Below the pieces are notes generated by a model. The model saw only the letters and a program-made list of their open reading frames with translations. It searched no databases and was not told the origin of the DNA. From NCBI GenBank assembly GCA_032622095.1, contig CP136066.1, positions 175,876,351 through 175,940,350 on the forward strand: a stretch of 64,000 bases of DNA, in the 5' to 3' direction. Shown piece after piece: positions 1 to 64,000 of the stretch. Each line of letters begins with the position of its first letter. Within the stretch, counting starts at the first letter, position 1. The position numbers were made by a program, and so were the translations under genes. Source of the DNA: Siphonodentalium dalli. Taxonomy: Eukaryota; Mollusca; Scaphopoda; Gadilida; Siphonodentaliidae.

Positions 1-400
1 TCCCGAATTGAGCCTGTTTCAGTAGGCCTATAGATAAAGTACAATATTTTGATTGTTGCGTTCCATATGTGCATGCATACACATGGGTTGGGGAGATGTG
101 GGTGGGGGTAAAAAATACAATTTTATTGAAAAGTGTTCATACCAATGGATCGCACAGTGCAGGCGTATGATAATTAGGCGGCATGCGGAATACAGGTTCC
201 AAAGTGGGTCCGTTCAAAATGTGCAACAAGCTCCCGAATAAAGGCTCCTGAATTGAGTATGTTTCAGTTGGTGCATTGTAGTATTTAAATAATATACCGA
301 TTTTGTTTCGTTCAATATGTGCATGCGCATATGTAGACTGGGTGTGTAGAAATACAGTTTTAGTGAAATAAAGTGTTCCAACGAGCATAAAGTAACAAAC
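1..400 (+). repeat. Diverged ~245-bp direct duplication
   Basis: Positions ~2-160 and ~246-395 share the same succession of blocks: GAATTGAG...TGTTTCAGT, a GTGCATGC-containing stretch, then ATACA(A/G)TTTTA and AAGTGTTC. They are two diverged direct copies inside the putative Helitron. No coding potential is evident. Confidence 0.55.
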
Positions 401-500
401 AAAGAGAAGCATGACCATTCCATGTGTCCATGAAAGCGGACACTAGAAAATAACAAAGAACATTTATATACCCGTCATTTAGTGACGGGCAACACCCTAG
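1..500 (+). mobile_element. Helitron-like element, 3' terminal part
   Basis: The segment ends in the arrangement expected of a Helitron 3' terminus. A GC-rich hairpin at 471-489 (arms CCCGTCA/TGACGGG around a TTTAG-type loop) is followed by about ten bases, then CTAG at 497-500, then a host T at 501. Helitrons are rolling-circle DNA transposons that end in CTRR and insert between A and T. The sequence after position 500 enters a 60-bp minisatellite unit, so the element appears to have landed in that array. The 5' end lies outside the window and no helicase coding is visible, so this is probably a non-autonomous copy. The call rests on termini only. Confidence 0.5.
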
Positions 501-1050
501 TAAATAATAAAAGACAACTCGTCACAATTATGATAATGAGAATTAATGAGACCAACACAATAATTAATAAATGATTACTCGTCACAATTATGATACTGGG
601 AATCAATGAGACCTACACAATACTTAATAAGAGATAACTCATCACAATTATGATAATGAGAATCAATGAGACCTACACAGTACTTAATAAGAGATAACTC
701 ATCACAATTATGATAGTGGGAATCAATGAGACCTACACAAATCTTACTGAGAGATTACTCGTCACAATTATAATAATGAGAATCAATGAGACCTACACAA
801 TACTTAATAAGAGATAACTCAACACAATTATGATAATGAGAATCAATGAGACCTACACAATACTTAATAAGAGATAACTCAACAAAATTATGATAATGAG
901 AATCAATGAGACCTACACAATAATTAATAAAAGATAACTCGTCACAATTATGATAATGAGAATTAATGAGACCTACACAATAATTAATAAAAGATATCTC
1001 GTCACAATTATGATATTGAGAATCAATGAGACATACGCAACACTTAATAC
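501..1050 (+). repeat. 60-bp minisatellite, block A (~9 units)
   Basis: An exact 60-bp period is visible, with the motif AATCAATGAGACCTACACAA recurring at 601, 661, 721, 781, 841, 901 and onward, a few substitutions per unit and almost no indels. Because 60 is a multiple of three, the minus strand stays open (755-1099, 114 codons) and reads a ~20-residue repeat. The same unit recurs at 27487-27607 and 28797-29945. Blocks A and 28797-29945 each sit just upstream of a Mab-21-like gene. Confidence 0.9.
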
Positions 1051-1470
1051 GAGAGAAGTAGGAGAAGAACAAAATGGATACATATGCTTTTTGAAACAAT
1101 TACTGTCTGATGAAACCAGAAGTATCTAACCAGTGCAGCTAGTCACGCGATGGTATACAGTCTAATATATCACACCCCATACATGTTAATATGCAGTATG
1201 CAGTTCACATTTGAAACCACGTCTGTTTTACAGCATCTGATCGTATTGGTGCCTGAGAACGGTGAAGTTAAAGATAATTTTCATGTTAACAAAGTTTAGA
1301 AAATGGGGTTATAATTTCCAACAGGTCGATGGTTCTTCAATATATATTCACAGTAATCGATAGTACTAAATTAAAAAAATAAATTACAGACATATATTAT
1401 ATATACTGATTATCCCACCCCGATTCATAAAAGACCATCGTTAACACCCTTAAGTAATCTGATGATATGA
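1051..1470 (+). other. Upstream block of gene A, conserved at gene B
   Basis: From the end of the minisatellite to about 1470 the sequence aligns by eye with 29938-30540 upstream of gene B. Shared stretches include GTCTGTTTTACAG, GGTGCCTGAGAAC, GTGAAGTTAAA, GATGGTTCTTCAATAT, TATTATATATACTGATTATC and CCTTAAGTAATCT. Copy B carries about 200 extra bases. The block probably holds the promoter and/or first non-coding exon of both genes. No TATA box or donor site can be assigned with confidence. Confidence 0.6.
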
Positions 1471-1507
1471 AATTAGAGATGAGTAGGAAACATATATACA
1501 CTATTTA

Positions 1508-1527
1508 CAACATAGTCATCTTCATCG

Positions 1528-1559
<32 letters not shown>

Positions 1560-2212
1560 GTCATCATCATCGTCATCATCATCATTGTCAACTTAATCAA
1601 CACAATAATCGCCATCTGTATCATGCTAATCGTCATCATTATCATCATCATCCATCATCATCATCCTCATCATCATAATCATAATCACCATAATCATAAT
1701 CAACATCATCATCATCATCAGCATCACCATCGTCGTCTACGTTGTCATCACCACCATCATCATCGGCAGAACCCGCCATCGGCATTATCGTCATTGTCAT
1801 CGCCAATATCACCACTATCCTGCAGTAGTCATCGTCATCACCATCATCATCGTCTTCGTCGTGGTCGCTGCCATCATCGTCCTCAACTATCTCCATCAGG
1901 ACCATCGGCGTCATCAACACACGTCGATCGATCATCGTCATCATCATCATCATCAGCAGCAGGAGCCGAAGCATCGTCATCATCATAATCATCACCATGC
2001 ATCATCATCTTTATCATCACCACTATCATTCAATCATCATCAATGTCAACGTACTTGCCATTTCATGCATCACCATCGTCCTCATCTTAATCATCGCCAT
2101 CATCGTCATCGTCGTTATCATCATCTTTGTTATCATCATCGTTTTTGTCATCGTCATTATTATCGTCATCGAGGTCATAATCCTCGATATCATCACCGTC
2201 GTTATTAGTCGA
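1508..2212 (+). repeat. ~700-bp imperfect (CAT)n microsatellite
   Basis: Long runs of CAT/CGT triplets produce His/Ser-rich and Asp/Met-rich open frames on both strands. These are by-products of the triplet repeat, not genes. It lies between the conserved upstream block and the conserved splice acceptor of gene A. The equivalent interval at gene B is only ~95 bp, so the repeat expanded in this copy alone. Confidence 0.9.
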
Positions 2213-2251
2213 TCCTTTGCAGTCCTATGTTAACATCCAAATATCATCGTT

Positions 2252-2270
2252 ATATTCATTTTTGTTTCAG
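2252..2270 (+). promoter_or_regulatory. Predicted 3' splice acceptor in the 5'UTR of gene A
   Basis: A T-rich tract ends in TTTGTTTCAG at 2261-2270, directly followed by AAAGACGACATG. The same junction occurs before gene B at 30636/30637. This suggests a non-coding first exon, an intron that contains the (CAT)n tract, and a second exon carrying the whole reading frame. Just after the junction an upstream ATG (2280) opens a 19-codon uORF that ends at 2336, before the main start. Confidence 0.5.
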
Positions 2271-2416
2271 AAAGACGACATGTTATTTATTTCCCACTCA
2301 CGTGATCTGAAAACAGTATTGGATGTCCGACATTGACAGGTGTACTAATACTGACACCATCGTCTTAAAATTGACACACCAAGGGGTCGTCAGAGTAAAG
2401 TATCCATTTACCAATT

Positions 2417-4405
2417 ATGGCGTCCTCGTCACGAAGTCTGTGCAGTGAGGACTCACATGAGCTATCTCTACGTTATAAACGGATTCTGCTGCAACATCAT
2501 ATCAGTAGACGTGCGGCACGTCGGTCGACTGATCGTTATAAAACGACATTAGTAGGGAGCGCCGCGAGCGGAATTGACACTACAAGAAGTGATGTAGATA
2601 TTCTGTTCGAACCTCGAAACATAATAATAGATGAATCCAGTTTGAGATACCGACATGACCTCCCGTGTTATGTCCGGATATCTACTGAGGGATTAGCTGG
2701 TCTCGTACCAAACGTCATCTTGGGTGACGGGAAATACGTGCTGGCTGATCCCATCAGAGACATGTGTGAAGAGATCTTTGGACAAACTAACGATGCTGAT
2801 GGATTATCAAAGGTTGGTAAGGTATTCAATGTGCTACACATCACCAGCGACGCTGTTCCACAACTACGAATCAGTGGTATTCCACAGACAGCACGCTTAT
2901 TTTCCACACGCGACCGGTCATGGCCATCAGACGATATTATATCGATAATTAGTACCGGGGAATTCCACCTTGCGGCACGACCTGCTCCATCAGACCCGGA
3001 CAGCGAGCACGATTTCTGTCTGTCGTTCGCTAAGGCAGAAGTCGTGCTGTTGAGAACAATGTCAGTTAACCAGAAACTCAGTATAAAGCTTTTGAAGATA
3101 ATCGGACGCGTCGTCGATTTTGGCCGGGGAGTGTTGACGTCCTACCATCTGAAGACGTCAGCTCTCTGGCATTTCGAGCAGACGGACGCTCCATTCTGGG
3201 AAAATGACATATCAGTAGTGGCTATATTAAAGAGACTTGATCAGTATTTAAAAGAAAGATTCCTGCCTCATTATTTTGTTCCTGAAATGAACTTGTTGAC
3301 TGGTGTCTCGGAATCTGATCTGATATACCTCCGCAGGCGTCTGTGGTCTCTTCTCGGGTTGTTTATCGTCACTGATGATATCGCGGGAATGACATCAGAC
3401 ACAAGGATGTGGCTCGCTTGTTTTGTCAGTAACTGTTGTCATCTCTTTGAAACCAACCAGAACAATACGCAGACGGGTCATATGTCTAATATCGGGAACA
3501 TACTCGAGGCAGCAGAGGTCATGTATGGAATCGGGATTGTATCCCATAATTTCATGAAACATCGAATATCCGCATCTGTAGTGACGAGGATCCCAACCTG
3601 TGCAGTCAGACGCCACTATGTCGACGAAGTTAAATCATTGCTTCTGCCATTTAATAAGACGGTTGATCTTTGGATTCGTTCTAGACAATTTGACTATTTT
3701 GGATTTGACCAATTTGTTGACGCTTTGTCTGACATCATGACTTCGACTGCGGAACCTTTAGAAGAGTTCTTCGTGATCAGATCGGCAGGTAAAAATAAAG
3801 GGGGCCGTCGTGCTGTACAAATATTGCGAAAACCAGAAATTATAATGAATAAATGGTTAGATTTCATCGATGATATCATTACCAAGTTTCAACGATACGG
3901 GAACATTGTTGCCGACCAAGTTTTACGTGGTATGTCACATAACTCACGTGGTGACAGCCGAGTAAGCAGCAATCTGTGCGAGGAAAACATCTACAAAGTT
4001 CTTAATAAAATTACCAAAGAGTTGCTAACGTTTGCAGTCGGGCATATTGAAACTTTCAGCTATCCTCTCGATAATAATGACAACTATTCATTCAGGCCGG
4101 TGCTAGTCAGCGACTGTCGGGCAAACAATTTCATAATACATGATGTTATCGATAGACTTTTCCTTAACGTCGAGTACGCTCTCGTTACGAGCGGTCGGAT
4201 CAAGGCATCTGGTGGATCAGGTGATCAGAAGGGAAGAATAATGCGAACGATGAATCCTGAGAGTCCAGAATATCGATGTTACTCGGCGCTCATATGTTTG
4301 TGCAAGGTGATTAATCAATTCGACGTGTTGTGTTCAGTGTCAGTTGAGCAACAAACTTGGATGGAATTCATTGCCGCCACATTCCGCCGAGAGCATTGTT
4401 CGTAA
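2417..4405 (+). CDS. Mab-21/cGAS-like nucleotidyltransferase-fold protein, gene A
   Basis: A 662-aa single-exon frame. The N-terminal half is a Mab-21 nucleotidyltransferase domain: a Gly-Ser motif at residues 47-48 (LVGSAASG), acidic residues D59 and D61 in SDVDIL, and D145 in DAVPQLRI, which fit the three metal-binding acidic positions of active cGAS-like receptors. The Mab-21 C-terminal helical lobe follows, with LSFAKAEVVLLR (~202-213), SYHLKTSALW (242-251) and LPHYFVPEMNLL. Family members bind double-stranded nucleic acid and make cyclic dinucleotides for STING, while others are inactive relatives; here the activity is inferred only. Residues ~330-662 match no domain I recognise. ATG GCG at 2417 is the first in-frame start, and the same start is kept in gene B. 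No signal peptide or membrane segment is seen, so it is probably cytosolic. The TAA at 4403-4405 aligns with a TCA codon in gene B. It could also be a non-enzymatic Mab-21 protein. Confidence 0.85.
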   Translation: MASSSRSLCSEDSHELSLRYKRILLQHHISRRAARRSTDRYKTTLVGSAASGIDTTRSDVDILFEPRNIIIDESSLRYRHDLPCYVRISTEGLAGLVPNVILGDGKYVLADPIRDMCEEIFGQTNDADGLSKVGKVFNVLHITSDAVPQLRISGIPQTARLFSTRDRSWPSDDIISIISTGEFHLAARPAPSDPDSEHDFCLSFAKAEVVLLRTMSVNQKLSIKLLKIIGRVVDFGRGVLTSYHLKTSALWHFEQTDAPFWENDISVVAILKRLDQYLKERFLPHYFVPEMNLLTGVSESDLIYLRRRLWSLLGLFIVTDDIAGMTSDTRMWLACFVSNCCHLFETNQNNTQTGHMSNIGNILEAAEVMYGIGIVSHNFMKHRISASVVTRIPTCAVRRHYVDEVKSLLLPFNKTVDLWIRSRQFDYFGFDQFVDALSDIMTSTAEPLEEFFVIRSAGKNKGGRRAVQILRKPEIIMNKWLDFIDDIITKFQRYGNIVADQVLRGMSHNSRGDSRVSSNLCEENIYKVLNKITKELLTFAVGHIETFSYPLDNNDNYSFRPVLVSDCRANNFIIHDVIDRLFLNVEYALVTSGRIKASGGSGDQKGRIMRTMNPESPEYRCYSALICLCKVINQFDVLCSVSVEQQTWMEFIAATFRREHCS

Positions 4406-4440
4406 AATGCTACGTCATTGAAGCTGAATGGGAAGCATGA

Positions 4441-4575
4441 TCACACATAAACTCGTGGAAGGTACCATGCATGTGTATACGATTCACACATAAACTCGAG
4501 GAAAGTACCATGCATGTGTATACGATTCACACATAAACTCGATGAAGGTACCATGCATGTGTATACGATTCACAG
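4441..4575 (+). repeat. 43-bp tandem repeat, 3 copies
   Basis: The unit beginning TCACACATAAACTCG and containing GGTACCATGCATGTG recurs at 4441, 4484 and 4527 in the 3' flank of gene A. A single copy lies at ~33222-33270 behind the gene-B pseudogene remnant. Confidence 0.85.
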
Positions 4576-4611
4576 ACAACCTGAATGGACAGAATCGCGA
4601 ACATCGTTAAA

Positions 4612-4945
4612 ATGAATTACTAGAATACAAATTGCTTACTCATATTATCATCCAATCACCTGACAGGGTTCTTTTATATGTTGGTTCGATATACCCTGTA
4701 AATATAAAAGGGGTATATTCCACCATATTTATATATATAGTTCAGTCTAACCTCCATCGAGTAACCATATAATTACTAGAATACAAAGCATATTTTATTT
4801 CACCACAAATGTCTTGCTCATAGTATCATCCAATCACCTGACAGTGTGTTTTTAATGTTGGTTCGATATACCCTGTAAATATAAAAGGGGCATATTCCGC
4901 CATAGTTAGTTGCTTTTAACCTCCAGCGAGTAACCATAGTTACCA
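4612..4945 (+). repeat. ~160-bp direct duplication in the 3' flank of gene A
   Basis: Two units (about 4612-4768 and 4770-4945) share GAATTACTAGAATACAAA, ATCCAATCACCTGACAG, TTGGTTCGATATACCCTG and the CGAGTAACCAT ending. The paralogous flank at 33310-33490 has one copy, so this duplication is specific to the gene A flank. Confidence 0.8.
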
Positions 4946-5224
4946 CACACACTGCATCGAGGTGGATAACAATATCCAGCAACATGCATCATATATGGAT
5001 GGAACATAATCTCCAACGCCCGCAAGCATAAAACCGTTCGTAAGGTTTACTTCTTAGAACATAGATATGAATCGCGATAACTAATAAACGAAGTGAGTAA
5101 ACACAGACTCGATGTGTCGAGGTGAATATCACTATTCAGCGACACATATCAAAGATGGATGGAACTCAGGGTTTCCAAGTTGCGACAACCGCGATCATAA
5201 ACGCCGTTCGTGAACGTTATACGT
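4946..5224 (+). repeat. Diverged duplication following gene A flank
   Basis: Two related stretches (about 4950-5050 and 5108-5215) share ATCGAGGTG...AATATC, ATGGATGGAAC and CGTTCGT motifs. GAGGTGGATAACAATATCC also occurs at 33510-33530, and the ATGAATCGYGATAACTAATA block recurs near 42978. These are dispersed non-coding repeats. An AATAAA lies near 5081, but nothing links it to gene A. Confidence 0.5.
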
Positions 5225-5565
5225 CAATAGGGAGGTTTAGATTGAAAAAAAAAATTCAAAATTCGCACGTAAGACATAACATACTATAATTCGAGAGAGC
5301 CCAGTCAGCTATATATTATTTTTAAACGAACATAAAGCGGTTTCGTTCCCTATCAATGAGACACGCAACGTGTCGTACTATAGTCAGCAGTAAATAGGGC
5401 CGCTACTCGCGTCTATCAATTCACACTCGATCGGTGCTATGCGGAGTTTATCAGCAGACTATAGTTGGTCTATCACTGACCACGATCTCCCGCCGTGAGG
5501 AACAGTATAATCTGATATTGCTTGACGGGTAAAGTTTGAAGTTTTCAATCTAAACCTCCATATTG
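5225..5565. mobile_element. 341-bp inverted-repeat (MITE-like) element
   Basis: The left end at 5225-5246 (CAATAGGGAGGTTTAGATTG) is the inverse of the right end at 5543-5565 (CAATCTAAACCTCCATATTG) with one mismatch. The interior is non-coding and includes the imperfect dyad CACGCAACGTGTCG. The termini suggest a non-autonomous DNA transposon; no superfamily is assigned. Confidence 0.6.
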
Positions 5566-5893
5566 AAGCCTACCATTGACTAGGACCTGATAACCACACA
5601 ATTACGTACAAACTAATCACACCAAACATAATCATATCACCTTACTGCGAGTGGCAAAACTATTTTAAACCACACTATTTTCTAACAAACGGACTCGTAG
5701 TCTTCAATTCTGCGAAAAATGTTTTTGGACCGTACGAAAATGTACGACTTGTATAAGCCATTCTTAGTCTATCAGTGTTATTTTATTGTGAAATAATTCA
5801 AACTTCACACGTACGACATAACAGACTATAATACCATGATGAATAGTATAATCTGATATTACTTGAAGTTTTCAATCTAAACCTCCATATTGA
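5566..5893. repeat. Deletion derivative of the preceding inverted-repeat element
   Basis: Positions ~5790-5893 repeat the inner part and right end of the 5225-5565 element (ACGACATAACA, AGTATAATCTGATATT, then the same terminal motif) without a left terminus. The flanking bases ACCTGAT also recur, so this looks like a direct duplication with internal loss. Confidence 0.5.
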
Positions 5894-6036
5894 AGCTGGT
5901 GTGGGACCTGATCACACACACACGAAGCAGTATGTCTATAGTATATACATTGTATATATATTTGATTAGATCATTGCTTGTCATGAATCTCTACTCTGAT
6001 TACATCCGTATATATCATAATCCACCAGCTCAAATC

Positions 6037-6177
6037 ATAGGAACGTGTTCATGTTCTGACAGGGAAGTTTATAACATTAAATTATAGGAACGTGTTCATG
6101 TTCTGACAGGGAAGGTTATAACATTAAATTATAGGAACGTGTTCATGTTCTGACAGGGAAGGTTATAACATTGACTA
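6037..6177 (+). repeat. 47-bp tandem repeat, 3 copies
   Basis: ATAGGAACGTGTTCATGTTC starts at 6037, 6084 and 6131. Copies are nearly identical, differing by one base in GGGAAG(T/G)TTATAAC, which indicates recent amplification. Confidence 0.95.
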
Positions 6178-7609
6178 AACATTTCAGCTATATTATATCT
6201 CCAAAAGTTGCAAAACATGCAATCTGGAGTTGGTACCATGGCCCCTTATTATGAAATAGATTATTAAGGAACATGTATACTGACAAATTAATATATTCCC
6301 TGTTTTGTGTGTTGAATGCTATAAATGTCCCCGTCAGGACGTCAACATGTTCCCATATTTTAAACGGATGGAAGATACCCTCTACGTGCGTAGCCAGAGC
6401 AGAAATTCACGACATGATCTAATACTTGTCGACCCATTCATATATTCTATAAGAGAGAGAAATATATTCAGCACATGCTTTGGAAACAGACAATCGTATA
6501 TTTTACAACCATATATAGGCTTGAAATACAAAGGCATCTCAACATAATTATTTTTTATTATATTATTATTATCATTTTTATGTTCCTGTCTAAAAAAAAC
6601 CTGAACTATAAATGCAATTGTAAAATAACCACCAAATTATTGTCAACATTTTGGGACCACTATTATCACAGGGACACATAAGATCCAACAGAAACGCCGT
6701 ATCACGCATCGCAAAAGATAGCGACGTTGGAAAAGCTTGCGGGACAAATACGCCTTATCAAAATGGCGGCGCTTCCGGTCGAGATGGGCGATTCACTTAT
6801 TGTATGGCTATCGCGGAAGGATGGAATCCATGGCTTCGGACATACCATCGTAGATACACGTGTGAGGTGAGTTGCATACACTCCCTTGTAGGTTGCAGCG
6901 TCCACTGTTCGGGAAGTTGTGGGTTCAAGGCCAAATTATAGTGATGAACGATACATCTCTTTTTGATAATACAAGACAACACCATTAGCATCTCAGTTGA
7001 AGCATGGAGTTAATATGATAAACATGAAGTTTTGTGTCAGTTTTGACATGATGAGAATCCATAGCATCAGGGTCAAACTGTGGTGTCAAATTCTGAAGTG
7101 GTGTTGACAAATATGATACACCTTAGATGCACATTTCAATGCACACGGATTGGTTCAAGTGATGTCACCTGATATATATATACGTATAAATTGTATTCGC
7201 GAGGCAAGGAAAATACACGCATTCTGGTTGGATATCAGCGTCCATTTGAAATGGACAACGTTTTATATTTATTTTCAGTTGTGAGCCGAAAAACAAAATC
7301 CAACCCTATCTCAGTAAAATGTGTTTGCTTCTCGCAAGTGCATGTATAACAACTCAGAAATACCTCAATTGACATCAGAAGTGTATCTATGGGGGAGTAT
7401 GTCCACCACCGCGACATACACACCATTGGCATGTATTTGGCATCTGATGCACATCGTGCTGGTAAATGAATAACAAGCGACGATTGTCGCCCCCCTCAAA
7501 AACCGGTTTAATTGAAATTTAAAAAAAATATATATAATTTAACATTCTGTTTACCACGATGGCAGAGATATAAAACAATTTCCAATATGCGTTAGCAATA
7601 CATTAGTCG
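6178..7609. other. Gene-free stretch, nothing recognised
   Basis: Only short unrelated open frames occur here (under 100 codons, none with recognisable motifs). A GTGGGTTCAAGGCC stretch near 6917 resembles a tRNA-type B box but has no convincing A box upstream. No repeat family could be assigned. Confidence 0.4.
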
Positions 7610-7685
7610 ATAGAATGTTAATACATTGGTCGATATACTGTTTTTCAATCCATTGGTCGATAGAATATTTTTCCAAGCAATTGCG

Positions 7686-8219
7686 TCACGAAAACAACCC
7701 ACTTCTCGAATTGATAAGAAATGTTGATATCTTTTCGATATTAAAGTTAACTTTATGTAAATGTGGTGCGCATTGGATGTCGACGTCTTTCTGGAGAAAT
7801 AATTTGTTTGTCGGATTCCGTAAAAATTGGGAAAACATATCTTTTCGTCCCTTTACAGTCGAAAATATCGAAGTTGTCCAACAGTGTGTTATAATGTTAT
7901 TCGGAAATGTATGCCCGTAGCTCTCAAATAACGATCTCACTCGCAATCTTCTGTTAGAGAATACATGTTTCAATTTTATAAATGTGTGGTCACAATAAAA
8001 TCTTTGTTTTAAAGATTTACAACTTTGTTTCCTTCCGCTCGATGTAGTTATCGAAAAATGCTTTAAATTATTGTGGTAGTTTATGAAGTCTTCTCCTATT
8101 AATTGATTATTAAAGTATATGTTGATTTTACTGGATATGTTGTTGTTGTGTCGGTTGTAATAGGTGTCGTTGGCGACCATTTGATTTCTTGCTGTTAGGT
8201 CGCGTTCACAAGCTCGCAC
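7686..8219 (-). CDS. Unrecognised 177-codon reading frame, doubtful
   Basis: An open minus-strand frame starts at an ATG at 8219. The product is basic and rich in Asn, Ser, Phe and Tyr, and I recognise no domain. The plus strand is also open for 101 codons over 7615-7920. No splice signals, paralogue or matching neighbour supports either strand. Just to the left (7600-7680) a ~30-bp motif with CATTGGTCGATAGAAT is repeated about three times. It may be chance or a fragment of an unknown mobile element. Confidence 0.15.
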   Translation of the reverse strand: MRACERDLTARNQMVANDTYYNRHNNNISSKINIYFNNQLIGEDFINYHNNLKHFSITTSSGRKQSCKSLKQRFYCDHTFIKLKHVFSNRRLRVRSLFESYGHTFPNNIITHCWTTSIFSTVKGRKDMFSQFLRNPTNKLFLQKDVDIQCAPHLHKVNFNIEKISTFLINSRSGLFS

Positions 8220-8277
8220 ATTTGCCTGTCATTTTAGCAGGAATTTCGATACAGAAATCTGGAATGTGCCAGAAAAC

Positions 8278-8410
8278 GAACGCAAACATGCTAAATGCAT
8301 CGGTACCACGTGATATCGATACCACGTGACAGTGTACCACATATAACTATGTGAGAAGTCAAAACGAACGCAAACATGCTTGTAAATGCATCGGTACCAT
8401 AGCTAACTGT
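8278..8410 (+). repeat. ~86-bp direct duplication
   Basis: CGAACGCAAACATGCT...AAATGCATCGGTACCA occurs at 8278 and again at 8364. The interval between contains two CACGTG (E-box type) hexamers in CCACGTGATATCGATACCACGTG. No gene is attached. Confidence 0.7.
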
Positions 8411-9030
8411 ATCAGAAGTAAAAACTTTGTAATTCCACGATGCTACCGACATTTGCCTATAAATAGCATTATTTTTTTTCTTCACAAGAATAAACCATAA
8501 AGGTAGTTGCATCATTACATGTGGAAGTACAGGAATTTTACTTATCTTTGCGTTAGCTTTGATAAGGTAGTTTTCTATGACGATATGCCTGAAAAAGATA
8601 TCACACAAATGTGCCAGTGTGTGCACGCAGCCTTAGGAGCCTCTGTTCATCGGAGTCGAGATCTCTAGACGAACTTAAGACTTAGGACGTGTAATCGGCG
8701 TAACTGTTGTTATATTTACATTCAATAACGAATTCTACACATCTTAGTTTCAGTGTGCTGTTCAACAATAGACACCTTTCGCACAATGAACACGTGACTG
8801 ATAACGATTACAGATGGCTAATAATAGTAGTAAATTTGTTGGACGGTCAAATTATTTTCTCTCGCAGAATTGACTATATACTAGTCCGTTTGTGAGAAAA
8901 TCGTTGCGTTCAAATTTCTTGCCACGCACCGTAAGTTGATATGATAATGTTTGCCGTGATTATTTTGTACTTTATTATGTTGTTATCGGGTCATAGTCAG
9001 TGGTAAGATCGATGTGTTATTAAAGCCAAA
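8411..9030. other. Gene-free stretch, nothing recognised
   Basis: No motif, repeat family or credible coding frame is seen. The longest minus-strand frame (8291-8626, 111 codons) has no recognisable features. Confidence 0.35.
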
Positions 9031-9445
9031 TGGCGATTTGCGCTCCTAGGTGCACATGGTATTATTCACTTTTGAATTGTTCCCAGTATGGAAATAGGTC
9101 GATACATATCTGAACTACTTTTCTTCGAGCATTCTGTAACCCAAAAAATACGCATTGCAGTTATGAAAAATACAACTATGAACACGGTGTTTGGGTCCCA
9201 AACAAAAAACAGCCAATTGCATGACATGGAACGGAACAGAGCGTTTTGTGTTAGTCTATTCCTGATATAGTAGAACTAAAGAGCGGTTGTCTGATTTCTG
9301 GATAAATTTTTAAAACAGCATTGAAAATGGTATGTGAGCATATGAAGCCGGTATATCAATATTTGGTGCATTTATCTACATCTTGTATCCGCCCCTTCAA
9401 ATTACGTAGACACGATTTGGCGGTTCGAATGAGCCATGTCCGTTT
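9031..9445 (+). repeat. Dispersed ~420-bp repeat, copy 1
   Basis: This stretch matches the reverse complement of 48284-48719 block by block: TTTGCGCTCC, TTTTGAATT, GAAATAGGTCGATA, ATATCTGAACTAC, GTAACCCAAAAA, ATGAAGCCGGTATATCAATA, and GGTTCGAATGAGCCATGTCC at the far end. A 60-codon open frame (9088-9270) is not intact in the other copy. It is likely a non-coding or decayed fragment of a larger mobile element. Confidence 0.75.
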
Positions 9446-10369
9446 AATTAATATCATAGACATAAATAAACATACAACCAATTAACATAGTATACTGTTA
9501 AGAGATGCTGGTGCAGACGGGTTCCGAATTTACCGAACAAAGAAGAGGATTATGGTAATAGAGAGGTTTCGCAACTGACGGACGGATAGAATAACGGATG
9601 CGAATAGCTATTCGAATCCGTAAAATTCACGTGGAGCAAAAAAAAAAACGATTAAGATTATTGAACAGTTTGGATTTTATAAATAATAAATCGATCTAGA
9701 TTACACGAAACGCCAAATGAGTTAGCACTAATATCGTTATGTATACAGCAGAAGGAGAACATGCAGTGACTCAGTGACTCAGTGAGGTGCAGTGACTCAC
9801 ACCCTCAACTTTGGTTAACATTTTCAACAGTTGGAAATTTCATACCTGACACAACATTAGCTGGAACATTCACACAGCAATACATTGAAATTGTTCTCGT
9901 AGTTTGATATTCAGACAGTTAATTAGTGGGGATTTTTTGACTAAATTTTTTTAATGATTGGTCTTTTGAAGAAACACTTCTCTTTAATAACGCTCTTTAC
10001 AGAAATCTTTTATTAATTTATGATTATCTCAGTTATATTTAGTCCATATAATCATCCCAAAAGGGAGTTTATTTAATATTGGCTTGTTGGCTCCGGTTAT
10101 TCCCCCTCCGAATAAATAATGATAAACATTTTAACCACGTGTTACTCAGATTGAATACTAATCGCACGTTTCGTGATTCATTTACGAGATCGCTGCCCAA
10201 TATTGCACGGACTTCGTTTGGAAATAGAACATAGCTATCTGACCATGCACATGATTGTGTACTGGATAAGAAGTTCCCGCATCGGAAACAGAGATGTATA
10301 GTCTGTCACGTGACGTTAGAAGTTGTTCGATCTTCACTTCCTTATATTGATCCCTGAAATCGGACCAGA
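9446..10369. other. Gene-free stretch with a minor tandem motif
   Basis: Only a short GTGACTCA repeat cluster near 9767-9800 is visible. No coding frame above 60 codons with meaningful content was found. Confidence 0.35.
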
Positions 10370-10970
10370 GGCCTGTACTATAGATTTACAATTGCCGTGT
10401 TTGAACAGGTATACAAAGTTATGGGAGGTACACAGGAGGCGTGAAGTGTAATTGACCACTGTATTGTAATAGAGTAGATTATACCCGTGTGCTCATTACC
10501 GATGGGTGATTGGGTTTGATCAGAATGGTATTCAATATATTACTCCAGCGATTTTGCATGACAACCCAACTAGAAATTGAAATACATCTTAAAACTTGAA
10601 AAGTTGGAACAGACGATAACCATTGATGACATATAACACAATGCACGAACGGTTGCGGCGTACTCACTGAGCGATTATTTAAAGGATACCGATTAACACT
10701 AATACAATTGAACACGGATTACCCATGCACTAGCGATAACATATCAATGAGTGTCTCCGAGGAATATTTTTTTTCAATGGTCCATCAAGTCACATGTGGT
10801 AAACCTATTATTTTATGTGTCACCATGCATGTAAACGAGGCGTTGCAAGAAATCGCATTTTCACTGTAAGAATAAGAGTGGAGGTCTATGGTAATCGACA
10901 CCGTCTGTATGCCCCACATAACCTTGTACACGTGTTCAAACACGGCAATTGTAAATCTATAGTACAGGCC
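10370..10970. repeat. Inverted repeat, ~55-bp arms, ~490 bp apart
   Basis: The left arm at 10370-10424 (GCCTGTACTATAGATTTACA and onward through GCCGTGTTTGAACA) is repeated in reverse complement at 10917-10970. Weaker similarity continues inward. It could be the ends of a non-autonomous element or an inverted local duplication. Open frames inside are short and unrecognised. Confidence 0.65.
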
Positions 10971-12290
10971 CCTGGATGTAACACATTTATAGATACTCAA
11001 TGTTGTATCCACATTCTTGATCTTTGGAACCAGGACTGAGGTCATAGTATCTTGCTCACCATGGCGATAATGACCGTATGACATCACCTGTCCAGCAGTT
11101 TAGAAGTGACGACTTTAACTTCTTCGACTTAGGAAACTGGTGAGCCCGTTATTATATAAATTAAAATATATGCCACAAAAAGAAAACAATACATACACAA
11201 TCAGTGCTAGGTTCGTGTTACGATGCATGGATTATGGATATAAGACTGTCTGACACTTTATGTTAAAGTTACTCAATCCGATTCGATGGTCCCCATATCA
11301 TCACATTCCAACAACAACAACAACAACAACATTTTTTGAAATGCCGCTTCAGTTATCAGAATCTAAAAATTGCCCAAAAATAATGAAAAAGCTCAATCAA
11401 CTGTAGTATAAAATCGACGAAATTTTGCCGGTTTGTCAGATAGCTTACACAAAAAGCCACTTGGTTTTAGAGTGATCCATCTTTACCCTCAATTTGGTCA
11501 AAGAAATTCTTCTCGTTGACTGTCTATTGGGTCACTTAAAATTAAAATAATAGATTTTAAACATCGATATCTGATCACTCTGAGCTGTGATGGGTGGGTT
11601 CCTCGACTCGAATCAAATATTTTTTACACCCGAAGCCAAGGAAATGGTAATTTGCGAGCGTTAATTCGGATTGAGTACCTTTAAACGCGACACAGTTACT
11701 AAAAATCTTGTATAGTGTAGAATCCGGGATCCATGTTTGCGTGCACATATCATACACCCTGGATTTGGCTTTATACATTGATAGCAGAATGGTTTGTAAT
11801 TGATTTTTATCTAGACTTCTATTATTTTGGAAAATTCACCGTGTTTTACTTAATCGGTCAAATGTGCCGTCACTATGGAGGCACTATCCGACAAAAATAA
11901 TTTGATAATTGTTCACATATTTGCTCTTTATTCACATTGGGTAAATTCAATTTTTCTTTCTTTTCGTATTGCAGAAGATTCGACCGATCTATAATATATG
12001 AGTGTAATATTTGGTCAATCAAAACTGATCCTTATTATTGTAACAATTTTGGGCATTTGGATGATTGTTCCAAACTACATTGTTCATGTAGTAACACAAA
12101 TCTGAATTACTAATTTTATGATTTGAGAGAAAATATAAATGAGTGGGGATAATTCCATACATAGTCAATGGAGCGATAAGGACCGAGCAAAGGTTATGTT
12201 CAAATATAATACCAGAGGCCAAATCGAAGAGCCATATGGAGTTTGGGATCAATCAGATTTAAAATAATTATGTTGACTGCATAGGGCATG
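10971..12290. other. Gene-free stretch with a short (AAC)n
   Basis: A (CAA)7-8 microsatellite lies at ~11308-11331. Nothing else was recognised; short open frames carry no motifs. Confidence 0.35.
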
Positions 12291-12299
12291 TGGAACTAT

Positions 12300-12965
12300 T
12301 TATTAGTGCAAAGTGTTAAATGGTAGATGGCTGCCAGCAGCCATGTTTTTATCAAACCCATTTAGAGATGATCATAAACATGCCTGTAAATATTCAAAAC
12401 AGTTTCCGATAAATGCGGGCTGCAGAGCTTTTTAACGAATTTCTCCCATCTAGAGGTCAACCAAAGATTCATATGAGGTTAAGTGACGATCAGATCAGGG
12501 GTGTAGCCTGTTTTGGTATGCTGAAGGATTTCGTCGTGCAAGGAATAAAGTCTAAGATGGCCGGTGGCGGCCATATTTTAAAACAAAAGTCATAAACAAA
12601 ATTACACCTCCTCCCACCTCCCCAGTGGTCATCCAGAAGATCAATATAAGTTTGGTGACGTTCGGATGCGGGATATGGTCTGCATATATGGTACATGTAT
12701 GCCAAAGCATTTATTAATGCAAATAGTAAACTATTCTCTCATCTATGGGTAATTCTAAACTTGTCTGTGCATTTTCAAAATATTTCTCCGATAAATCCGG
12801 CTGCATTGTGTGCACATGGATTCAAATTTTAAATCCAAGATGGCGGCATGTGGCTATGTTTTTAAAAGAATTTCGGAAAAAAATCTACCGCTCACATTTA
12901 GAGATCACCGGAAGATCCGTATGGAGTTTGGTGAATCGGATGAGAGGTGTGATATGCAGAGTGAG
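12300..12965 (+). repeat. Diverged repeat unit present about three times
   Basis: Each unit has a GATGGC-rich start (12327, 12555, 12839), then a run ending TTTTTA/TTTTAA, then ACATTTAGAGAT or an equivalent, and GTTTGGTGA..CGGATG. The spacing is 228 and 284 bp. This is a family of non-coding dispersed/tandem sequence, and nearby open frames follow from the repeat. Confidence 0.55.
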
Positions 12966-13052
12966 CTAAAGGAAATTGTTGATGGATGAATTACGAACGG
13001 ACAGACGGACAGACGAACCACGGAATGTTGATCAGGACGGTGGTATTATATG

Positions 13053-13252
13053 TATGTCATACATGGTACGTGTATTATATGTATTGTATACATGGTACGT
13101 GTATTATATGTATGGCATACATGGTACGTGTAATATATGTATGGCATACATGGTACGTGTATTATATGTATGGCATACATGGTACGTGTATTATATGTAC
13201 AGCATACATGGTACGTGTATTATATGTACAGCATACATGGTACGTGTATAGT
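13053..13252 (+). repeat. 29-bp minisatellite, ~7 units
   Basis: CATACATGGTACGTGTATTA recurs every 29 bp (for example 13090/13120) with units differing at one to three bases. Open frames through it (12976-13405) only translate the repeat, as a YMVRVLYVWHTW-like periodic product. GGTACG sits in a partly self-complementary context. Confidence 0.95.
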
Positions 13253-13312
13253 ACACATAAAACAAACATGCAAGCGTGTATACTTATCGTGGACAACCCC
13301 AACTCAGTTCAT

Positions 13313-13455
13313 ATTAAAGTCGAGTCGCATCAATCGACCAGACCAGAGCAATACAGATTAAAGTCGAGTCGCATCAATCGACCAGATCAGAGCGGTTCAG
13401 ATTAAAGATGAGTCGCATCAATCGACCAACTCAGATCGGTTCAGGTTCAAGTCGA
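13313..13455 (+). repeat. 44-bp tandem repeat, ~3 units
   Basis: ATTAAAGTCGAGTCGCATCA begins at 13313, 13357 and 13401 (the last with one change), and a partial diverged fourth unit follows near 13446. Confidence 0.9.
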
Positions 13456-13769
13456 ATCCACAATCCGCCGAGGCGTCACATCGATCACCGGACTGGTTCC
13501 GTGGACACATGGAGCGATTTGAACAGACCGGCGATCAAAGCTCGCCGATTTCGAAGGGGTCAACTGCTATATGAGCTTTAATGCGGGGCAGTGGGTTGCC
13601 CGAAGTGACCCATGTTGCGTAGACTAATGTGCCGAAGTTACCGAGCGAGACGATGAGCTAAAATAAAAAGCGGTGCCCCTGGTGGTTTACTGAGGTTGCG
13701 CACAAAGTTTGCAGGGAAACTGATAAAATGTTCATTTTGTCAGAATATAAAACAGAGCTGATATTATTT

Positions 13770-14314
13770 TGGTTGTGGAGCGTTGCAAGTATTATTTTGT
13801 TTAATTACATGCTGATAGTATATGCCTTTAATGTTATCTTACGTTTCCAGACAAAAGTTAACGGGACGTTACTCTATACTCAAGTATGCCTGGCTGCTTC
13901 TATTTAGTATAGCTTTGTTAGCATTTTGAATACTGGTTAATGTTACAGCCAAAAAATTATTTTATTTGCCCAAGTATGACGAAGACGTGAAGTCATACCA
14001 GTGTAAACTGTCGCTAAATTGTCGCCTTGACTTTGTGAACCGAAAACACACACTGTAAAGTAAATGCGAGGGATCAAACTTAATATTAATTTCATATCAA
14101 CAGGATGCACCAAATATATACTGAGACATATATATATGCCCTAAGGTAAGTAAGGAATTCGGAATTTGTTATCATTTTATACAAAAATCCAGTTTTTGTA
14201 TGTTAACGTTCGTTTTAAACACCGCGGTCTGGGTCAGGGGATGAAATGGATACTAAAATACGTCAAATAGCTACACTGATACAACTCTCTGATTGATGAA
14301 ATGCTTTTATATAT
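13770..14314 (+). repeat. Dispersed repeat family R1, short copy
   Basis: Blocks shared in order with 49003-51316 include GTTGCAAGTATTATTTTGTTT / TTTGCAAGTATTATTTTGTTT, TTAACGGGACGTTACTCTAT, GTGAA(A)CCGAAAACA, a CTAAGGTAAGTAAG stretch, AATCCAGTTTT, ACGTTCGTT, and TACACTGATA before the final TATATATTTAA. The far copy carries a long internal minisatellite where this one has a single unit. CTAAGGTAAGTAAG matches a strong 5' splice donor (AAG|GTAAGT) in both copies, so part of R1 might derive from a transcribed exon. It ends exactly where the MITE begins. Confidence 0.7.
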
Positions 14315-14816
14315 TTAAAGATACGATTGGCCTTGGCGGTGGGTATCCTGTGAAAATATCTCCACCCGTCAAAAACCGCCACAAACAGAAAGAACATCAA
14401 AATGTAGATATACGTTGTCCGCATACAAATAAGAAATATCGCATAAACAGTATGTTATGGTCATATGTTTGACCATTGTTTTGTAAACAAAAGCGTAAAA
14501 AGTAACTTTTCTGGTGTGTGTTTATATTATGATGGTAAACATAATGAGCGTTCTTTGTTGGTGAATACCTGATATGGAACTAATAAAGAGCGTTTATGCC
14601 ATTTGTGTGTTGTTAGCCAGTAGCATTGTGCTGTCTTCTGTAACACAATCTGGCTCTTGCTTAGGTAAAATATAGTAGGTCTTTATGATAACATGCTGTT
14701 TACGCGATGGTCATGGTATATATGAACGGAACTGTATGCGTTTTACTGTTTTTCTGTTTACGGTGTTTGGAACAAATATGAATATTTTCGACAATTAAGA
14801 CCTCACGTGCCTTTAA
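14315..14816. mobile_element. TTAA-bounded MITE, copy 1
   Basis: A ~500-bp non-coding element with near-identical relatives at 25496-25996 and 46172-46671. Consensus ends are TTAAAGRCACG at the left and CGTGCCTTTAA at the right, inverse of each other and bounded by TTAA. In R1 copy 2 (51317-51320) the corresponding site is a single uninterrupted TTAA, so TTAA is most simply the duplicated target, as for piggyBac-type elements. No transposase frame is present. Confidence 0.8.
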
Positions 14817-14849
14817 GGCATATATATACCCTTCATGGCGCCCGACGCA

Positions 14850-15925
14850 TGAATATTATATCTCCCTCACACTCCCTTCGCGTGTCTACATCTCTCACGA
14901 TATCCATCCCTCCCCTTCGGCTACATGTATATATCTCTGTCGCGATCACACTCCCTTCGCGTGTCTATATCTCTCACGATATCCATCCCTCCCCTTCGGC
15001 TACATGTATATATCTATGTCGCGATCACACTCCCTTCGCGTGTCTATATATATCTCTCACGATATCCATCCCTCCCCTTCGGCTACATGTATATATCTCT
15101 GTCGCGATCACACTCCCTTCGCGTGTCTATATCTCTCACGATATCCATCCCTCCCCTTCGGCTACATGTATATAACTCTGTCGCGATCACACTCCCTTCG
15201 CGTGTCTATATATCTCACGATATCCATCCCTCCCCTTCGGCTACATGTATATATCTCTGTCGCGATCACACTCCCTTCGCGTGTCTATATCTCTCACGAT
15301 ATCCATCCCTCCCCTCCGGCTACATGTATATATCTCTGTCGCGATCACACTCCCTTCGCGTGTCTATATCTCTCACGATATCCATCCCTCCCTTCGGCTA
15401 CATGTATATATCTCTGTCGCGATCACACTCCCTTCGCGTGTCTATATCTCTCACGATATCCATCCCTCCTTCGGCTACATGTATATATCTCTGTCGCGAT
15501 CACACTCCCTTCGCGTGTCTATATCTCTCTCACGATATCCATCCCTCCCCTTCGGCTACATGTATATATCTCTGTCGCGATCACACTCCCTTCGCGTGTC
15601 TATATCTCTCACGATATCCATCCCTCCCCTTCGGCTACATGTATATATCTCTGTCGCGATCACACTCCCTTCGCGTGTCTATATCTCTCACGATATCCAT
15701 CCCTCCCCTTCGGCTACATGTATATATCTCTGTCGCGATCACACTCCCTTCGCGTGTCTATATCTCTCACGATATCCACCCCTCCCCTTCGGCTACATAC
15801 ATGTATATATCTCCGTCGCGATCACACTCCCTTCGCGTGTCTATATCTCTCACGATATCCATCCCTCCCCTTCGGCTACATGTATATATCTCTGTCGCGA
15901 TCACACTCCCTTCCCATTCGGCTAT
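14850..15925 (+). repeat. 79-bp satellite array, ~13-14 units
   Basis: Highly regular unit containing CTCACGATATCCATCCCTCC, CTTCGGCTACATGTATATAT, CTCTGTCGCGATCACACTCC and CTTCGCGTGTCTATAT. Most units differ by zero to a few bases, with small indels (for example CCCC to CC before TTCGG). Since 79 is not a multiple of three, each forward frame cycles through all three phases. All three remain open for hundreds of codons because the unit lacks stops in any phase, so these frames are not taken as genes. Confidence 0.97.
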
Positions 15926-15988
15926 CTATATCGTTTGGTTTTAATGATATTGTATGTGGTACAATTAAGTAGAGATTACCTATGAGTT

Positions 15989-16082
15989 TTGGTTTAATAT
16001 CCGGAATATCTCATGAGTGGCTACAAAGAAATTATGTATTTCCATGTAGCCACGAATGAGATAATCCGGGTATTCAACCAAA
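15989..16082. repeat. Hairpin element, ~37-bp arms
   Basis: TTGGTTTAATATCCGGAATA at the left is mirrored by the reverse complement ending at 16082 (…CCGGGTATTCAACCAA). Arms run through ATCTCAT(G/T)(A/C)GTGGCTACA with a ~20-bp loop. It is probably a tiny foldback or MITE remnant. Confidence 0.7.
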
Positions 16083-17560
16083 GGCCGTATAGACAGTCAC
16101 ACTGTGGAACAGCAGAGACCGGAACAAATCCGTCCAACCATGTCGGAGAGTAACAAACTGAAACACATATCAAAATGTTCGTCTCGATTGAGCGGATAGC
16201 ATGCCGATGTTGCCTTTTTGTGAGATGTTGCGTAATTCAACGGTTTGTGGTTTATTTTGGGGTAAAACTCACTTTTTTGGGTGAAAATGAGAGAATTTTG
16301 GAATCTATCACAAGTTATATATTTATAATTAATGCATATTTTTATCGAGTTATAAATTAAGTTTTTGAGGTAATTAATAGATGTATGACTGGAATAGAGG
16401 CCTTTGTGTCAGTTTTGTTCTACGTTTGTATTGGTTAAATGGGGGATGTCTTGGACATAAATTGAATGTCGAAATGCACTTGAGTAAATAAATGGTTGTT
16501 CCAAGCAGGATCCATGCATGGACAGGGTGTATTTTTTAAGTATCTCAAAAGTCACGGTTGTAATGTAACATGTTTTCAAGAGATGTTAGGTTAAACCAGC
16601 CGAATTAAAGATCTGTTTGGTCAGGAAGATGCACACTATACGTGTAAATAGGAAATTCTCTGCATATGCATCTGTCGAGAAATCATAAGGTATCACTACT
16701 CTATCGAGTCGCCACAGGGGGGGGGGGGGGGTCAGTACGAAACATTTATATACACTATTTGTTTATACATAAATGAGTTTATTTTTATGCCAGGTTATGT
16801 ATGTATAGGCTTATTTGCTTGGTTCTTGGATTGTCTACATTGTTTCAGACTGATTTTTCATTTCTTGATGACTTCACCAATATTTTACAATTGAGGGTGA
16901 AATAATTTAGGCAAGAATTAACTTAAGTAAGGGTGGAAACAGGCTTTTGTGTTCTTTAGATCGTGGTAATATGAAATTTTTTCAGGTTGCAGCCAGTTGC
17001 TGTTTCTGTAAAACAGGCCAAAACTTATTTTTATGAAATAAATAATTCAATGTCAAAACATAAGCATTAAGTGAAGTTTTGCTATATATTAGGCCAACAA
17101 CCTGCATGCCGAAACTCAAATACATGAACACATCTAGTTGTAGGTTATGTAACCTTGATACTTGTGTAACTTAAAATATTCTTTGCCAAATCATGCAAAC
17201 GACACACACCTCTTCCACTAACCTCATAACAATGAAAATCGGGCTCGCAAATTACGTTTACGTTTGCTCATATATTACAGCTATAATTTAAGTGTTCTGT
17301 GTAATAAATGTCGCAGATAGTGTACTGCGATTTGGTCGTGAATGGAATTAAGATGGAAAGCAATATTTTGATTGAAGGTCGCACAATTGTTGCATGTAAA
17401 TCAGTGACAACAGGAATTGGAATTCAAGAAGAGCTGCGTGCAGAGTTGTGGTCATCCGTGAACTCTGTCAACCATTATCGAAACATGAGATACACTAAAA
17501 TAAAGCAATAATGGAACTGAGATAACCAGACCATAATCTGTGCGAGCCCAGATTTTTGGG
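16083..17560. other. Gene-free stretch
   Basis: A 12-G homopolymer sits at ~16719-16731. The longest forward frame (17308-17511, 67 codons) and a 61-codon frame at 16175 have no recognisable motifs. No repeat partner was found in the window. Confidence 0.35.
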
Positions 17561-17564
17561 GAAA

Positions 17565-18145
17565 TAACTTTTTAGCTCAACTGAGATGAAATCTCCGGTG
17601 GAGCTATTGTCATCACTCTGCGTCCGTCGTCCGTCCATTCGTCCATCCGTCCGTGTGGATATTCCCTCGGTGTCTCACATTCAAATTTGTTCAATTGAGG
17701 TCACTATGTCATATAGTTGTGAAGCCAGGACCATAGTAATTCTTAAAACGACTTCTCCTCAATAACTATCAGAGCTATTTATCTTATATATGGTATGGAT
17801 GGTCCGTGTGTGACTGGGTCAAATATGGTCGGAGCCAAGGACATAACTCTAAAAAAATTGTTTTAGGATTGAACAACTTGCTCAATTTAACCAAAAAGAA
17901 AACAATGAAATTCTTTCTTTTTTTCTTCTGTTTTTTAAATAGTAAAAAAAAACCAATATTTTAAATATGATATTTTTTTCATTTTTGTTTTCAAATTAAA
18001 TTTTCAAAAACTATCGCTCTTATAACATCCACTGGGGTACCCAGAATCACATCAAATTTCATTGAAATCAGTCCGGGCGTCTGGGAGAAAAATTAGGAAG
18101 AGACAGATTAGCCTTGCCATTTGAAGGGTTAAACACCCCTATTAC
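17565..18145. repeat. Probable dispersed-repeat tract with GTCCGTC-rich core
   Basis: It contains AGCTCAACTGAGATGAAATC followed by GTGGAGCTATTGTCATCAC and a run of CGTCCGTCC motifs (17620-17662), then T-rich low-complexity sequence. The style resembles high-copy molluscan repeats. A related GACGGACGGACGAC run lies near 22786 on the opposite sense. No coding content is seen. Confidence 0.4.
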
Positions 18146-19026
18146 CTTGTTATTTCACATTCCCAATGAAACTTAATATCTTTGACAAATCATGGGACAC
18201 CGTCACAGGTTCATATGATGTGTACCGATCCCCCTTGGGCATCCACATTCCTGACTGTCAACCTAAACTATAATTTCAGATTATATGCGCGAGCGTATCA
18301 TCGTAACTCTAAAGTCATTATTGGTGAACAATGTGTAATGATAGAAGACGCCAAGACAACAATAGATGGAATACTGGCGTTAGTTTATTTGTGATATCGT
18401 GTTTATGTAAGGGATTTCGTTTCAAATAATGATCAAAGTGAGGGTATCAGATTGGTCTCGGTTCAATTGATTGTGTCACCCTTTCTACGTATATGGGTGT
18501 ATAATTATGGTGTCAGGTACATTTGACCTAGCTGTATGCAACACCATGCATACAGACAAAACACGTATGCGCAGGTCGCTAAGAAGGAACATTGCATGGA
18601 GCCGGTTCGTTCTGTAGTACATTTGTACAACAGCCTCGTGCGCTCTTCTGGTGTACATCGAAATGTTTTAGCTGGCATTCGGTGACTGGCTTCAATGTCA
18701 TATACATGGGCACTTAAATGCCAAAATTAAGTTAAATTCTGACCTTCATATATTTTGGGACATTCCTCCGATCAGAATATTAATATGGCGAAAACTACTT
18801 CAGATATACTAATCCATATCTATATTGAACATCCCTCAACAGTCAAAGGAGAGTGATCAGTTCTATACAAACGGTTGTTAAGGAGTACACTAAATAAAAT
18901 GTGAGCATGGTTTATGAATCCTTCAAAAGACTAGGAGTATTATATGTAATTAATGGTTAAATACTGAGAATCAATATTGAAATAACTTTGTATCACGAAG
19001 GATGCTTGTTGTGTTGCCTCATTAAT
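18146..19026. other. Gene-free stretch, nothing recognised
   Basis: The longest open frame (18182-18394, 70 codons) has no motifs. No structured repeat was identified. Confidence 0.3.
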
Positions 19027-19618
19027 AATAATAATAATAAATAGTTTTTATATAGCGCTTTATCCCATATGGCCAAGAGCGCTTACATTCCTACTAGTAC
19101 CCTGCCCTCTATCACACGTGATATACATACATCTATACACACCACATACATATAGATATACACATACATCAAAATTATTATACAACATCTGAGGTAACTT
19201 CCCCATAGTGAGCACAGAATAATTCACTCTTTAACAAAGTTTTGAATTCGGTCAGAGAGTTTGCAAATCTTGTGTCGTGTCTCAGTGAGTTCCAAACATT
19301 TGGCGCATACGAATCAAATGCTCTATCGCCATAAGTTTTTAAATTTTTTGATGGAATATCCATTAGAGCTTGTGCCTTTGACCTCAGATTCGTAGGTGGA
19401 ACATACATACTTAAAAGTTTATCAAAATATTGAAGCAATACAGGGAGAATACTTGAACTAGATTCTGATTTTTTATAACAGAATGACGCACACTTGTAGT
19501 CTATGCGTGCACGAATAGGAAGGTAGTGTAGTTCTTGTAGCAATGGTGTTACATGTGAAAATTTTGGTTTGCGGGAAACAATCCTTGCAGCAACATTAAT
19601 TACTTTAATGGTCATTGG
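19027..19618 (-). pseudogene. L2/CR1-like LINE, 5'-truncated 3' end
   Basis: The minus-strand frame 19178-19615 (145 aa) reads the C-terminal tail of a non-LTR retrotransposon reverse transcriptase: ...VINVAARIVSRKPKF, HVTPLLQELHYLPIRARIDY, then LRSKAQALMDIPSKNLKTYG and APNVWNSLRHD. This tail is characteristic of L2/CR1-type LINEs. Beyond the stop the strand continues through an AGCGCTATATAAAAA stretch into a TTATTATTA tail at 19027-19044, a typical 3' end. The RT catalytic core and endonuclease are absent, so the copy is dead on arrival. A relative of the same family, in the opposite orientation, lies at 55977-56679. Confidence 0.85.
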
Positions 19619-20440
19619 AACAAAATATTAGCTGATTAGTATGTGCATATATGATATCGTATTCGCGCAAAGTATAAAAACACTATTCTAGTTAATTTGG
19701 ACTTTGATTGCGAAATTTCTAAAGAAAAACTTCCCCTTTTCCGACAATAAAAAAGCGCGTTTTTTTTTCTCAAAATAGGCCTCTGCGCAGGCGGGAAGAA
19801 ACAAACCCACTGTCGTCAGTTTGTCGATTAAAGTCACGTGGGTAAACATTTGACACATGTGTGCAAAGTATAAGTACAACTCTAGTTGATATGTGCATTT
19901 ATTGAGCTGTAATTTCGTGTCAAATATCGTCTGATTTCCGGACAGGTATTCCGGGATATAGGAATATAAGGATTGGACCGGTATTCCGGTCTCTCGGGTT
20001 CAAAGGGTTAAGAGGAACAAAGGCGCATAACTCCATCAAAATCATTGACCCATTACAACATTCCAACTTGACCTGTGTTTTCTGAACTGTAAACAGTTTA
20101 CACTCTAACAAGAAATTCTGTTCACGTTATCATCTGGATAACCAAAATTTATTTATAAGTGTAAAAAGATGCATAACTCTGTCAAAAATCATCATGCTGT
20201 GATTCAATTTCGGTCGAACTTGACCTGTATTTTTTCAAACGTTAATTAGTAATAATTACGTACCAGATCGAACAACCTTAAAAAAAACTTGATTTCTAAA
20301 TCGAGCAAGAGGCAGAACGCAGCCAACAATCAACTTACAATCACCAAATTAGAACATTACCTGACTGTGTCTTTCCAAATATGAATAATGTACCAGATGC
20401 ATGTATAAACAAATTATGTCTAGCGTTAATCGTCAAGTTA
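19619..20440. other. Gene-free stretch with a weak internal duplication
   Basis: GCATAACTC..TCAAAAATCAT and CTTGACCTGTRTTTT motifs occur twice (~20028-20100 and ~20170-20235), a diverged duplication of about 140 bp. No coding content was recognised. Confidence 0.35.
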
Positions 20441-20447
20441 TCAAAAC

Positions 20448-21771
20448 GTGGGAAGAACAGGGGGTTCAAACATTCTTGATCAAAACGGGAATATTTTAAG
20501 TTTTGCGAATTTCAGTAAAAGATTCTCTTTTAATCCAGATTATATTTATTATATTGGAATAACAAAACGTATACAAGCTTACTTTTCTACTTTGGACATC
20601 TCAAGACGAATGATAGTCAAAACACATAGACCGACAATGCCTGAAGAATTCAGGATAATTATGAACAATAAGGGTCACCAGTTTTTACGACACAGTAACA
20701 AACCTACCACTAGTTTAAGCTATCTCGCGAACAAATGGCCTGAGTTTGCTTACAGTGACATCAATTGGAATAAGGTGGCGTCTGCCCCATTCAATTGTGG
20801 CAAAATTGAGGTAAAACTCATATGGTTTCAATTTAAAATAATACACAAAATATTAGGTACAAATTCATTAGTATCAAAATTTTCTACCCCCAAACTCTGT
20901 GATTTTTGTGACCGCGAGAATGAAACTATAACACATTTATTTTGGAGATGCAACGTTACAAATTCTTTTTGGAGTGAAGTTTCAGAAAAGCTGAGTTTTA
21001 AGATCACTGAACAAATAGCAATATTTGGTATTACTCCCTCCAGAAATGCCGCCAATTTCACCTTCATGCTTATAAGATATTTCATATTTAGATGCAAATT
21101 TAAAATACCCAAGAAGCCGACATTGACAGCCTTCATAAGATTTGCAACAAACTACCGAAAAGCTGATTGTTTTTTTCTGGATAATGATACATATTCTAAT
21201 AGATGGGCAATATTGGATCCTATACTGGACTTATGAACAGTTAATGTATTGATCATATATGGAGATGGTTTTGTCATCCACCGCCTTCAACCTCTTCGAC
21301 TAAACTATCTATCTATACGTACGTAGCAGCCCACCATCCTTCCCGATACACCAAAGCATCCGATATTTGTTTTCTTCTTTATTAATTCCTTAGTCACTAA
21401 TTTAGTATTTAAAAATACCACGCCTATACAGAAAGTGGGGGCAATGCCACACACATAGGTTCCAATACATACGGCATATACTGCTATATATGTCCTAGAA
21501 TAATATAGGGATTGTTTGCCGTGTGTATGGAGCCTCTGTGTATTGTAACTTGTATTAATTTTCCCACAATGAAGTAGAACACACTACCCTATTACCAATA
21601 AGGGCGTTATGAAACAACATCTGTATAATATATAATTAATCCTTTTATTTCAGACAAAAAGAACGCCCTTATCCCTGCCACGTGGGTGTGTATGGGCTAT
21701 GTAAAAACGTGGCTTATATACCTAAGGAATTAATAAAGATATCTAAATTTAAAAAAAAAAAAAAAAAAAAA
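20448..21771 (+). mobile_element. L1/Tx1-type LINE, 5'-truncated 3' end with poly(A)
   Basis: The open frame 20448-21236 (262 aa) is the C-terminal end of a LINE ORF2: KLIWFQFKIIHKILGTNS followed by a zinc-binding CxxC..H..C motif (C151, C154, H163, C168 in LCDFCDRENETITHLFWRC), as in the zf-RVT tail of L1/Tx1-type reverse transcriptases. The catalytic core is missing. A ~500-bp 3'UTR follows and ends in AATAAAG (~21731) and a run of ~20 A at 21752-21771. An upstream frame shift near 20450 ends detectable coding. It is a retrotransposition-incompetent fragment. Confidence 0.8.
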
Positions 21772-22849
21772 TATCATCCCAAAAATTGTGGTTTCTAAGT
21801 TGAAAAGGGGCATAATTCAGACTGATAACTGCATCAACAAATATCAGACCGTAATAAAACATGACCGGACTTTAAACAAATTCAAATCTGATATGTGTGT
21901 TTTTACAACCAATACACACACGATTGAATATATAGCGAAATATACTGAAGGTTTCTCACCAGAATTCCCAACTACACCTTTTACCGGACTCGGCCTCCGG
22001 GTCGCAGTTCTAATTTTAATCCGTCCCCAAAAATTCCCATTTCTATAAATAAAACGCCAATGGCCCATGTATACCAAGAAGCAGCGAAACATTATATACG
22101 CGGAGCGCGAAATGACCCTCATCAATGCGTCCGTGTGTGCGCGGGGACGTACATGTACGTCCGTCCGGAACTTTGTCCAAGCCAGTATTCTGTCATTTTA
22201 AACTTGGCACATATATCAACCTGCATGGGAACCTGCGCACCTATGATGTTGAGTTCAGTCGGAGTCCTTTTGGCAGAGTTATTGCCGTTTTAGAACATAG
22301 CAATGTTTTATGTTTTTGTGTTAGAGTTATTAACCCTTTCTCGACAAATTGACGATGTGCAACATATTTAGTGAATATGTACTTTGCAGTCTACCGTACA
22401 CTGCCATATAATTGCCTCAGATCTGTGGAGAAACACAGTGCAAGGCCATTAAAATTATTCCTTCCACAACACAGTTCCTGGGCATATACGCTATACTGTT
22501 TGTATCATATTGGAAATAACTCCACAAAAAAAGAGACAGACGTCATAATCATAGGTGCACAAGTTCCCATTGTACTAAATATATATGCCAAGTTTGAAAA
22601 ATATTGACCTAAAAATGTAGGAATTAAAGCTCGTACATAATTATACATAAGTCGATAAAAGGGGGATAACTCCACTAAAACAAGTCAGACAGATGTCATA
22701 ATCGCAGATGTCTGTGCCAAGTTTCAGGGCAAATGATCGACACGACTGAGAAAAACTCCGGACAAATTTGTGTCCATGGACGACAGACGGACGGACGACG
22801 CACAATTTTGTTGCTGGCTATATATAATAAAATCTTCTGCCGAGTTCTG
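21772..22849. other. Gene-free stretch of probable dispersed repeats
   Basis: It contains GGGGATAACTCCACTAAAAC and GACGGACGGACGAC motifs of the style seen at 17565-18145, and the related GGAAATAACTCCACAAAAAA near 22511. Several 75-95-codon frames exist on both strands without recognisable motifs. Confidence 0.35.
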
Positions 22850-24535
22850 GGCTATTCAGACACCCGGATTCCAGTTTTCACTCATTTATTATTAAAAACG
22901 TATTGCCCTGGTAACATCAGAACCTGCCTATATATCCACCAGCAAATTATTAAATTTATTAATTATATCAAAGTCTTAAACTATAATTGATAAAACTCGG
23001 AATTGCTATAATAAGAATTGTCTGCATTAATTTTTTCTATCTTGTTGTGATGATTCCACAATTCTCTCATGTTTAACACAAAACAGCATTTGTTTTACCC
23101 GAAAATCGAATCCCAGAAAATTTATGGACCCGAAAATTATCTTATGGTAGGTGAACATGATCACACTTTGTTACTTAGTTAAATTCCTAACCAGAAATAG
23201 ATGAGACTGTTATTTAGGCAGTTGGATTCCATTTTTTGTAACTGTTTCCATTTGAAGGTATCATCCGCATGTTATGCACTCTATCAAAACTAGTATGTTG
23301 ATATATTATTCGTCTTGTTACTCTTCCACATAATTCAATTCGACTAATGGCCGATTCCATAGTTACAGTTAATATATAGAAATAAGGGAGGGTTTGTTGT
23401 TCCGATAGCCGGATTCCAGTTTTCACTGATTTTATTAATAAATAAAAACAAATAACCTTGGTAACCATCGATCCTGCTTTAACGCCTTATTATATCTATT
23501 ACTTACATCTCAATTGTTGACAAACGAAGCTGTTTTTTTAATAAATGGCATGCATAATAATTAATGATCCATACCATGATTTGATTGATATCAGAATTCT
23601 CTCATTTTTCACACAAAAAACTGTTTTTCTCCCAAAAACAAATCATAGAGCATTGCCATACTCCAAAATTATCTTACAAAATGTGAAAATGTCCACCCTC
23701 TATTGTTTAGTTGCGTTCCCATCCAATAATAGACGTAAATGCTATTTAGGTAGCTGGATTCCATTTTCACTGGTTTGATTCACGAAAAAGCCTATTTTAC
23801 CCCAAAATCAGAAATCGCTACAAGAAGGCAACACCGGCATGTTATCTGCTGTACCAATATGAAACTGTTGGTACATAACTAATCGTGTTACTCTTTCACA
23901 TGATTCAATTCGAATTAGTGTCGATTCCGGTCCCCACTAATAAATGTGTAGGGCCTATATAGAAATATATTAAAGGGATGCTACTCAGAGTACTCAATTC
24001 CAGTTTTCACTGATTATATTAATTCAAATCAGATTACCCTGGTAACCATAGAACCTGCCGGCTTATTCCAAAAACGCCGTATCAATTTATTATCTACATC
24101 TAACATTGAAACTGGGATTGTTTTTATAAATTGGAATGAATTAATGATGCATATCTTTTTGTGGTGGATTCCAGAATTATCTATTTTTTTCACACTCAAA
24201 GCGATTTTTACCCCAAAAACTAAACCTAGAACATTGACATACTTTTACAAAAGGTGAACATGTCCAACCTCTATTGTTTGGTGGTGTTTGCACCCAAAAA
24301 TAGATATAAATGTTATTTAGGCAGCTAGATTCCATTTTTCACTGTTTTTTTCAAAGCTTATTTCACCTCAAATTAAGAAATCGTACAACACTACACGAAA
24401 AGGCAACACCGGCATGTTATCCGCTGTATCAATACGGACATTTTGATATATAATTTAGTTTGTTAGTCTTCCACTTGGTTGAACTCGCAAAATAACCCTC
24501 AATTTTGGTCCCAACTGATACACTGGTATATGTGT
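22850..24535 (+). repeat. ~570-bp unit repeated three times
   Basis: Three diverged direct copies begin near 22855, 23405 and 23990. Landmarks recur at matching spacing: ATTCCAGTTTTCACT (22869, 23412, 23998), then a CCTGGTAAC-type block, GGATTCCAT (~23224, 23757, 24328 with change), and GGCATGTTATC (~23264, 23837, 24414). Short open frames inside differ between copies, so coding is unlikely. Confidence 0.75.
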
Positions 24536-24929
24536 ACTTTTCATTATTTGAGCTATATATAATTCACACAGACCAGCTAGTTTTGTTCTACAGTTCACTG
24601 CAAATTGTCAGAGAACTTAGAAGCGGCAATGTTTACATCCCATCGATTGATTTGCTCACAACTAAATGACAAATATCGACACACGCCAAAAAATATAGTC
24701 CCCATTTTTTATTCCGAAAAGATGTGAGAAATGAATGATACATAATTTAACGATAACAATTTATTAGTATGTAACATGCGAAACATCCAGTAGAAAAACG
24801 CTTTCTGTAAACGTCAAAATGCAATAATGAAATCATAGTCCGCCTGTTCTTGATACGTGTTGAAACTTAATGTGATCAGCCGCTATAGACCGGAAATGAT
24901 CACCGAGAGGGTAAAACTATTGTGTTAAC
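24536..24929. other. Gene-free stretch, nothing recognised
   Basis: AT-rich, with no repeat partner or coding frame. Confidence 0.3.
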
Positions 24930-25033
24930 CATCGCCTCGGTCAGTGTTATCCATCGCATCGGTCAGTGTTATCCATCGCCTCGGTCAGTGTTATCCATCG
25001 CCTCGGTCAGTGTTATCCATCGCCTCGGTCCCA
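24930..25033 (+). repeat. 22-bp tandem repeat, ~5 units
   Basis: CATCGCCTCGGTCAGTGTTA begins at 24930, 24952 (one substitution), 24974, 24996 and 25018. Four full units and a partial one are nearly identical. Confidence 0.95.
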
Positions 25034-25495
25034 AGCGATTGATATAACGTTCTGCCCCATGATAATTTCCCACTATTTAATGAGAAAGCATATAATATAA
25101 AGCGTTTATCTAACAAATACATACAAAATTGTACCCAGTATTTCGGAGGCTTAACATGATACAATCGCTGTGGGGAACTATTATTGTTCACGGTGGAGTC
25201 CATCATGATTCTGAATACTTCTACGAGCATATATCATGGGCATGTGTATATTGAAATGACATATTTAGCCTTGATATACACAAAACAGCAATTTAGGTCC
25301 CGAAAATATTGCTGCCAAAATTGCCGGATCTCGAGAACATTACAATGGTAGAAACGCTTGAATATTCGACCAAGTTGGTAAATAAGAACGAACTATAAAC
25401 ACTTCTGCTCCTTAAATATAGAAACGCCATTCGAACATATCCATCTGAAGGATTTCTGATATCCACAAAAAAATGAAACAAATACCCTATGTGTT

Positions 25496-25996
25496 TTAAA
25501 GACACGGTTGGCATTGGAGGTGGGTATCCTGTGAACATATCTCCACCCGTCAAAAACCGCCACAAACAGAAAGAACATCAAAATGTAGATAGACTTTGTC
25601 CGTATACAAATAAGAGATATCGCATAAACAGTATGTTATTGTCATATTTTTGACCATTGTTATGTAAACAAAAGCATAAAAAGTTACTTTTCTGGTGTTT
25701 GTTTATATTATGATGGTAAACATAAAGAGCGTTCTTTGTTGATGAATACCTGATATGGAACTAATAAAGAGCGTTTATTCCATTTGTGTGTGATTAGCCA
25801 GTAGCATTGTGCTGTCTTCTGTAACACAATCAGGCTCTTGCTTAGGTAAAATATAGTAGGTCTTAATATAACATGCTGTTTACGCGTGGGTCATGGTATA
25901 TATGAACGGAACTCTATGCGTTTTAATGTTTTTCTGTTTACGGTGTTTGGAACAAATATGAATATTTTCGACAATTAAGGCCGCACGTGCCTTTAA
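25496..25996. mobile_element. TTAA-bounded MITE, copy 2
   Basis: Near-identical by eye to 14315-14816 along its whole length. It begins TTAAAGACACGGTTGGC and ends GCACGTGCCTTTAA. Shared landmarks include CTCCACCCGTCAAAAACCGC, TCTGGTGT.TGTTTATATTA and GAATATTTTCGACAATTAAG. Apparent frames on either strand are not conserved in purpose; the element is non-coding. Confidence 0.85.
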
Positions 25997-27486
25997 AGTG
26001 TGATTTCGGCTTAAACCTATCTGCGATTTGGTCGAGCATGCATGGCAATTTAGTGATGACATTTACAATTTCACGCGTCGCTCTTCCACTCTATAAGTTG
26101 TATCAATTTCCTTCACATTGATCATAACACTTTTGTCCTCACACACACCCAACCTCCAACACAAAGTTTTAACTCGTGAAGTTGCAACCATGGTCACGAA
26201 GTCCAGACAATGTCAGTAGTGTATTTTACAAACAGCTCAATTTCATTTTATTTAAAAAGATTCTCTGTCCGATTTTACACAAAATTTGTAAAAAATTTCA
26301 GATCACAAGGTAAAAGACAAATGAAAAACTCGTACAATCACAATAATTATTGTTCGCATTGAACACGCATCGCGAAAAGACACACATAATATCCATCCGT
26401 TTTTAATAAAAGCTCATAATGGAGAACGCTGTTTTGTCATTTACCGCCACTTACCGCCACTTACCGCCATTTAACGCCACTTACCGCTGGACGACGGGTG
26501 CGTGAACGCTCTTTATTAGAGACGTTAATTGTCATGTTTGCCAGGCTGACCAGAACAACCTCTTATGAATGAGTTCATGTGTCGATCGGAGTATTCTCGG
26601 AAAACATTGACAGTGGTTTTATGGTGTCAATCTGACTGGGCGTCTTTAAATGTAGTTAGCATATATTATATGTCATATACCTGTCATATACCTGTCATAT
26701 ATCTGTCATTGATTTGGCAAATTGGCACTGACATCATAAATAAACATATGCCTACATGTATCTTAAAGAACACAAATATTTCCGGTTATATGGCCCATAC
26801 GATTGATATTTGAGAAAATTATTCGAGTACGACAGCTATAATGGATACGGTGTGTAAATAGGGTCTCCATCCGTTTGAATGTTTTTCCAACTTGGAACAT
26901 CCAAGTGCACCCCCCTTCAACAGACCCAAAATCCCGCATCTAGGAAATCCACCCCATCCATTTTAATCGGAATTTTCCATCCGTTAATTGTTGAACATTC
27001 AGAAGATCTGCCACCCCTATTACAGTTGGATTTAAAAAAAATCAACCTATTAGAAAACATTAAACCTATTTTCGGTCTGAAATCTCCAACTGACGTTGTG
27101 TTAGATACGAAATTTCCAATACTTGATATTTTACCCATACACCATATCGACACGTTAATGACGATATGTTATTCTATATGTACCAGACAATTTCCAAGGT
27201 AAATAAAGTGTTTATGATTTTATTTCCATTGGCGGATTATAGTAATCATTCTTATGTGTCTTAACTCAGACTACATCATTCTCAAATGTGTAATTCACCA
27301 GCGTTGTCCTCCAATATGTACACCTTCTGTGGGTCAACGTCTTTGTTGCTCGATGTATTCGACTGATGCAACAATGGACGTGTGAATGTGTTATTTTCCA
27401 AACCACGATCATCACAAGATAACAAATGTTATGAAAAAGCAGTAATCCTAATTTGAAGTTATAAAAATAATCGAGTTCATTCAGGA
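25997..27486. other. Gene-free stretch with an unrecognised 107-codon frame
   Basis: The plus-strand frame 26879-27202 encodes a Pro/Ile/Leu-rich 107-aa product with no identifiable domain, and the opposite strand is open too. Near 26437-26490 CTTACCGCCA is repeated about four times, and near 26680 a CATATACCTGT motif recurs three times. Nothing supports a gene. Confidence 0.3.
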
Positions 27487-27690
27487 TGCAAGAGATAACG
27501 CATCACAATTATGATAACGGGAATCAATTTGACCTACACAATACCTAATAAGAGATAACTCGTCACACTTATGATAATGACAATAAATGAGACCTACACA
27601 ATACTTCACTCTTTCAAAATCGCAGCCCGCTTTAGCGGGCACGACGTAATTGACGTTAAACACCGTAGCCCGCTTTAGCGGCAGAGAATA
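27487..27690 (+). repeat. 60-bp minisatellite, block B (2 units), with twin hairpins
   Basis: Two units of the 60-bp repeat (27487-27607) are followed by two copies of a perfect or near-perfect hairpin: GCCCGCTTTAGCGGGC at 27625-27640 and GCCCGCTTTAGCGGC at 27668-27682, 43 bp apart. The hairpin resembles the one that precedes block A (471-489), but no CTRR terminus is seen here. Confidence 0.8.
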
Positions 27691-28796
27691 ATTTTCGGGA
27701 ATAACAGACAATAATATCACGTTTGCGGAGATATGCTAATGATTTTATTGACTGGCGACTTAGGTATCATATGGGTGATATTCTGTATCAATACTAATTT
27801 ACTGCTGAACACGTAGACCTGACAAATACGGCCACAATGAGATGTTCCAGGCCGAAATATATACAGCAGATGTATGACGTCACAATTACTATTGTTGGGT
27901 TTCCCTGGGATTCCCCAAAAATGCTGACGAAAACAATGCCGACGTGTGGTTTTTTTAATCAGATACACATGTACCAATTGATTAAGTTTGTTATTGTTTA
28001 TGACAAAGACAGTGCGATAACACATGTTTATGAAAAACAGACGATTGTTGCCCTTTGTAACGACGTTTTCTGTGGTAACCGTCTAGTGTCTCCTATTTTC
28101 GACGTAATGTTACGAAATTCACCGTGCCGTGCAATAGTGCGACTTCAATAATATTAGCTGCGAGTGCATGTTGTAAGCATGATATTGACACGCATAAACA
28201 GTTTGGGAACGCAATGGGATCATTGGCAGTTGTGTTGGAAAGTTATTCGTAATTGCTTAGCATTATTACAGTTGAATACACGTGGGCCTAACTCCGGGAA
28301 AATGGGTCTTTCTCGGTTAAATAACGCCTTCTTGGGCATACACTTGGTGTGATCTCATCATTATGCTCATTCCATGCCTTCTTATTTCATTCTTAATCAC
28401 CACATATGCTAAATTTACGACATGTGATGGATATATTGCTAATATAACAATTTGAATGTGAGTTTGGTCAATATACGTATGTGGTAAAATATTGCAAATA
28501 AAGTTAACTGTAACAGTAAATATTGAGTTCAAATGTATATACGCACCTAGTACATATGGCATGCGTTACCATGGTGATATAATCACAATTATATGACGTC
28601 ATTCATCGGCAGTTAGTTCAAATTGATGGGCTGTTGTCACTGGTCATGACAATATATGGGTGTTCATACCTACCACATCTATAAATACTAGTATGAATGC
28701 CCCACATGTGAGACAATGAATTTCCATATAAACGGCTGCAAACTCGGTGGCCTGGACCATTTGACCTCTGTAAATTTGGTGGCGAAAGAGTTAATA
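27691..28796. other. Gene-free stretch, nothing recognised
   Basis: Frames of ~100 codons exist on both strands at 27717-28151, overlapping and without motifs. No splice-consistent exon series could be assembled. Confidence 0.3.
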
Positions 28797-29945
28797 AGAG
28801 ATAACTCATCACAATCATGATAGTGAGAATCAGCGAGATCTACACAATACTTAATAAGAGATAACTCATCACAATTATGATAATGAGAATCAATGAGACC
28901 ATCACAATACTTAATAATAGATTACTCGTCACAATTACGATAATGAGAATCAATGAGACCTACACAATACTTCATAAGAGATAACTCATCACAATTATAA
29001 TAATGAGAATCAATGAGACCTACACAATACTTAATAAGAGATAACTCATCACAGTTAAAATAATGAGAATCAAAGAGACCTACACAATACTTAATAAGAG
29101 ATAACTCATCACAATTATGATAATGAGAATCAATGATGCCTACACAATACTTAATAAGAGATAACGCATCACAATTATTATGAGAATCAATGAGACCTAC
29201 ACAATACTTAGTAACAGATAACTCATCGAAATAATGATAATGAGAATCAATGAGACCCACACAATACTTAATAAGAGATATCTCATCACAGTTATGATAA
29301 CGGGAATCAATGAGACCTACACAATAATCAATAACAGATAACTCATCACAATTATGATAATGAGAATAAATGAGACCTACATAATACTTAATAAGAGATA
29401 ACTCATCACAATTATGATAATGAGAATCAATGAGACCTACACAATAATCAATAAGGGATAACTCATCAGAATTATAATGAGATTCAGTTAGATCTACACA
29501 ATACTTAATAAGAGATAACTCATCACAATTACGATAATGATAATAAATGAGACATACACAATACTTAATAAGAGATAACTCATCACAATTATGATAATGA
29601 GAATAAATGGGACCTACACAATACTTAATAAGAGATAACTCGTCAAAATTATGATAATGGGAATCAATTAGACCTACACAATACTTAATAAAAGATAACT
29701 CGTCACAGTTATGATAATGATAATAAATGAGACATACACAATACTTAATAAGAGATAACTCATCACAATTATGATAATGTGAATCAATGAGACCCACACA
29801 ATACTTAATAAGAGATAACTCATTACAATTTTACAATTACGATAATGAGAATCAATGAGACCTACACAATACTTCATAAAAGATAACTCATCACAGTTAT
29901 AATAATGAGAATCAATGAGACCTACACAATACTTAATAAGAGAGA
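28797..29945 (+). repeat. 60-bp minisatellite, block C (~19 units)
   Basis: Same unit as at 501-1050 and 27487-27607. Phase slips are rare: two 3-bp deletions (~29176 and ~29475) and one ~11-bp insertion (~29830). The minus strand is open from 29797 to 28922 (291 codons, ATG to stop) and reads about 14 copies of a 20-residue repeat close to LIDSHYHNCDELSLIKYCVG. Most unit differences would change amino acids, which argues against a selected protein. The block ends with GAGAGAGGTAGGTGAAGAAC, matching the end of block A, and lies ~0.8 kb upstream of gene B. Confidence 0.93.
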
Positions 29946-30621
29946 GGTAGGTGAAGAACAATGTACTGCTAATGAAACCGGAAGTCTCTGACCCGTACAC
30001 ATGTGATACATCACACCCTATACTTTACAATGAAAGCCACAAATATTTCAGTCGACTGAAATTTTGTTGTTGAAATGAAATCTGCTCCATTCAAACAGGG
30101 AGCAATCAACTGGAAATAGACCACGGTGTTTATATATAATGGTCAGCTGGGAATTAGATACGGACACATATGAACTTGAACTCATCTCAGCCCAATTTCC
30201 ATTGATCAACATGCATGGGAAATATTTATGGGTGGCTTAACGGTTTAATTTCTTGAATCAAGAAAAAATAAGTTTACATTTAAGTCCACGTTTGAAAACA
30301 AGTCTGTTTTACAGAATCTGATCTTCTCGGTGCCTGAGAACAGTGAAGTTAAAAATAATTTTCATGTCAACAAAGTTTAAAAAACGGGGTATAATTTCCA
30401 ACTGGTTGATGGTTCTTCAATATCGTGTCACAGTAATCGATATATCACATTTAAAAAAAAAAAAAGAAGAGAGATATTATATATACTGATTATCGCCACC
30501 CCGATTTATAATAGACCACCGTTAACACTCCCTTAAGTAATCTCCGTTATATTCACGTACGCTATATATATTCTACCCGTCATATCAAATCCCGATAAAA
30601 TCCAAATTACATTGTTATATT
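29946..30621 (+). other. Upstream block of gene B, conserved with gene A
   Basis: Counterpart of 1051-1470, with TGATGAAACC/TAATGAAACCGGAAGT, CACACCCTATAC, GTCTGTTTTACAG and GGTGCCTGAGAAC. It contains ~200 bp absent from copy A, including an 18-bp perfect palindrome at 30045-30062 (ATTTCAGTCGACTGAAAT), a possible regulatory dyad. It likely contains the promoter or a non-coding first exon; no TATA box is assigned. Confidence 0.55.
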
Positions 30622-30636
30622 CATTGTTTTTTTCAG
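30622..30636 (+). promoter_or_regulatory. Predicted 3' splice acceptor in the 5'UTR of gene B
   Basis: TTGTTTTTTTCAG ends at 30636, followed by AAAGACGACATG exactly as at gene A. The upstream ATG at 30646 opens a 30-codon uORF ending at 30735, before the main ATG. Confidence 0.5.
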
Positions 30637-30769
30637 AAAGACGACATGTTATTTATTTCCCCACTCACGTGCACTGAACAAAGTCTTGGATGTCCAACAT
30701 TGACCGGTGGACTAGTATTGACACCATCTTCTTAAAATTGAGTCAGAGTAAGGTGTCCATTTATTAATT

Positions 30770-32872
30770 ATGGCGTCCTTGTCACAAAGTCAATGTAGTG
30801 AGGATTCACATGAGCTATCTCTACGTTATAACCGGATTTTGCTGCAAGAGGAGATCAGTAGAGATGCGAGACGCCAGTCGACTGATCGTTATAAAATGAC
30901 ATTAGTAGGGAGCATGGCGAGCGGAGTTTCTTTTGAAGGAAGTGATTTAGATAATATGATTGAACCTCGGAACATAATAATAGATGAATCCAGCTTGAGA
31001 TACCGACATGACCTCCCGTGTTATGTCCGGATATCTACTGATGGGTTAGCAGGGCTGGTACCAAACGCCATCTTGGGTGACGGGAAATACATGCTGGCTG
31101 ATCCTGTTAGAGACATGTGTGAAGAGATCTTTGGAAAAACCAAGGATGCTGACGGATTATCAAAGGTTGGTAAGGTATACAATGATAGAAAGACCACCAT
31201 CGACGCTGTTCCACAACTAAGAATAAGTAGAATTCCACAGGCAGCACGCTTATTTTCCGCACGCGACCGGTCATGGCCATCAGACGACATTATATCGCTA
31301 ATAAGATTCGGTGAATTTAACATTACTGCACGACCTGCTCCATTAGACCCGGACTGTGAGCACGATTTCTGTCTGTCGTTCGCTAAGGCAGAAGTCGTGC
31401 TGTTGAGAACAATGTCAGTTTACCAGATACTCAGTATAAAGTTGCTGAAGAGATTCGGACGCGTCGTCGATTTTGGCCGGGGAGTGTTGACGTCCTACCA
31501 TCTGAAGACGTCAGCTCTCTGGTATTTCGAGCAGACGGACGTTCGATTCTGGGAAAATGACTTGCCAGTAGTGGATGTATTAAAGAGACTTGATCAGGAT
31601 TTTAAAAAAGGATTCCTTCCTCATTATTTTGTTCCTGAAATGAACTTGTTGATCGGTATCTCGGAATCTGATCTGATATATCTCCGCAGGCGTCTGTGGT
31701 CTCTTCTCGGGTTGTGTCTCATCACTGATGATATCGCGGGATTATCACGAATTACAAGGCTGGATATCGCATTATTTATATTTGATAATGTAAGTAGACA
31801 ACTCTCTGAAACAAACCCGGCTATCACGCAGACGGTTCGTATGTCGCATATCCCGAACACCATCGAAGCAGCAGAGGTCATGTATGGAACCGGGATTTTA
31901 TCCCATGACCTGAAACATCTAGTATCCAAAACTGTAATGGCGAGGTATCCACTCCCTGAAGTCAGACACCATTATATATACACAGCTAAATCATTGCTTA
32001 CGTCATTTAATAAGACGGTTGATCATTGGATGTATTCTGGACAATCCGAAGATATTTCATATGACGACTTTGTTACATATATGTCTAAAATTGTGGATTC
32101 AAATAAGGACCCCTTAGAAGAGTTCTTCGTGGTAACATCGACAGGCAGCAATAAAGAAGACCGTCGTGCTATCGGAAGAGCATTGCGAAAATCAGAAAAA
32201 TTAATGAATAATTGGTTGACTTTTATCGATAATATCATTACCAAGTTACCACAATACGGGAACAGTGTTGCTGACCAAGTGCTACGTGATATCTCACAAA
32301 AGTCACTCGGTGACGAAGAAAATATCGACAAACTTCTCTATAAATTTACCAAAGAGTTGCTAACGTTTGCAGTCGATCATATTGAAATGTTCAGCTATCC
32401 TCTCGATAATAATGACACCTATTCATTCAGGCCGGTGCCAGTCGGCGACTTTCGGGCAGACATTCACATATTGAAAGTCGTTGTGGGGAGACTATACCTT
32501 AACGTCGATTATGCTGTCGTTACGAGCGCTCGGATCAAGGCATCTCGTGTACCAGGTGATCAGACGGAAAGAATAAAGCAAACGATGAATCCGGAGAGTC
32601 CAGAATATCGATGTCGCTTGAAGTTGTTTGTATTAATCAGGGTGCTGAATAAATTCCACGGGTTGTGTTCTGTGTCAAGTGAGCATCAAGGATGGCTGGA
32701 TTATGTGGTCGCATTATTCTGTGAAAGCATTGCTATGTCAAATGATACGCCATTGAAGCTGAATGCGAAAGGAAGGAAGAAAGTCGAGGAAGGAACTAAC
32801 TATTTTCCAATGCGACAATGTTTATACCAACAGAGTTCTCATACAGTATTTAACAAAAATCAAAGCCGCTGA
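30770..32872 (+). CDS. Mab-21/cGAS-like nucleotidyltransferase-fold protein, gene B
   Basis: A 700-aa single-exon paralogue of gene A, collinear from residue 1 (same ATG GCG start). It keeps the nucleotidyltransferase signature: GS at 47-48 (LVGSMASG), D59 and D61 in SDLDNM, D145 in DAVPQLRI. It also keeps the helical-lobe hallmarks LSFAKAEVVLLR, SYHLKTSALW (242-251) and LPHYFVPEMNLL. The family includes sensors that produce cyclic dinucleotides and inactive relatives; the retained acidic triad makes activity plausible but unproven. The residues after the second acidic position (DNMIEP versus DILFEP in gene A) and the patch around residues 52-58 differ, so ligand or product could differ. At the position of gene A's stop, gene B has TCA and runs on for ~37 residues in a Lys/Gln/Asn-rich tail derived from sequence that is 3' flank at gene A. 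A poly(A) signal lies one base after the stop codon. Confidence 0.87.
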   Translation: MASLSQSQCSEDSHELSLRYNRILLQEEISRDARRQSTDRYKMTLVGSMASGVSFEGSDLDNMIEPRNIIIDESSLRYRHDLPCYVRISTDGLAGLVPNAILGDGKYMLADPVRDMCEEIFGKTKDADGLSKVGKVYNDRKTTIDAVPQLRISRIPQAARLFSARDRSWPSDDIISLIRFGEFNITARPAPLDPDCEHDFCLSFAKAEVVLLRTMSVYQILSIKLLKRFGRVVDFGRGVLTSYHLKTSALWYFEQTDVRFWENDLPVVDVLKRLDQDFKKGFLPHYFVPEMNLLIGISESDLIYLRRRLWSLLGLCLITDDIAGLSRITRLDIALFIFDNVSRQLSETNPAITQTVRMSHIPNTIEAAEVMYGTGILSHDLKHLVSKTVMARYPLPEVRHHYIYTAKSLLTSFNKTVDHWMYSGQSEDISYDDFVTYMSKIVDSNKDPLEEFFVVTSTGSNKEDRRAIGRALRKSEKLMNNWLTFIDNIITKLPQYGNSVADQVLRDISQKSLGDEENIDKLLYKFTKELLTFAVDHIEMFSYPLDNNDTYSFRPVPVGDFRADIHILKVVVGRLYLNVDYAVVTSARIKASRVPGDQTERIKQTMNPESPEYRCRLKLFVLIRVLNKFHGLCSVSSEHQGWLDYVVALFCESIAMSNDTPLKLNAKGRKKVEEGTNYFPMRQCLYQQSSHTVFNKNQSR

Positions 32873-32873
32873 T

Positions 32874-32879
32874 AATAAA
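32874..32879 (+). terminator. Poly(A) signal AATAAA at the end of gene B
   Basis: A canonical AATAAA starts one base after the TGA (32870-32872), which would give an extremely short 3'UTR if used. No equivalent hexamer lies close behind gene A. Confidence 0.5.
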
Positions 32880-32929
32880 GAAAACTTATAACACAAGTGG
32901 TTTTTCTTCGAGTCACAACTGCGTCATGT

Positions 32930-33208
32930 CACATATTGAATGACGTTGTCGGGAGACTGTTTCTTAACGTCGAATACGCTCTCGTTATGAGCGCTCGATT
33001 CAAGGCATCTCGTGGATCATGTGATCAGAAAGGATGAATGAGGCGAACGGTGCATCCTGAGAGTATTGAATATCGATGTCGCTTGGCCCTCTTCGCTTTC
33101 GACGAGGTGATTTGTCAATTCACGCGGTTGTGTCATCTGTCAAGTGAGCATCATGGATGGATGGAATTCATGGCCACCACATTCCTCCCTCTACGCCATT
33201 GTAGCTGA
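32930..33208 (+). pseudogene. 3' remnant of a third Mab-21-like gene
   Basis: Translation in one frame gives about 93 residues matching the C-termini of genes A and B (NDVVGRLFLNVEYALV, then PES.EYRCRLAL and SSEHHGWMEF). The frame contains a stop: the codon aligned with AGA in gene A's QKGRIMRTM is TGA, at about 33034-33036. It ends at its own TGA (33206-33208), and the following bases track gene A's 3' flank (GCTGAATGCGAAGCATGATC). The 5' end is abrupt, ~57 bp after gene B's stop. It is therefore a truncated duplicate left by tandem duplication or unequal exchange, and too short to encode a nucleotidyltransferase. Confidence 0.88.
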
Positions 33209-33535
33209 ATGCGAAGCATGATCACGCATAGACTCGAGCGAGGAAGGTACCATGCATGTGTATACGATTCACAGACAACCTGAATGGAAAGAATCACGGA
33301 CACCATTAAATTGAATTACTAGAATACAGAGCATATTTTATTTCACCACAAATGTCTTACTGGTATTATCATCCGATCACATGACAGAGTGCTCTATGTT
33401 GGTTCGAGATATTTTTTTTAAATTTTAACAGAGGCATATTCCACCATATATGTAGTTCCTTCTTACCTCTATCGAGTAACCATGGTTACCACAATCAGTA
33501 ATGTATGGAGGTGGATAACAATATCCAGCAACACC
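33209..33535 (+). repeat. Gene-A-type 3' flank behind the pseudogene
   Basis: It is collinear with 4425-4990: GGTACCATGCATGTGTATAC, GACAACCTGAATGG, GAATTACTAGAATACA, TTTATTTCACCACAAATGTC, TATGTTGGTTCGA, GAGTAACCATGGTTACCAC and GAGGTGGATAACAATATCC. Each segment is single here but tandemly duplicated behind gene A. Confidence 0.8.
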
Positions 33536-33541
33536 TATATA

Positions 33542-33673
33542 TCTTTATAATTAAGACGGCCAGTGTGCGTCTCGTTTGGGAGTGATAAACTCTACTCGCT
33601 AGCGCGGAGTGCGAGTGAGTAGAGTTTATCACTCCCAAAACAAGACGCACGCTGGTCATCTTAATTATGAAGA
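33542..33673. repeat. Hairpin element, ~55-bp arms
   Basis: TCTTTATAATTAAGACGGCC ... GAGTGATAAACTCTACTCGC is mirrored, with few mismatches, by GAGTAGAGTTTATCACTCCC ... GGTCATCTTAATTATGAAGA around a ~12-bp loop. It is a foldback/MITE remnant adjoining the Mab-21 duplicate. Confidence 0.8.
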
Positions 33674-33939
33674 CATGATTGAATGATCTATCTAATTGAG
33701 GCGATGTATTTATCAATCCAGTGATAACGGGACAATTAATTAATTTTTTGCACGGGATTAATATGAATTCGCCAGTGTACAAGTCATTCTGTCAATAGTA
33801 AACTCTTTGACGGTCAACATTAAAACGCCCAATTCTGCGATAGTGGCTGGAACAAGCATATGAAGATAAGAGATCTGACCCATCTATATCATAATTGCTG
33901 TCAGCTAAGTTATATTTAAAACGTATTTACACACTGAGA

Positions 33940-34260
33940 AAAATGGGTTGGTCAATATGACCAACTTAGGGTAGTCAACATATTCTCCTAGAGATGACTA
34001 CCTTTTGGTAGTCAAAATGACTACCTGGAAAAGTTCTTCATCACGGCTAGGTCAGTAGTAGTCAACATGACCAGCATATGCTTAGTCAACATGACTAACA
34101 TTGACTCATATTGACTACTGTCGCATTAGTCACAACGCTTACTATGATTTGAGTCAAAATGACCAGGATCGGGTCATAATGACTAAATATATTTGAGTCA
34201 AAATGACTAAGGTAAGTTTAGTCAGCATGAATAGAACTGAGTCAGGATATCCCCGGCCGG
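33940..34260. repeat. Cluster of AGTCA/TGACT dyads
   Basis: TAGTCA-type half-sites and their inverse TGACTA recur about twenty times in ~320 bp, many paired as TAGTCAACATGACTA or GGTAGTCAAAATGACTACC. Spacing between pairs is irregular, so this is not a simple tandem repeat. The function is unknown. Confidence 0.7.
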
Positions 34261-34339
34261 TTCCCTGCATGTGGAGTAAAATGTGTCTGAATGACTAAAA
34301 ATAATGGGCCGTATTTCTTAATTTGTGTTTAATAATATA

Positions 34340-35895
34340 AAAAAAAACTACTTTGCGATTAATCGCAATATACAATAAATATATGCGATTTAGTGCAAAG
34401 GTATTCGATTTATAACAAAGGTTTTTAATTAATCAAATCAATTTGCAATTAATACAGGACTTTAACCATATAAACATAAATCATACATCTTCAGCAGGTC
34501 TGGGTGAACTCCAATCGCTCTATAATAGCACGGTTAGGCTAAAATAGACCGATCGGTCATTCACAACCAGAATACATGTGTGATGGGGGCAGCAAATCTT
34601 TGCGATAAATCATAAAACGACTTTGTGAAAAATCACAAACATCTTTGCGATAACTCGCAGACCTTTGCGATAACTCGCAACCCTTTGCGATAAATCTCAA
34701 GCATCTTTACGATAACTCTCAAACTACTTGGTGATTATAGTTTACGATTTATCGTAAATATTTTTGAGATTTATCACAAAGGTTGTGATTTATTGCAGAT
34801 ACTATATTGGTATGTGTTGACACTAATGGGCTTGAACCGTATAAACATAATAAATCAGACATCTTAAACAGGTCTGGATGAACCACAAATCGATCTATAA
34901 TAGCTCGGTCGGGCTAAACTAAACCGATTGGTCTTTCACAGCCAACATGGAAGGGAAGCAAACCAATACTTCAAACAATAATTAATTCTCATCTCTTTTG
35001 GAGATGATCTACTGAGAATATCCAAAATTAAAACTATTTTGCGAAAAATCACAAACACCATTACGTTAACTCCCAAACCTTTGGGATAAATCTCAAACAT
35101 CTTTACGATAACTCTCAATTAACTACTCGGTGATTATACTTTGCGATTTATCGCAAAGATGTTTGAGATTTATCACAATAGTCCGATCAGGTTAAATTAG
35201 ACCAATCGTTCTTTCACAGCCAACATGTATCTGGGATAAGGGGAGACAATCTGAACGGTTCTATTATTATCGATCAACCAATACTTCAAAAACAAAACAA
35301 AATTAATTCCGATTTTTTTATCAAGACACCATATCATTATTTACTGAGAACATTCATAGTTATAACAACTTTGCGATAAATCGAAAACATATATCTGATA
35401 AATCGCCAACAACCGTACTTGTCGATTTATCACAAAGGTTTGCGATTAATCGCAATGATTGAATTATATTGTTATATGTGGGCACTAATGGGATTGAACC
35501 GTATAACCATTATCAAACTTATATCTTAACAGGTCTGGGTGAACCACTTACCGATCTACCGTATAATAGACTAAAATAAACCGATCTGTCTTTCACAGCC
35601 AGCATGCACCTGGGATAAGGGGGTTCACTCTAAACTGTTTTATTGTTATCTCTCAACAAATACATAAACAAAATTAAATCTGATTTCTTTTTCAAGACAC
35701 CAAATAATTATTTACTGAGAATATTCAAAATAAACATACATGTGTACAGATATTCAAACAAGCACATTCAAATTGTCAAGAAATGTTGAATTACTTCTCT
35801 TATAACAGTGAGCACTGTGCCAGGAAGACCGGTCGGTATATTTTAGCCCGATCAGGCTATTATAGTTAATATGTGGTTCGCTCAGACCTTTCTTT
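34340..35895. repeat. Composite repeat of TTTGCGAT dyads with inverted terminal blocks
   Basis: A block of CAGGTCTGGGTGAAC..., CTATAATAG..CGG and TTAGGCTAAAATAGACCGAT is found at 34495, 34869, partly at 35175, and at 35530. It is found in reverse complement at 35826-35893, which gives the tract inverted ends. Between the blocks, TTTGCGAT(A/T)A..TCGCAA-type dyads and half-sites (GCGATAAATC, CGATTTATCG, TGAGATTTATCACAA) recur dozens of times. There is no coding potential. It may be a complex non-autonomous element. Confidence 0.65.
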
Positions 35896-36661
35896 ATACC
35901 ATAATAAATATCGCGTAAATAATTTGTAATTGTTGTAGTTTCTACCCTGCATTATGTCAACAAAGCCAAATTATGTTCGAGAACCTGTTGTAAAGTATGT
36001 AAATTGTGTGCGCTAAACAAAATACTCAACAATGGGGAGACCACACTAATGAACTTTGGTTAATTAAAACTGGCACCATCACTAGTCCTCGCCACAAGAT
36101 TGTTGGTGTTGAATGTGTCACTGGAATCACTCTCCCAACACAAAATGCCACGGTGTTGAGTGTTTTGCTTATCGTACACTTCCGATGTGCTGTATCGATA
36201 AATGAACAAACAAACAGACCTCATACAAAGAGTTTAATGTATTTAATATATGACCCAGTTTGGTACAGCCATAGCGAATAAATTATTCTCCATTCGTAGC
36301 TATGCGTCATCGAGTCAATGTCATCGCCTGTTCACCTGACCCATATACTGTAGAATTTCGCGAATATGGTTTCCAATTATGGAAGAGGTTTTTTCCTAGC
36401 AAGGCGGAACTGTCCGAAGCGTTCTGAATAATAGCCACACATGTTTTGATAAGAGCATGATGCATGATCTGAACAATGGAATGGTCTACATGTTCATGTA
36501 CCTGTATAATCATATACGGCTAAGCTCTAATTGACCACCCCCAATTAACGACGTTGACCATCGATATTACCGCGTTGTTGATGCTATTAACCATGATCAA
36601 TCCTACCATGGCCGACCTTCGAACCTTTTTAAAGTGAGCATTATAACCACCAGAGTGTATA
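35896..36661. other. Gene-free stretch, nothing recognised
   Basis: One 91-codon forward frame (36006-36281) lacks motifs. No repeat structure is evident. Confidence 0.3.
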
Positions 36662-36859
36662 TTTATATATATATCTTTATTTCCTCCATTAATGAAGAGT
36701 TCTACAACATATGTACAAGTTCACAGACAGTTATACAATGTGTACAGCACAAATAATAAGTCAGCAGATTAACATATTTTACATACAGAAACAGATGATA
36801 AACAATTTTAAGCACTCACACAAACAAACATATACATACAGTGCGATATGCAGACAACG

Positions 36860-36885
36860 GAGAGAGAGAGAGAGAGAGATATATA

Positions 36886-36933
<48 letters not shown>

Positions 36934-36934
36934 C

Positions 36935-36993
<59 letters not shown>

Positions 36994-36996
36994 TGG
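36860..36996 (+). repeat. Compound (GA)n(TA)n(GA)n microsatellite
   Basis: Two GA runs flank a long TA run with small interruptions, inside the 3'UTR of the LINE. Open frames across it are trivial dinucleotide products. Confidence 0.95.
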
Positions 36997-37297
36997 TGTG
37001 CCATCGATGGAGATATCAGCAGGATCAGTCGTACAGGCGCGCATGCAGTCGCTCTTGTAGGTATGCATACCACCGGACACACACAGACGATGCGACTGAC
37101 AAGCATACAGACACAAAGATAGCCGCACATTCAGGCACTCATACTCACAATACAGACGTTCAGACATAAATAGAAACAGACTCACTGCATGATATACAGA
37201 GAGTGAATCAGTATGATAGACCCATACAGCCGAACATATATACATTATAAGATGCAGATCACGACGCCTTGTCGGATAATATAGCATGCATATAAGG

Positions 37298-37885
37298 CTA
37301 TTGGGCATTCACATCGTTCAATTCAATTTTATAATAGTACCACAAACTAAGGCTAGCCTTGGTGAAAAAATGTACAGCAAAGTGACTGGAACAGTTTCCA
37401 ATTTCTATTAATTTTGCCGGCATGTTTCCCAAGAAAATGGCCAGTAGCTGTGAGTTATTCAAGGAATCGAGAAAAATGAATGATTCTATTTGGAATGTGT
37501 TAAGGATATCGTACCAGATCTCGTTCCTGAAGTTAGATATATGTATGTGTGAACAATCAATTATAATATGTTCGATAATGCAATGGTAATCTCTATTGCA
37601 TAACATACAGTGGCCGCTATCCTTATATGCGGTATGCGCAAGTAATCTTGCGATCATAAGGAATGTAAATTTTTCCTGTGGATAGTGGCTACATGAGCGC
37701 CAGAGAAGTGATGGGCTGAGTTTTGTTTGAGTTAGACCAAACTGTGACAAGTCACTGTCTGACTCAATAGATGATCGCCATTCGCATTCATCTTTTGTGT
37801 GTATTTCTGCGTTAACGGCATTTCTCCAAGACGATTTTGAAACGAAGACACCATGTTGCATAAAATGTTCAAGGTGTGCATACAA
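37298..37885 (-). pseudogene. LINE ORF2 C-terminal fragment (zinc-binding tail)
   Basis: A 195-aa frame with a CMLCNRDYHCIIEHIIIDC segment (CxxC..H..C) and ...SLLWRSCSHYPQEKFTFLMI before it, as at the C-terminus of many LINE reverse transcriptases. It follows the RT frame after two frame shifts, with a short intermediate piece (38125-37925) in a third frame. Confidence 0.7.
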
Positions 37886-38031
37886 GTTATATTTATATAA
37901 AATTACAAATATATCCGATATAAATTACATTGGTTTGGCATATATTCCCGACAGGTGATTATATAAACGCATCAGAAAGACAGTTTTAGCGGTTTTACAT
38001 GTACTCATTCTGCATAGTGTCGAAAGTAAGC

Positions 38032-39447
38032 TCAGTTTCCTTTTGTCAATGAAAGATTCAAGTCCACCGCATCCCATAAGACCCTGTGCGATACACGTAC
38101 GTGTTTGAGGTGGGAATCCCTGCATTTGTTGAGACAGAATCTATGGGCCTTTTCTACATGTGCCCGTTCTGATGTGGTCATTCCCCATATGAGTTCGCTA
38201 CCGTACAAGGCCTTAGGCATGACAATGGACTTGTAAATCTTGAAGCAGCTATATGGAGTAATTCCACCAGGATATAAGCCTGTATTAGACAATGAGAAAT
38301 AGGTACCTTTAAGTTTTGTACACACTTTATTTACAAGCATTGAGTTGAAGTTAAATTTTTCAATTGGAATTCCCAAGTGTGAGCCAGAGGAGACTTCTTC
38401 AATTTTGCTGTCGCCAAATTTCCAGGCTCGCTTTGCTTTGGAGAATTCGTTGACCGTTTCATTGAAGACAATGATGAATGTTTTGGATGAATTATATATA
38501 TATCTCCACTTCCTGCTGTATTGTAGACATATATTGTACATTAAAGTGAGACCACGCAATGAACAGGAAAGAAGAACCATGTCGTCATCCTGTACTGGCG
38601 ACGAGCAATTTATGCCATTTAGACGGAGACCGCAGCCGGAACTCACTAGTTCATATATGAGTTCGTCTGCATAAATCATGTAGAACAATGGAGAGAGTAT
38701 TAAACCCTGTCGGGCTCCCTGGAATATATCGAACCAGTTGGAGAAAGTATCTCTGTATCGTACACAACAGGTTATCCCTGACAGGAGGGCTTTAAATGTG
38801 TGCCAAATGTGACCACGTAGGCCTCTTTCGTGTAATTTAAATAGGAGGCCGTTTAACCAGACCGAATCAAAGGCTTTAGTTACATCTAGAAAGCATGAAA
38901 ATAATTTGCTATGTGATTCTTTTGTATACGAGATGCACTCCTGTAAGAGATATGAGGTTGCCATACAACTGTCATTACTCTGAAAACCATGTTGCAAAGA
39001 ATTAAAATTTGTGTATCGTACACAACAGGTTATCCCTGACATGAGGGCTTTAAATGTGTGCCAAATGTGACCACGTAGGCCTCTTTCGTGTAATTTAAAT
39101 AGGAGGCCGTTTAACCAGACCGAATCAAAGGCTTTAGTTACATCTAGAAAGCATGAAAATAATTTGCTATGTGATTCTTTTGTATACGAGATGCACTCAT
39201 GTAAGAGATATGAGGTTGCCATACAACTGACATTACTCTGAAAACCATGTTGCAAAGAATTAACAGCTATCAAGTTTGGCGTGTAGGAGTGCATACGTGT
39301 AAGCAGTAGTTTCTCATATAATTTATATAATGTAGGCATTATAGGCCTATAGCTGTTAAATTCGAGTTTTGACTTTTTGCCACCTTTGTAGATGGAGATC
39401 ATCACGCCTTTTTTTGCATTTATGGGTACATAAGACAATTCAAACAT
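38032..39447 (-). pseudogene. LINE reverse transcriptase with an internal 86-residue tandem duplication
   Basis: A 471-aa open frame with NSYRPIMPT, motif A (FLDVTKAFDSVW), the GARQGLILSPLF motif and DDDMVLLS at the usual (F/Y/Q)ADD position, followed by thumb and tail. Residues 63-148 and 149-234 are an almost perfect tandem repeat (258 bp, 38753-39010 versus 39011-39268), so motif A occurs twice. The altered ADD and the doubled fingers/palm segment make polymerase activity very unlikely. The duplication is in frame and highly similar, so it is younger than the element's decay or a recent copying error. Confidence 0.85.
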
Positions 39448-39558
39448 CTTACTAAAAAAGATAACAAAGTTTGCTAATCATCACATATTGACTATATATA
39501 ATATGTTCATTGGTTAGTGAGTCATGTCCGGCCGCTTTACCTTTATTGAGTTTTGGGA

Positions 39559-39978
39559 TTATGGCAGACAACTCTGGTTCGCTTGCCGGGTAACAGAGGA
39601 CTTTATCGTGTTGCTGTGTGCATCCGATTTATCAATTGAAGACACGAATGTATTCACAGTTTCGAAGTGGTGAGAGTCAAAATTGTCATTATGGAGAGGC
39701 ATAAATAGTTCACCATAGTAAGAACCCCATGCATTTGATATATCTTGATTTGAGCGGATTTCTTCCCCATTGTGTTTGAAATATGGCGGTGATAGTGTAT
39801 TGCGTTCTCTCCGCTTAGAGTTAAACATGCGATAAAAGGTGTCCTGTTCTATCTCTGCACACTTGTCAATTTCGGCATCACGCTCGCGCATAAACTTTTC
39901 AGACATTTTGCGATGCTCTCGGCGAAAGTTACGTTTGGCATTTTTATATTGGCGGTATGATTCTGAGTCTTCTCGCAA
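39559..39978 (-). pseudogene. LINE linker between endonuclease and RT
   Basis: A 139-aa Arg/Glu-rich frame (YKNAKRNFRREHRKMSEKFM...) joins the endonuclease and RT domains in a frame different from both neighbours. Past its last codons, the alternative frame reads SAIIPKLNKGKAAGHDSL, the usual lead-in to LINE RT, so the region is broken by small indels. Confidence 0.7.
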
Positions 39979-41057
39979 GGTCGGCCCTCTGCTACCCAGT
40001 GTCTGCGAAATTCGCGCATATTGTAGTGTGACATTTTTAATGTCTCATTCCAATACGGCTTGAGGTGGCTTCTGAATTTTACATTGGGCACCGTGGAGGA
40101 CGCTGCTGAACTTATAGCAGATAATATAGCATCGTAGTACGAATCCAACGAATGGTTGTCGTGGATATCAAATGTAGGGCAATTTTGTTCTACGGCAGAA
40201 GCGAACTTGTTAGACAGAGAAGGATCTGATGCCATAGCGGACCATTTGAATTTTGTCCCGCTGTCTGTGTATGCATGTTCCGTTATGGACTCTTCCGTGC
40301 ATAAAATGATGGGTCGGTGGGTAGATACATCTATACTGTCATCGATCAATATATCTACTAATCGCACCTTGTAACGCATCGCCTTATGAAGAAGAAAATG
40401 GTCAATAACGGAACCCGATTCCCGTAATATCGGAGGTACGAACGTTTTGACAGGAGTCGCTTTGAATGAGTCTTCAATGGGCGAGAACACCCCTTTGTCG
40501 GAATATAGGTTTGCAAAAAGAACACTTCTAGGATTTGTGCGATAAGAGTTCCCATTGAAGTCACCCATGACGACCACTGTTCCAAGTGAATTATAGTAGT
40601 CAAAAATGGCAGCGACTTTCTGCATATAATAAGAAAATAGTTCATCGGAATGGTTACTTGATGGGAGGTAGACTTGGAATATATAATAATAAGTTTGTTT
40701 ATTAACACAGAGTTGGATTCCGATTATTCTATCATCTGAAGTATCTATGATGGAGACATTTTGATCCCATTTTTTGTGCCACATTATTGAGACTCCCGCT
40801 TTTGGCCGTCCTCGTTTATCTTGGGGAGTCGGCGTTGAGTCACACACAGTGTATGACTTATAATGTGAAGATAAATAGTTGATGAATGTTACATTAGATT
40901 CCCTTAGCCAATGTTCAGATAATCCGCAGATATCGACCACCTGGCTTTCTAGTTTTGTTGATAGATAAGAGGAGGATGAATATATGCCTGTGGCATTCCA
41001 CGACATAAATGTAAGCATGATTATACATATAAAGCAATACATATAGTGGAATGACAT
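39849..41057 (-). pseudogene. LINE endonuclease/exonuclease/phosphatase-type domain
   Basis: A 402-aa frame with MSWNATGI at the N-terminus, LSEHWL, VVVMGDFNGN (catalytic GDFN motif), GSVIDHFLL, and STHRPI in place of SDH near the end of the domain. The domain nicks target DNA for target-primed reverse transcription. The last ~45 codons run out of frame with the downstream linker. Confidence 0.85.
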
Positions 41058-43260
41058 TTCTGAACAGTTATATCAATTATAGATCTAACTGTGTATTCTG
41101 GAAGCTACTTAGTCCCAGATCGAACGAATGCTACCATTCAGATGTTCTCGAGAGTTTGCACGACTTGCCGATTCCAACTTTATACAAGAGGCACCTTCTG
41201 GCCAGAAGTCTATGTCAAGCACAAACTCAGAATGCTCATGAAATATGTTAATCCTGGCATACGGTTCCTCGTTCTCACTTGTAAATAACGCCATACAACC
41301 TTGTTAAAGGGGACGATTACTTAGAGCATAGCTGTAGTACGTTACTAAAAGCTTGTGATGGATTCAGTGATAATGTGTGTCCCATAATTGGATCCGTATC
41401 TCCGAGATTATCCGTCACTTCATAAATATGTCACAACAATATCACAGCGTCACCGGTGTTTCGATCAAAAGAATAGCAGACTCAGTAACTGGGCGATATG
41501 TCATGCGACATGGTTCTCAAATCACGTTTCAATGAAAACTGAAGAATATGATCCATCGTCCTTTGTACAGGTACTTGTACGTTGTAGCCAACACACTTGT
41601 AACTGACTCATGACTGATCCGTGACGTCATAATTCCGAATATTTTCTACATAATTGTATGTCTCGTAATCCTAGTCACCAGTGGTTGACTTGTGAGTTAA
41701 TTGAACGGTTTATAATTTTGTGAAACTTAATTATCTGTCTTTTGAAATTCACAACATTGCCGGGCATGTGTAACACTTTCGAATGTTACACGGCCTAAGT
41801 ATGGTTAAAGCTATATGGATGGGGGTCATTGTCATGGCGTGGTGGTGCGATCAATGACTCCGAGGTGAATAACCTCGGTCATTGACTCTTGGGGTTCATT
41901 GCTCATCAAAGCAAGTTTATTTGTCCACCTGTTCTGATGGGAGCGGCGGACACGTGTTCCAATAAAAACACGACATATCGGGTCCAGGACGTTTCCCCCA
42001 GCGCATATATAATGGACAGAGCCTGGACTCAGGGGACTCTGAAATATATCTTACACTTCTAGGTAAAGCTATCCACGACGAACGCTTCGTCGTGGTAGCT
42101 ATGATTATGTGCAAAGTAAAGTAAAGCATGATTATGTGTTTTCCGTGGCTGCCTGATGTTAAGTATTATATACGTTTATAATAAATGTCTATGTCTGAGA
42201 GTTGCCGACTTAGTGTTAAAGGACATGGGAGTGGTATACTTGTCAAGTGTAATCCCACTGCTTGACTGCACTCACTGACTCGGCCTGTTGCTGTTTGATC
42301 CGAATTTATCAATGATTAGAATCCCGTTATTTTTCGGTGGTTATAACATCTTGTCCCTGTCATATACAAACATAATCCAGATAGTGCTAACAATATTCCA
42401 GGTTATTAAGTAGCAAGTTAGTTCCAATTATTTGCTAAAACAATCTAAAACGAGAAGTTTACACGAACAACACACGCACGTGGGTCATACACCGGAAACA
42501 CAATATAAAACTCATTTCGTCAAAGTTACAATGTTTCTCCCGCCGCAACATGCATGTGAGTTGCATGGAGGGGTGTGACCACTTACTATATTGTTCAGCC
42601 TAATAGCAGAACATTCTGCAAAACTATAATTTGTATCAATTTATACGTTAGAAAACGAAGTAACATTGACAAAATTAGTTATATATACAGCATTTTCATC
42701 GAAATTAGTTTTATTCTGTTTCCCCACACAGAAGAATATCAATTGCAACAATTTCGTGTTGTGTTATGCAATTGAGTTATGCAATTAATCAATCAACAGA
42801 CAACCTGATCATTCGAGCGTCGGTACAACCCGCACCTACTTTGTAATTATCTGTTGTTCAATGCTCGAATGCTGGTTCGTCGATTTCTTGGTAAGACAAC
42901 ACAAGCGCAGTGTCATAGCCATTAAGAGCCACCAAAATAACAGAAGAAAGTAGGGGCTGTAACGTCTAAGAAACTGGATATGAATCGTGATAACTAATAC
43001 ACGAAGCTAGTAAACACAGACTCCATGGCCGGACTCGTCATCTCCAGTTTAAACCAGCATTGGCAGTCTAGCCAAACCGGGTCTAGGGGCGTTTGTATCA
43101 TTCATTTTCCAGCTAATTGACAACTCAATTCGGTGATATGATTATGCAATCAAACTACCCTCTTACCAATCGGACCAAAATGAATTATCGTGGATTTATT
43201 CATTGAGAAACAATTATCGCTCATTGACTGTTAATCCGATCTCATTCTGTGTTTAAGTAA
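41058..43260. other. Gene-free stretch with two small hairpins
   Basis: Perfect or near-perfect hairpins lie at ~41854-41887 (CAATGACTCCGAGGT / ACCTCGGTCATTG) and 42072-42094 (CCACGACGAA / TTCGTCGTGG, three-base loop). Neither has a U-tract or other context that names a function. The block near 42978-43025 recurs in part at 5066-5110. No coding frame with motifs was found. Confidence 0.45.
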
Positions 43261-43350
43261 TGGTTAGAGCACAAGAATAGTTCTTTACCAGAATAAATCG
43301 AGTCGGAGACGAGATTTATTCTGGTAAAGAACTATTCGCGTGCTCTGACC
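43261..43350. repeat. Hairpin element, ~39-bp arms
   Basis: GGTTAGAGCAC..GAATAGTTC and TTTACCAGAATAAATC are mirrored by GATTTATTCTGGTAAAGAAC..GTGCTCTGACC with two or three mismatches and a ~12-bp loop containing GAGTCGGAGAC. It is probably a minimal MITE. Confidence 0.8.
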
Positions 43351-44139
43351 GACTTAGAGCACAATTGCCGCACATAATGCGATTATCTCGAAATATGCAA
43401 TTGATCGTGCGTTGAACACGACGTACAATCCGTGCGCTGGCCGAGATGAACACAATGACCCGTTAGCCACACCAATCATCGTGATTACCCATGCAGTGAT
43501 CGCCGTTGAATGTGAATAAATATGTCCGAAACGACACGGATTAACGTGTGACCCGTTTTCACAAACCAAGTCACTCGCAGATGTGTTTGGAAAGTCAAAT
43601 GTGGAAGTCGCATGATTGTGTCTTACTATTATTATATACATTGTATAAGTGGATCATGAATTCCGAAGAAGTCTGTCTGCCAGAATGATGACATAGAATT
43701 TGGACCTGTAACCAACAACCAACTACTTTTTGCCAAAGGTAATGCTGCACATCATTATTATGTGACAAACGTGTCGCCTTTTCAAGAAACTGTTTCGAAA
43801 TTACTACCATAGTAGTCCATTGGTTCCTCCAGATTCTCCAGATACAAGTTCTGTTGTTAGATATATCGGATATGTGGAGCGCTATATAGTGAAGTGGTGA
43901 TTCTGTTGGATTATTGGATATATCACTATTTAGTGGTTCTAAATGTAAATGTTAATTCGTTTAGTTTCATCGTTGGATTAGTGGTCCTGAGAATATTTTC
44001 GGAACTGGTTTAGTTTTGTGGAATAATTATAATAAATGTAATTATTCTACTACAGTTAATAAATAATTAAACCAATACATGTGTTACTATTGCCACTCCC
44101 TCCGTTCGTCCTGTTGATGTATATATATATATATTGTAT
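43351..44139. other. Gene-free stretch, nothing recognised
   Basis: A 95-codon minus-strand frame (43354-43641) carries no motif. A short (TA)n lies near 44120. Confidence 0.3.
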
Positions 44140-44543
44140 GTTTGGTAAATCACACCCAATTCCCAAGGCTGGCAAACTAATATTTCAGTGATATCCCATT
44201 GTTCGACACGCGCCACTCTTAACAAACAAATCGCACGGTCGTTTTAATGTAGCTTCAGTTATTTTACAAGAGGACATGCACCCCACCCGCACTCCCCTTA
44301 TACGCCGTCCCTATATATATATGTGCCTGCTTAGTATATTAGAGGTGCATAAATAGTAACGGCGTATAATGGCAGTGTGTTTGGGGGGAGCAGAGCGCTG
44401 TTCGTGCCCATGTGGCCTCTGGTAATTGAAGCTACTTCGAAGCGCCCGTGCGAGTTGTCTGCTGTGAGTTGCGTGTGCCTAACAATGGGATAATCATTGA
44501 ACTATTCATTCGCCAGCCTTGGGAATCGGTGTGCTTTACCAAA
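44140..44543. mobile_element. Foldback element, ~404 bp, long inverted arms
   Basis: Most of the segment is a long imperfect palindrome. TTTGGTAAATCACACC at the left pairs with GGTGTGCTTTACCAAA at the right. Inward pairs are TTCCCAAGGCTGGC / GCCAGCCTTGGGAA, ATCCCATTGTT / AACAATGGGAT, GTAGCTTCA / TGAAGCTAC, and TTATACGCCGT / ACGGCGTATAA near the centre. No transposase is present. It is a non-autonomous foldback-type DNA element. Confidence 0.8.
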
Positions 44544-45317
44544 AATCAGGGAACGATTGCAACAATGGGATTGTGCTCTAAATCAATTTAACAAATGGCA
44601 TGTCTATCAACACGAGTTTCACGCTCTGTTCATCACTTTATTTGTCATAGATTTCTGCAAGATGCTTCACCCGCAAAGACACAATTTGGTGTATTCACAT
44701 GTATATATGTATATATTAAAGGGTATAGGAGCTCTCTATCTGTATGTCCGTTTGTCTGTTCGCAACTATTCTCCAATACCCCTGGACCGATTTCAATTAA
44801 ATCAGGTGTGGTGATTTGTGTGGTAACCGGCGTTAGGTTTTAAAAAATTTGATTTAAAAATAAGAAAATATATATTTTTTTTACATTGTGTTAAATTGAG
44901 TAAAGAGTTGAATCTAAAAAGAAAATTAACGTTTGTTTGTTTTAAATTTTTTTTTTTTTAAATTAAAATGTTCAAATGATCAAAATGTGCTCTAAGCCCC
45001 CCTGACGCTGAATTACGTCTCCATAATCGAGTCAATCCTGGACCAAGAGGCCAGTCAAGTAAAGGCAATTTGGTTATGAGTTCACACCATAAGCGGCATC
45101 TGAACTGTTGGAAGTGGGCAACCATGGAGAGGGACAGCTTTTAATAAAGAAATATATTACATGAGTTGATTTTTTTTCAATGTCATAAAATAAAAAAGGT
45201 TCCCATGTTTTGAACTGGTAGAATATTATGGGAATTTATGGGCGTAGCCAGAGTGGAGCTTTGTGGCATGATCTACATCAAAATGAGTTTCAAATTTGAC
45301 TCATATAGCAATATAAG
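44544..45317. other. Gene-free AT-rich stretch
   Basis: It contains TGTATGTCCGTTTGTCTGTTCGC near 44740, loosely like the 5' part of the Helitron at 50170, but no terminus could be defined. T-rich low complexity lies at 44870-44970. No gene. Confidence 0.35.
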
Positions 45318-46171
45318 TTGAGGATCGCAAACTATGAGCAGAAGCATCGTTTTGGTGTCAAAATTAAAACGCTGAACCCTTCAAATGAATTCTTAGAAAA
45401 CACCAGTATTTGTGATTGCCACAAGCCATACAAAAAACCACAAGATATTTGTACAAATCATATATTTGGGGACATGTCTATATCTGAGCGTGCGAATGAA
45501 TCAACTGTGACATGGATTTTAAATGGATTTCCTTTATCAAAGAAACGCTGCGAGAAGTAAATATGGAAAGTGCGTGGCAGAACCAGTCACAACTAAGCAC
45601 GACAGACATGAAACGCATGAAAGCGAAATTAATAGAACAACACGCAGATTGCCTCTTCGGCAATCTAAATATGTCTATCTCAAGCCGTGCCATATTTTAT
45701 CGAAACATAAAGGATTCTGTCAGATTGAGCCGATACTTAATATATATATGCCCTCAGGCTCTCATCTGGCTACTTATTTACTGAAATTTAGAACAGCCAA
45801 CCACAGACTACCAGTGGAGCAATGCAGATGGAATAAATTAAAGTACATGTAAAGACACGAAATGCCCGTTATGTGGCGAAAATGTATGTAATGAATACCA
45901 TTTTGTTATTTTGTGTACAAAAATTAACGATATGCGAGAAACCTATATCCAGAAGTATTACTGGGAAAATCCTAACAAAATAAATTCTACATATTGCTGT
46001 CACTGCTTAATTTAAGTACATTGAAAAGAGTGAGCATTTTCTTAAAATTAGCGTTTCTAAAGTTACCAAGACACAAGTATTACATTATATTATATATAAT
46101 GTAAATATTATATGAGTTATACCATTTAAAAACAATATTCTTGAATGTATTAGCATTATTTGTATTTATTA
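45318..46171 (+). pseudogene. Decayed LINE ORF2 C-terminal region
   Basis: Across shifted frames the plus strand reads SHLATYLLKFRTANHRLPVE (ending ~45820) and then KCPLCGENVCNEYHFVILC with ...MRETYIQKYYWENPNK (45858-46014). This is the combination of a fingers-like motif and CxxC..H..C found at the C-terminus of several animal LINE ORF2 proteins. Stops and at least one frame shift separate the pieces. The frames at 45318-45560 and 45512-45784 are overlapping and only partly meaningful. MITE copy 3 starts right after, at 46172. Confidence 0.65.
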
Positions 46172-46671
46172 TTAAAGACACGGTTGGCCTTGGCGGTGGG
46201 TATCCTGTGAAAATATCTCCACCCGTCAAAAACCGCCACAAACAGAAAGGACATCAAAATGTAGATAGATGTCGTATACAAATAAGAAATATTGCATAAA
46301 CAGTATGTTATGGTCATTTGTTTGACCATTGTTATGTAAACAAAAGCATAAAAAGTTACTTTTCTGGTGTGTGTTTATATTATGATGGTAAACATAAAGA
46401 GCGTTCTTTGTTGGAGAATACCTGATATGGAACTAATAAAGAGCATTTATGTGTCATTTGTGTGTGATTAGCCAGTAGCATTGTGCTGTCTTCTGTAACA
46501 CAATCAGGCTCTTGCTTAGGTAAAATATAGTAGGTCGTTATGATAACATGCTGTTTACGCGATGGTCATGGTATATATGAACGAAACTGTATGCGTTTTA
46601 ATGTTTTTCTGTTTACGGTGTTTGGAACAAATATGAATATTTTCGACAATTAAGGCTGCACGTGCCTTTAA
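46172..46671. mobile_element. TTAA-bounded MITE, copy 3
   Basis: Third full-length copy of the family at 14315 and 25496, starting TTAAAGACACGGTTGGC and ending GCACGTGCCTTTAA. It has small indels relative to the others (for example loss of ~6 bp near 46268). It interrupts the 3' end of a decayed LINE. Confidence 0.88.
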
Positions 46672-46795
46672 TATCATATAATATAATATGATGGACTCAT
46701 TTATTGATGTACATGTAAGTTATGTATTGTTTGTATATATGTATATAAGTTGTATAGCATGTTGCAACTTAAATGTTGACTTTGCTAATAAACCA
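46672..46795 (+). mobile_element. Possible LINE 3' end continuing after MITE copy 3
   Basis: AT-rich sequence with TATGTATTGTTTGTATATATG ends in TTGACTTTGCTAATAAACC (AATAAA at ~46788). The position directly behind the LINE fragment suggests it is the tail of that LINE, split by the MITE. The support is positional only. Confidence 0.35.
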
Positions 46796-46939
46796 TCCAA
46801 CATGATAACACCAGTCAGCAGTCGCCACTTAGACACGCCCTCACTCGAAATTATTTACAGCTCCACCCTTTGAGGCTTTGACTGATTGAATGACAATTCT
46901 AAACCGCGATGAAGAAAAGACGGATTCGTCATCTCAAGT

Positions 46940-47756
46940 TTAGGGTGGATACACACATGCATGTAATCTCTGTAATTATCGTGTATTTGGCGTTTTACAT
47001 GGATCACACAGACCATGTAATATGTGTCCGTTGACCACAGTGAGCAAAGCTCTGAGCGTGCAGAGAACCGTTGACTGAACGAAGTCGTCAGGCCGCTTAG
47101 AATAATTGTTCACGGGATAACCCAAATGTTGGACTTTCTGTTTAAATCATTGTCAGTCTTCTCTTGAGTTTTATACCGATGATGGCCCCAGGAGTTCCCC
47201 AACCCAGGGGCTATGATCCCCAACATGGGGGCAATATTATCAGGATTTCCTGACGCAGGGGCTAAATATTACCCCCGACTTGGGGCTACATATGATCCCG
47301 AAAGCTACCAGACGGGGTGGCTAACTCTGAGCTATTTAAGTAAAACATATATGGTACCTTCTTGCCCAGATTATTCCGACCGATACATTCAACTAAGTCA
47401 CTTAGCGATGTGAAGCTTTCGAAACCCCACGCCAAGCAAGCATCATGGTCGAAAATGTTCTATATCAAGCCTGTATATACCAGATGTGTCGCTTCTGGTG
47501 ATGTGCATTAATAAAATGTCAGATATCACACAGACTTAACTAATTTCCACATCCGTAAGAGAAGACATGTTTTGGACTGGCCTTAAATGTCCTGATAGCA
47601 GAGAATTTGACTTCGCTTATGACTACTCACTTGTCTGGCCTGTTAACAATGAACCGCTCGCGCTCAGGTGATTAATGTTGTCAATTATTGGTGTGGCCAT
47701 GTAAAGTACATGTATTTTACATACAGAGATTACATGCATGTGTGTATCCACCCTAA
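46940..47756. mobile_element. 817-bp element with ~35-bp terminal inverted repeats
   Basis: TTAGGGTGGATACACACATG at the left continues through CATGTAATCTCTGTA and is matched perfectly by the reverse complement ending CCCTAA at 47756. The interior holds several near-repeats of CCCAGGGGCTA/GGGGGC (47190-47290) and short frames without transposase motifs. This fits a non-autonomous DNA transposon; superfamily is unknown. Confidence 0.75.
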
Positions 47757-47924
47757 GCCTCGATAAAGCTGGTTTAGCTGGACCGCCGAATTAGATGGTT
47801 TAGTTGCCGGTTTTATTCTAAGTTCAATGTGTCCAGCGAAGGCGAATGGCTTCGCTTACCACCATACCATTAGAATCCGAGAAAACAACGATACATTAGT
47901 AAATTATGCTATTTTCTGTCAAAA

Positions 47925-48097
47925 CTAATCTCTAACCATAAGGGGTATCCTTCCACAATCCACTCGATCGAGTGCGGTATATAATCTCTAACCAAAAGGG
48001 GTATCCTTCTACAATCCACTCGATCGAGTGCGGTAAATAATCTCTAACCAAAAGGGGTATCCTTCTACAATCTACTCGATCGAGTGCGGTAATCTCT
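47925..48097 (+). repeat. ~57-bp tandem repeat, 3 units, with a palindrome
   Basis: TAATCTCTAACCAAAAGGGG starts at 47925 (one change), 47982 and 48038. Each unit carries CACTCGATCGAGTG (last unit TACTCGATCGAGTG), a 14-bp palindrome. Copies are almost identical. Confidence 0.92.
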
Positions 48098-48283
48098 ATA
48101 TATGCATAATAGTCACAGATATTCATTAATTTTATTGCCTAGTCCGTGGGGTGAATTGAGTTCATGCACGCCCAATATTAACTTATTGTTACACGATGTG
48201 TGCCATGAGATGTCCAATCCACTATGGGTCAAATGTTTTAGTTACGTCTTTTTTACATGGAAGTTCGTACCATAGTTTACGGA

Positions 48284-48719
48284 TGGAGACTGAAACGGAC
48301 ATGGCTCATTCGAACCTCCAATTTTTGTACGTAATTTGGAGCGACGGATACGATAGGTCGATAAACAAACGAACTATTGATATACCGGCTTCATTTGCTC
48401 CGAAAAACACTTGCCATATTTCAGCCGTTTTCAACATTTCGCCAGAAGTCAGACAAACGCTTTTTATTGCTTCCATATCAGGATAGACTTCCACAGAACG
48501 CTCTTTTCAGCTCCCTGTCGTGCAAATGGATTTTTATTTTTGTGTTTGGGACTCAAACACCGTATTCACAGTTGTATTTTGCATTACTTCAGTGCGTATT
48601 TTTGGGTTACATAATGCCCGTAGAAAGGTAGTTCAGATATTTATCGACCTATTTCGATACTGAGAAAAATTCAAAAGCGAATAATATTATGCGTATTTTG
48701 GAGCGCAAAGCGCCATGCG
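48284..48719 (-). repeat. Dispersed ~420-bp repeat, copy 2 (inverted)
   Basis: Reverse-complement counterpart of 9031-9445 over essentially its whole length. Minus-strand codons such as NEAGISI...YPSLQIT resemble a decayed reading in the other copy (YEAGISI...YPPLQIT), so a coding ancestor is possible but not demonstrable here. Confidence 0.75.
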
Positions 48720-48989
48720 GACTTACAGTATATTATTTATTGCTGGCGTACAGTATCCCTTTAATCCGATCAAGCCACTCTTTCTGAGTCGATAGTCGAT
48801 CCACCGGCGGGCGCGAACTCATGCCGGTACATTAACACCATTACAGGTCGGACACTCCAACCACGGGGTGGGGGTTGAACTCCACTCGATTAACTCATTT
48901 GATGTTTGATACTGTATTTGTTTAATTATATAATGTATTCATGTAAACGGGGAACAAACCAAATATGTTCAAATAATCAATATAAAACT
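48720..48989. other. Gene-free stretch, nothing recognised
   Basis: A GC-richer patch near 48790-48880 (CCACCGGCGGGCGCGAACTC) has no motif. No gene. Confidence 0.3.
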
Positions 48990-49002
48990 AAACCAATGTG
49001 GT

Positions 49003-51320
49003 TTTGGTTGTGTAGCTTTGCAAGTATTATTTTGTTTATTTACGTGCTGGTAGTATGCCTTTAATGTTACCTTGTTTTCCGGACAGCAGTTAACGGGACG
49101 TTACTCTATACTTAAGTATACCTGGTTACTTATAATCAATGTTGCTTTGGTTGCAATGTGTATTATCGATGTTTTATTTGAATAGATGTTGGCGTTTCTT
49201 TTATTTGCTGAACAAAGGACTGTGATGAGTTGCTGAAGGTGTGACAAGGACAGTCTGCACAAAACAGAGACTCGCGGTATCAACATCTCATATCTGCGTT
49301 AAATTTTTGCCTTCAATTTGTGAAACCGAAAACAGACATTGGAATGTACATTCTGTCGTCCATTCACTGGCACGACTTAATAATGACACGATGCACCAAC
49401 TGTTTACTAAAACATATATATATCTGCACTAAGGTAAGTAAGTACTACGAGATTTTATCAATAATACAAAATCCAGTTTTGTTTATATTCACGTTCGTTG
49501 TGAACACAGCGATCTTGTTCCGGGGACGAGGTAGAGCCTCACGTCAACTATCTACACTGATAGGACTCTGTAATACTTCAAATATATACACTGATAGGAC
49601 TCTGTAATACTTCAAATATATACACTGATAGGACTCCATACTGCATAACATACGTCAAATATTACACTGTCTCTGTCTCTGTAATACTTCGAATATCTAC
49701 ACTGATAGGACACTGTAATTGTTCAAATATCAACACTGATAGGACTCTATAATAGTTCAAATATCAACACTGATATGACTCTGTAATAGTTCAAATATCG
49801 ACACTGATAGGACACTGTAATAGTTCAAATATCGACACTGATAGGACACTGTAATAGTTCAAATATCGACACTGATAGGACACTGTAATAGTTCAAATAT
49901 CGACACTGATAGGACACTGTAATAGTTCAAATATCGACACTGATAGGACACTGTAATACTTTAATTATCTACACTAATAGGACTCTGTAATAGTTCAAAT
50001 ATCGACACTGATAGGACACTGTAATACTTCAAATATCGACACTGATAGGACACTGTAATTGTTCAAATATCAACACTGATAGGAATATGTAATAGTTCAA
50101 ATATCTATATTGATTCGACTCTGTAATGCATAACATACGTCAAATATATACACTGATACGACTCTATAATCTATATATATATTGTTGCGAATGTATGTCT
50201 GTCTGTCTATATGTCGGCCTGTGTTCTATAGAAATTCACAGGGGACCATCTACATGGCACCAAAGGGATATAACAGGGGTATCTTTTTACGAGAAAGATA
50301 ATGGTGCGGGTTAAAATTCTCTAAATTGACGCCCTTGTTGTCAGGGGCAGAAAAGGGGGAGGGGTAGATTTTTGTTGTGTCGCCGATTACCACCAATCTT
50401 ATATACAATCATCCCCATGATATGAGAAATTTAATGGTATGGTTTAAATATGGTCAAAAGTGGCGCCGTTTGAGTCAGGGATGCACGGGAGGGGAGAGGG
50501 GCACCAATATTGATAAAAATAACTTTAGCGCCGATTTCCACCAAATTGATACACAATCTTTTCCATGATACAAGGAATATAATTGTGTGATTTAAAGGCG
50601 CCAAATTTGTGTTGTTTTGATGAGAGATTGGGGGGGGGCACAAATTTGATAAGAATTGGTTTAGTCGCCGATTGCCACCAAACATATACAAAATCATCCA
50701 CGTGGTATGAGTAGTCTAATGGTGTGGCTTAAAGCTGCCAAAAGTCATTCGAATCAGGGTGCACTGAAAGTGAGAGGGGCACCAAAATTGATACACACTA
50801 TTTTTAGCGCCAATTTCCACCAAATTGATAACTTTAACCTGAGCAATGCCGGGTAACCCTGCTAGTGCATAATATACGTCAAATATCTACACTGATTCGA
50901 CTCTATAATGTATAATGTACGTCAAATAGCTACACTGATTCGACTCTTTAATGTATAACATACATCAAATAGCTATACTGATACGACTCCACAAAGCATA
51001 ACATACGTCAAATATCTACAATGATACGACTCTATAGTGCATAACATACGTCAAATATCTACACGGATACGACTTTATACTGCATAATATACGTCAAATA
51101 GCTACACTAATAATACTCTATGATGCATAACATACGTCAAATATCCACACTGATTCGACTCTATAGTGCATAACATACGTCAAATATCTACACTGATTCG
51201 ACTCTATAGTGCATAACATTACGTAAAATATCTACACTGATACGACTCTATAATGCATAACATACGTCAAATATCTATACTAATACGAGTTTCTAATTCA
51301 TTAAATGCTTATATATTTAA
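49003..51320 (+). repeat. Dispersed repeat family R1, expanded copy
   Basis: Same block order as 13770-14314, including the CTAAGGTAAGTAAG donor-like stretch at ~49429. The short copy has one TACACTGATA unit; this one has an extensive minisatellite (about 49549-50169 and 50866-51290). 34-bp units are built on ATCGACACTGATAGGACACT, and later 43-bp units on ATCTACACTGATTCGACTCT with GCATAACATACG. The array is split by a Helitron. The right end ATGCTTATATATTTAA (to 51320) matches the sequence that abuts MITE copy 1. Confidence 0.8.
50170..50865 (+). mobile_element. Complete non-autonomous Helitron (696 bp)
   Basis: The element starts TCTATATATATATTGTTGCG and ends CTGCTAG, with an imperfect hairpin (ACCTGAGC / GCCGGGT) just before. 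It lies between host A (50169) and host T (50866). The surrounding minisatellite shows the empty site: uninterrupted units read CTCTATAATGCATAA, and here they read CTCTATAA then TGCATAA with the element between. The interior has about four ~145-bp subrepeats built on CGCCGATT(T)CCACCAAA. There is no Rep/helicase frame, so mobility would depend on an autonomous relative. Confidence 0.88.
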
Positions 51321-54264
51321 GACAGATAACCTCCCCGTTGCAGGAATATTCTGCATATTTTTCAATGCTTGTGCTTTCACCACCCTCTCTCGTCGCCTAT
51401 CTAGACTTTAACGTCTCTCTCATATACTATAATATTTCCAGCTCTTCCCGTCGCGTATGAAGGTGGAGAATGGGTGCGAAACAAGAGGGCAAACTTAACG
51501 TAAGCCATCGTTACCCTCCTCCTTAGTTTACCACCCCCCCTGTCACGTGCCGGGTGACAAATCTTTCTGTTGCCCGCTGAGCCGGCAGACATTGTTTTTG
51601 TCGCCAATCTGATGTTATATTACAAGAATATCTCCAAGCAACACACAGGGCAGTAACTCAACTATTTCACATCACAAAATAGTGTTATAATCATAAATCT
51701 CATATACCCCACGGATTCGAAAAAACACTAATTTGCGTATATATAGTGAACACTAATATTCAAACTTTTAAGTTGATACTTTTATCTGAAAACTGTTATT
51801 ATGTACTATTTACATAGAAACATCTGGGTGATTCAATATCTTCATATCGACATTATACGGTGCAACATTGAACGAGTCGACCCCTTGATGTCGGTTGGTT
51901 ATAAAATAATCTTACTGGTGTACAACGTAATGCATGCGTTTGTCGCGAATGAATTATCCTGTACGGTTATCCTTCATATCAGGAAATGATAAATAAATGA
52001 ATTGAAATAGACCTCTCCACGATGTCTGCATTGTGATCACAGAAGTATTTTGTGTGGGGATCGCGATGCAGTTGGTAATATTGACATATCCGAATGTACA
52101 TTTTAGAAATTGACAGCTTCCCAATAGCTTTCTGTGAAGATCGTAATGAAATTAATATCGCGAGTAAATTTCGCGCACAAGACGACATTTAATATGCCAA
52201 ATTGGAGAAGGTAAATAAACAGTGATTATCAAACGCGTAACGGATTGACTATCTTTTATGGAACATAAATCCCACAGGACGATACGAAGTTACTAAGAAC
52301 ATACTTAATCGCGAATGAAAACACTTGTGCCATGAGATGACTCAGTGCAACATCGTGCGTGTGAATGCATGGCAAGGATTTTACTTTAGTAATCAGATAG
52401 CAAAACAGTTGCTGTCCTTCTTCTCGGGAGACATTCCGTTCTCGAGCGAGTGACAAATATCAGTGTCTACCACGACAGCGGGCGACAACTGCATAATAAT
52501 ACCAGAATTAAGGTTTAGCCAAACCAGTCAAATATGGCCTACAGGGATATGTTTATCAGTTTTTAAACTTGGTAGAAAAGTATCAAAAACGTCACAAAAT
52601 TCAAAGAAAACAACAATCAATGTATCATATGTAGTTAACAACACTATACTGGTAGCAGACTAAAATAATATATGGCACATACTTACCAACCACACTCTTG
52701 ACTTTGTGCGCACGTTCTGACAAAACGGTCAGCTAATTTCCATACAAGAAAGTACATCAGGATCCAGGAGAACTCCATACGAAACGCTTTGTTGAGAAAT
52801 CCACATTTTATAATAACAAAAAGTATTTAATTTAAATTTTCAAAAGCCAGGGTATGTATTGTGGCTCAACTTCACCAGAAAGCAAACAGCTATATTTGAC
52901 TGTGACTGTAATTGTGCAAGGTCAGATTCCCTCAGCAAGCCAACTTATATTTTAGCATGGCCAGTCTGGTCTGAATCACAATCAAGATTAATCAAGAGAT
53001 TACTCAATGAATTCCAACCAGCAATTTTACTGCTGTGTGATATCTGGTTGTGTCATTTCAAAACTTGATCACTCGCTTCAAAAACATGAGAATTGAATAA
53101 TGTGTTGTATGGATAACAAAGCATTCTTGACAGAGAACTCCCCAACCAGGATTCAGTTTTGTTTGTGGAAATTTCTCAACAACAGACCCTGTACGTGTGC
53201 ACAAAGTCAGATTTCAGTTCGGAAGAAAGTATCACATATTACCAATTTCTTTCACAGGTAAATTACTATTTACTATACATAATATACGTATAGTTGTTTT
53301 TAGCTGAAGTTTGTGCCATTTTTTTCTCTATTTAGAAAATTACCCAAATTTGAACCGGAGTTCATATTGGACTTTGGTTAAGCCTTAAGTTGCCTTTTGC
53401 TTGAATTTATGTAATACGTGTATCACTGGGATTCAGTGGGCTCAACACTTTGGAATCTATAACGATTTGGCTCCAACTCGTTTCTGATTTTTGTGTTTAC
53501 TTTCGGCCATTTTGATCATGGAAAACCTTCCCTGTCAAGAGAAAATTGTTATGGTGATTATTTTGTCCCATTTGTTCAGAATGAGTAGTCGAATATTGAT
53601 ATAACATTTGTGATTGAGATAGGCGTCTCGATCAGCCAGTTTTTGCCTTGGATTTCGTAATTTCCAAATTCGTCATTAGTTTTGAGGTGAACAGAGACGG
53701 AATAAACCATGATACTTACGATAATTGTGATATGACATCACCAGACTCTCTAATCGCGTTTCGATATATCATCAATATCGTCAGCCGCTTTTATTTAATC
53801 ATGCACACGAGCTCCGACTCGCTTGTTCGAAGGGTCCTACTCATATCTCGCAAAGTGATTGTCTCCGACTCGTTTGCATAAATAGGACGATCATGGCAAA
53901 ATTTGTGACGCCATGAGCCATCTCGGGAAATAATGTGCGCTAATAATTATACGTTACAAGCATGGCGACCGTTTTAAGGCCAATTCACATCGGGCGCGAT
54001 TTTTACGGCCGTTTTCTACTCAATAAATTGGATCCTCCTGGATCCTTACTATATATAACTATACAATATGATAATAATGATGTGTGCTGACCGTGAGATT
54101 ACAGTGATAATGAGCTGAAGATGATATTGAGTTGTATATGATAGTGAGTTGTGATGAGTCTGATGACAGATGTTGGACGGATGGATGTCAGATGATGAGC
54201 TGAAGATTATAGTGAGTTGTAGATGATAGCGAGTTATGATGAGGCATATGAAGTTATATGTGTT
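51321..54264. other. Long gene-free stretch
   Basis: No coding frame with motifs was found; all are under 80 codons. Partial inverted similarity exists between ~52690-52810 and ~53130-53230 (TTGACTTTGTGCGCACGT versus its inverse near 53206; GTTGAGAAATCCACA versus TGTGGAAATTTCTCAAC), suggesting another old inverted-repeat element. GA/TGATG-rich sequence precedes the microsatellite at 54265. Confidence 0.4.
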
Positions 54265-54345
54265 TCTTTTCTTCTTCTTCTTTTTCTTCTTCTCCTTCTT
54301 CATTTTCTTCTTCTCCTTCTTCTTCTTCTTCTTCTTCATATTAAA
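54265..54345 (+). repeat. (CTT)n microsatellite
   Basis: CTTCTTCTT tract with few interruptions. The minus-strand Lys-rich frame (54049-54339) is a by-product. Confidence 0.95.
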
Positions 54346-54608
54346 CTAGTCGTAGTCCTATCCCCTTTTGGTTGATGGTATTTGTGAGACTGTCTGTGGC
54401 TGTATCCCTGTTTTTGAAATTCTTCACCTCATCAAGAACCCGTCCTGCTTCCATGGATGAGACCTAGTGCAATATCCCTCAGAGTCTTAAAAATATGATA
54501 GCGTGCCATGACCAATGAGGTGGCGGCCTTCTTGTTAAGTGGTGGGGTCCCTGGAAAGATGAGCATATTGTATTTATCGCTAATGTCAGCCCTATCGGCC
54601 TGGTGGAA

Positions 54609-55970
54609 TTAGTCTGAATTTTCATGCTCCAGCGCCATTGCAATGAACTCGAACTGGAGTCGTCTTTGATCACCGGTCATCGTCACCCAATTGTTCGGTG
54701 GCCATACCAATGTTAAATCTCCCGCTTCAACCATTATTCCCGTCTCTTCCGTCCATTCTCTGGGAGCTGGGGGTAGAAGTGGCAGTGCACCGCTGCTCAG
54801 TAGCTCCCGAGCCTCTTTCGCTTCTGTTGTTTGGAGTAGTGGAGCAGGCATGATTGGTGTCGCGTACCTGGCGCTGAAGTTGCTGTTATTAGAGTAGCTG
54901 TCATTGATTACCACATTTCTGATGTCAGTCCAATATGTGGTGTTCGAGCTTGCAGATGACTGGGTTTGACAAACTTTCGGTTTTGGTGTGGGGTTGTAGG
55001 TTACTGTGCTGAGTAGTTGTTCTGAGATGACTGGTGGTGAGGTGGTCTTGGGCGCTGGTGTGCCTACTTGAGTGGTGACTAGTGGTAAGGTGGTAACTAG
55101 TGTGCTCACTGGTGCTGGTGTGCTGATTGAAGTGGTGCCTGGTGCTGTTGTGCTGACTGGAGTGGTGACTGGTGCTGGTGTGCTGACTGGAGTGGTGACT
55201 GGTGCAGGTGTGCTGACTAGAGTGGTGACTGGTCGTGATGTGGTAATTGGTGTGCTGATTGGAGTGGTGTCTGGGGTGGTGACTGGTGCTGGTGCGCTGG
55301 TAGGAAGGTGGAGTTCGGTGATAATTGCTGGTACTGAAATAACTGATGTGGTGTCAGGTGATGGGTGGTAACGCATACTCTTCTAAGGACAGCACTAGTC
55401 CGGGCGGTAGTCCTAGTGTTTCTGCTGCTGTCTTTAACAAGTTGTGGTTCATGACCTTAGTCAACTTTGTGGTGGGTATACTGACCATATCCTTTAAGAC
55501 CGTCATACGCCGAATCGAGGCCGACATTCTGATTGGATTTGTATAAATCTCTTGGGCCATGTTCACTCTGTAGGTTGTTTTCCCCTCCACCAACAAGGCA
55601 TGTATATTTGTGTGAGCCAGGTCTATCTTGCGCATGGTTAGAATCTTCGTGTTATTATCGCCAGTCGGCCCTATCGGAGGTGATATGACAACTTCATCCG
55701 CATAATTTGTTTCCTGTTCTAGCGGTTGACTTACAGTTGGCTGCTTCTGTTTAGAGATTTTCTTCGGTTGAGTGGGACGACACCGCCATCCTCTCTCCCA
55801 GTCTTATATATTTCTTGTTGAGCCACCCTTCTTAGTACCTTTAACCAACCCCTGATAGCCACCCTCGCTGCCTCCGCTTGTCGAGAAGTTATTTCCGATG
55901 GCTTGATTACGAAGCTATAATCAGTCGGGACTGTAGCCATCCAGAATCCATTGCACTCTGTGAAAACAAT
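54609..55970 (-). pseudogene. Downstream ORF of the Gypsy element, Thr/Pro-rich
   Basis: Three minus-strand frames follow each other: 55940-55731 (ATVPTDYSFVIKPSEI...), 55635-55354 (HNLLKTAAETLGLPPGLVLS...) and 55376-54609. The last includes a Thr/Pro/Val repeat (APVTTPVST-like, DNA period 30 bp at ~55122-55250) and ends ...NNWVTMTGDQRRLQFEFIAM. I do not recognise the protein. Its position after integrase and its shared orientation suggest an extra 3' ORF of the retroelement. Continuity with the zinc-finger ORF across the LINE insertion supports that. It could instead be a captured host exon. Confidence 0.45.
55122..55250 (+). repeat. 30-bp tandem repeat in the Thr/Pro-rich ORF
   Basis: CTGGTGCTGGTGTGCTGACT plus GGAGTGGTGA recurs about four times with minor changes. 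The period keeps the minus-strand frame and encodes ten-residue Thr/Pro repeats. Confidence 0.85.
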
Positions 55971-55976
55971 TTGGTG

Positions 55977-56679
55977 GGATGGTCTTCATTTGGACTTATG
56001 CGCCTTAGTCTTCGTCCATACTTAACAATGCCTGCGGCAAAAAGGGTTGCTTCTTGTAATATTATGTCACGATTGGACTATTGCAATGCGCTTTTCGTGG
56101 GAAGTTCACAAGAACAATTAAGTCGTCTGCAACGTCTACAGAACTCAGCCGCGAGGATTGTAGTGCGTGTTCCGAAATCAACCCATGTCTCTCCAATTTT
56201 GAAAAACCTACATTGGCTCCCAGTGCGCGCGCGAATTGATTTCAAGTTAGCAACGTTCTGCTATCGTTACTTTAATTCATCTGCACCAGCATATATCTCG
56301 GACATTCTTACGTTGTATGTACCAGGCCGTGATAACCTCCGTTCAAAGGAAAAACAGCTTCTGGCTGTTCACGTGGGTAAATGTAAGAAAATTGAACGTC
56401 GTCTGTTTACACACGCCGCACCAAGTGTCTGGAACTCCATCCCTCTCGACATTCGTCGTTCGCACTCTATCGACATCTTCAAGCAACGACTTAAGACGAA
56501 CCTGTTCAATATTTACCCGCACACAACTAGCCGTAGATAGCAACATTGCATCTTTCTCCGTATCCATTGATAGTAAATATTCTAATGTCTGTACATGTAT
56601 ATAACCTGCATATAGAGTCACAAGCGCTTCGAGCTACACCAGGGATGAAGCGCTATACAAATGGTATATATTATTATTA
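55977..56679 (+). pseudogene. L2/CR1-like LINE fragment inserted in the Gypsy element
   Basis: The plus-strand frame ending at 56540 reads an RT C-terminal region: MSRLDYCNALFVGSSQEQLS, RLQNSAARIVVRVPKSTHVS, LHWLPVRARIDFKLATFCYR, LRSKEKQLLAV and APSVWNSIPLDIR. The 3' end follows with AGCGCTTCGAGC...GAAGCGCTATACAAATGG and a TATTATTATT tail. TTGGTG at 55971-55976 and again at 56680-56685 looks like a 6-bp target-site duplication, and the Gypsy reading resumes on the other side. It is 5' truncated and lacks RT catalytic motifs and endonuclease. The family matches 19027-19618. Confidence 0.88.
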
Positions 56680-56689
56680 TTGGTGTTTC

Positions 56690-57200
56690 TTCCCGCAGTG
56701 CTCCCGTAGATCATAATTATATCCTTGTAAATGTTCTCCTATCTTCGTGGCAGACCGGGCACACAACCGTCATCCGTCGGTGAGTGTTTTGAAGATGGCG
56801 TTTTAACAGTTCCTCTGCCACCATCTCTTCTCCAGAGCCTATATATGGACAGGCGAACGTGGTTATGATGCTCATTGTTGATCTGGAATTAAAAAGGGAC
56901 GGTTGTAACTCTCGGAACCTTAGTAACATGGGGCTTGGGGGGAAATGGAGATGGACATCGCAATGCTGCATGTTTATTGAAATAAAATGGTACGGTAATA
57001 TGTATAGTCGTACTACTGGCCAGGGTTTCGGTTATTGCATGGATCCTTTTCTGCTCTTTCTTCATCCACTTCGGGAGGTGACATCCCCGGTACGCCATCA
57101 GTCTATCCACATGGAAAGCTTTTGGAGGACCTTGGCGGTCTTTTGAATAAAACAGGTCACGTCATCTTGAAGTCTGGTGATAAGGAATGGTCCCTTTCTT
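56690..57200 (-). pseudogene. C2H2-type zinc-finger ORF after integrase
   Basis: The minus-strand frame 56971-56717 includes a FACPYIGSGEEMV..HLQNTH segment and then VVCPVCHEDRRTFTR. One base-level shift later the strand reads YDLREHCGKKH, completing a Cys2-His2 pattern. Upstream the region links to the end of integrase through a non-conserved stretch with stops. Zinc-finger ORFs after pol occur in some invertebrate Gypsy elements; the role here is unknown. Confidence 0.5.
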
Positions 57201-57208
57201 AAAGTCAA

Positions 57209-58192
57209 TTATGTACATACCCCAACTTTCCGTCGTGGGTCAAATAACCAGACTGGTTGCCCGACATTTAATTTTATTGGTTTTGTCCCTACGTTATAAT
57301 TCCGCTTTTGTCTTCCTGGTGCTTTCCCCAATTGACGCCGATCAAATTCAGGTGCCTGTAGGAACGTCTCTTCTAATCTCTGGAGGTATTCTGGTACTGA
57401 AGGGTTGGTTTCTATACACTCCATTGGTCTCCCCGTGACAACTTCTAGTGGCAACATTACCTCCCGACCAAACATCACCCGGTTTTGTATCCGACTCGTG
57501 CTCGCATGTTCGGATGAACGATATGCCAGCATTACTGGTTGTAAATATTGATCCCATTTGTTCTGGTTGTGCTCTGAATACATGGTTAACATCGTTCCCA
57601 GGGTCTTATTCATGCGTTCCACAGCGCCATTACTCTGTGGTCTAAGGGATGTCGTACGGGTCTTTGATATGTCGAACAGTCGGCACATGCCTTGGAATAT
57701 CTCAGATTCCAAATTTGACCCTTGATCCGAGTGGAGTTGGAAAAAGGTTCCAAACCGGCAGATGAATTCGTCCACGAATGCTGTTGTCACTGCGGTGGCC
57801 TCTTGGTCTTTCATCGGAATCGCTTCCTTCCATTTGGTGAAGTTGTCAACCATCACTAAGATGTGTCGCATCCCTGAATCGGTGACCGGAAGTGGCCCCA
57901 GGATGTCTATTGATATGCGTTCCATGGGTGTTCCAACCAGTGGTGCTCTTGCCGCCTTGTTGGTTTTTCTCGCCACAAATTTGTCACATGCATTGCAGTA
58001 ATTTTGTACTGTAGTTCTCATGCCCGGCCAATACAAATTGCCTTTGATCTTGCTAAATGTTTTGCAGCCCCAAGATGCCCGCTTGATGGTATGTCGTGGG
58101 AGTACTTGAGTAATTCCTCTCTTCTTGAATGGTAACACCATTTGTTTCTTGGGTTCATCGTCCATATCTGTCTGATAAGCTCGGTACATCAC
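57209..58192 (-). pseudogene. Gypsy integrase
   Basis: A 327-aa frame with part of the zinc-binding N-terminal domain (NYCNACDKFVARK, CxxC at residues 66-69) and a core with the DDE triad: D96 in ISIDILGPLP, D156 in LHSDQGSNLE and E192 in GAVERMNKTL, 35 residues between the second D and E. The C-terminal part includes MFGREVMLPLEVVTG and GQPVWLFDPRRKVG. A one-base shift near residue 40 breaks the His pair of the zinc domain, so the protein as read is defective. Confidence 0.9.
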
Positions 58193-58412
58193 TCCATCGA
58201 TAATCTACAGGGTGTCCCACTGGGCCCATAGCTGTTTCACCGCCGGAACCTTGTGTAACAGATCAGCCCACTGTGGTGTGGACTCGTCACCTTCCTTGGA
58301 AATCATCACGGTGGCGATATCGGCGTCTTCCAATTGGTTTTGTCGGATGTTATTGGGATCCCACCCCTCGAGCCATGCTTGGTTTTGATATCTAGATGGT
58401 GGTTTAGGCTTA

Positions 58413-59100
58413 TCATGGTGTTACTGCCCTGGTCCTTTCAGCTTCCACTATGGTCGTATCATCAGTCACCCCCTCATCTATCGTCGGAGATGTACACGTC
58501 CCTGTGTCACGGGTCTCGTGGTCTTCACTTCCTCTCTGTTGTAGGGTACAAGCTGCACATGGATTTCGGCTCAAAGCATCCGCATTGCGATGTTTCACTC
58601 CCGGTCGATGAGTAACTTCCAAGTCGTAATTTCCCAGTTCCTCTAACCATCCTGCCACCTGTCCGGTTGGATGTTTAAGGTTGCGCATCCATGAAACAGC
58701 TGCATTATTGGTGCGCAAAAAGACCTTTTGCCCATATAAATAACAGTAGAACTTCTTCAAGGCGTGTGCGACTGCCAAGAGTTCTTTCTTGGTTACGCAA
58801 TATGATAATTATGGGTGCGTAAGTGCTTTACTCATGTATGATATTACATGTTCCTTCCCATCATCCACTCGGGAAAGGACGGCCCCCGTCGCTGCTTGGC
58901 TAGCGTCTGTGGCCAACAAGAAAGGCTTCTCCGGTTCCGGATACTTCAAAATTGGTGCTGTGTCAAAGCATCTTTTAACTTCTGAAACGCGCCATCACAT
59001 GCCCCCGTCCTCATTAACTTTGCACCCTTCTCTGCCAGTTTGTTGAGTGGTCGCGCGATCGCGGCAAAATCACGCACAAACCGACGGTAGTACCCCGTGA
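58413..59100 (-). pseudogene. Gypsy RNase H region and RT connection
   Basis: The stretch YYRRFVRDFAAIARPLNKLA and FQKLKDAL just past the RT (~59100-58990) is the RT-RNase H connector. After a shift, 58778-58413 reads AVAHALKKFYCYLYGQKVFL, the RTNNAAVSWM segment (usually TDH.AL, so the acidic residue is replaced by Asn), and VTHRPGVKHRNADALSR. RNase H would degrade the RNA strand during reverse transcription; here it is frameshifted and lacks a key Asp. Confidence 0.8.
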
Positions 59101-59103
59101 GTC

Positions 59104-60179
59104 CTAAAACGGACCTAGTTTCCCCTGCGTTCTTCGGTGTGGGCCAACCTCGAACTGCTTGTGTTTTTTTGACGGATCAGTCTTGATCCAGTCGCCAGAC
59201 ACAATGTGTCCCATGAACTTTACTTCTTCTTTAAATAACGTGGCCTTTGCACTCTTTACTTTCAAATTTGCGTCCCGTAGTCTGTCTAAAATCATGGCTA
59301 CCCGCTCTATGTTCCGTTCTACCATCGGTGCCGCCACAATGATGTCGTCGACGAATAAAAGGCAGTGTTCCCATAACAACCCACGCAAAACATTCTCCAT
59401 TAGACGTCCAAACGTGGCAGGGCTAGTTTTTAGACCCATGGGCATAACCCGGAAGAGATGTAACCCTTGACCTGATCAGAATGATGTCTTGTTTTTGTCC
59501 TTATCAGACATGGGTGTCTGCCAAAAACCACTGAGAAGGTCGAGACAGGAGTAAACCTTATTTCCACGCAGCCAATCCAATGATTCGTCTATCCTTGGAA
59601 GAGGGAAAGCATCTGACTTTGTGACGTCATTAAATCTGGGGTAATCGATACACAATCTGGGTGTGGAATCGGCCTTGAACACAATGCAAATGGGAAGGAC
59701 CAGTCACTGTTGCTGGGCTCTATAAGTCCTCGGTCTAGAAGTTTCTGAATCTCCTGTTTTTCAATCTCTCGCTTCCCGAATGGTTGTTTCCGTGGAGGTA
59801 CCCAGATCGGTTTGGCATCGCCCGTGTCAATCTCATGGCATGCCATGTGTGTAAGTCCCATATCCCAAGGTCCCATGGAAAATACATCTTTATAATCCCT
59901 TAAAAGTTTCCCGAGAACCTCTCTCTGTGTGGTATTCAAATTCGTGCAACTTCGCTGGTACAAGTCCACGACATGGCTGGGTATCAATTTCCCATCCACA
60001 TTGTTCAATTGGGTTGGTACATCTGTAGAGGCTCTGACCTGGTGTACTTCCGGTTCGTCATAGCTGACACACGAACCCACTCTTGTGTACACATGGATTG
60101 TAATTGGGACATCTTCGGTGTTCCACAGCTGTACACATGGGGATGATTGTGTACAGTCAATCAGCCCCCGTGACATCAA
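59104..60179 (-). pseudogene. Gypsy reverse transcriptase
   Basis: Frame 60179-59589 carries the lead-in HEIDTGDAKPIWVPPRKQPF and EIQKLLDRGLIEPSNSDWSF. Frame 59682-59476 carries LCIDYPRFNDVTKSDAFPLP and VYSCLDLLSGFWQTPM. Frame 59445-59104 carries MPMGLKTSPATFGRLMENVL and the catalytic LFVDDIIVAA. Together they cover the palm motifs, but in three frames with stops, so the gene is broken. Confidence 0.9.
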
Positions 60180-60400
60180 TAATATTTGGTCTTTCTTCTC
60201 GACGACAGATGCTTCAATGTATCCTGATTCTCCAAGTTTCTATGGAAGTGCCGCTAACGTTCTTCGGTGCCCTCTTTTCCTCCAGGCTGCTTGTCTGCAG
60301 CTATTTGGTCATACACCCGTTTTGCTAACAATGATGTTGTAGCTCCAGTGTCAATCAGGAAGTTACATGGCACCCGTTTAACGTCTGTGGCGGCGTAAAA
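60180..60400 (-). pseudogene. Gypsy aspartic protease remnant
   Basis: The minus strand reads CNFLIDTGATTSLLAKRVYD at ~60374-60315 with the catalytic DTG at 60352-60344. The frame meets a stop ~15 codons later. Flanking gag/zinc-knuckle coding up to 60677 is not recognisable. Confidence 0.75.
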
Positions 60401-61263
60401 TCCGTTATCCCTTTATCTAGACATGCCCCAAATTTCCCGGCACTGGTTATCTCGTTTATGTCTGTTTGCGTACATGCAGATGGTCTAATAATTTCAGGGA
60501 CCTCTCGGCCTATAGGGATCCCTTGCGGAAGTTTCCCTGGTTGTGGTATGATGTCGGTAGCCTGGGTTCTCGTGGACCATTATCTGGCCATCTTGACCAT
60601 GCTTCTCCATTTCCAGTTTGTCTCAATAGAGGTCGTTTTCGGATTCGCGGATTCCGTTGTATGGGTGTGATTCACGGATAGATAGATAGATAGATCTTTA
60701 TTTGCACAATAATATACGATACATTGACAAAGTAGTGAACAAAATTGTATTATTGCACAGGAGCAGCATGACCTAGATGGCTGTCTTCCTGTTGCCCCTG
60801 AATGATAAGTGCAATATGAATATATGATAGCGTGTATATAATTTGACACAGACTATTTGGTATTTGGATGGCCGGTTGGTGCCTACTAATATTTTATGTG
60901 ATAATTTTAATCAAGGCTGGGTTAAATTTTGAACAATACTTTACTATAATTTTTTTTGGACAAGTTTAAGAGTTTGTAACAAAAAATAGTGAGGTTGTTG
61001 CGACAGTCCTGTGTCACATTCGCAGACAGCACCGTACATGTGACACATGGCTATCTAGGATGTTCAGGGTAATAACTGGAGTGAATAATATTATGAGTTA
61101 AAAAGTTAACCTTGGTAGATCATTGAGTCAAGTGGATTTTTTGCCGACTGCAAATGTAGCATAATTTGTTTGCACAGATAACCATTTGAGTATATTTACC
61201 TATTAGTTCCATAGACAATAACTTTTTGAACGTATAACTAAATTTACATTTTTTAATTTTTTT

Positions 61264-62991
61264 TTAATTTTTTTTTATTTTGGAATTTATCGAGTTCCAC
61301 ACTTTAGGAAATGAATGATTTGGTAGGACTTCTGAAAAACATGTTCTAGCCTTTTTGCTTCTTAATTTATCCGCCTGTCTAGTGTTAACACCAAGGGAAT
61401 ACGTGAACATATTCTTAAACGATTTGGGGAGATTATTTCTGGACCAGTTGTACATGAAGACAGATGCATTCACTGTGTATAAATCTTTGAACATTAGGAT
61501 ATTTTCTTGTCTGAAGAGCGGTTCTGTGTGACTCCTATATTTTGTGTTGCATATAATACGAACTGCCCTTTTTTGTAAGGTAGATAGTACGCCCGCGTGA
61601 ACCGAGTGTCCCCATATCGGGAGACCATAAATAAGTTGACTATGGATTAACGATTGATATAGTGTTTTTCGTGATTTTTTTGGTAAGAAGTTTTTAACTT
61701 TGTTCAATAAGTAGAGAGTGTGGTACAGTTTACGTTGTATCATTGATATATGGTTATTAAAAGTCAAGTTTTCTTCGATCAAAATGCCTAAGAATTTTAT
61801 TGATTTTTCTCGCATTTGATTACCAACTCTAATTAGTTCCATGTTATTCAATTTCAGTGTAAAATTTCTCCACTTGTCCTCATTGCCTCTAGGGTGGATC
61901 AATATGAATTTACTTTTAGTTGCGTTGATAGATAGTTTATTGCAACAACACCATTCAAAAATATTTTTTAGTTCAGCCGTTGATGATTTTTTCAACTCTT
62001 TCCTATCATGACCAGAAAAGTAAAGCGTGGTATCATCGGCAAATGATAGTAAGTTCATCGAGGTACATTTGGGCATATCGTTAACATACAGAAGAAAAAT
62101 TATCGGACCAAGAACGGACCCTTGGGGCACACCACACGTTGTCTTCGCAAAATCGGACATTTCACCAAGACAATCAACGTATTGTTTTCTTCCCTTTAAA
62201 TAACTTTTAAACCATTCATTGGAAACCCCCCGAATTCCGTAGTGTTCTAATTTTTTCAATAAAATATCATGGTTAATTGTATCGAATGCTTTTGATAAGT
62301 CTATGAAAATCGCTAATGTATAATCCTTAGTTGGTTTGTCATTATTTGTTGCTACATGATCTAGAAGGTGCATCAAAGGATGTATGGTAGAGTGATTCTT
62401 ACGGAAGCCATATTGATTTTTATGCAAAATTTCATGTTTTTCGAGAAACGAAAAAAGCCTTTTATGCATGAGTTTCTCTAACAACTTCGAGAAAACGGGC
62501 ATAATGCTTATTGGCCTATAGTTCGTTATTTTATCGGGAGATTCACTTTTATAAAGTGGAATTACTTTTGATATTTTCATCCTATCGGGGAAAATGCCTT
62601 GTTTAAATGATAGATTGAATATATGCGTTAGCGCTGGGGACGTTTCGGGTATGGTCTGTTTCATTAATTTTGATGACAGGTTATCTATATCTTTGGTTCC
62701 TTTTCCAGTGATGTCATTCGATAGTTTCAAAACTTCATATGTATCTGTTTGGAACATGAAAAAAGTTTTTGCATTGGAATCAGTTAGATAGTCTGAAAAT
62801 GTCATTGCGATGTTACAAGGCACCTGGTCACTAGTTTTTTGACCTATTGTCGCAAAATAATCGTTAAATTCTTGAGCTATTTTTTCTGGTTGCGATATTA
62901 TAGTGTTTCCATATGATATATTTGTTGGTATTTTTGGAGTGTTATTTGTTACTTTAAGAGCATTTTTCAGGATGACCCATGTACGTCGCAT
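61264..62991 (-). CDS. LINE reverse transcriptase
   Basis: A 575-aa uninterrupted frame with the full RT motif series: NYRPISIMPVFSKLLEK (~157-173), YGFRKNHST (194-202), motif A IFIDLSKAFDTINHD (228-242), CGVPQGSVLGPIIFLLY (286-302), and the catalytic FADD at 317-320. Thumb and tail follow (IKFLGILIEENLTFNNHI, LIYGLPIWGHS) and end at ...WNSINSKIKKN. It performs target-primed reverse transcription. The listed start is the first ATG after the frame shift. The natural protein would be fused to the endonuclease upstream, so this is the 3' part of one ORF2. No zinc tail is seen. Confidence 0.88.
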   Translation of the reverse strand: MRRTWVILKNALKVTNNTPKIPTNISYGNTIISQPEKIAQEFNDYFATIGQKTSDQVPCNIAMTFSDYLTDSNAKTFFMFQTDTYEVLKLSNDITGKGTKDIDNLSSKLMKQTIPETSPALTHIFNLSFKQGIFPDRMKISKVIPLYKSESPDKITNYRPISIMPVFSKLLEKLMHKRLFSFLEKHEILHKNQYGFRKNHSTIHPLMHLLDHVATNNDKPTKDYTLAIFIDLSKAFDTINHDILLKKLEHYGIRGVSNEWFKSYLKGRKQYVDCLGEMSDFAKTTCGVPQGSVLGPIIFLLYVNDMPKCTSMNLLSFADDTTLYFSGHDRKELKKSSTAELKNIFEWCCCNKLSINATKSKFILIHPRGNEDKWRNFTLKLNNMELIRVGNQMREKSIKFLGILIEENLTFNNHISMIQRKLYHTLYLLNKVKNFLPKKSRKTLYQSLIHSQLIYGLPIWGHSVHAGVLSTLQKRAVRIICNTKYRSHTEPLFRQENILMFKDLYTVNASVFMYNWSRNNLPKSFKNMFTYSLGVNTRQADKLRSKKARTCFSEVLPNHSFPKVWNSINSKIKKN

Positions 62992-63031
62992 GTCAAATCT
63001 ATTTTCGTGGAGAATATTCTCAGCGTTGTAG

Positions 63032-64000
63032 TCACAAGGAGCTTTTAGTTTTTTTTATGTAAAGTTTGTTCTTGACTAAAGAGGAGTTAATGAGACCTTT
63101 TGTCATCCAAGGTTGTTTTTTAATATATTTAGTTGGTGGTTTAGATCGGACCAATGGAAATGATTCATTAAACGCCCATAGATATATTGAAAGAAAATTG
63201 TCGTAAGCTTGGTTCGGTGAAGTACTATCGAAGACACATCGAAAATCTTGTTGTTGAAGTATTGATTTAAATTTGTCAGTGTTCTCTTTACTCATTATAC
63301 GTTTCTCTGTAGAACTGCTCGCTTTTTTATACTTATGATCGTGACATTCGGAATAAAATGTAGCAAAATGGTCTGATACATCTGAGAGGATAATCCCAGT
63401 ATCGGCACGGGAAAAATTGTTATTAGTATAAATATTATCAATGAGTGTTGCCGAGTGGTCGGTTATTCGTGTAGGTTTGGTAATTGCAGGTAAGAATCCA
63501 TTTTCAAACATAGTTTCAATGAAGTTGTTAGTTTTCGTATGTGACTGAAAGTTAAGCAAGTCGATGTTGAAGTCTCCTACAAGATATGCCTTTGTCCCAG
63601 AACCATTTAATTGTTCGACCACACTTGAAATTTTATCTATAAATATATCGATATCTGCATGAGGGGCCGTATTTGGTCTGTAGATGGATGCCACAACACA
63701 AGATGAGTGCCCCGAGTCAATTTCTATGAATAGAGTCTCGATAACATGTGGGATAAATATCGTTAGATCATCACGGATTTTATAAGAAAGTTTTTCATTT
63801 ACGAAAATGCCAACACCACCACGTCCATCATCGTCATCTGGTCGTGATTTGAATTGGAATTGATGATATCCAGGAAGAGAATATTCTTCTCGTATCTTGA
63901 ATATTTCCGTCAGAGCTAGTATATCGATATGATGTTTAGAGTTAGTTATGTCTGATAGGAGATTTGTAAGTGGATCCCAGTTAGCGTTCAGGCTTCGACA
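63032..64000 (-). CDS. LINE endonuclease domain, 5'-partial at window edge
   Basis: The frame is open from the window edge (64000) to 63032, beyond the ATG at 63694. It reads CRSLNANWDPL, IDILALTEIF, DDGRGGVGIFVNEKLSY, VVASIYRPN, YLVGDFNIDLL (catalytic GDFN) and SDVSDHFATF (SDH). These are the hallmarks of an apurinic/apyrimidinic-type endonuclease, which nicks the target to prime reverse transcription. The C-terminal ~100 residues are the linker to RT. The frame ends at an A-rich run, where a one-base change separates it from the RT frame. Confidence 0.88.
   Translation of the reverse strand, partial: CRSLNANWDPLTNLLSDITNSKHHIDILALTEIFKIREEYSLPGYHQFQFKSRPDDDDGRGGVGIFVNEKLSYKIRDDLTIFIPHVIETLFIEIDSGHSSCVVASIYRPNTAPHADIDIFIDKISSVVEQLNGSGTKAYLVGDFNIDLLNFQSHTKTNNFIETMFENGFLPAITKPTRITDHSATLIDNIYTNNNFSRADTGIILSDVSDHFATFYSECHDHKYKKASSSTEKRIMSKENTDKFKSILQQQDFRCVFDSTSPNQAYDNFLSIYLWAFNESFPLVRSKPPTKYIKKQPWMTKGLINSSLVKNKLYIKKTKSSL

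Follow-up and report, generated by a model that had tools for sequence, protein, structure and literature searches.

Two related cGAS-like genes on one contig raise the questions of which family they belong to, how they were copied and why the copies differ. The window, by which we mean the whole stretch of 64,000 nucleotides that was analysed (C6:175876351-175940350, from a genome of 2.23 Gb in nine contigs), contains two complete genes of this kind, denoted A and B, and one gene fragment, remnant C.

Two genes and a remnant in the window

Gene A and the other parts of these units lie on the plus strand. Its coding region is a single exon of 662 aa (2417-4405), preceded by a minisatellite of 60-bp period and 9.2 units (505-1054, Tandem Repeats Finder), a conserved 5' block (1202-1460), a (CAT)n-type low-complexity insertion (1516-2170) and a 5' UTR region (2231-2416) with a putative splice acceptor AG at 2269-2270; the 3' flank (4403-4985) includes a 43-bp tandem repeat (4441-4574). 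Gene B, a 700-aa member of the Mab-21 family (30770-32872), follows a minisatellite of 60-bp period and 19.2 units (28791-29943), a 5' block (30283-30543) and a 5' UTR region (30596-30769) with a putative acceptor AG at 30635-30636. The (CAT)n-type insertion is absent here, the corresponding place being taken by ~50 bp, and a short array of 1.9 units of the same minisatellite lies further upstream (27490-27604).

The sequence-only reading of this DNA had proposed that A and B share their coding order, an upstream block of ~250 bp, an acceptor context and a minisatellite, and each of these likenesses has held. One long collinear paralog pair in the window runs over 2231-4434 and 30596-32769 (81% identity, 5' UTR region plus coding region), and a control search of the gene A region against gene B written backwards gave zero matches at E≤1e-3. 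Collinearity extends beyond the coding region to the two 5' blocks, which are 85% identical, the sequence after the putative acceptor AG is near-identical by eye, and the two minisatellites show about 86–89% identity in the self-comparison.

The same reading spoke of three copies of the locus, which is right for A and B as full copies and overstated for the third. Remnant C corresponds to the final ~92 codons of a third copy (32929-33208), interrupted by a single in-frame TGA at 33035-33037, and is followed by a 3' flank of gene-A type (33209-33533); as a 3' end and flank it does not share the minisatellite, 5' block and splice acceptor that had been attributed to it. Its position behind gene B with a gene-A-type flank was correctly recognised, since the gene A 3' segments 4132-4505, 4527-4768 and 4771-4984 match within 32932-33533 at 74–81%, the flank of A within 33222-33533. 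The end of gene B past 32769 is without a match to gene A, and ~160 bp unmatched to A (32770-32928), which include the gene B stop and an AATAAA at 32874, separate the homologous end of B from remnant C. The remnant is the leftover of a third copy, probably adjoined to the B unit through a deletion that fused this unit to its neighbour's tail. Because a gene-A-type flank lies at a constant offset behind all six of the B-type copies with flank sequence, the arrangement is part of the B unit and predates its amplification.

Several further elements occupy the window. Directly after the flank of remnant C lies a long imperfect palindrome (33550-33667), its arms ending TTAAGACGGCCAG / CTGGTCATCTTAA by eye, which resembles a MITE-type or foldback insertion. 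One dispersed repeat is present in three ~500-bp copies, 93–94% alike, at 14314-14816, 25495-25996 and 46160-46671. On the minus strand are two LINE-type elements that have both endonuclease and reverse transcriptase domains (38032-41057, with an internal 258-bp tandem duplication at 38754-39263, and 61264-64000), as well as retroelement pieces (57209-60179) whose integrase, RNase H and reverse transcriptase domains each occupy a different frame. A 79-bp minisatellite of 13 units, 96% alike (14867-15913), is by itself the source of open frames as long as ~396 codons, and two others, of 34-bp period (49544-50127) and 43-bp period (50866-51288), have units with sequence in common.

Copy number, arrangement and mode of copying

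Local amplification had been suggested from the window, and the genome bears this out far beyond what the window shows. A search with the gene A protein returned 68 matches from at least 67 loci (one gene gives two rows), a lower bound because 67 of 320 candidates were scored, and some of these loci are 99–100% identical. An internal stop is absent over the matched span in 54 of the 67 loci, with open frames of 561–991 codons, and present in the other 13, which we count against the reading of the family as a sensor repertoire. The sequence set used below comprises 62 of the 67 loci, including A and B (internal stops in eight); the five left out are all stop-bearing. Mab-21_C as a query gave at least 150 matches, all above cut-off, with 150 of 253 candidates scored.

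The copies are arranged in oriented groups on C6: the minus strand carries all 13 matches at 170.7-171.5 Mb, the plus strand all 15 at 175.0-175.9 Mb. In a quick tree of the 62 genes these two arms are intermixed (nine changes each), and the groups at 178-179 Mb, at 47-50 Mb and on C7 each lie wholly to one side of a branch (SH-aLRT 100, 88 and 99). Gene A has a twin of 99.9% identity and gene B one of 100%, both in the minus arm 4.8–4.9 Mb away, and seven B-type copies are mutually 98–100% identical. The near-identical B copies are of two types, L024, L025 and L026 versus the B of the window with L027, L028 and L055, which differ at codons 49, 55, 60, 63 and 67; four of these are amino-acid changes beside the catalytic motif, and the clustering of five of the 14 differing codons within codons 49–67 has a scan p of 0.003. 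Gene conversion was considered as the source of this cluster and rejected, the tract being found in no non-B gene among the 62 and the nearest such gene differing by 10 bases over codons 45–68. Two side observations concern other C6 copies: L041 and L058 (C6:178086141 and 178108681) have coding regions identical over 1995 bases at a distance of 22 kb, and a 991-codon open frame with two Mab-21_C matches at C6:50054735-50056933 (minus strand, partly covered by L065) looks like a two-unit fusion of an A/B-type gene.

Flanks were obtained for 27 loci, 22 on C6/C9 and five on C4/C7/C8. Of the 22 C6/C9 loci, 21 carry the 5' block, which is missing from the other five, and matches to the 3' flank occur in all 22 C6/C9 loci. 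Duplication together with the flanks is thus the rule, and retrocopying is unneeded, so that copying by segmental duplication, as the sequence-only reading had argued, is supported by the sequence comparison. The minisatellite was found upstream of 12 of the 22 C6/C9 loci and none of the five others (~4 kb scanned; about 2.4 kb for gene A, and one-third masked for L010), and its extent varies among near-identical B copies and also between the A twins; as a constant part of the duplicated unit it was rejected on the locus counts.

Fold, motifs and sites of rapid change

Assignment to the Mab-21/cGAS family, the basis of the earlier interpretation, is upheld by Pfam, a sequence search of PDB and AlphaFold2 with VIA-align in agreement. 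Mab-21_C scores above the curated cut-off in both A and B (PF20266/PF03281 test), the Mab-21 NTase model lies just above its cut-off in A (24.6 vs 24.1 bits) with gene B not listed, and at E≤0.01 over 51 members 51 of 51 and 47 of 51 were matched (PF03281/PF20266 test). The closest solved structures by sequence search of PDB are cGLRs and MB21D2, the latter second-best by profile. Gene A is composed of the Mab-21 NTase, Mab-21_C and a helical C-terminal extension of ~320–345 aa that is without a Pfam match. In its AlphaFold2 model the NTase and helical core are predicted to fold like cGAS, with fold similarity found by VIA-align, and the VIA-align list shows no match for the extension, a result that does not by itself speak for a new fold; a two-sequence AlphaFold2 model (pLDDT 38) was set aside.

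Whether these proteins should be called cGLRs depends on the motif applied. The strict motif h[QT]GS X8-20 [DE]h[DE]h X50-90 h[DE]h (PMC9980059) occurs in none of the 62 genes because V replaces Q/T before GS, and in 22 once the Q/T demand is dropped. The final-selection motif G[S/G] + [ED]h[ED] X50-90 [ED] (PMC9980059) is present, gene A reading DVD and gene B DLD, each followed by the third D at a permitted distance; across the family, this looser form is found in 38 of 62 genes with a hydrophobic residue (the residues counted as hydrophobic being our own choice), in 60 without that demand and in 56 when anchored to the family's own context. As the strict motif is absent, the genes are filed as Mab-21 family with the cGAS fold, and as cGLRs by the looser criterion only. 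STING_LBD gave eight exon matches over cut-off among 41 candidates scored, seven on C8 (118.3-151.4 Mb) and one on C9 (20.1 Mb), which suggests more than one STING-like gene in the genome, counted as exons and not as assembled genes.

Between A and B, the NG86 method gave dN 0.194, dS 0.211 and omega 0.92, and two other methods 1.06 and 1.09, with omega about 0.6 in residues 1–215 and 1.1–1.3 in the extension; differences at codon positions 1, 2 and 3 amount to 19, 16 and 17%. Single sites were examined with our own FUBAR-like grid (six blocks, one tree each) in 35 of the 62 genes, all on C6/C9 and stop-free, having set aside eight stop-bearing genes, a further eight on C4/C7/C8 and 11 near-copies or shortened genes, with two B-type copies kept. 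Allowing beta>alpha improved 2lnL by 248.4 over 662 sites and marked 83 sites as positively selected at P>0.9, 54 of them at P>0.95, with 109 under purifying selection at P>0.9. One simulation under the fitted null (beta≤alpha, true trees) gave a 2dlnL of 2.3, with three and zero sites. Gene conversion can give misleading results in site tests that use paralogs; largely identical hot sites were recovered with separate trees for eight small stretches, and a four-gamete permutation test of limited power found no signal of recombination (p 0.73, 0.40 and 0.22).

The defined set of sites shows an excess of dN over dS in pairs that were not used for finding it as well. In three out-of-sample pairs that we chose, two from C7 and L014/L016 (each member stop-bearing), pN/pS was 4.37 at hot sites (8.75 synonymous and 107.25 replacement changes, P 4e-7 vs neutrality) and 0.85 at other sites; a more diverged C4 pair, left out of the sum, gave 1.91 and 0.70. 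Replacements were enriched at hot sites in all seven chosen pairs, five of them outside the test set. Whole-gene omega is around 1 overall, which, like the missing strict cGLR motif and the low values of some young pairs given next, we again count against the sensor-repertoire reading. Among 14 chosen pairs, L048/L050 reached 2.27 (CI 1.39–5.49), the young pairs L017/L019 (0.26), L063/L064 (0.44) and L037/L040 (0.51) were below 1 with confidence, and the intervals of the remainder include 1.

The sequence-only reading had pointed to divergence of the nucleotidyltransferase loop; this divergence is real and carries a positive-selection signal at specific sites. Along the first catalytic strand beta is 0.08 at D59, 7.94 at position 60 (15 residue kinds among the 62 genes), 0.20 at D61 and 1.82 at position 62, and next to the third Asp the values are 2.69 at 144, 0.10 at D145, 4.17 at 146 and 0.13 at 147. 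The core hot sites thus comprise 60, 62, 144 and 146, which alternate with the catalytic Asp, the hairpin 137-142 (beta 2.95–7.33), one face of helix 217-234 and residues 28–36, with many further hot sites in the C-terminal extension. The one-face placement has p 0.01 for helix 217-234 (0.0017 when beta-weighted) and 0.002 for helix 567-597; for the other seven helices with three or more hot sites p is 0.07–0.66 (0.11 for 28-34), some falling below 0.05 once beta-weighted. The GS motif and the three catalytic Asp are near-invariant across the family, and S203, E208, K227, S242 and Y243, which by cGAS numbering would align with the nucleotide pocket, are invariant in all 62 genes. A patch of 21 positions of our choosing reads as 55 different strings in these genes, its net charge ranging from -4 to +4.

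Adjacent residues of a strand face opposite sides, and the alternation would therefore turn the frozen residues to the active site and the hypervariable ones to the opposite face. From strand alternation and helix periodicity, we infer that the hypervariable strand residues point to the activator-binding face of cGAS and cGLRs, PMC9980059 placing the activator of cGLRs on the side opposite the active site.

A proposed recognition repertoire and its alternatives

The reading that we favour, and consider fairly probable, is that the cGAS-like (Mab-21) loci, at least 67 in number with A and B among them, form a repertoire of sensors with conserved output and diversified recognition. The family would have spread via segmental and tandem duplication, its proteins acting as intracellular sensors with differing recognition surfaces and one conserved catalytic output, presumably a cyclic (di)nucleotide read by STING, and pathogen-driven selection may have kept the duplicated copies open and diversified them; sensing, product and STING coupling are all put forward here by inference. 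Frozen catalytic residues together with faster-than-chance change at certain other residues are what an arms race with germs would be expected to produce in receptors.

Comparison with known systems shows what is shared and what is distinct. Large cGLR sets of bivalves, and positive selection on the single cGAS and OAS genes of primates, are already known. Expanded invertebrate sets are in print, large in bivalves, with clusters of closely related copies presented as an exception seen in insects and many tested cGLRs as apparently inactive, likely for want of an unknown ligand (PMC9980059). In contrast to animal cGLRs such as Cv-cGLR1 of Crassostrea virginica (8gjw) and cGLR1 (8gjy), which have Q/T before GS, the A/B family has V there, a variable residue between the first two Asp and the Pfam-less helical extension, and is clustered as closely related copies that are hypervariable at defined sites. 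With MB21D2 and Mab-21-like proteins it has Pfam Mab-21_C and Mab-21 in common, and differs in being arrayed, fast-evolving and extended. Identity to cGAS of human, mouse and pig is 14–17%, and the family departs from cGAS in its extra C-terminal domain and its multigene array. The zinc thumb of vertebrate cGAS we take to lie between the SF..E helix and the next helix; at the presumed corresponding place, about 214-217 and before helix 217-234, no Cys/His-rich insert is seen in the A/B alignment. Like primate cGAS and OAS1 (PMC4420275), the family is under selection in the spine-helix region and at surface sites, whereas the dozens of paralogs in one genome and the selection in strands adjoining the catalytic Asp are particular to this family. 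A search of titles and abstract openings in the open-licence PMC literature found no description of a Mab-21/cGLR array whose hypervariable sites have been mapped.

The main rival, rather unlikely in our judgement, would have all copies recognise one kind of ligand (e.g. dsRNA or dsDNA), the hypervariable sites being where pathogen proteins bind the recognition surface to inhibit or degrade the sensor. The selected sites of primate cGAS and OAS1, on the spine helix and other surfaces, are read as inhibitor escape in PMC4420275, and the extension holds many hot sites without an assigned recognition role, both of which suit this explanation; the dozens of copies and the 55 patch strings in 62 genes, however, are explained no less well by a recognition repertoire, and escape alone does not require so many parallel copies. 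We consider it improbable that the conflict is of another kind, with the duplicated family in a reproductive, transposon-control or selfish role, or as a metabolic NTase. Mab21L1 is an example of a Mab-21-like protein with a developmental role (PMC9980059), but cGLRs and MB21D2 are the solved structures nearest in sequence, and STING-like exons are present in the genome.

An assembly artefact, in which the many near-identical copies are unresolved haplotypes, is very improbable. The twins of A and B in the oppositely oriented arm are what one might expect of it, but the B-type neighbour of the A twin, ~30 kb off, differs from B by 15 bases, the identical twin of B lies elsewhere in the minus arm and not beside the A twin, the minisatellite is unequal in extent between the A twins, and the 35 tested genes have a median pairwise protein identity of 62%; an artefact could therefore touch a few pairs and not the family. 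Least credible of all is relaxed constraint in a decaying, near-pseudogene array where omega near 1 means neutrality, for the A versus B values of 0.92–1.09 by three methods and the stops in 13 of 67 loci agree with it, but the 54 loci open for 561 codons or more, the need for beta>alpha classes (2dlnL 248 vs 2.3 under the simulated null), the near-invariant catalytic residues, the hot-site pN/pS of 4.37 in three outside pairs and the whole-gene omega of L048/L050 speak against it and refute it as a full account.

Returning to the repertoire of sensors, a more specific and more tentative form of it is possible, in which the germline array joins a frozen second-messenger site to a hypervariable surface made of the back of the catalytic sheet and the C-terminal helical domain. 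Each animal would then carry sensors by the dozen, each tuned differently and some perhaps to ligands that are not nucleic acid, as the patch net charge from -4 to +4 might indicate, and the set may differ between neighbours. With dozens of intact related copies and their variable residues mapped, swaps between paralogs could test what is recognised. The genome also opens to experiment the question of whether cGAS-like enzymes can serve an animal as a repertoire, like other large receptor families.
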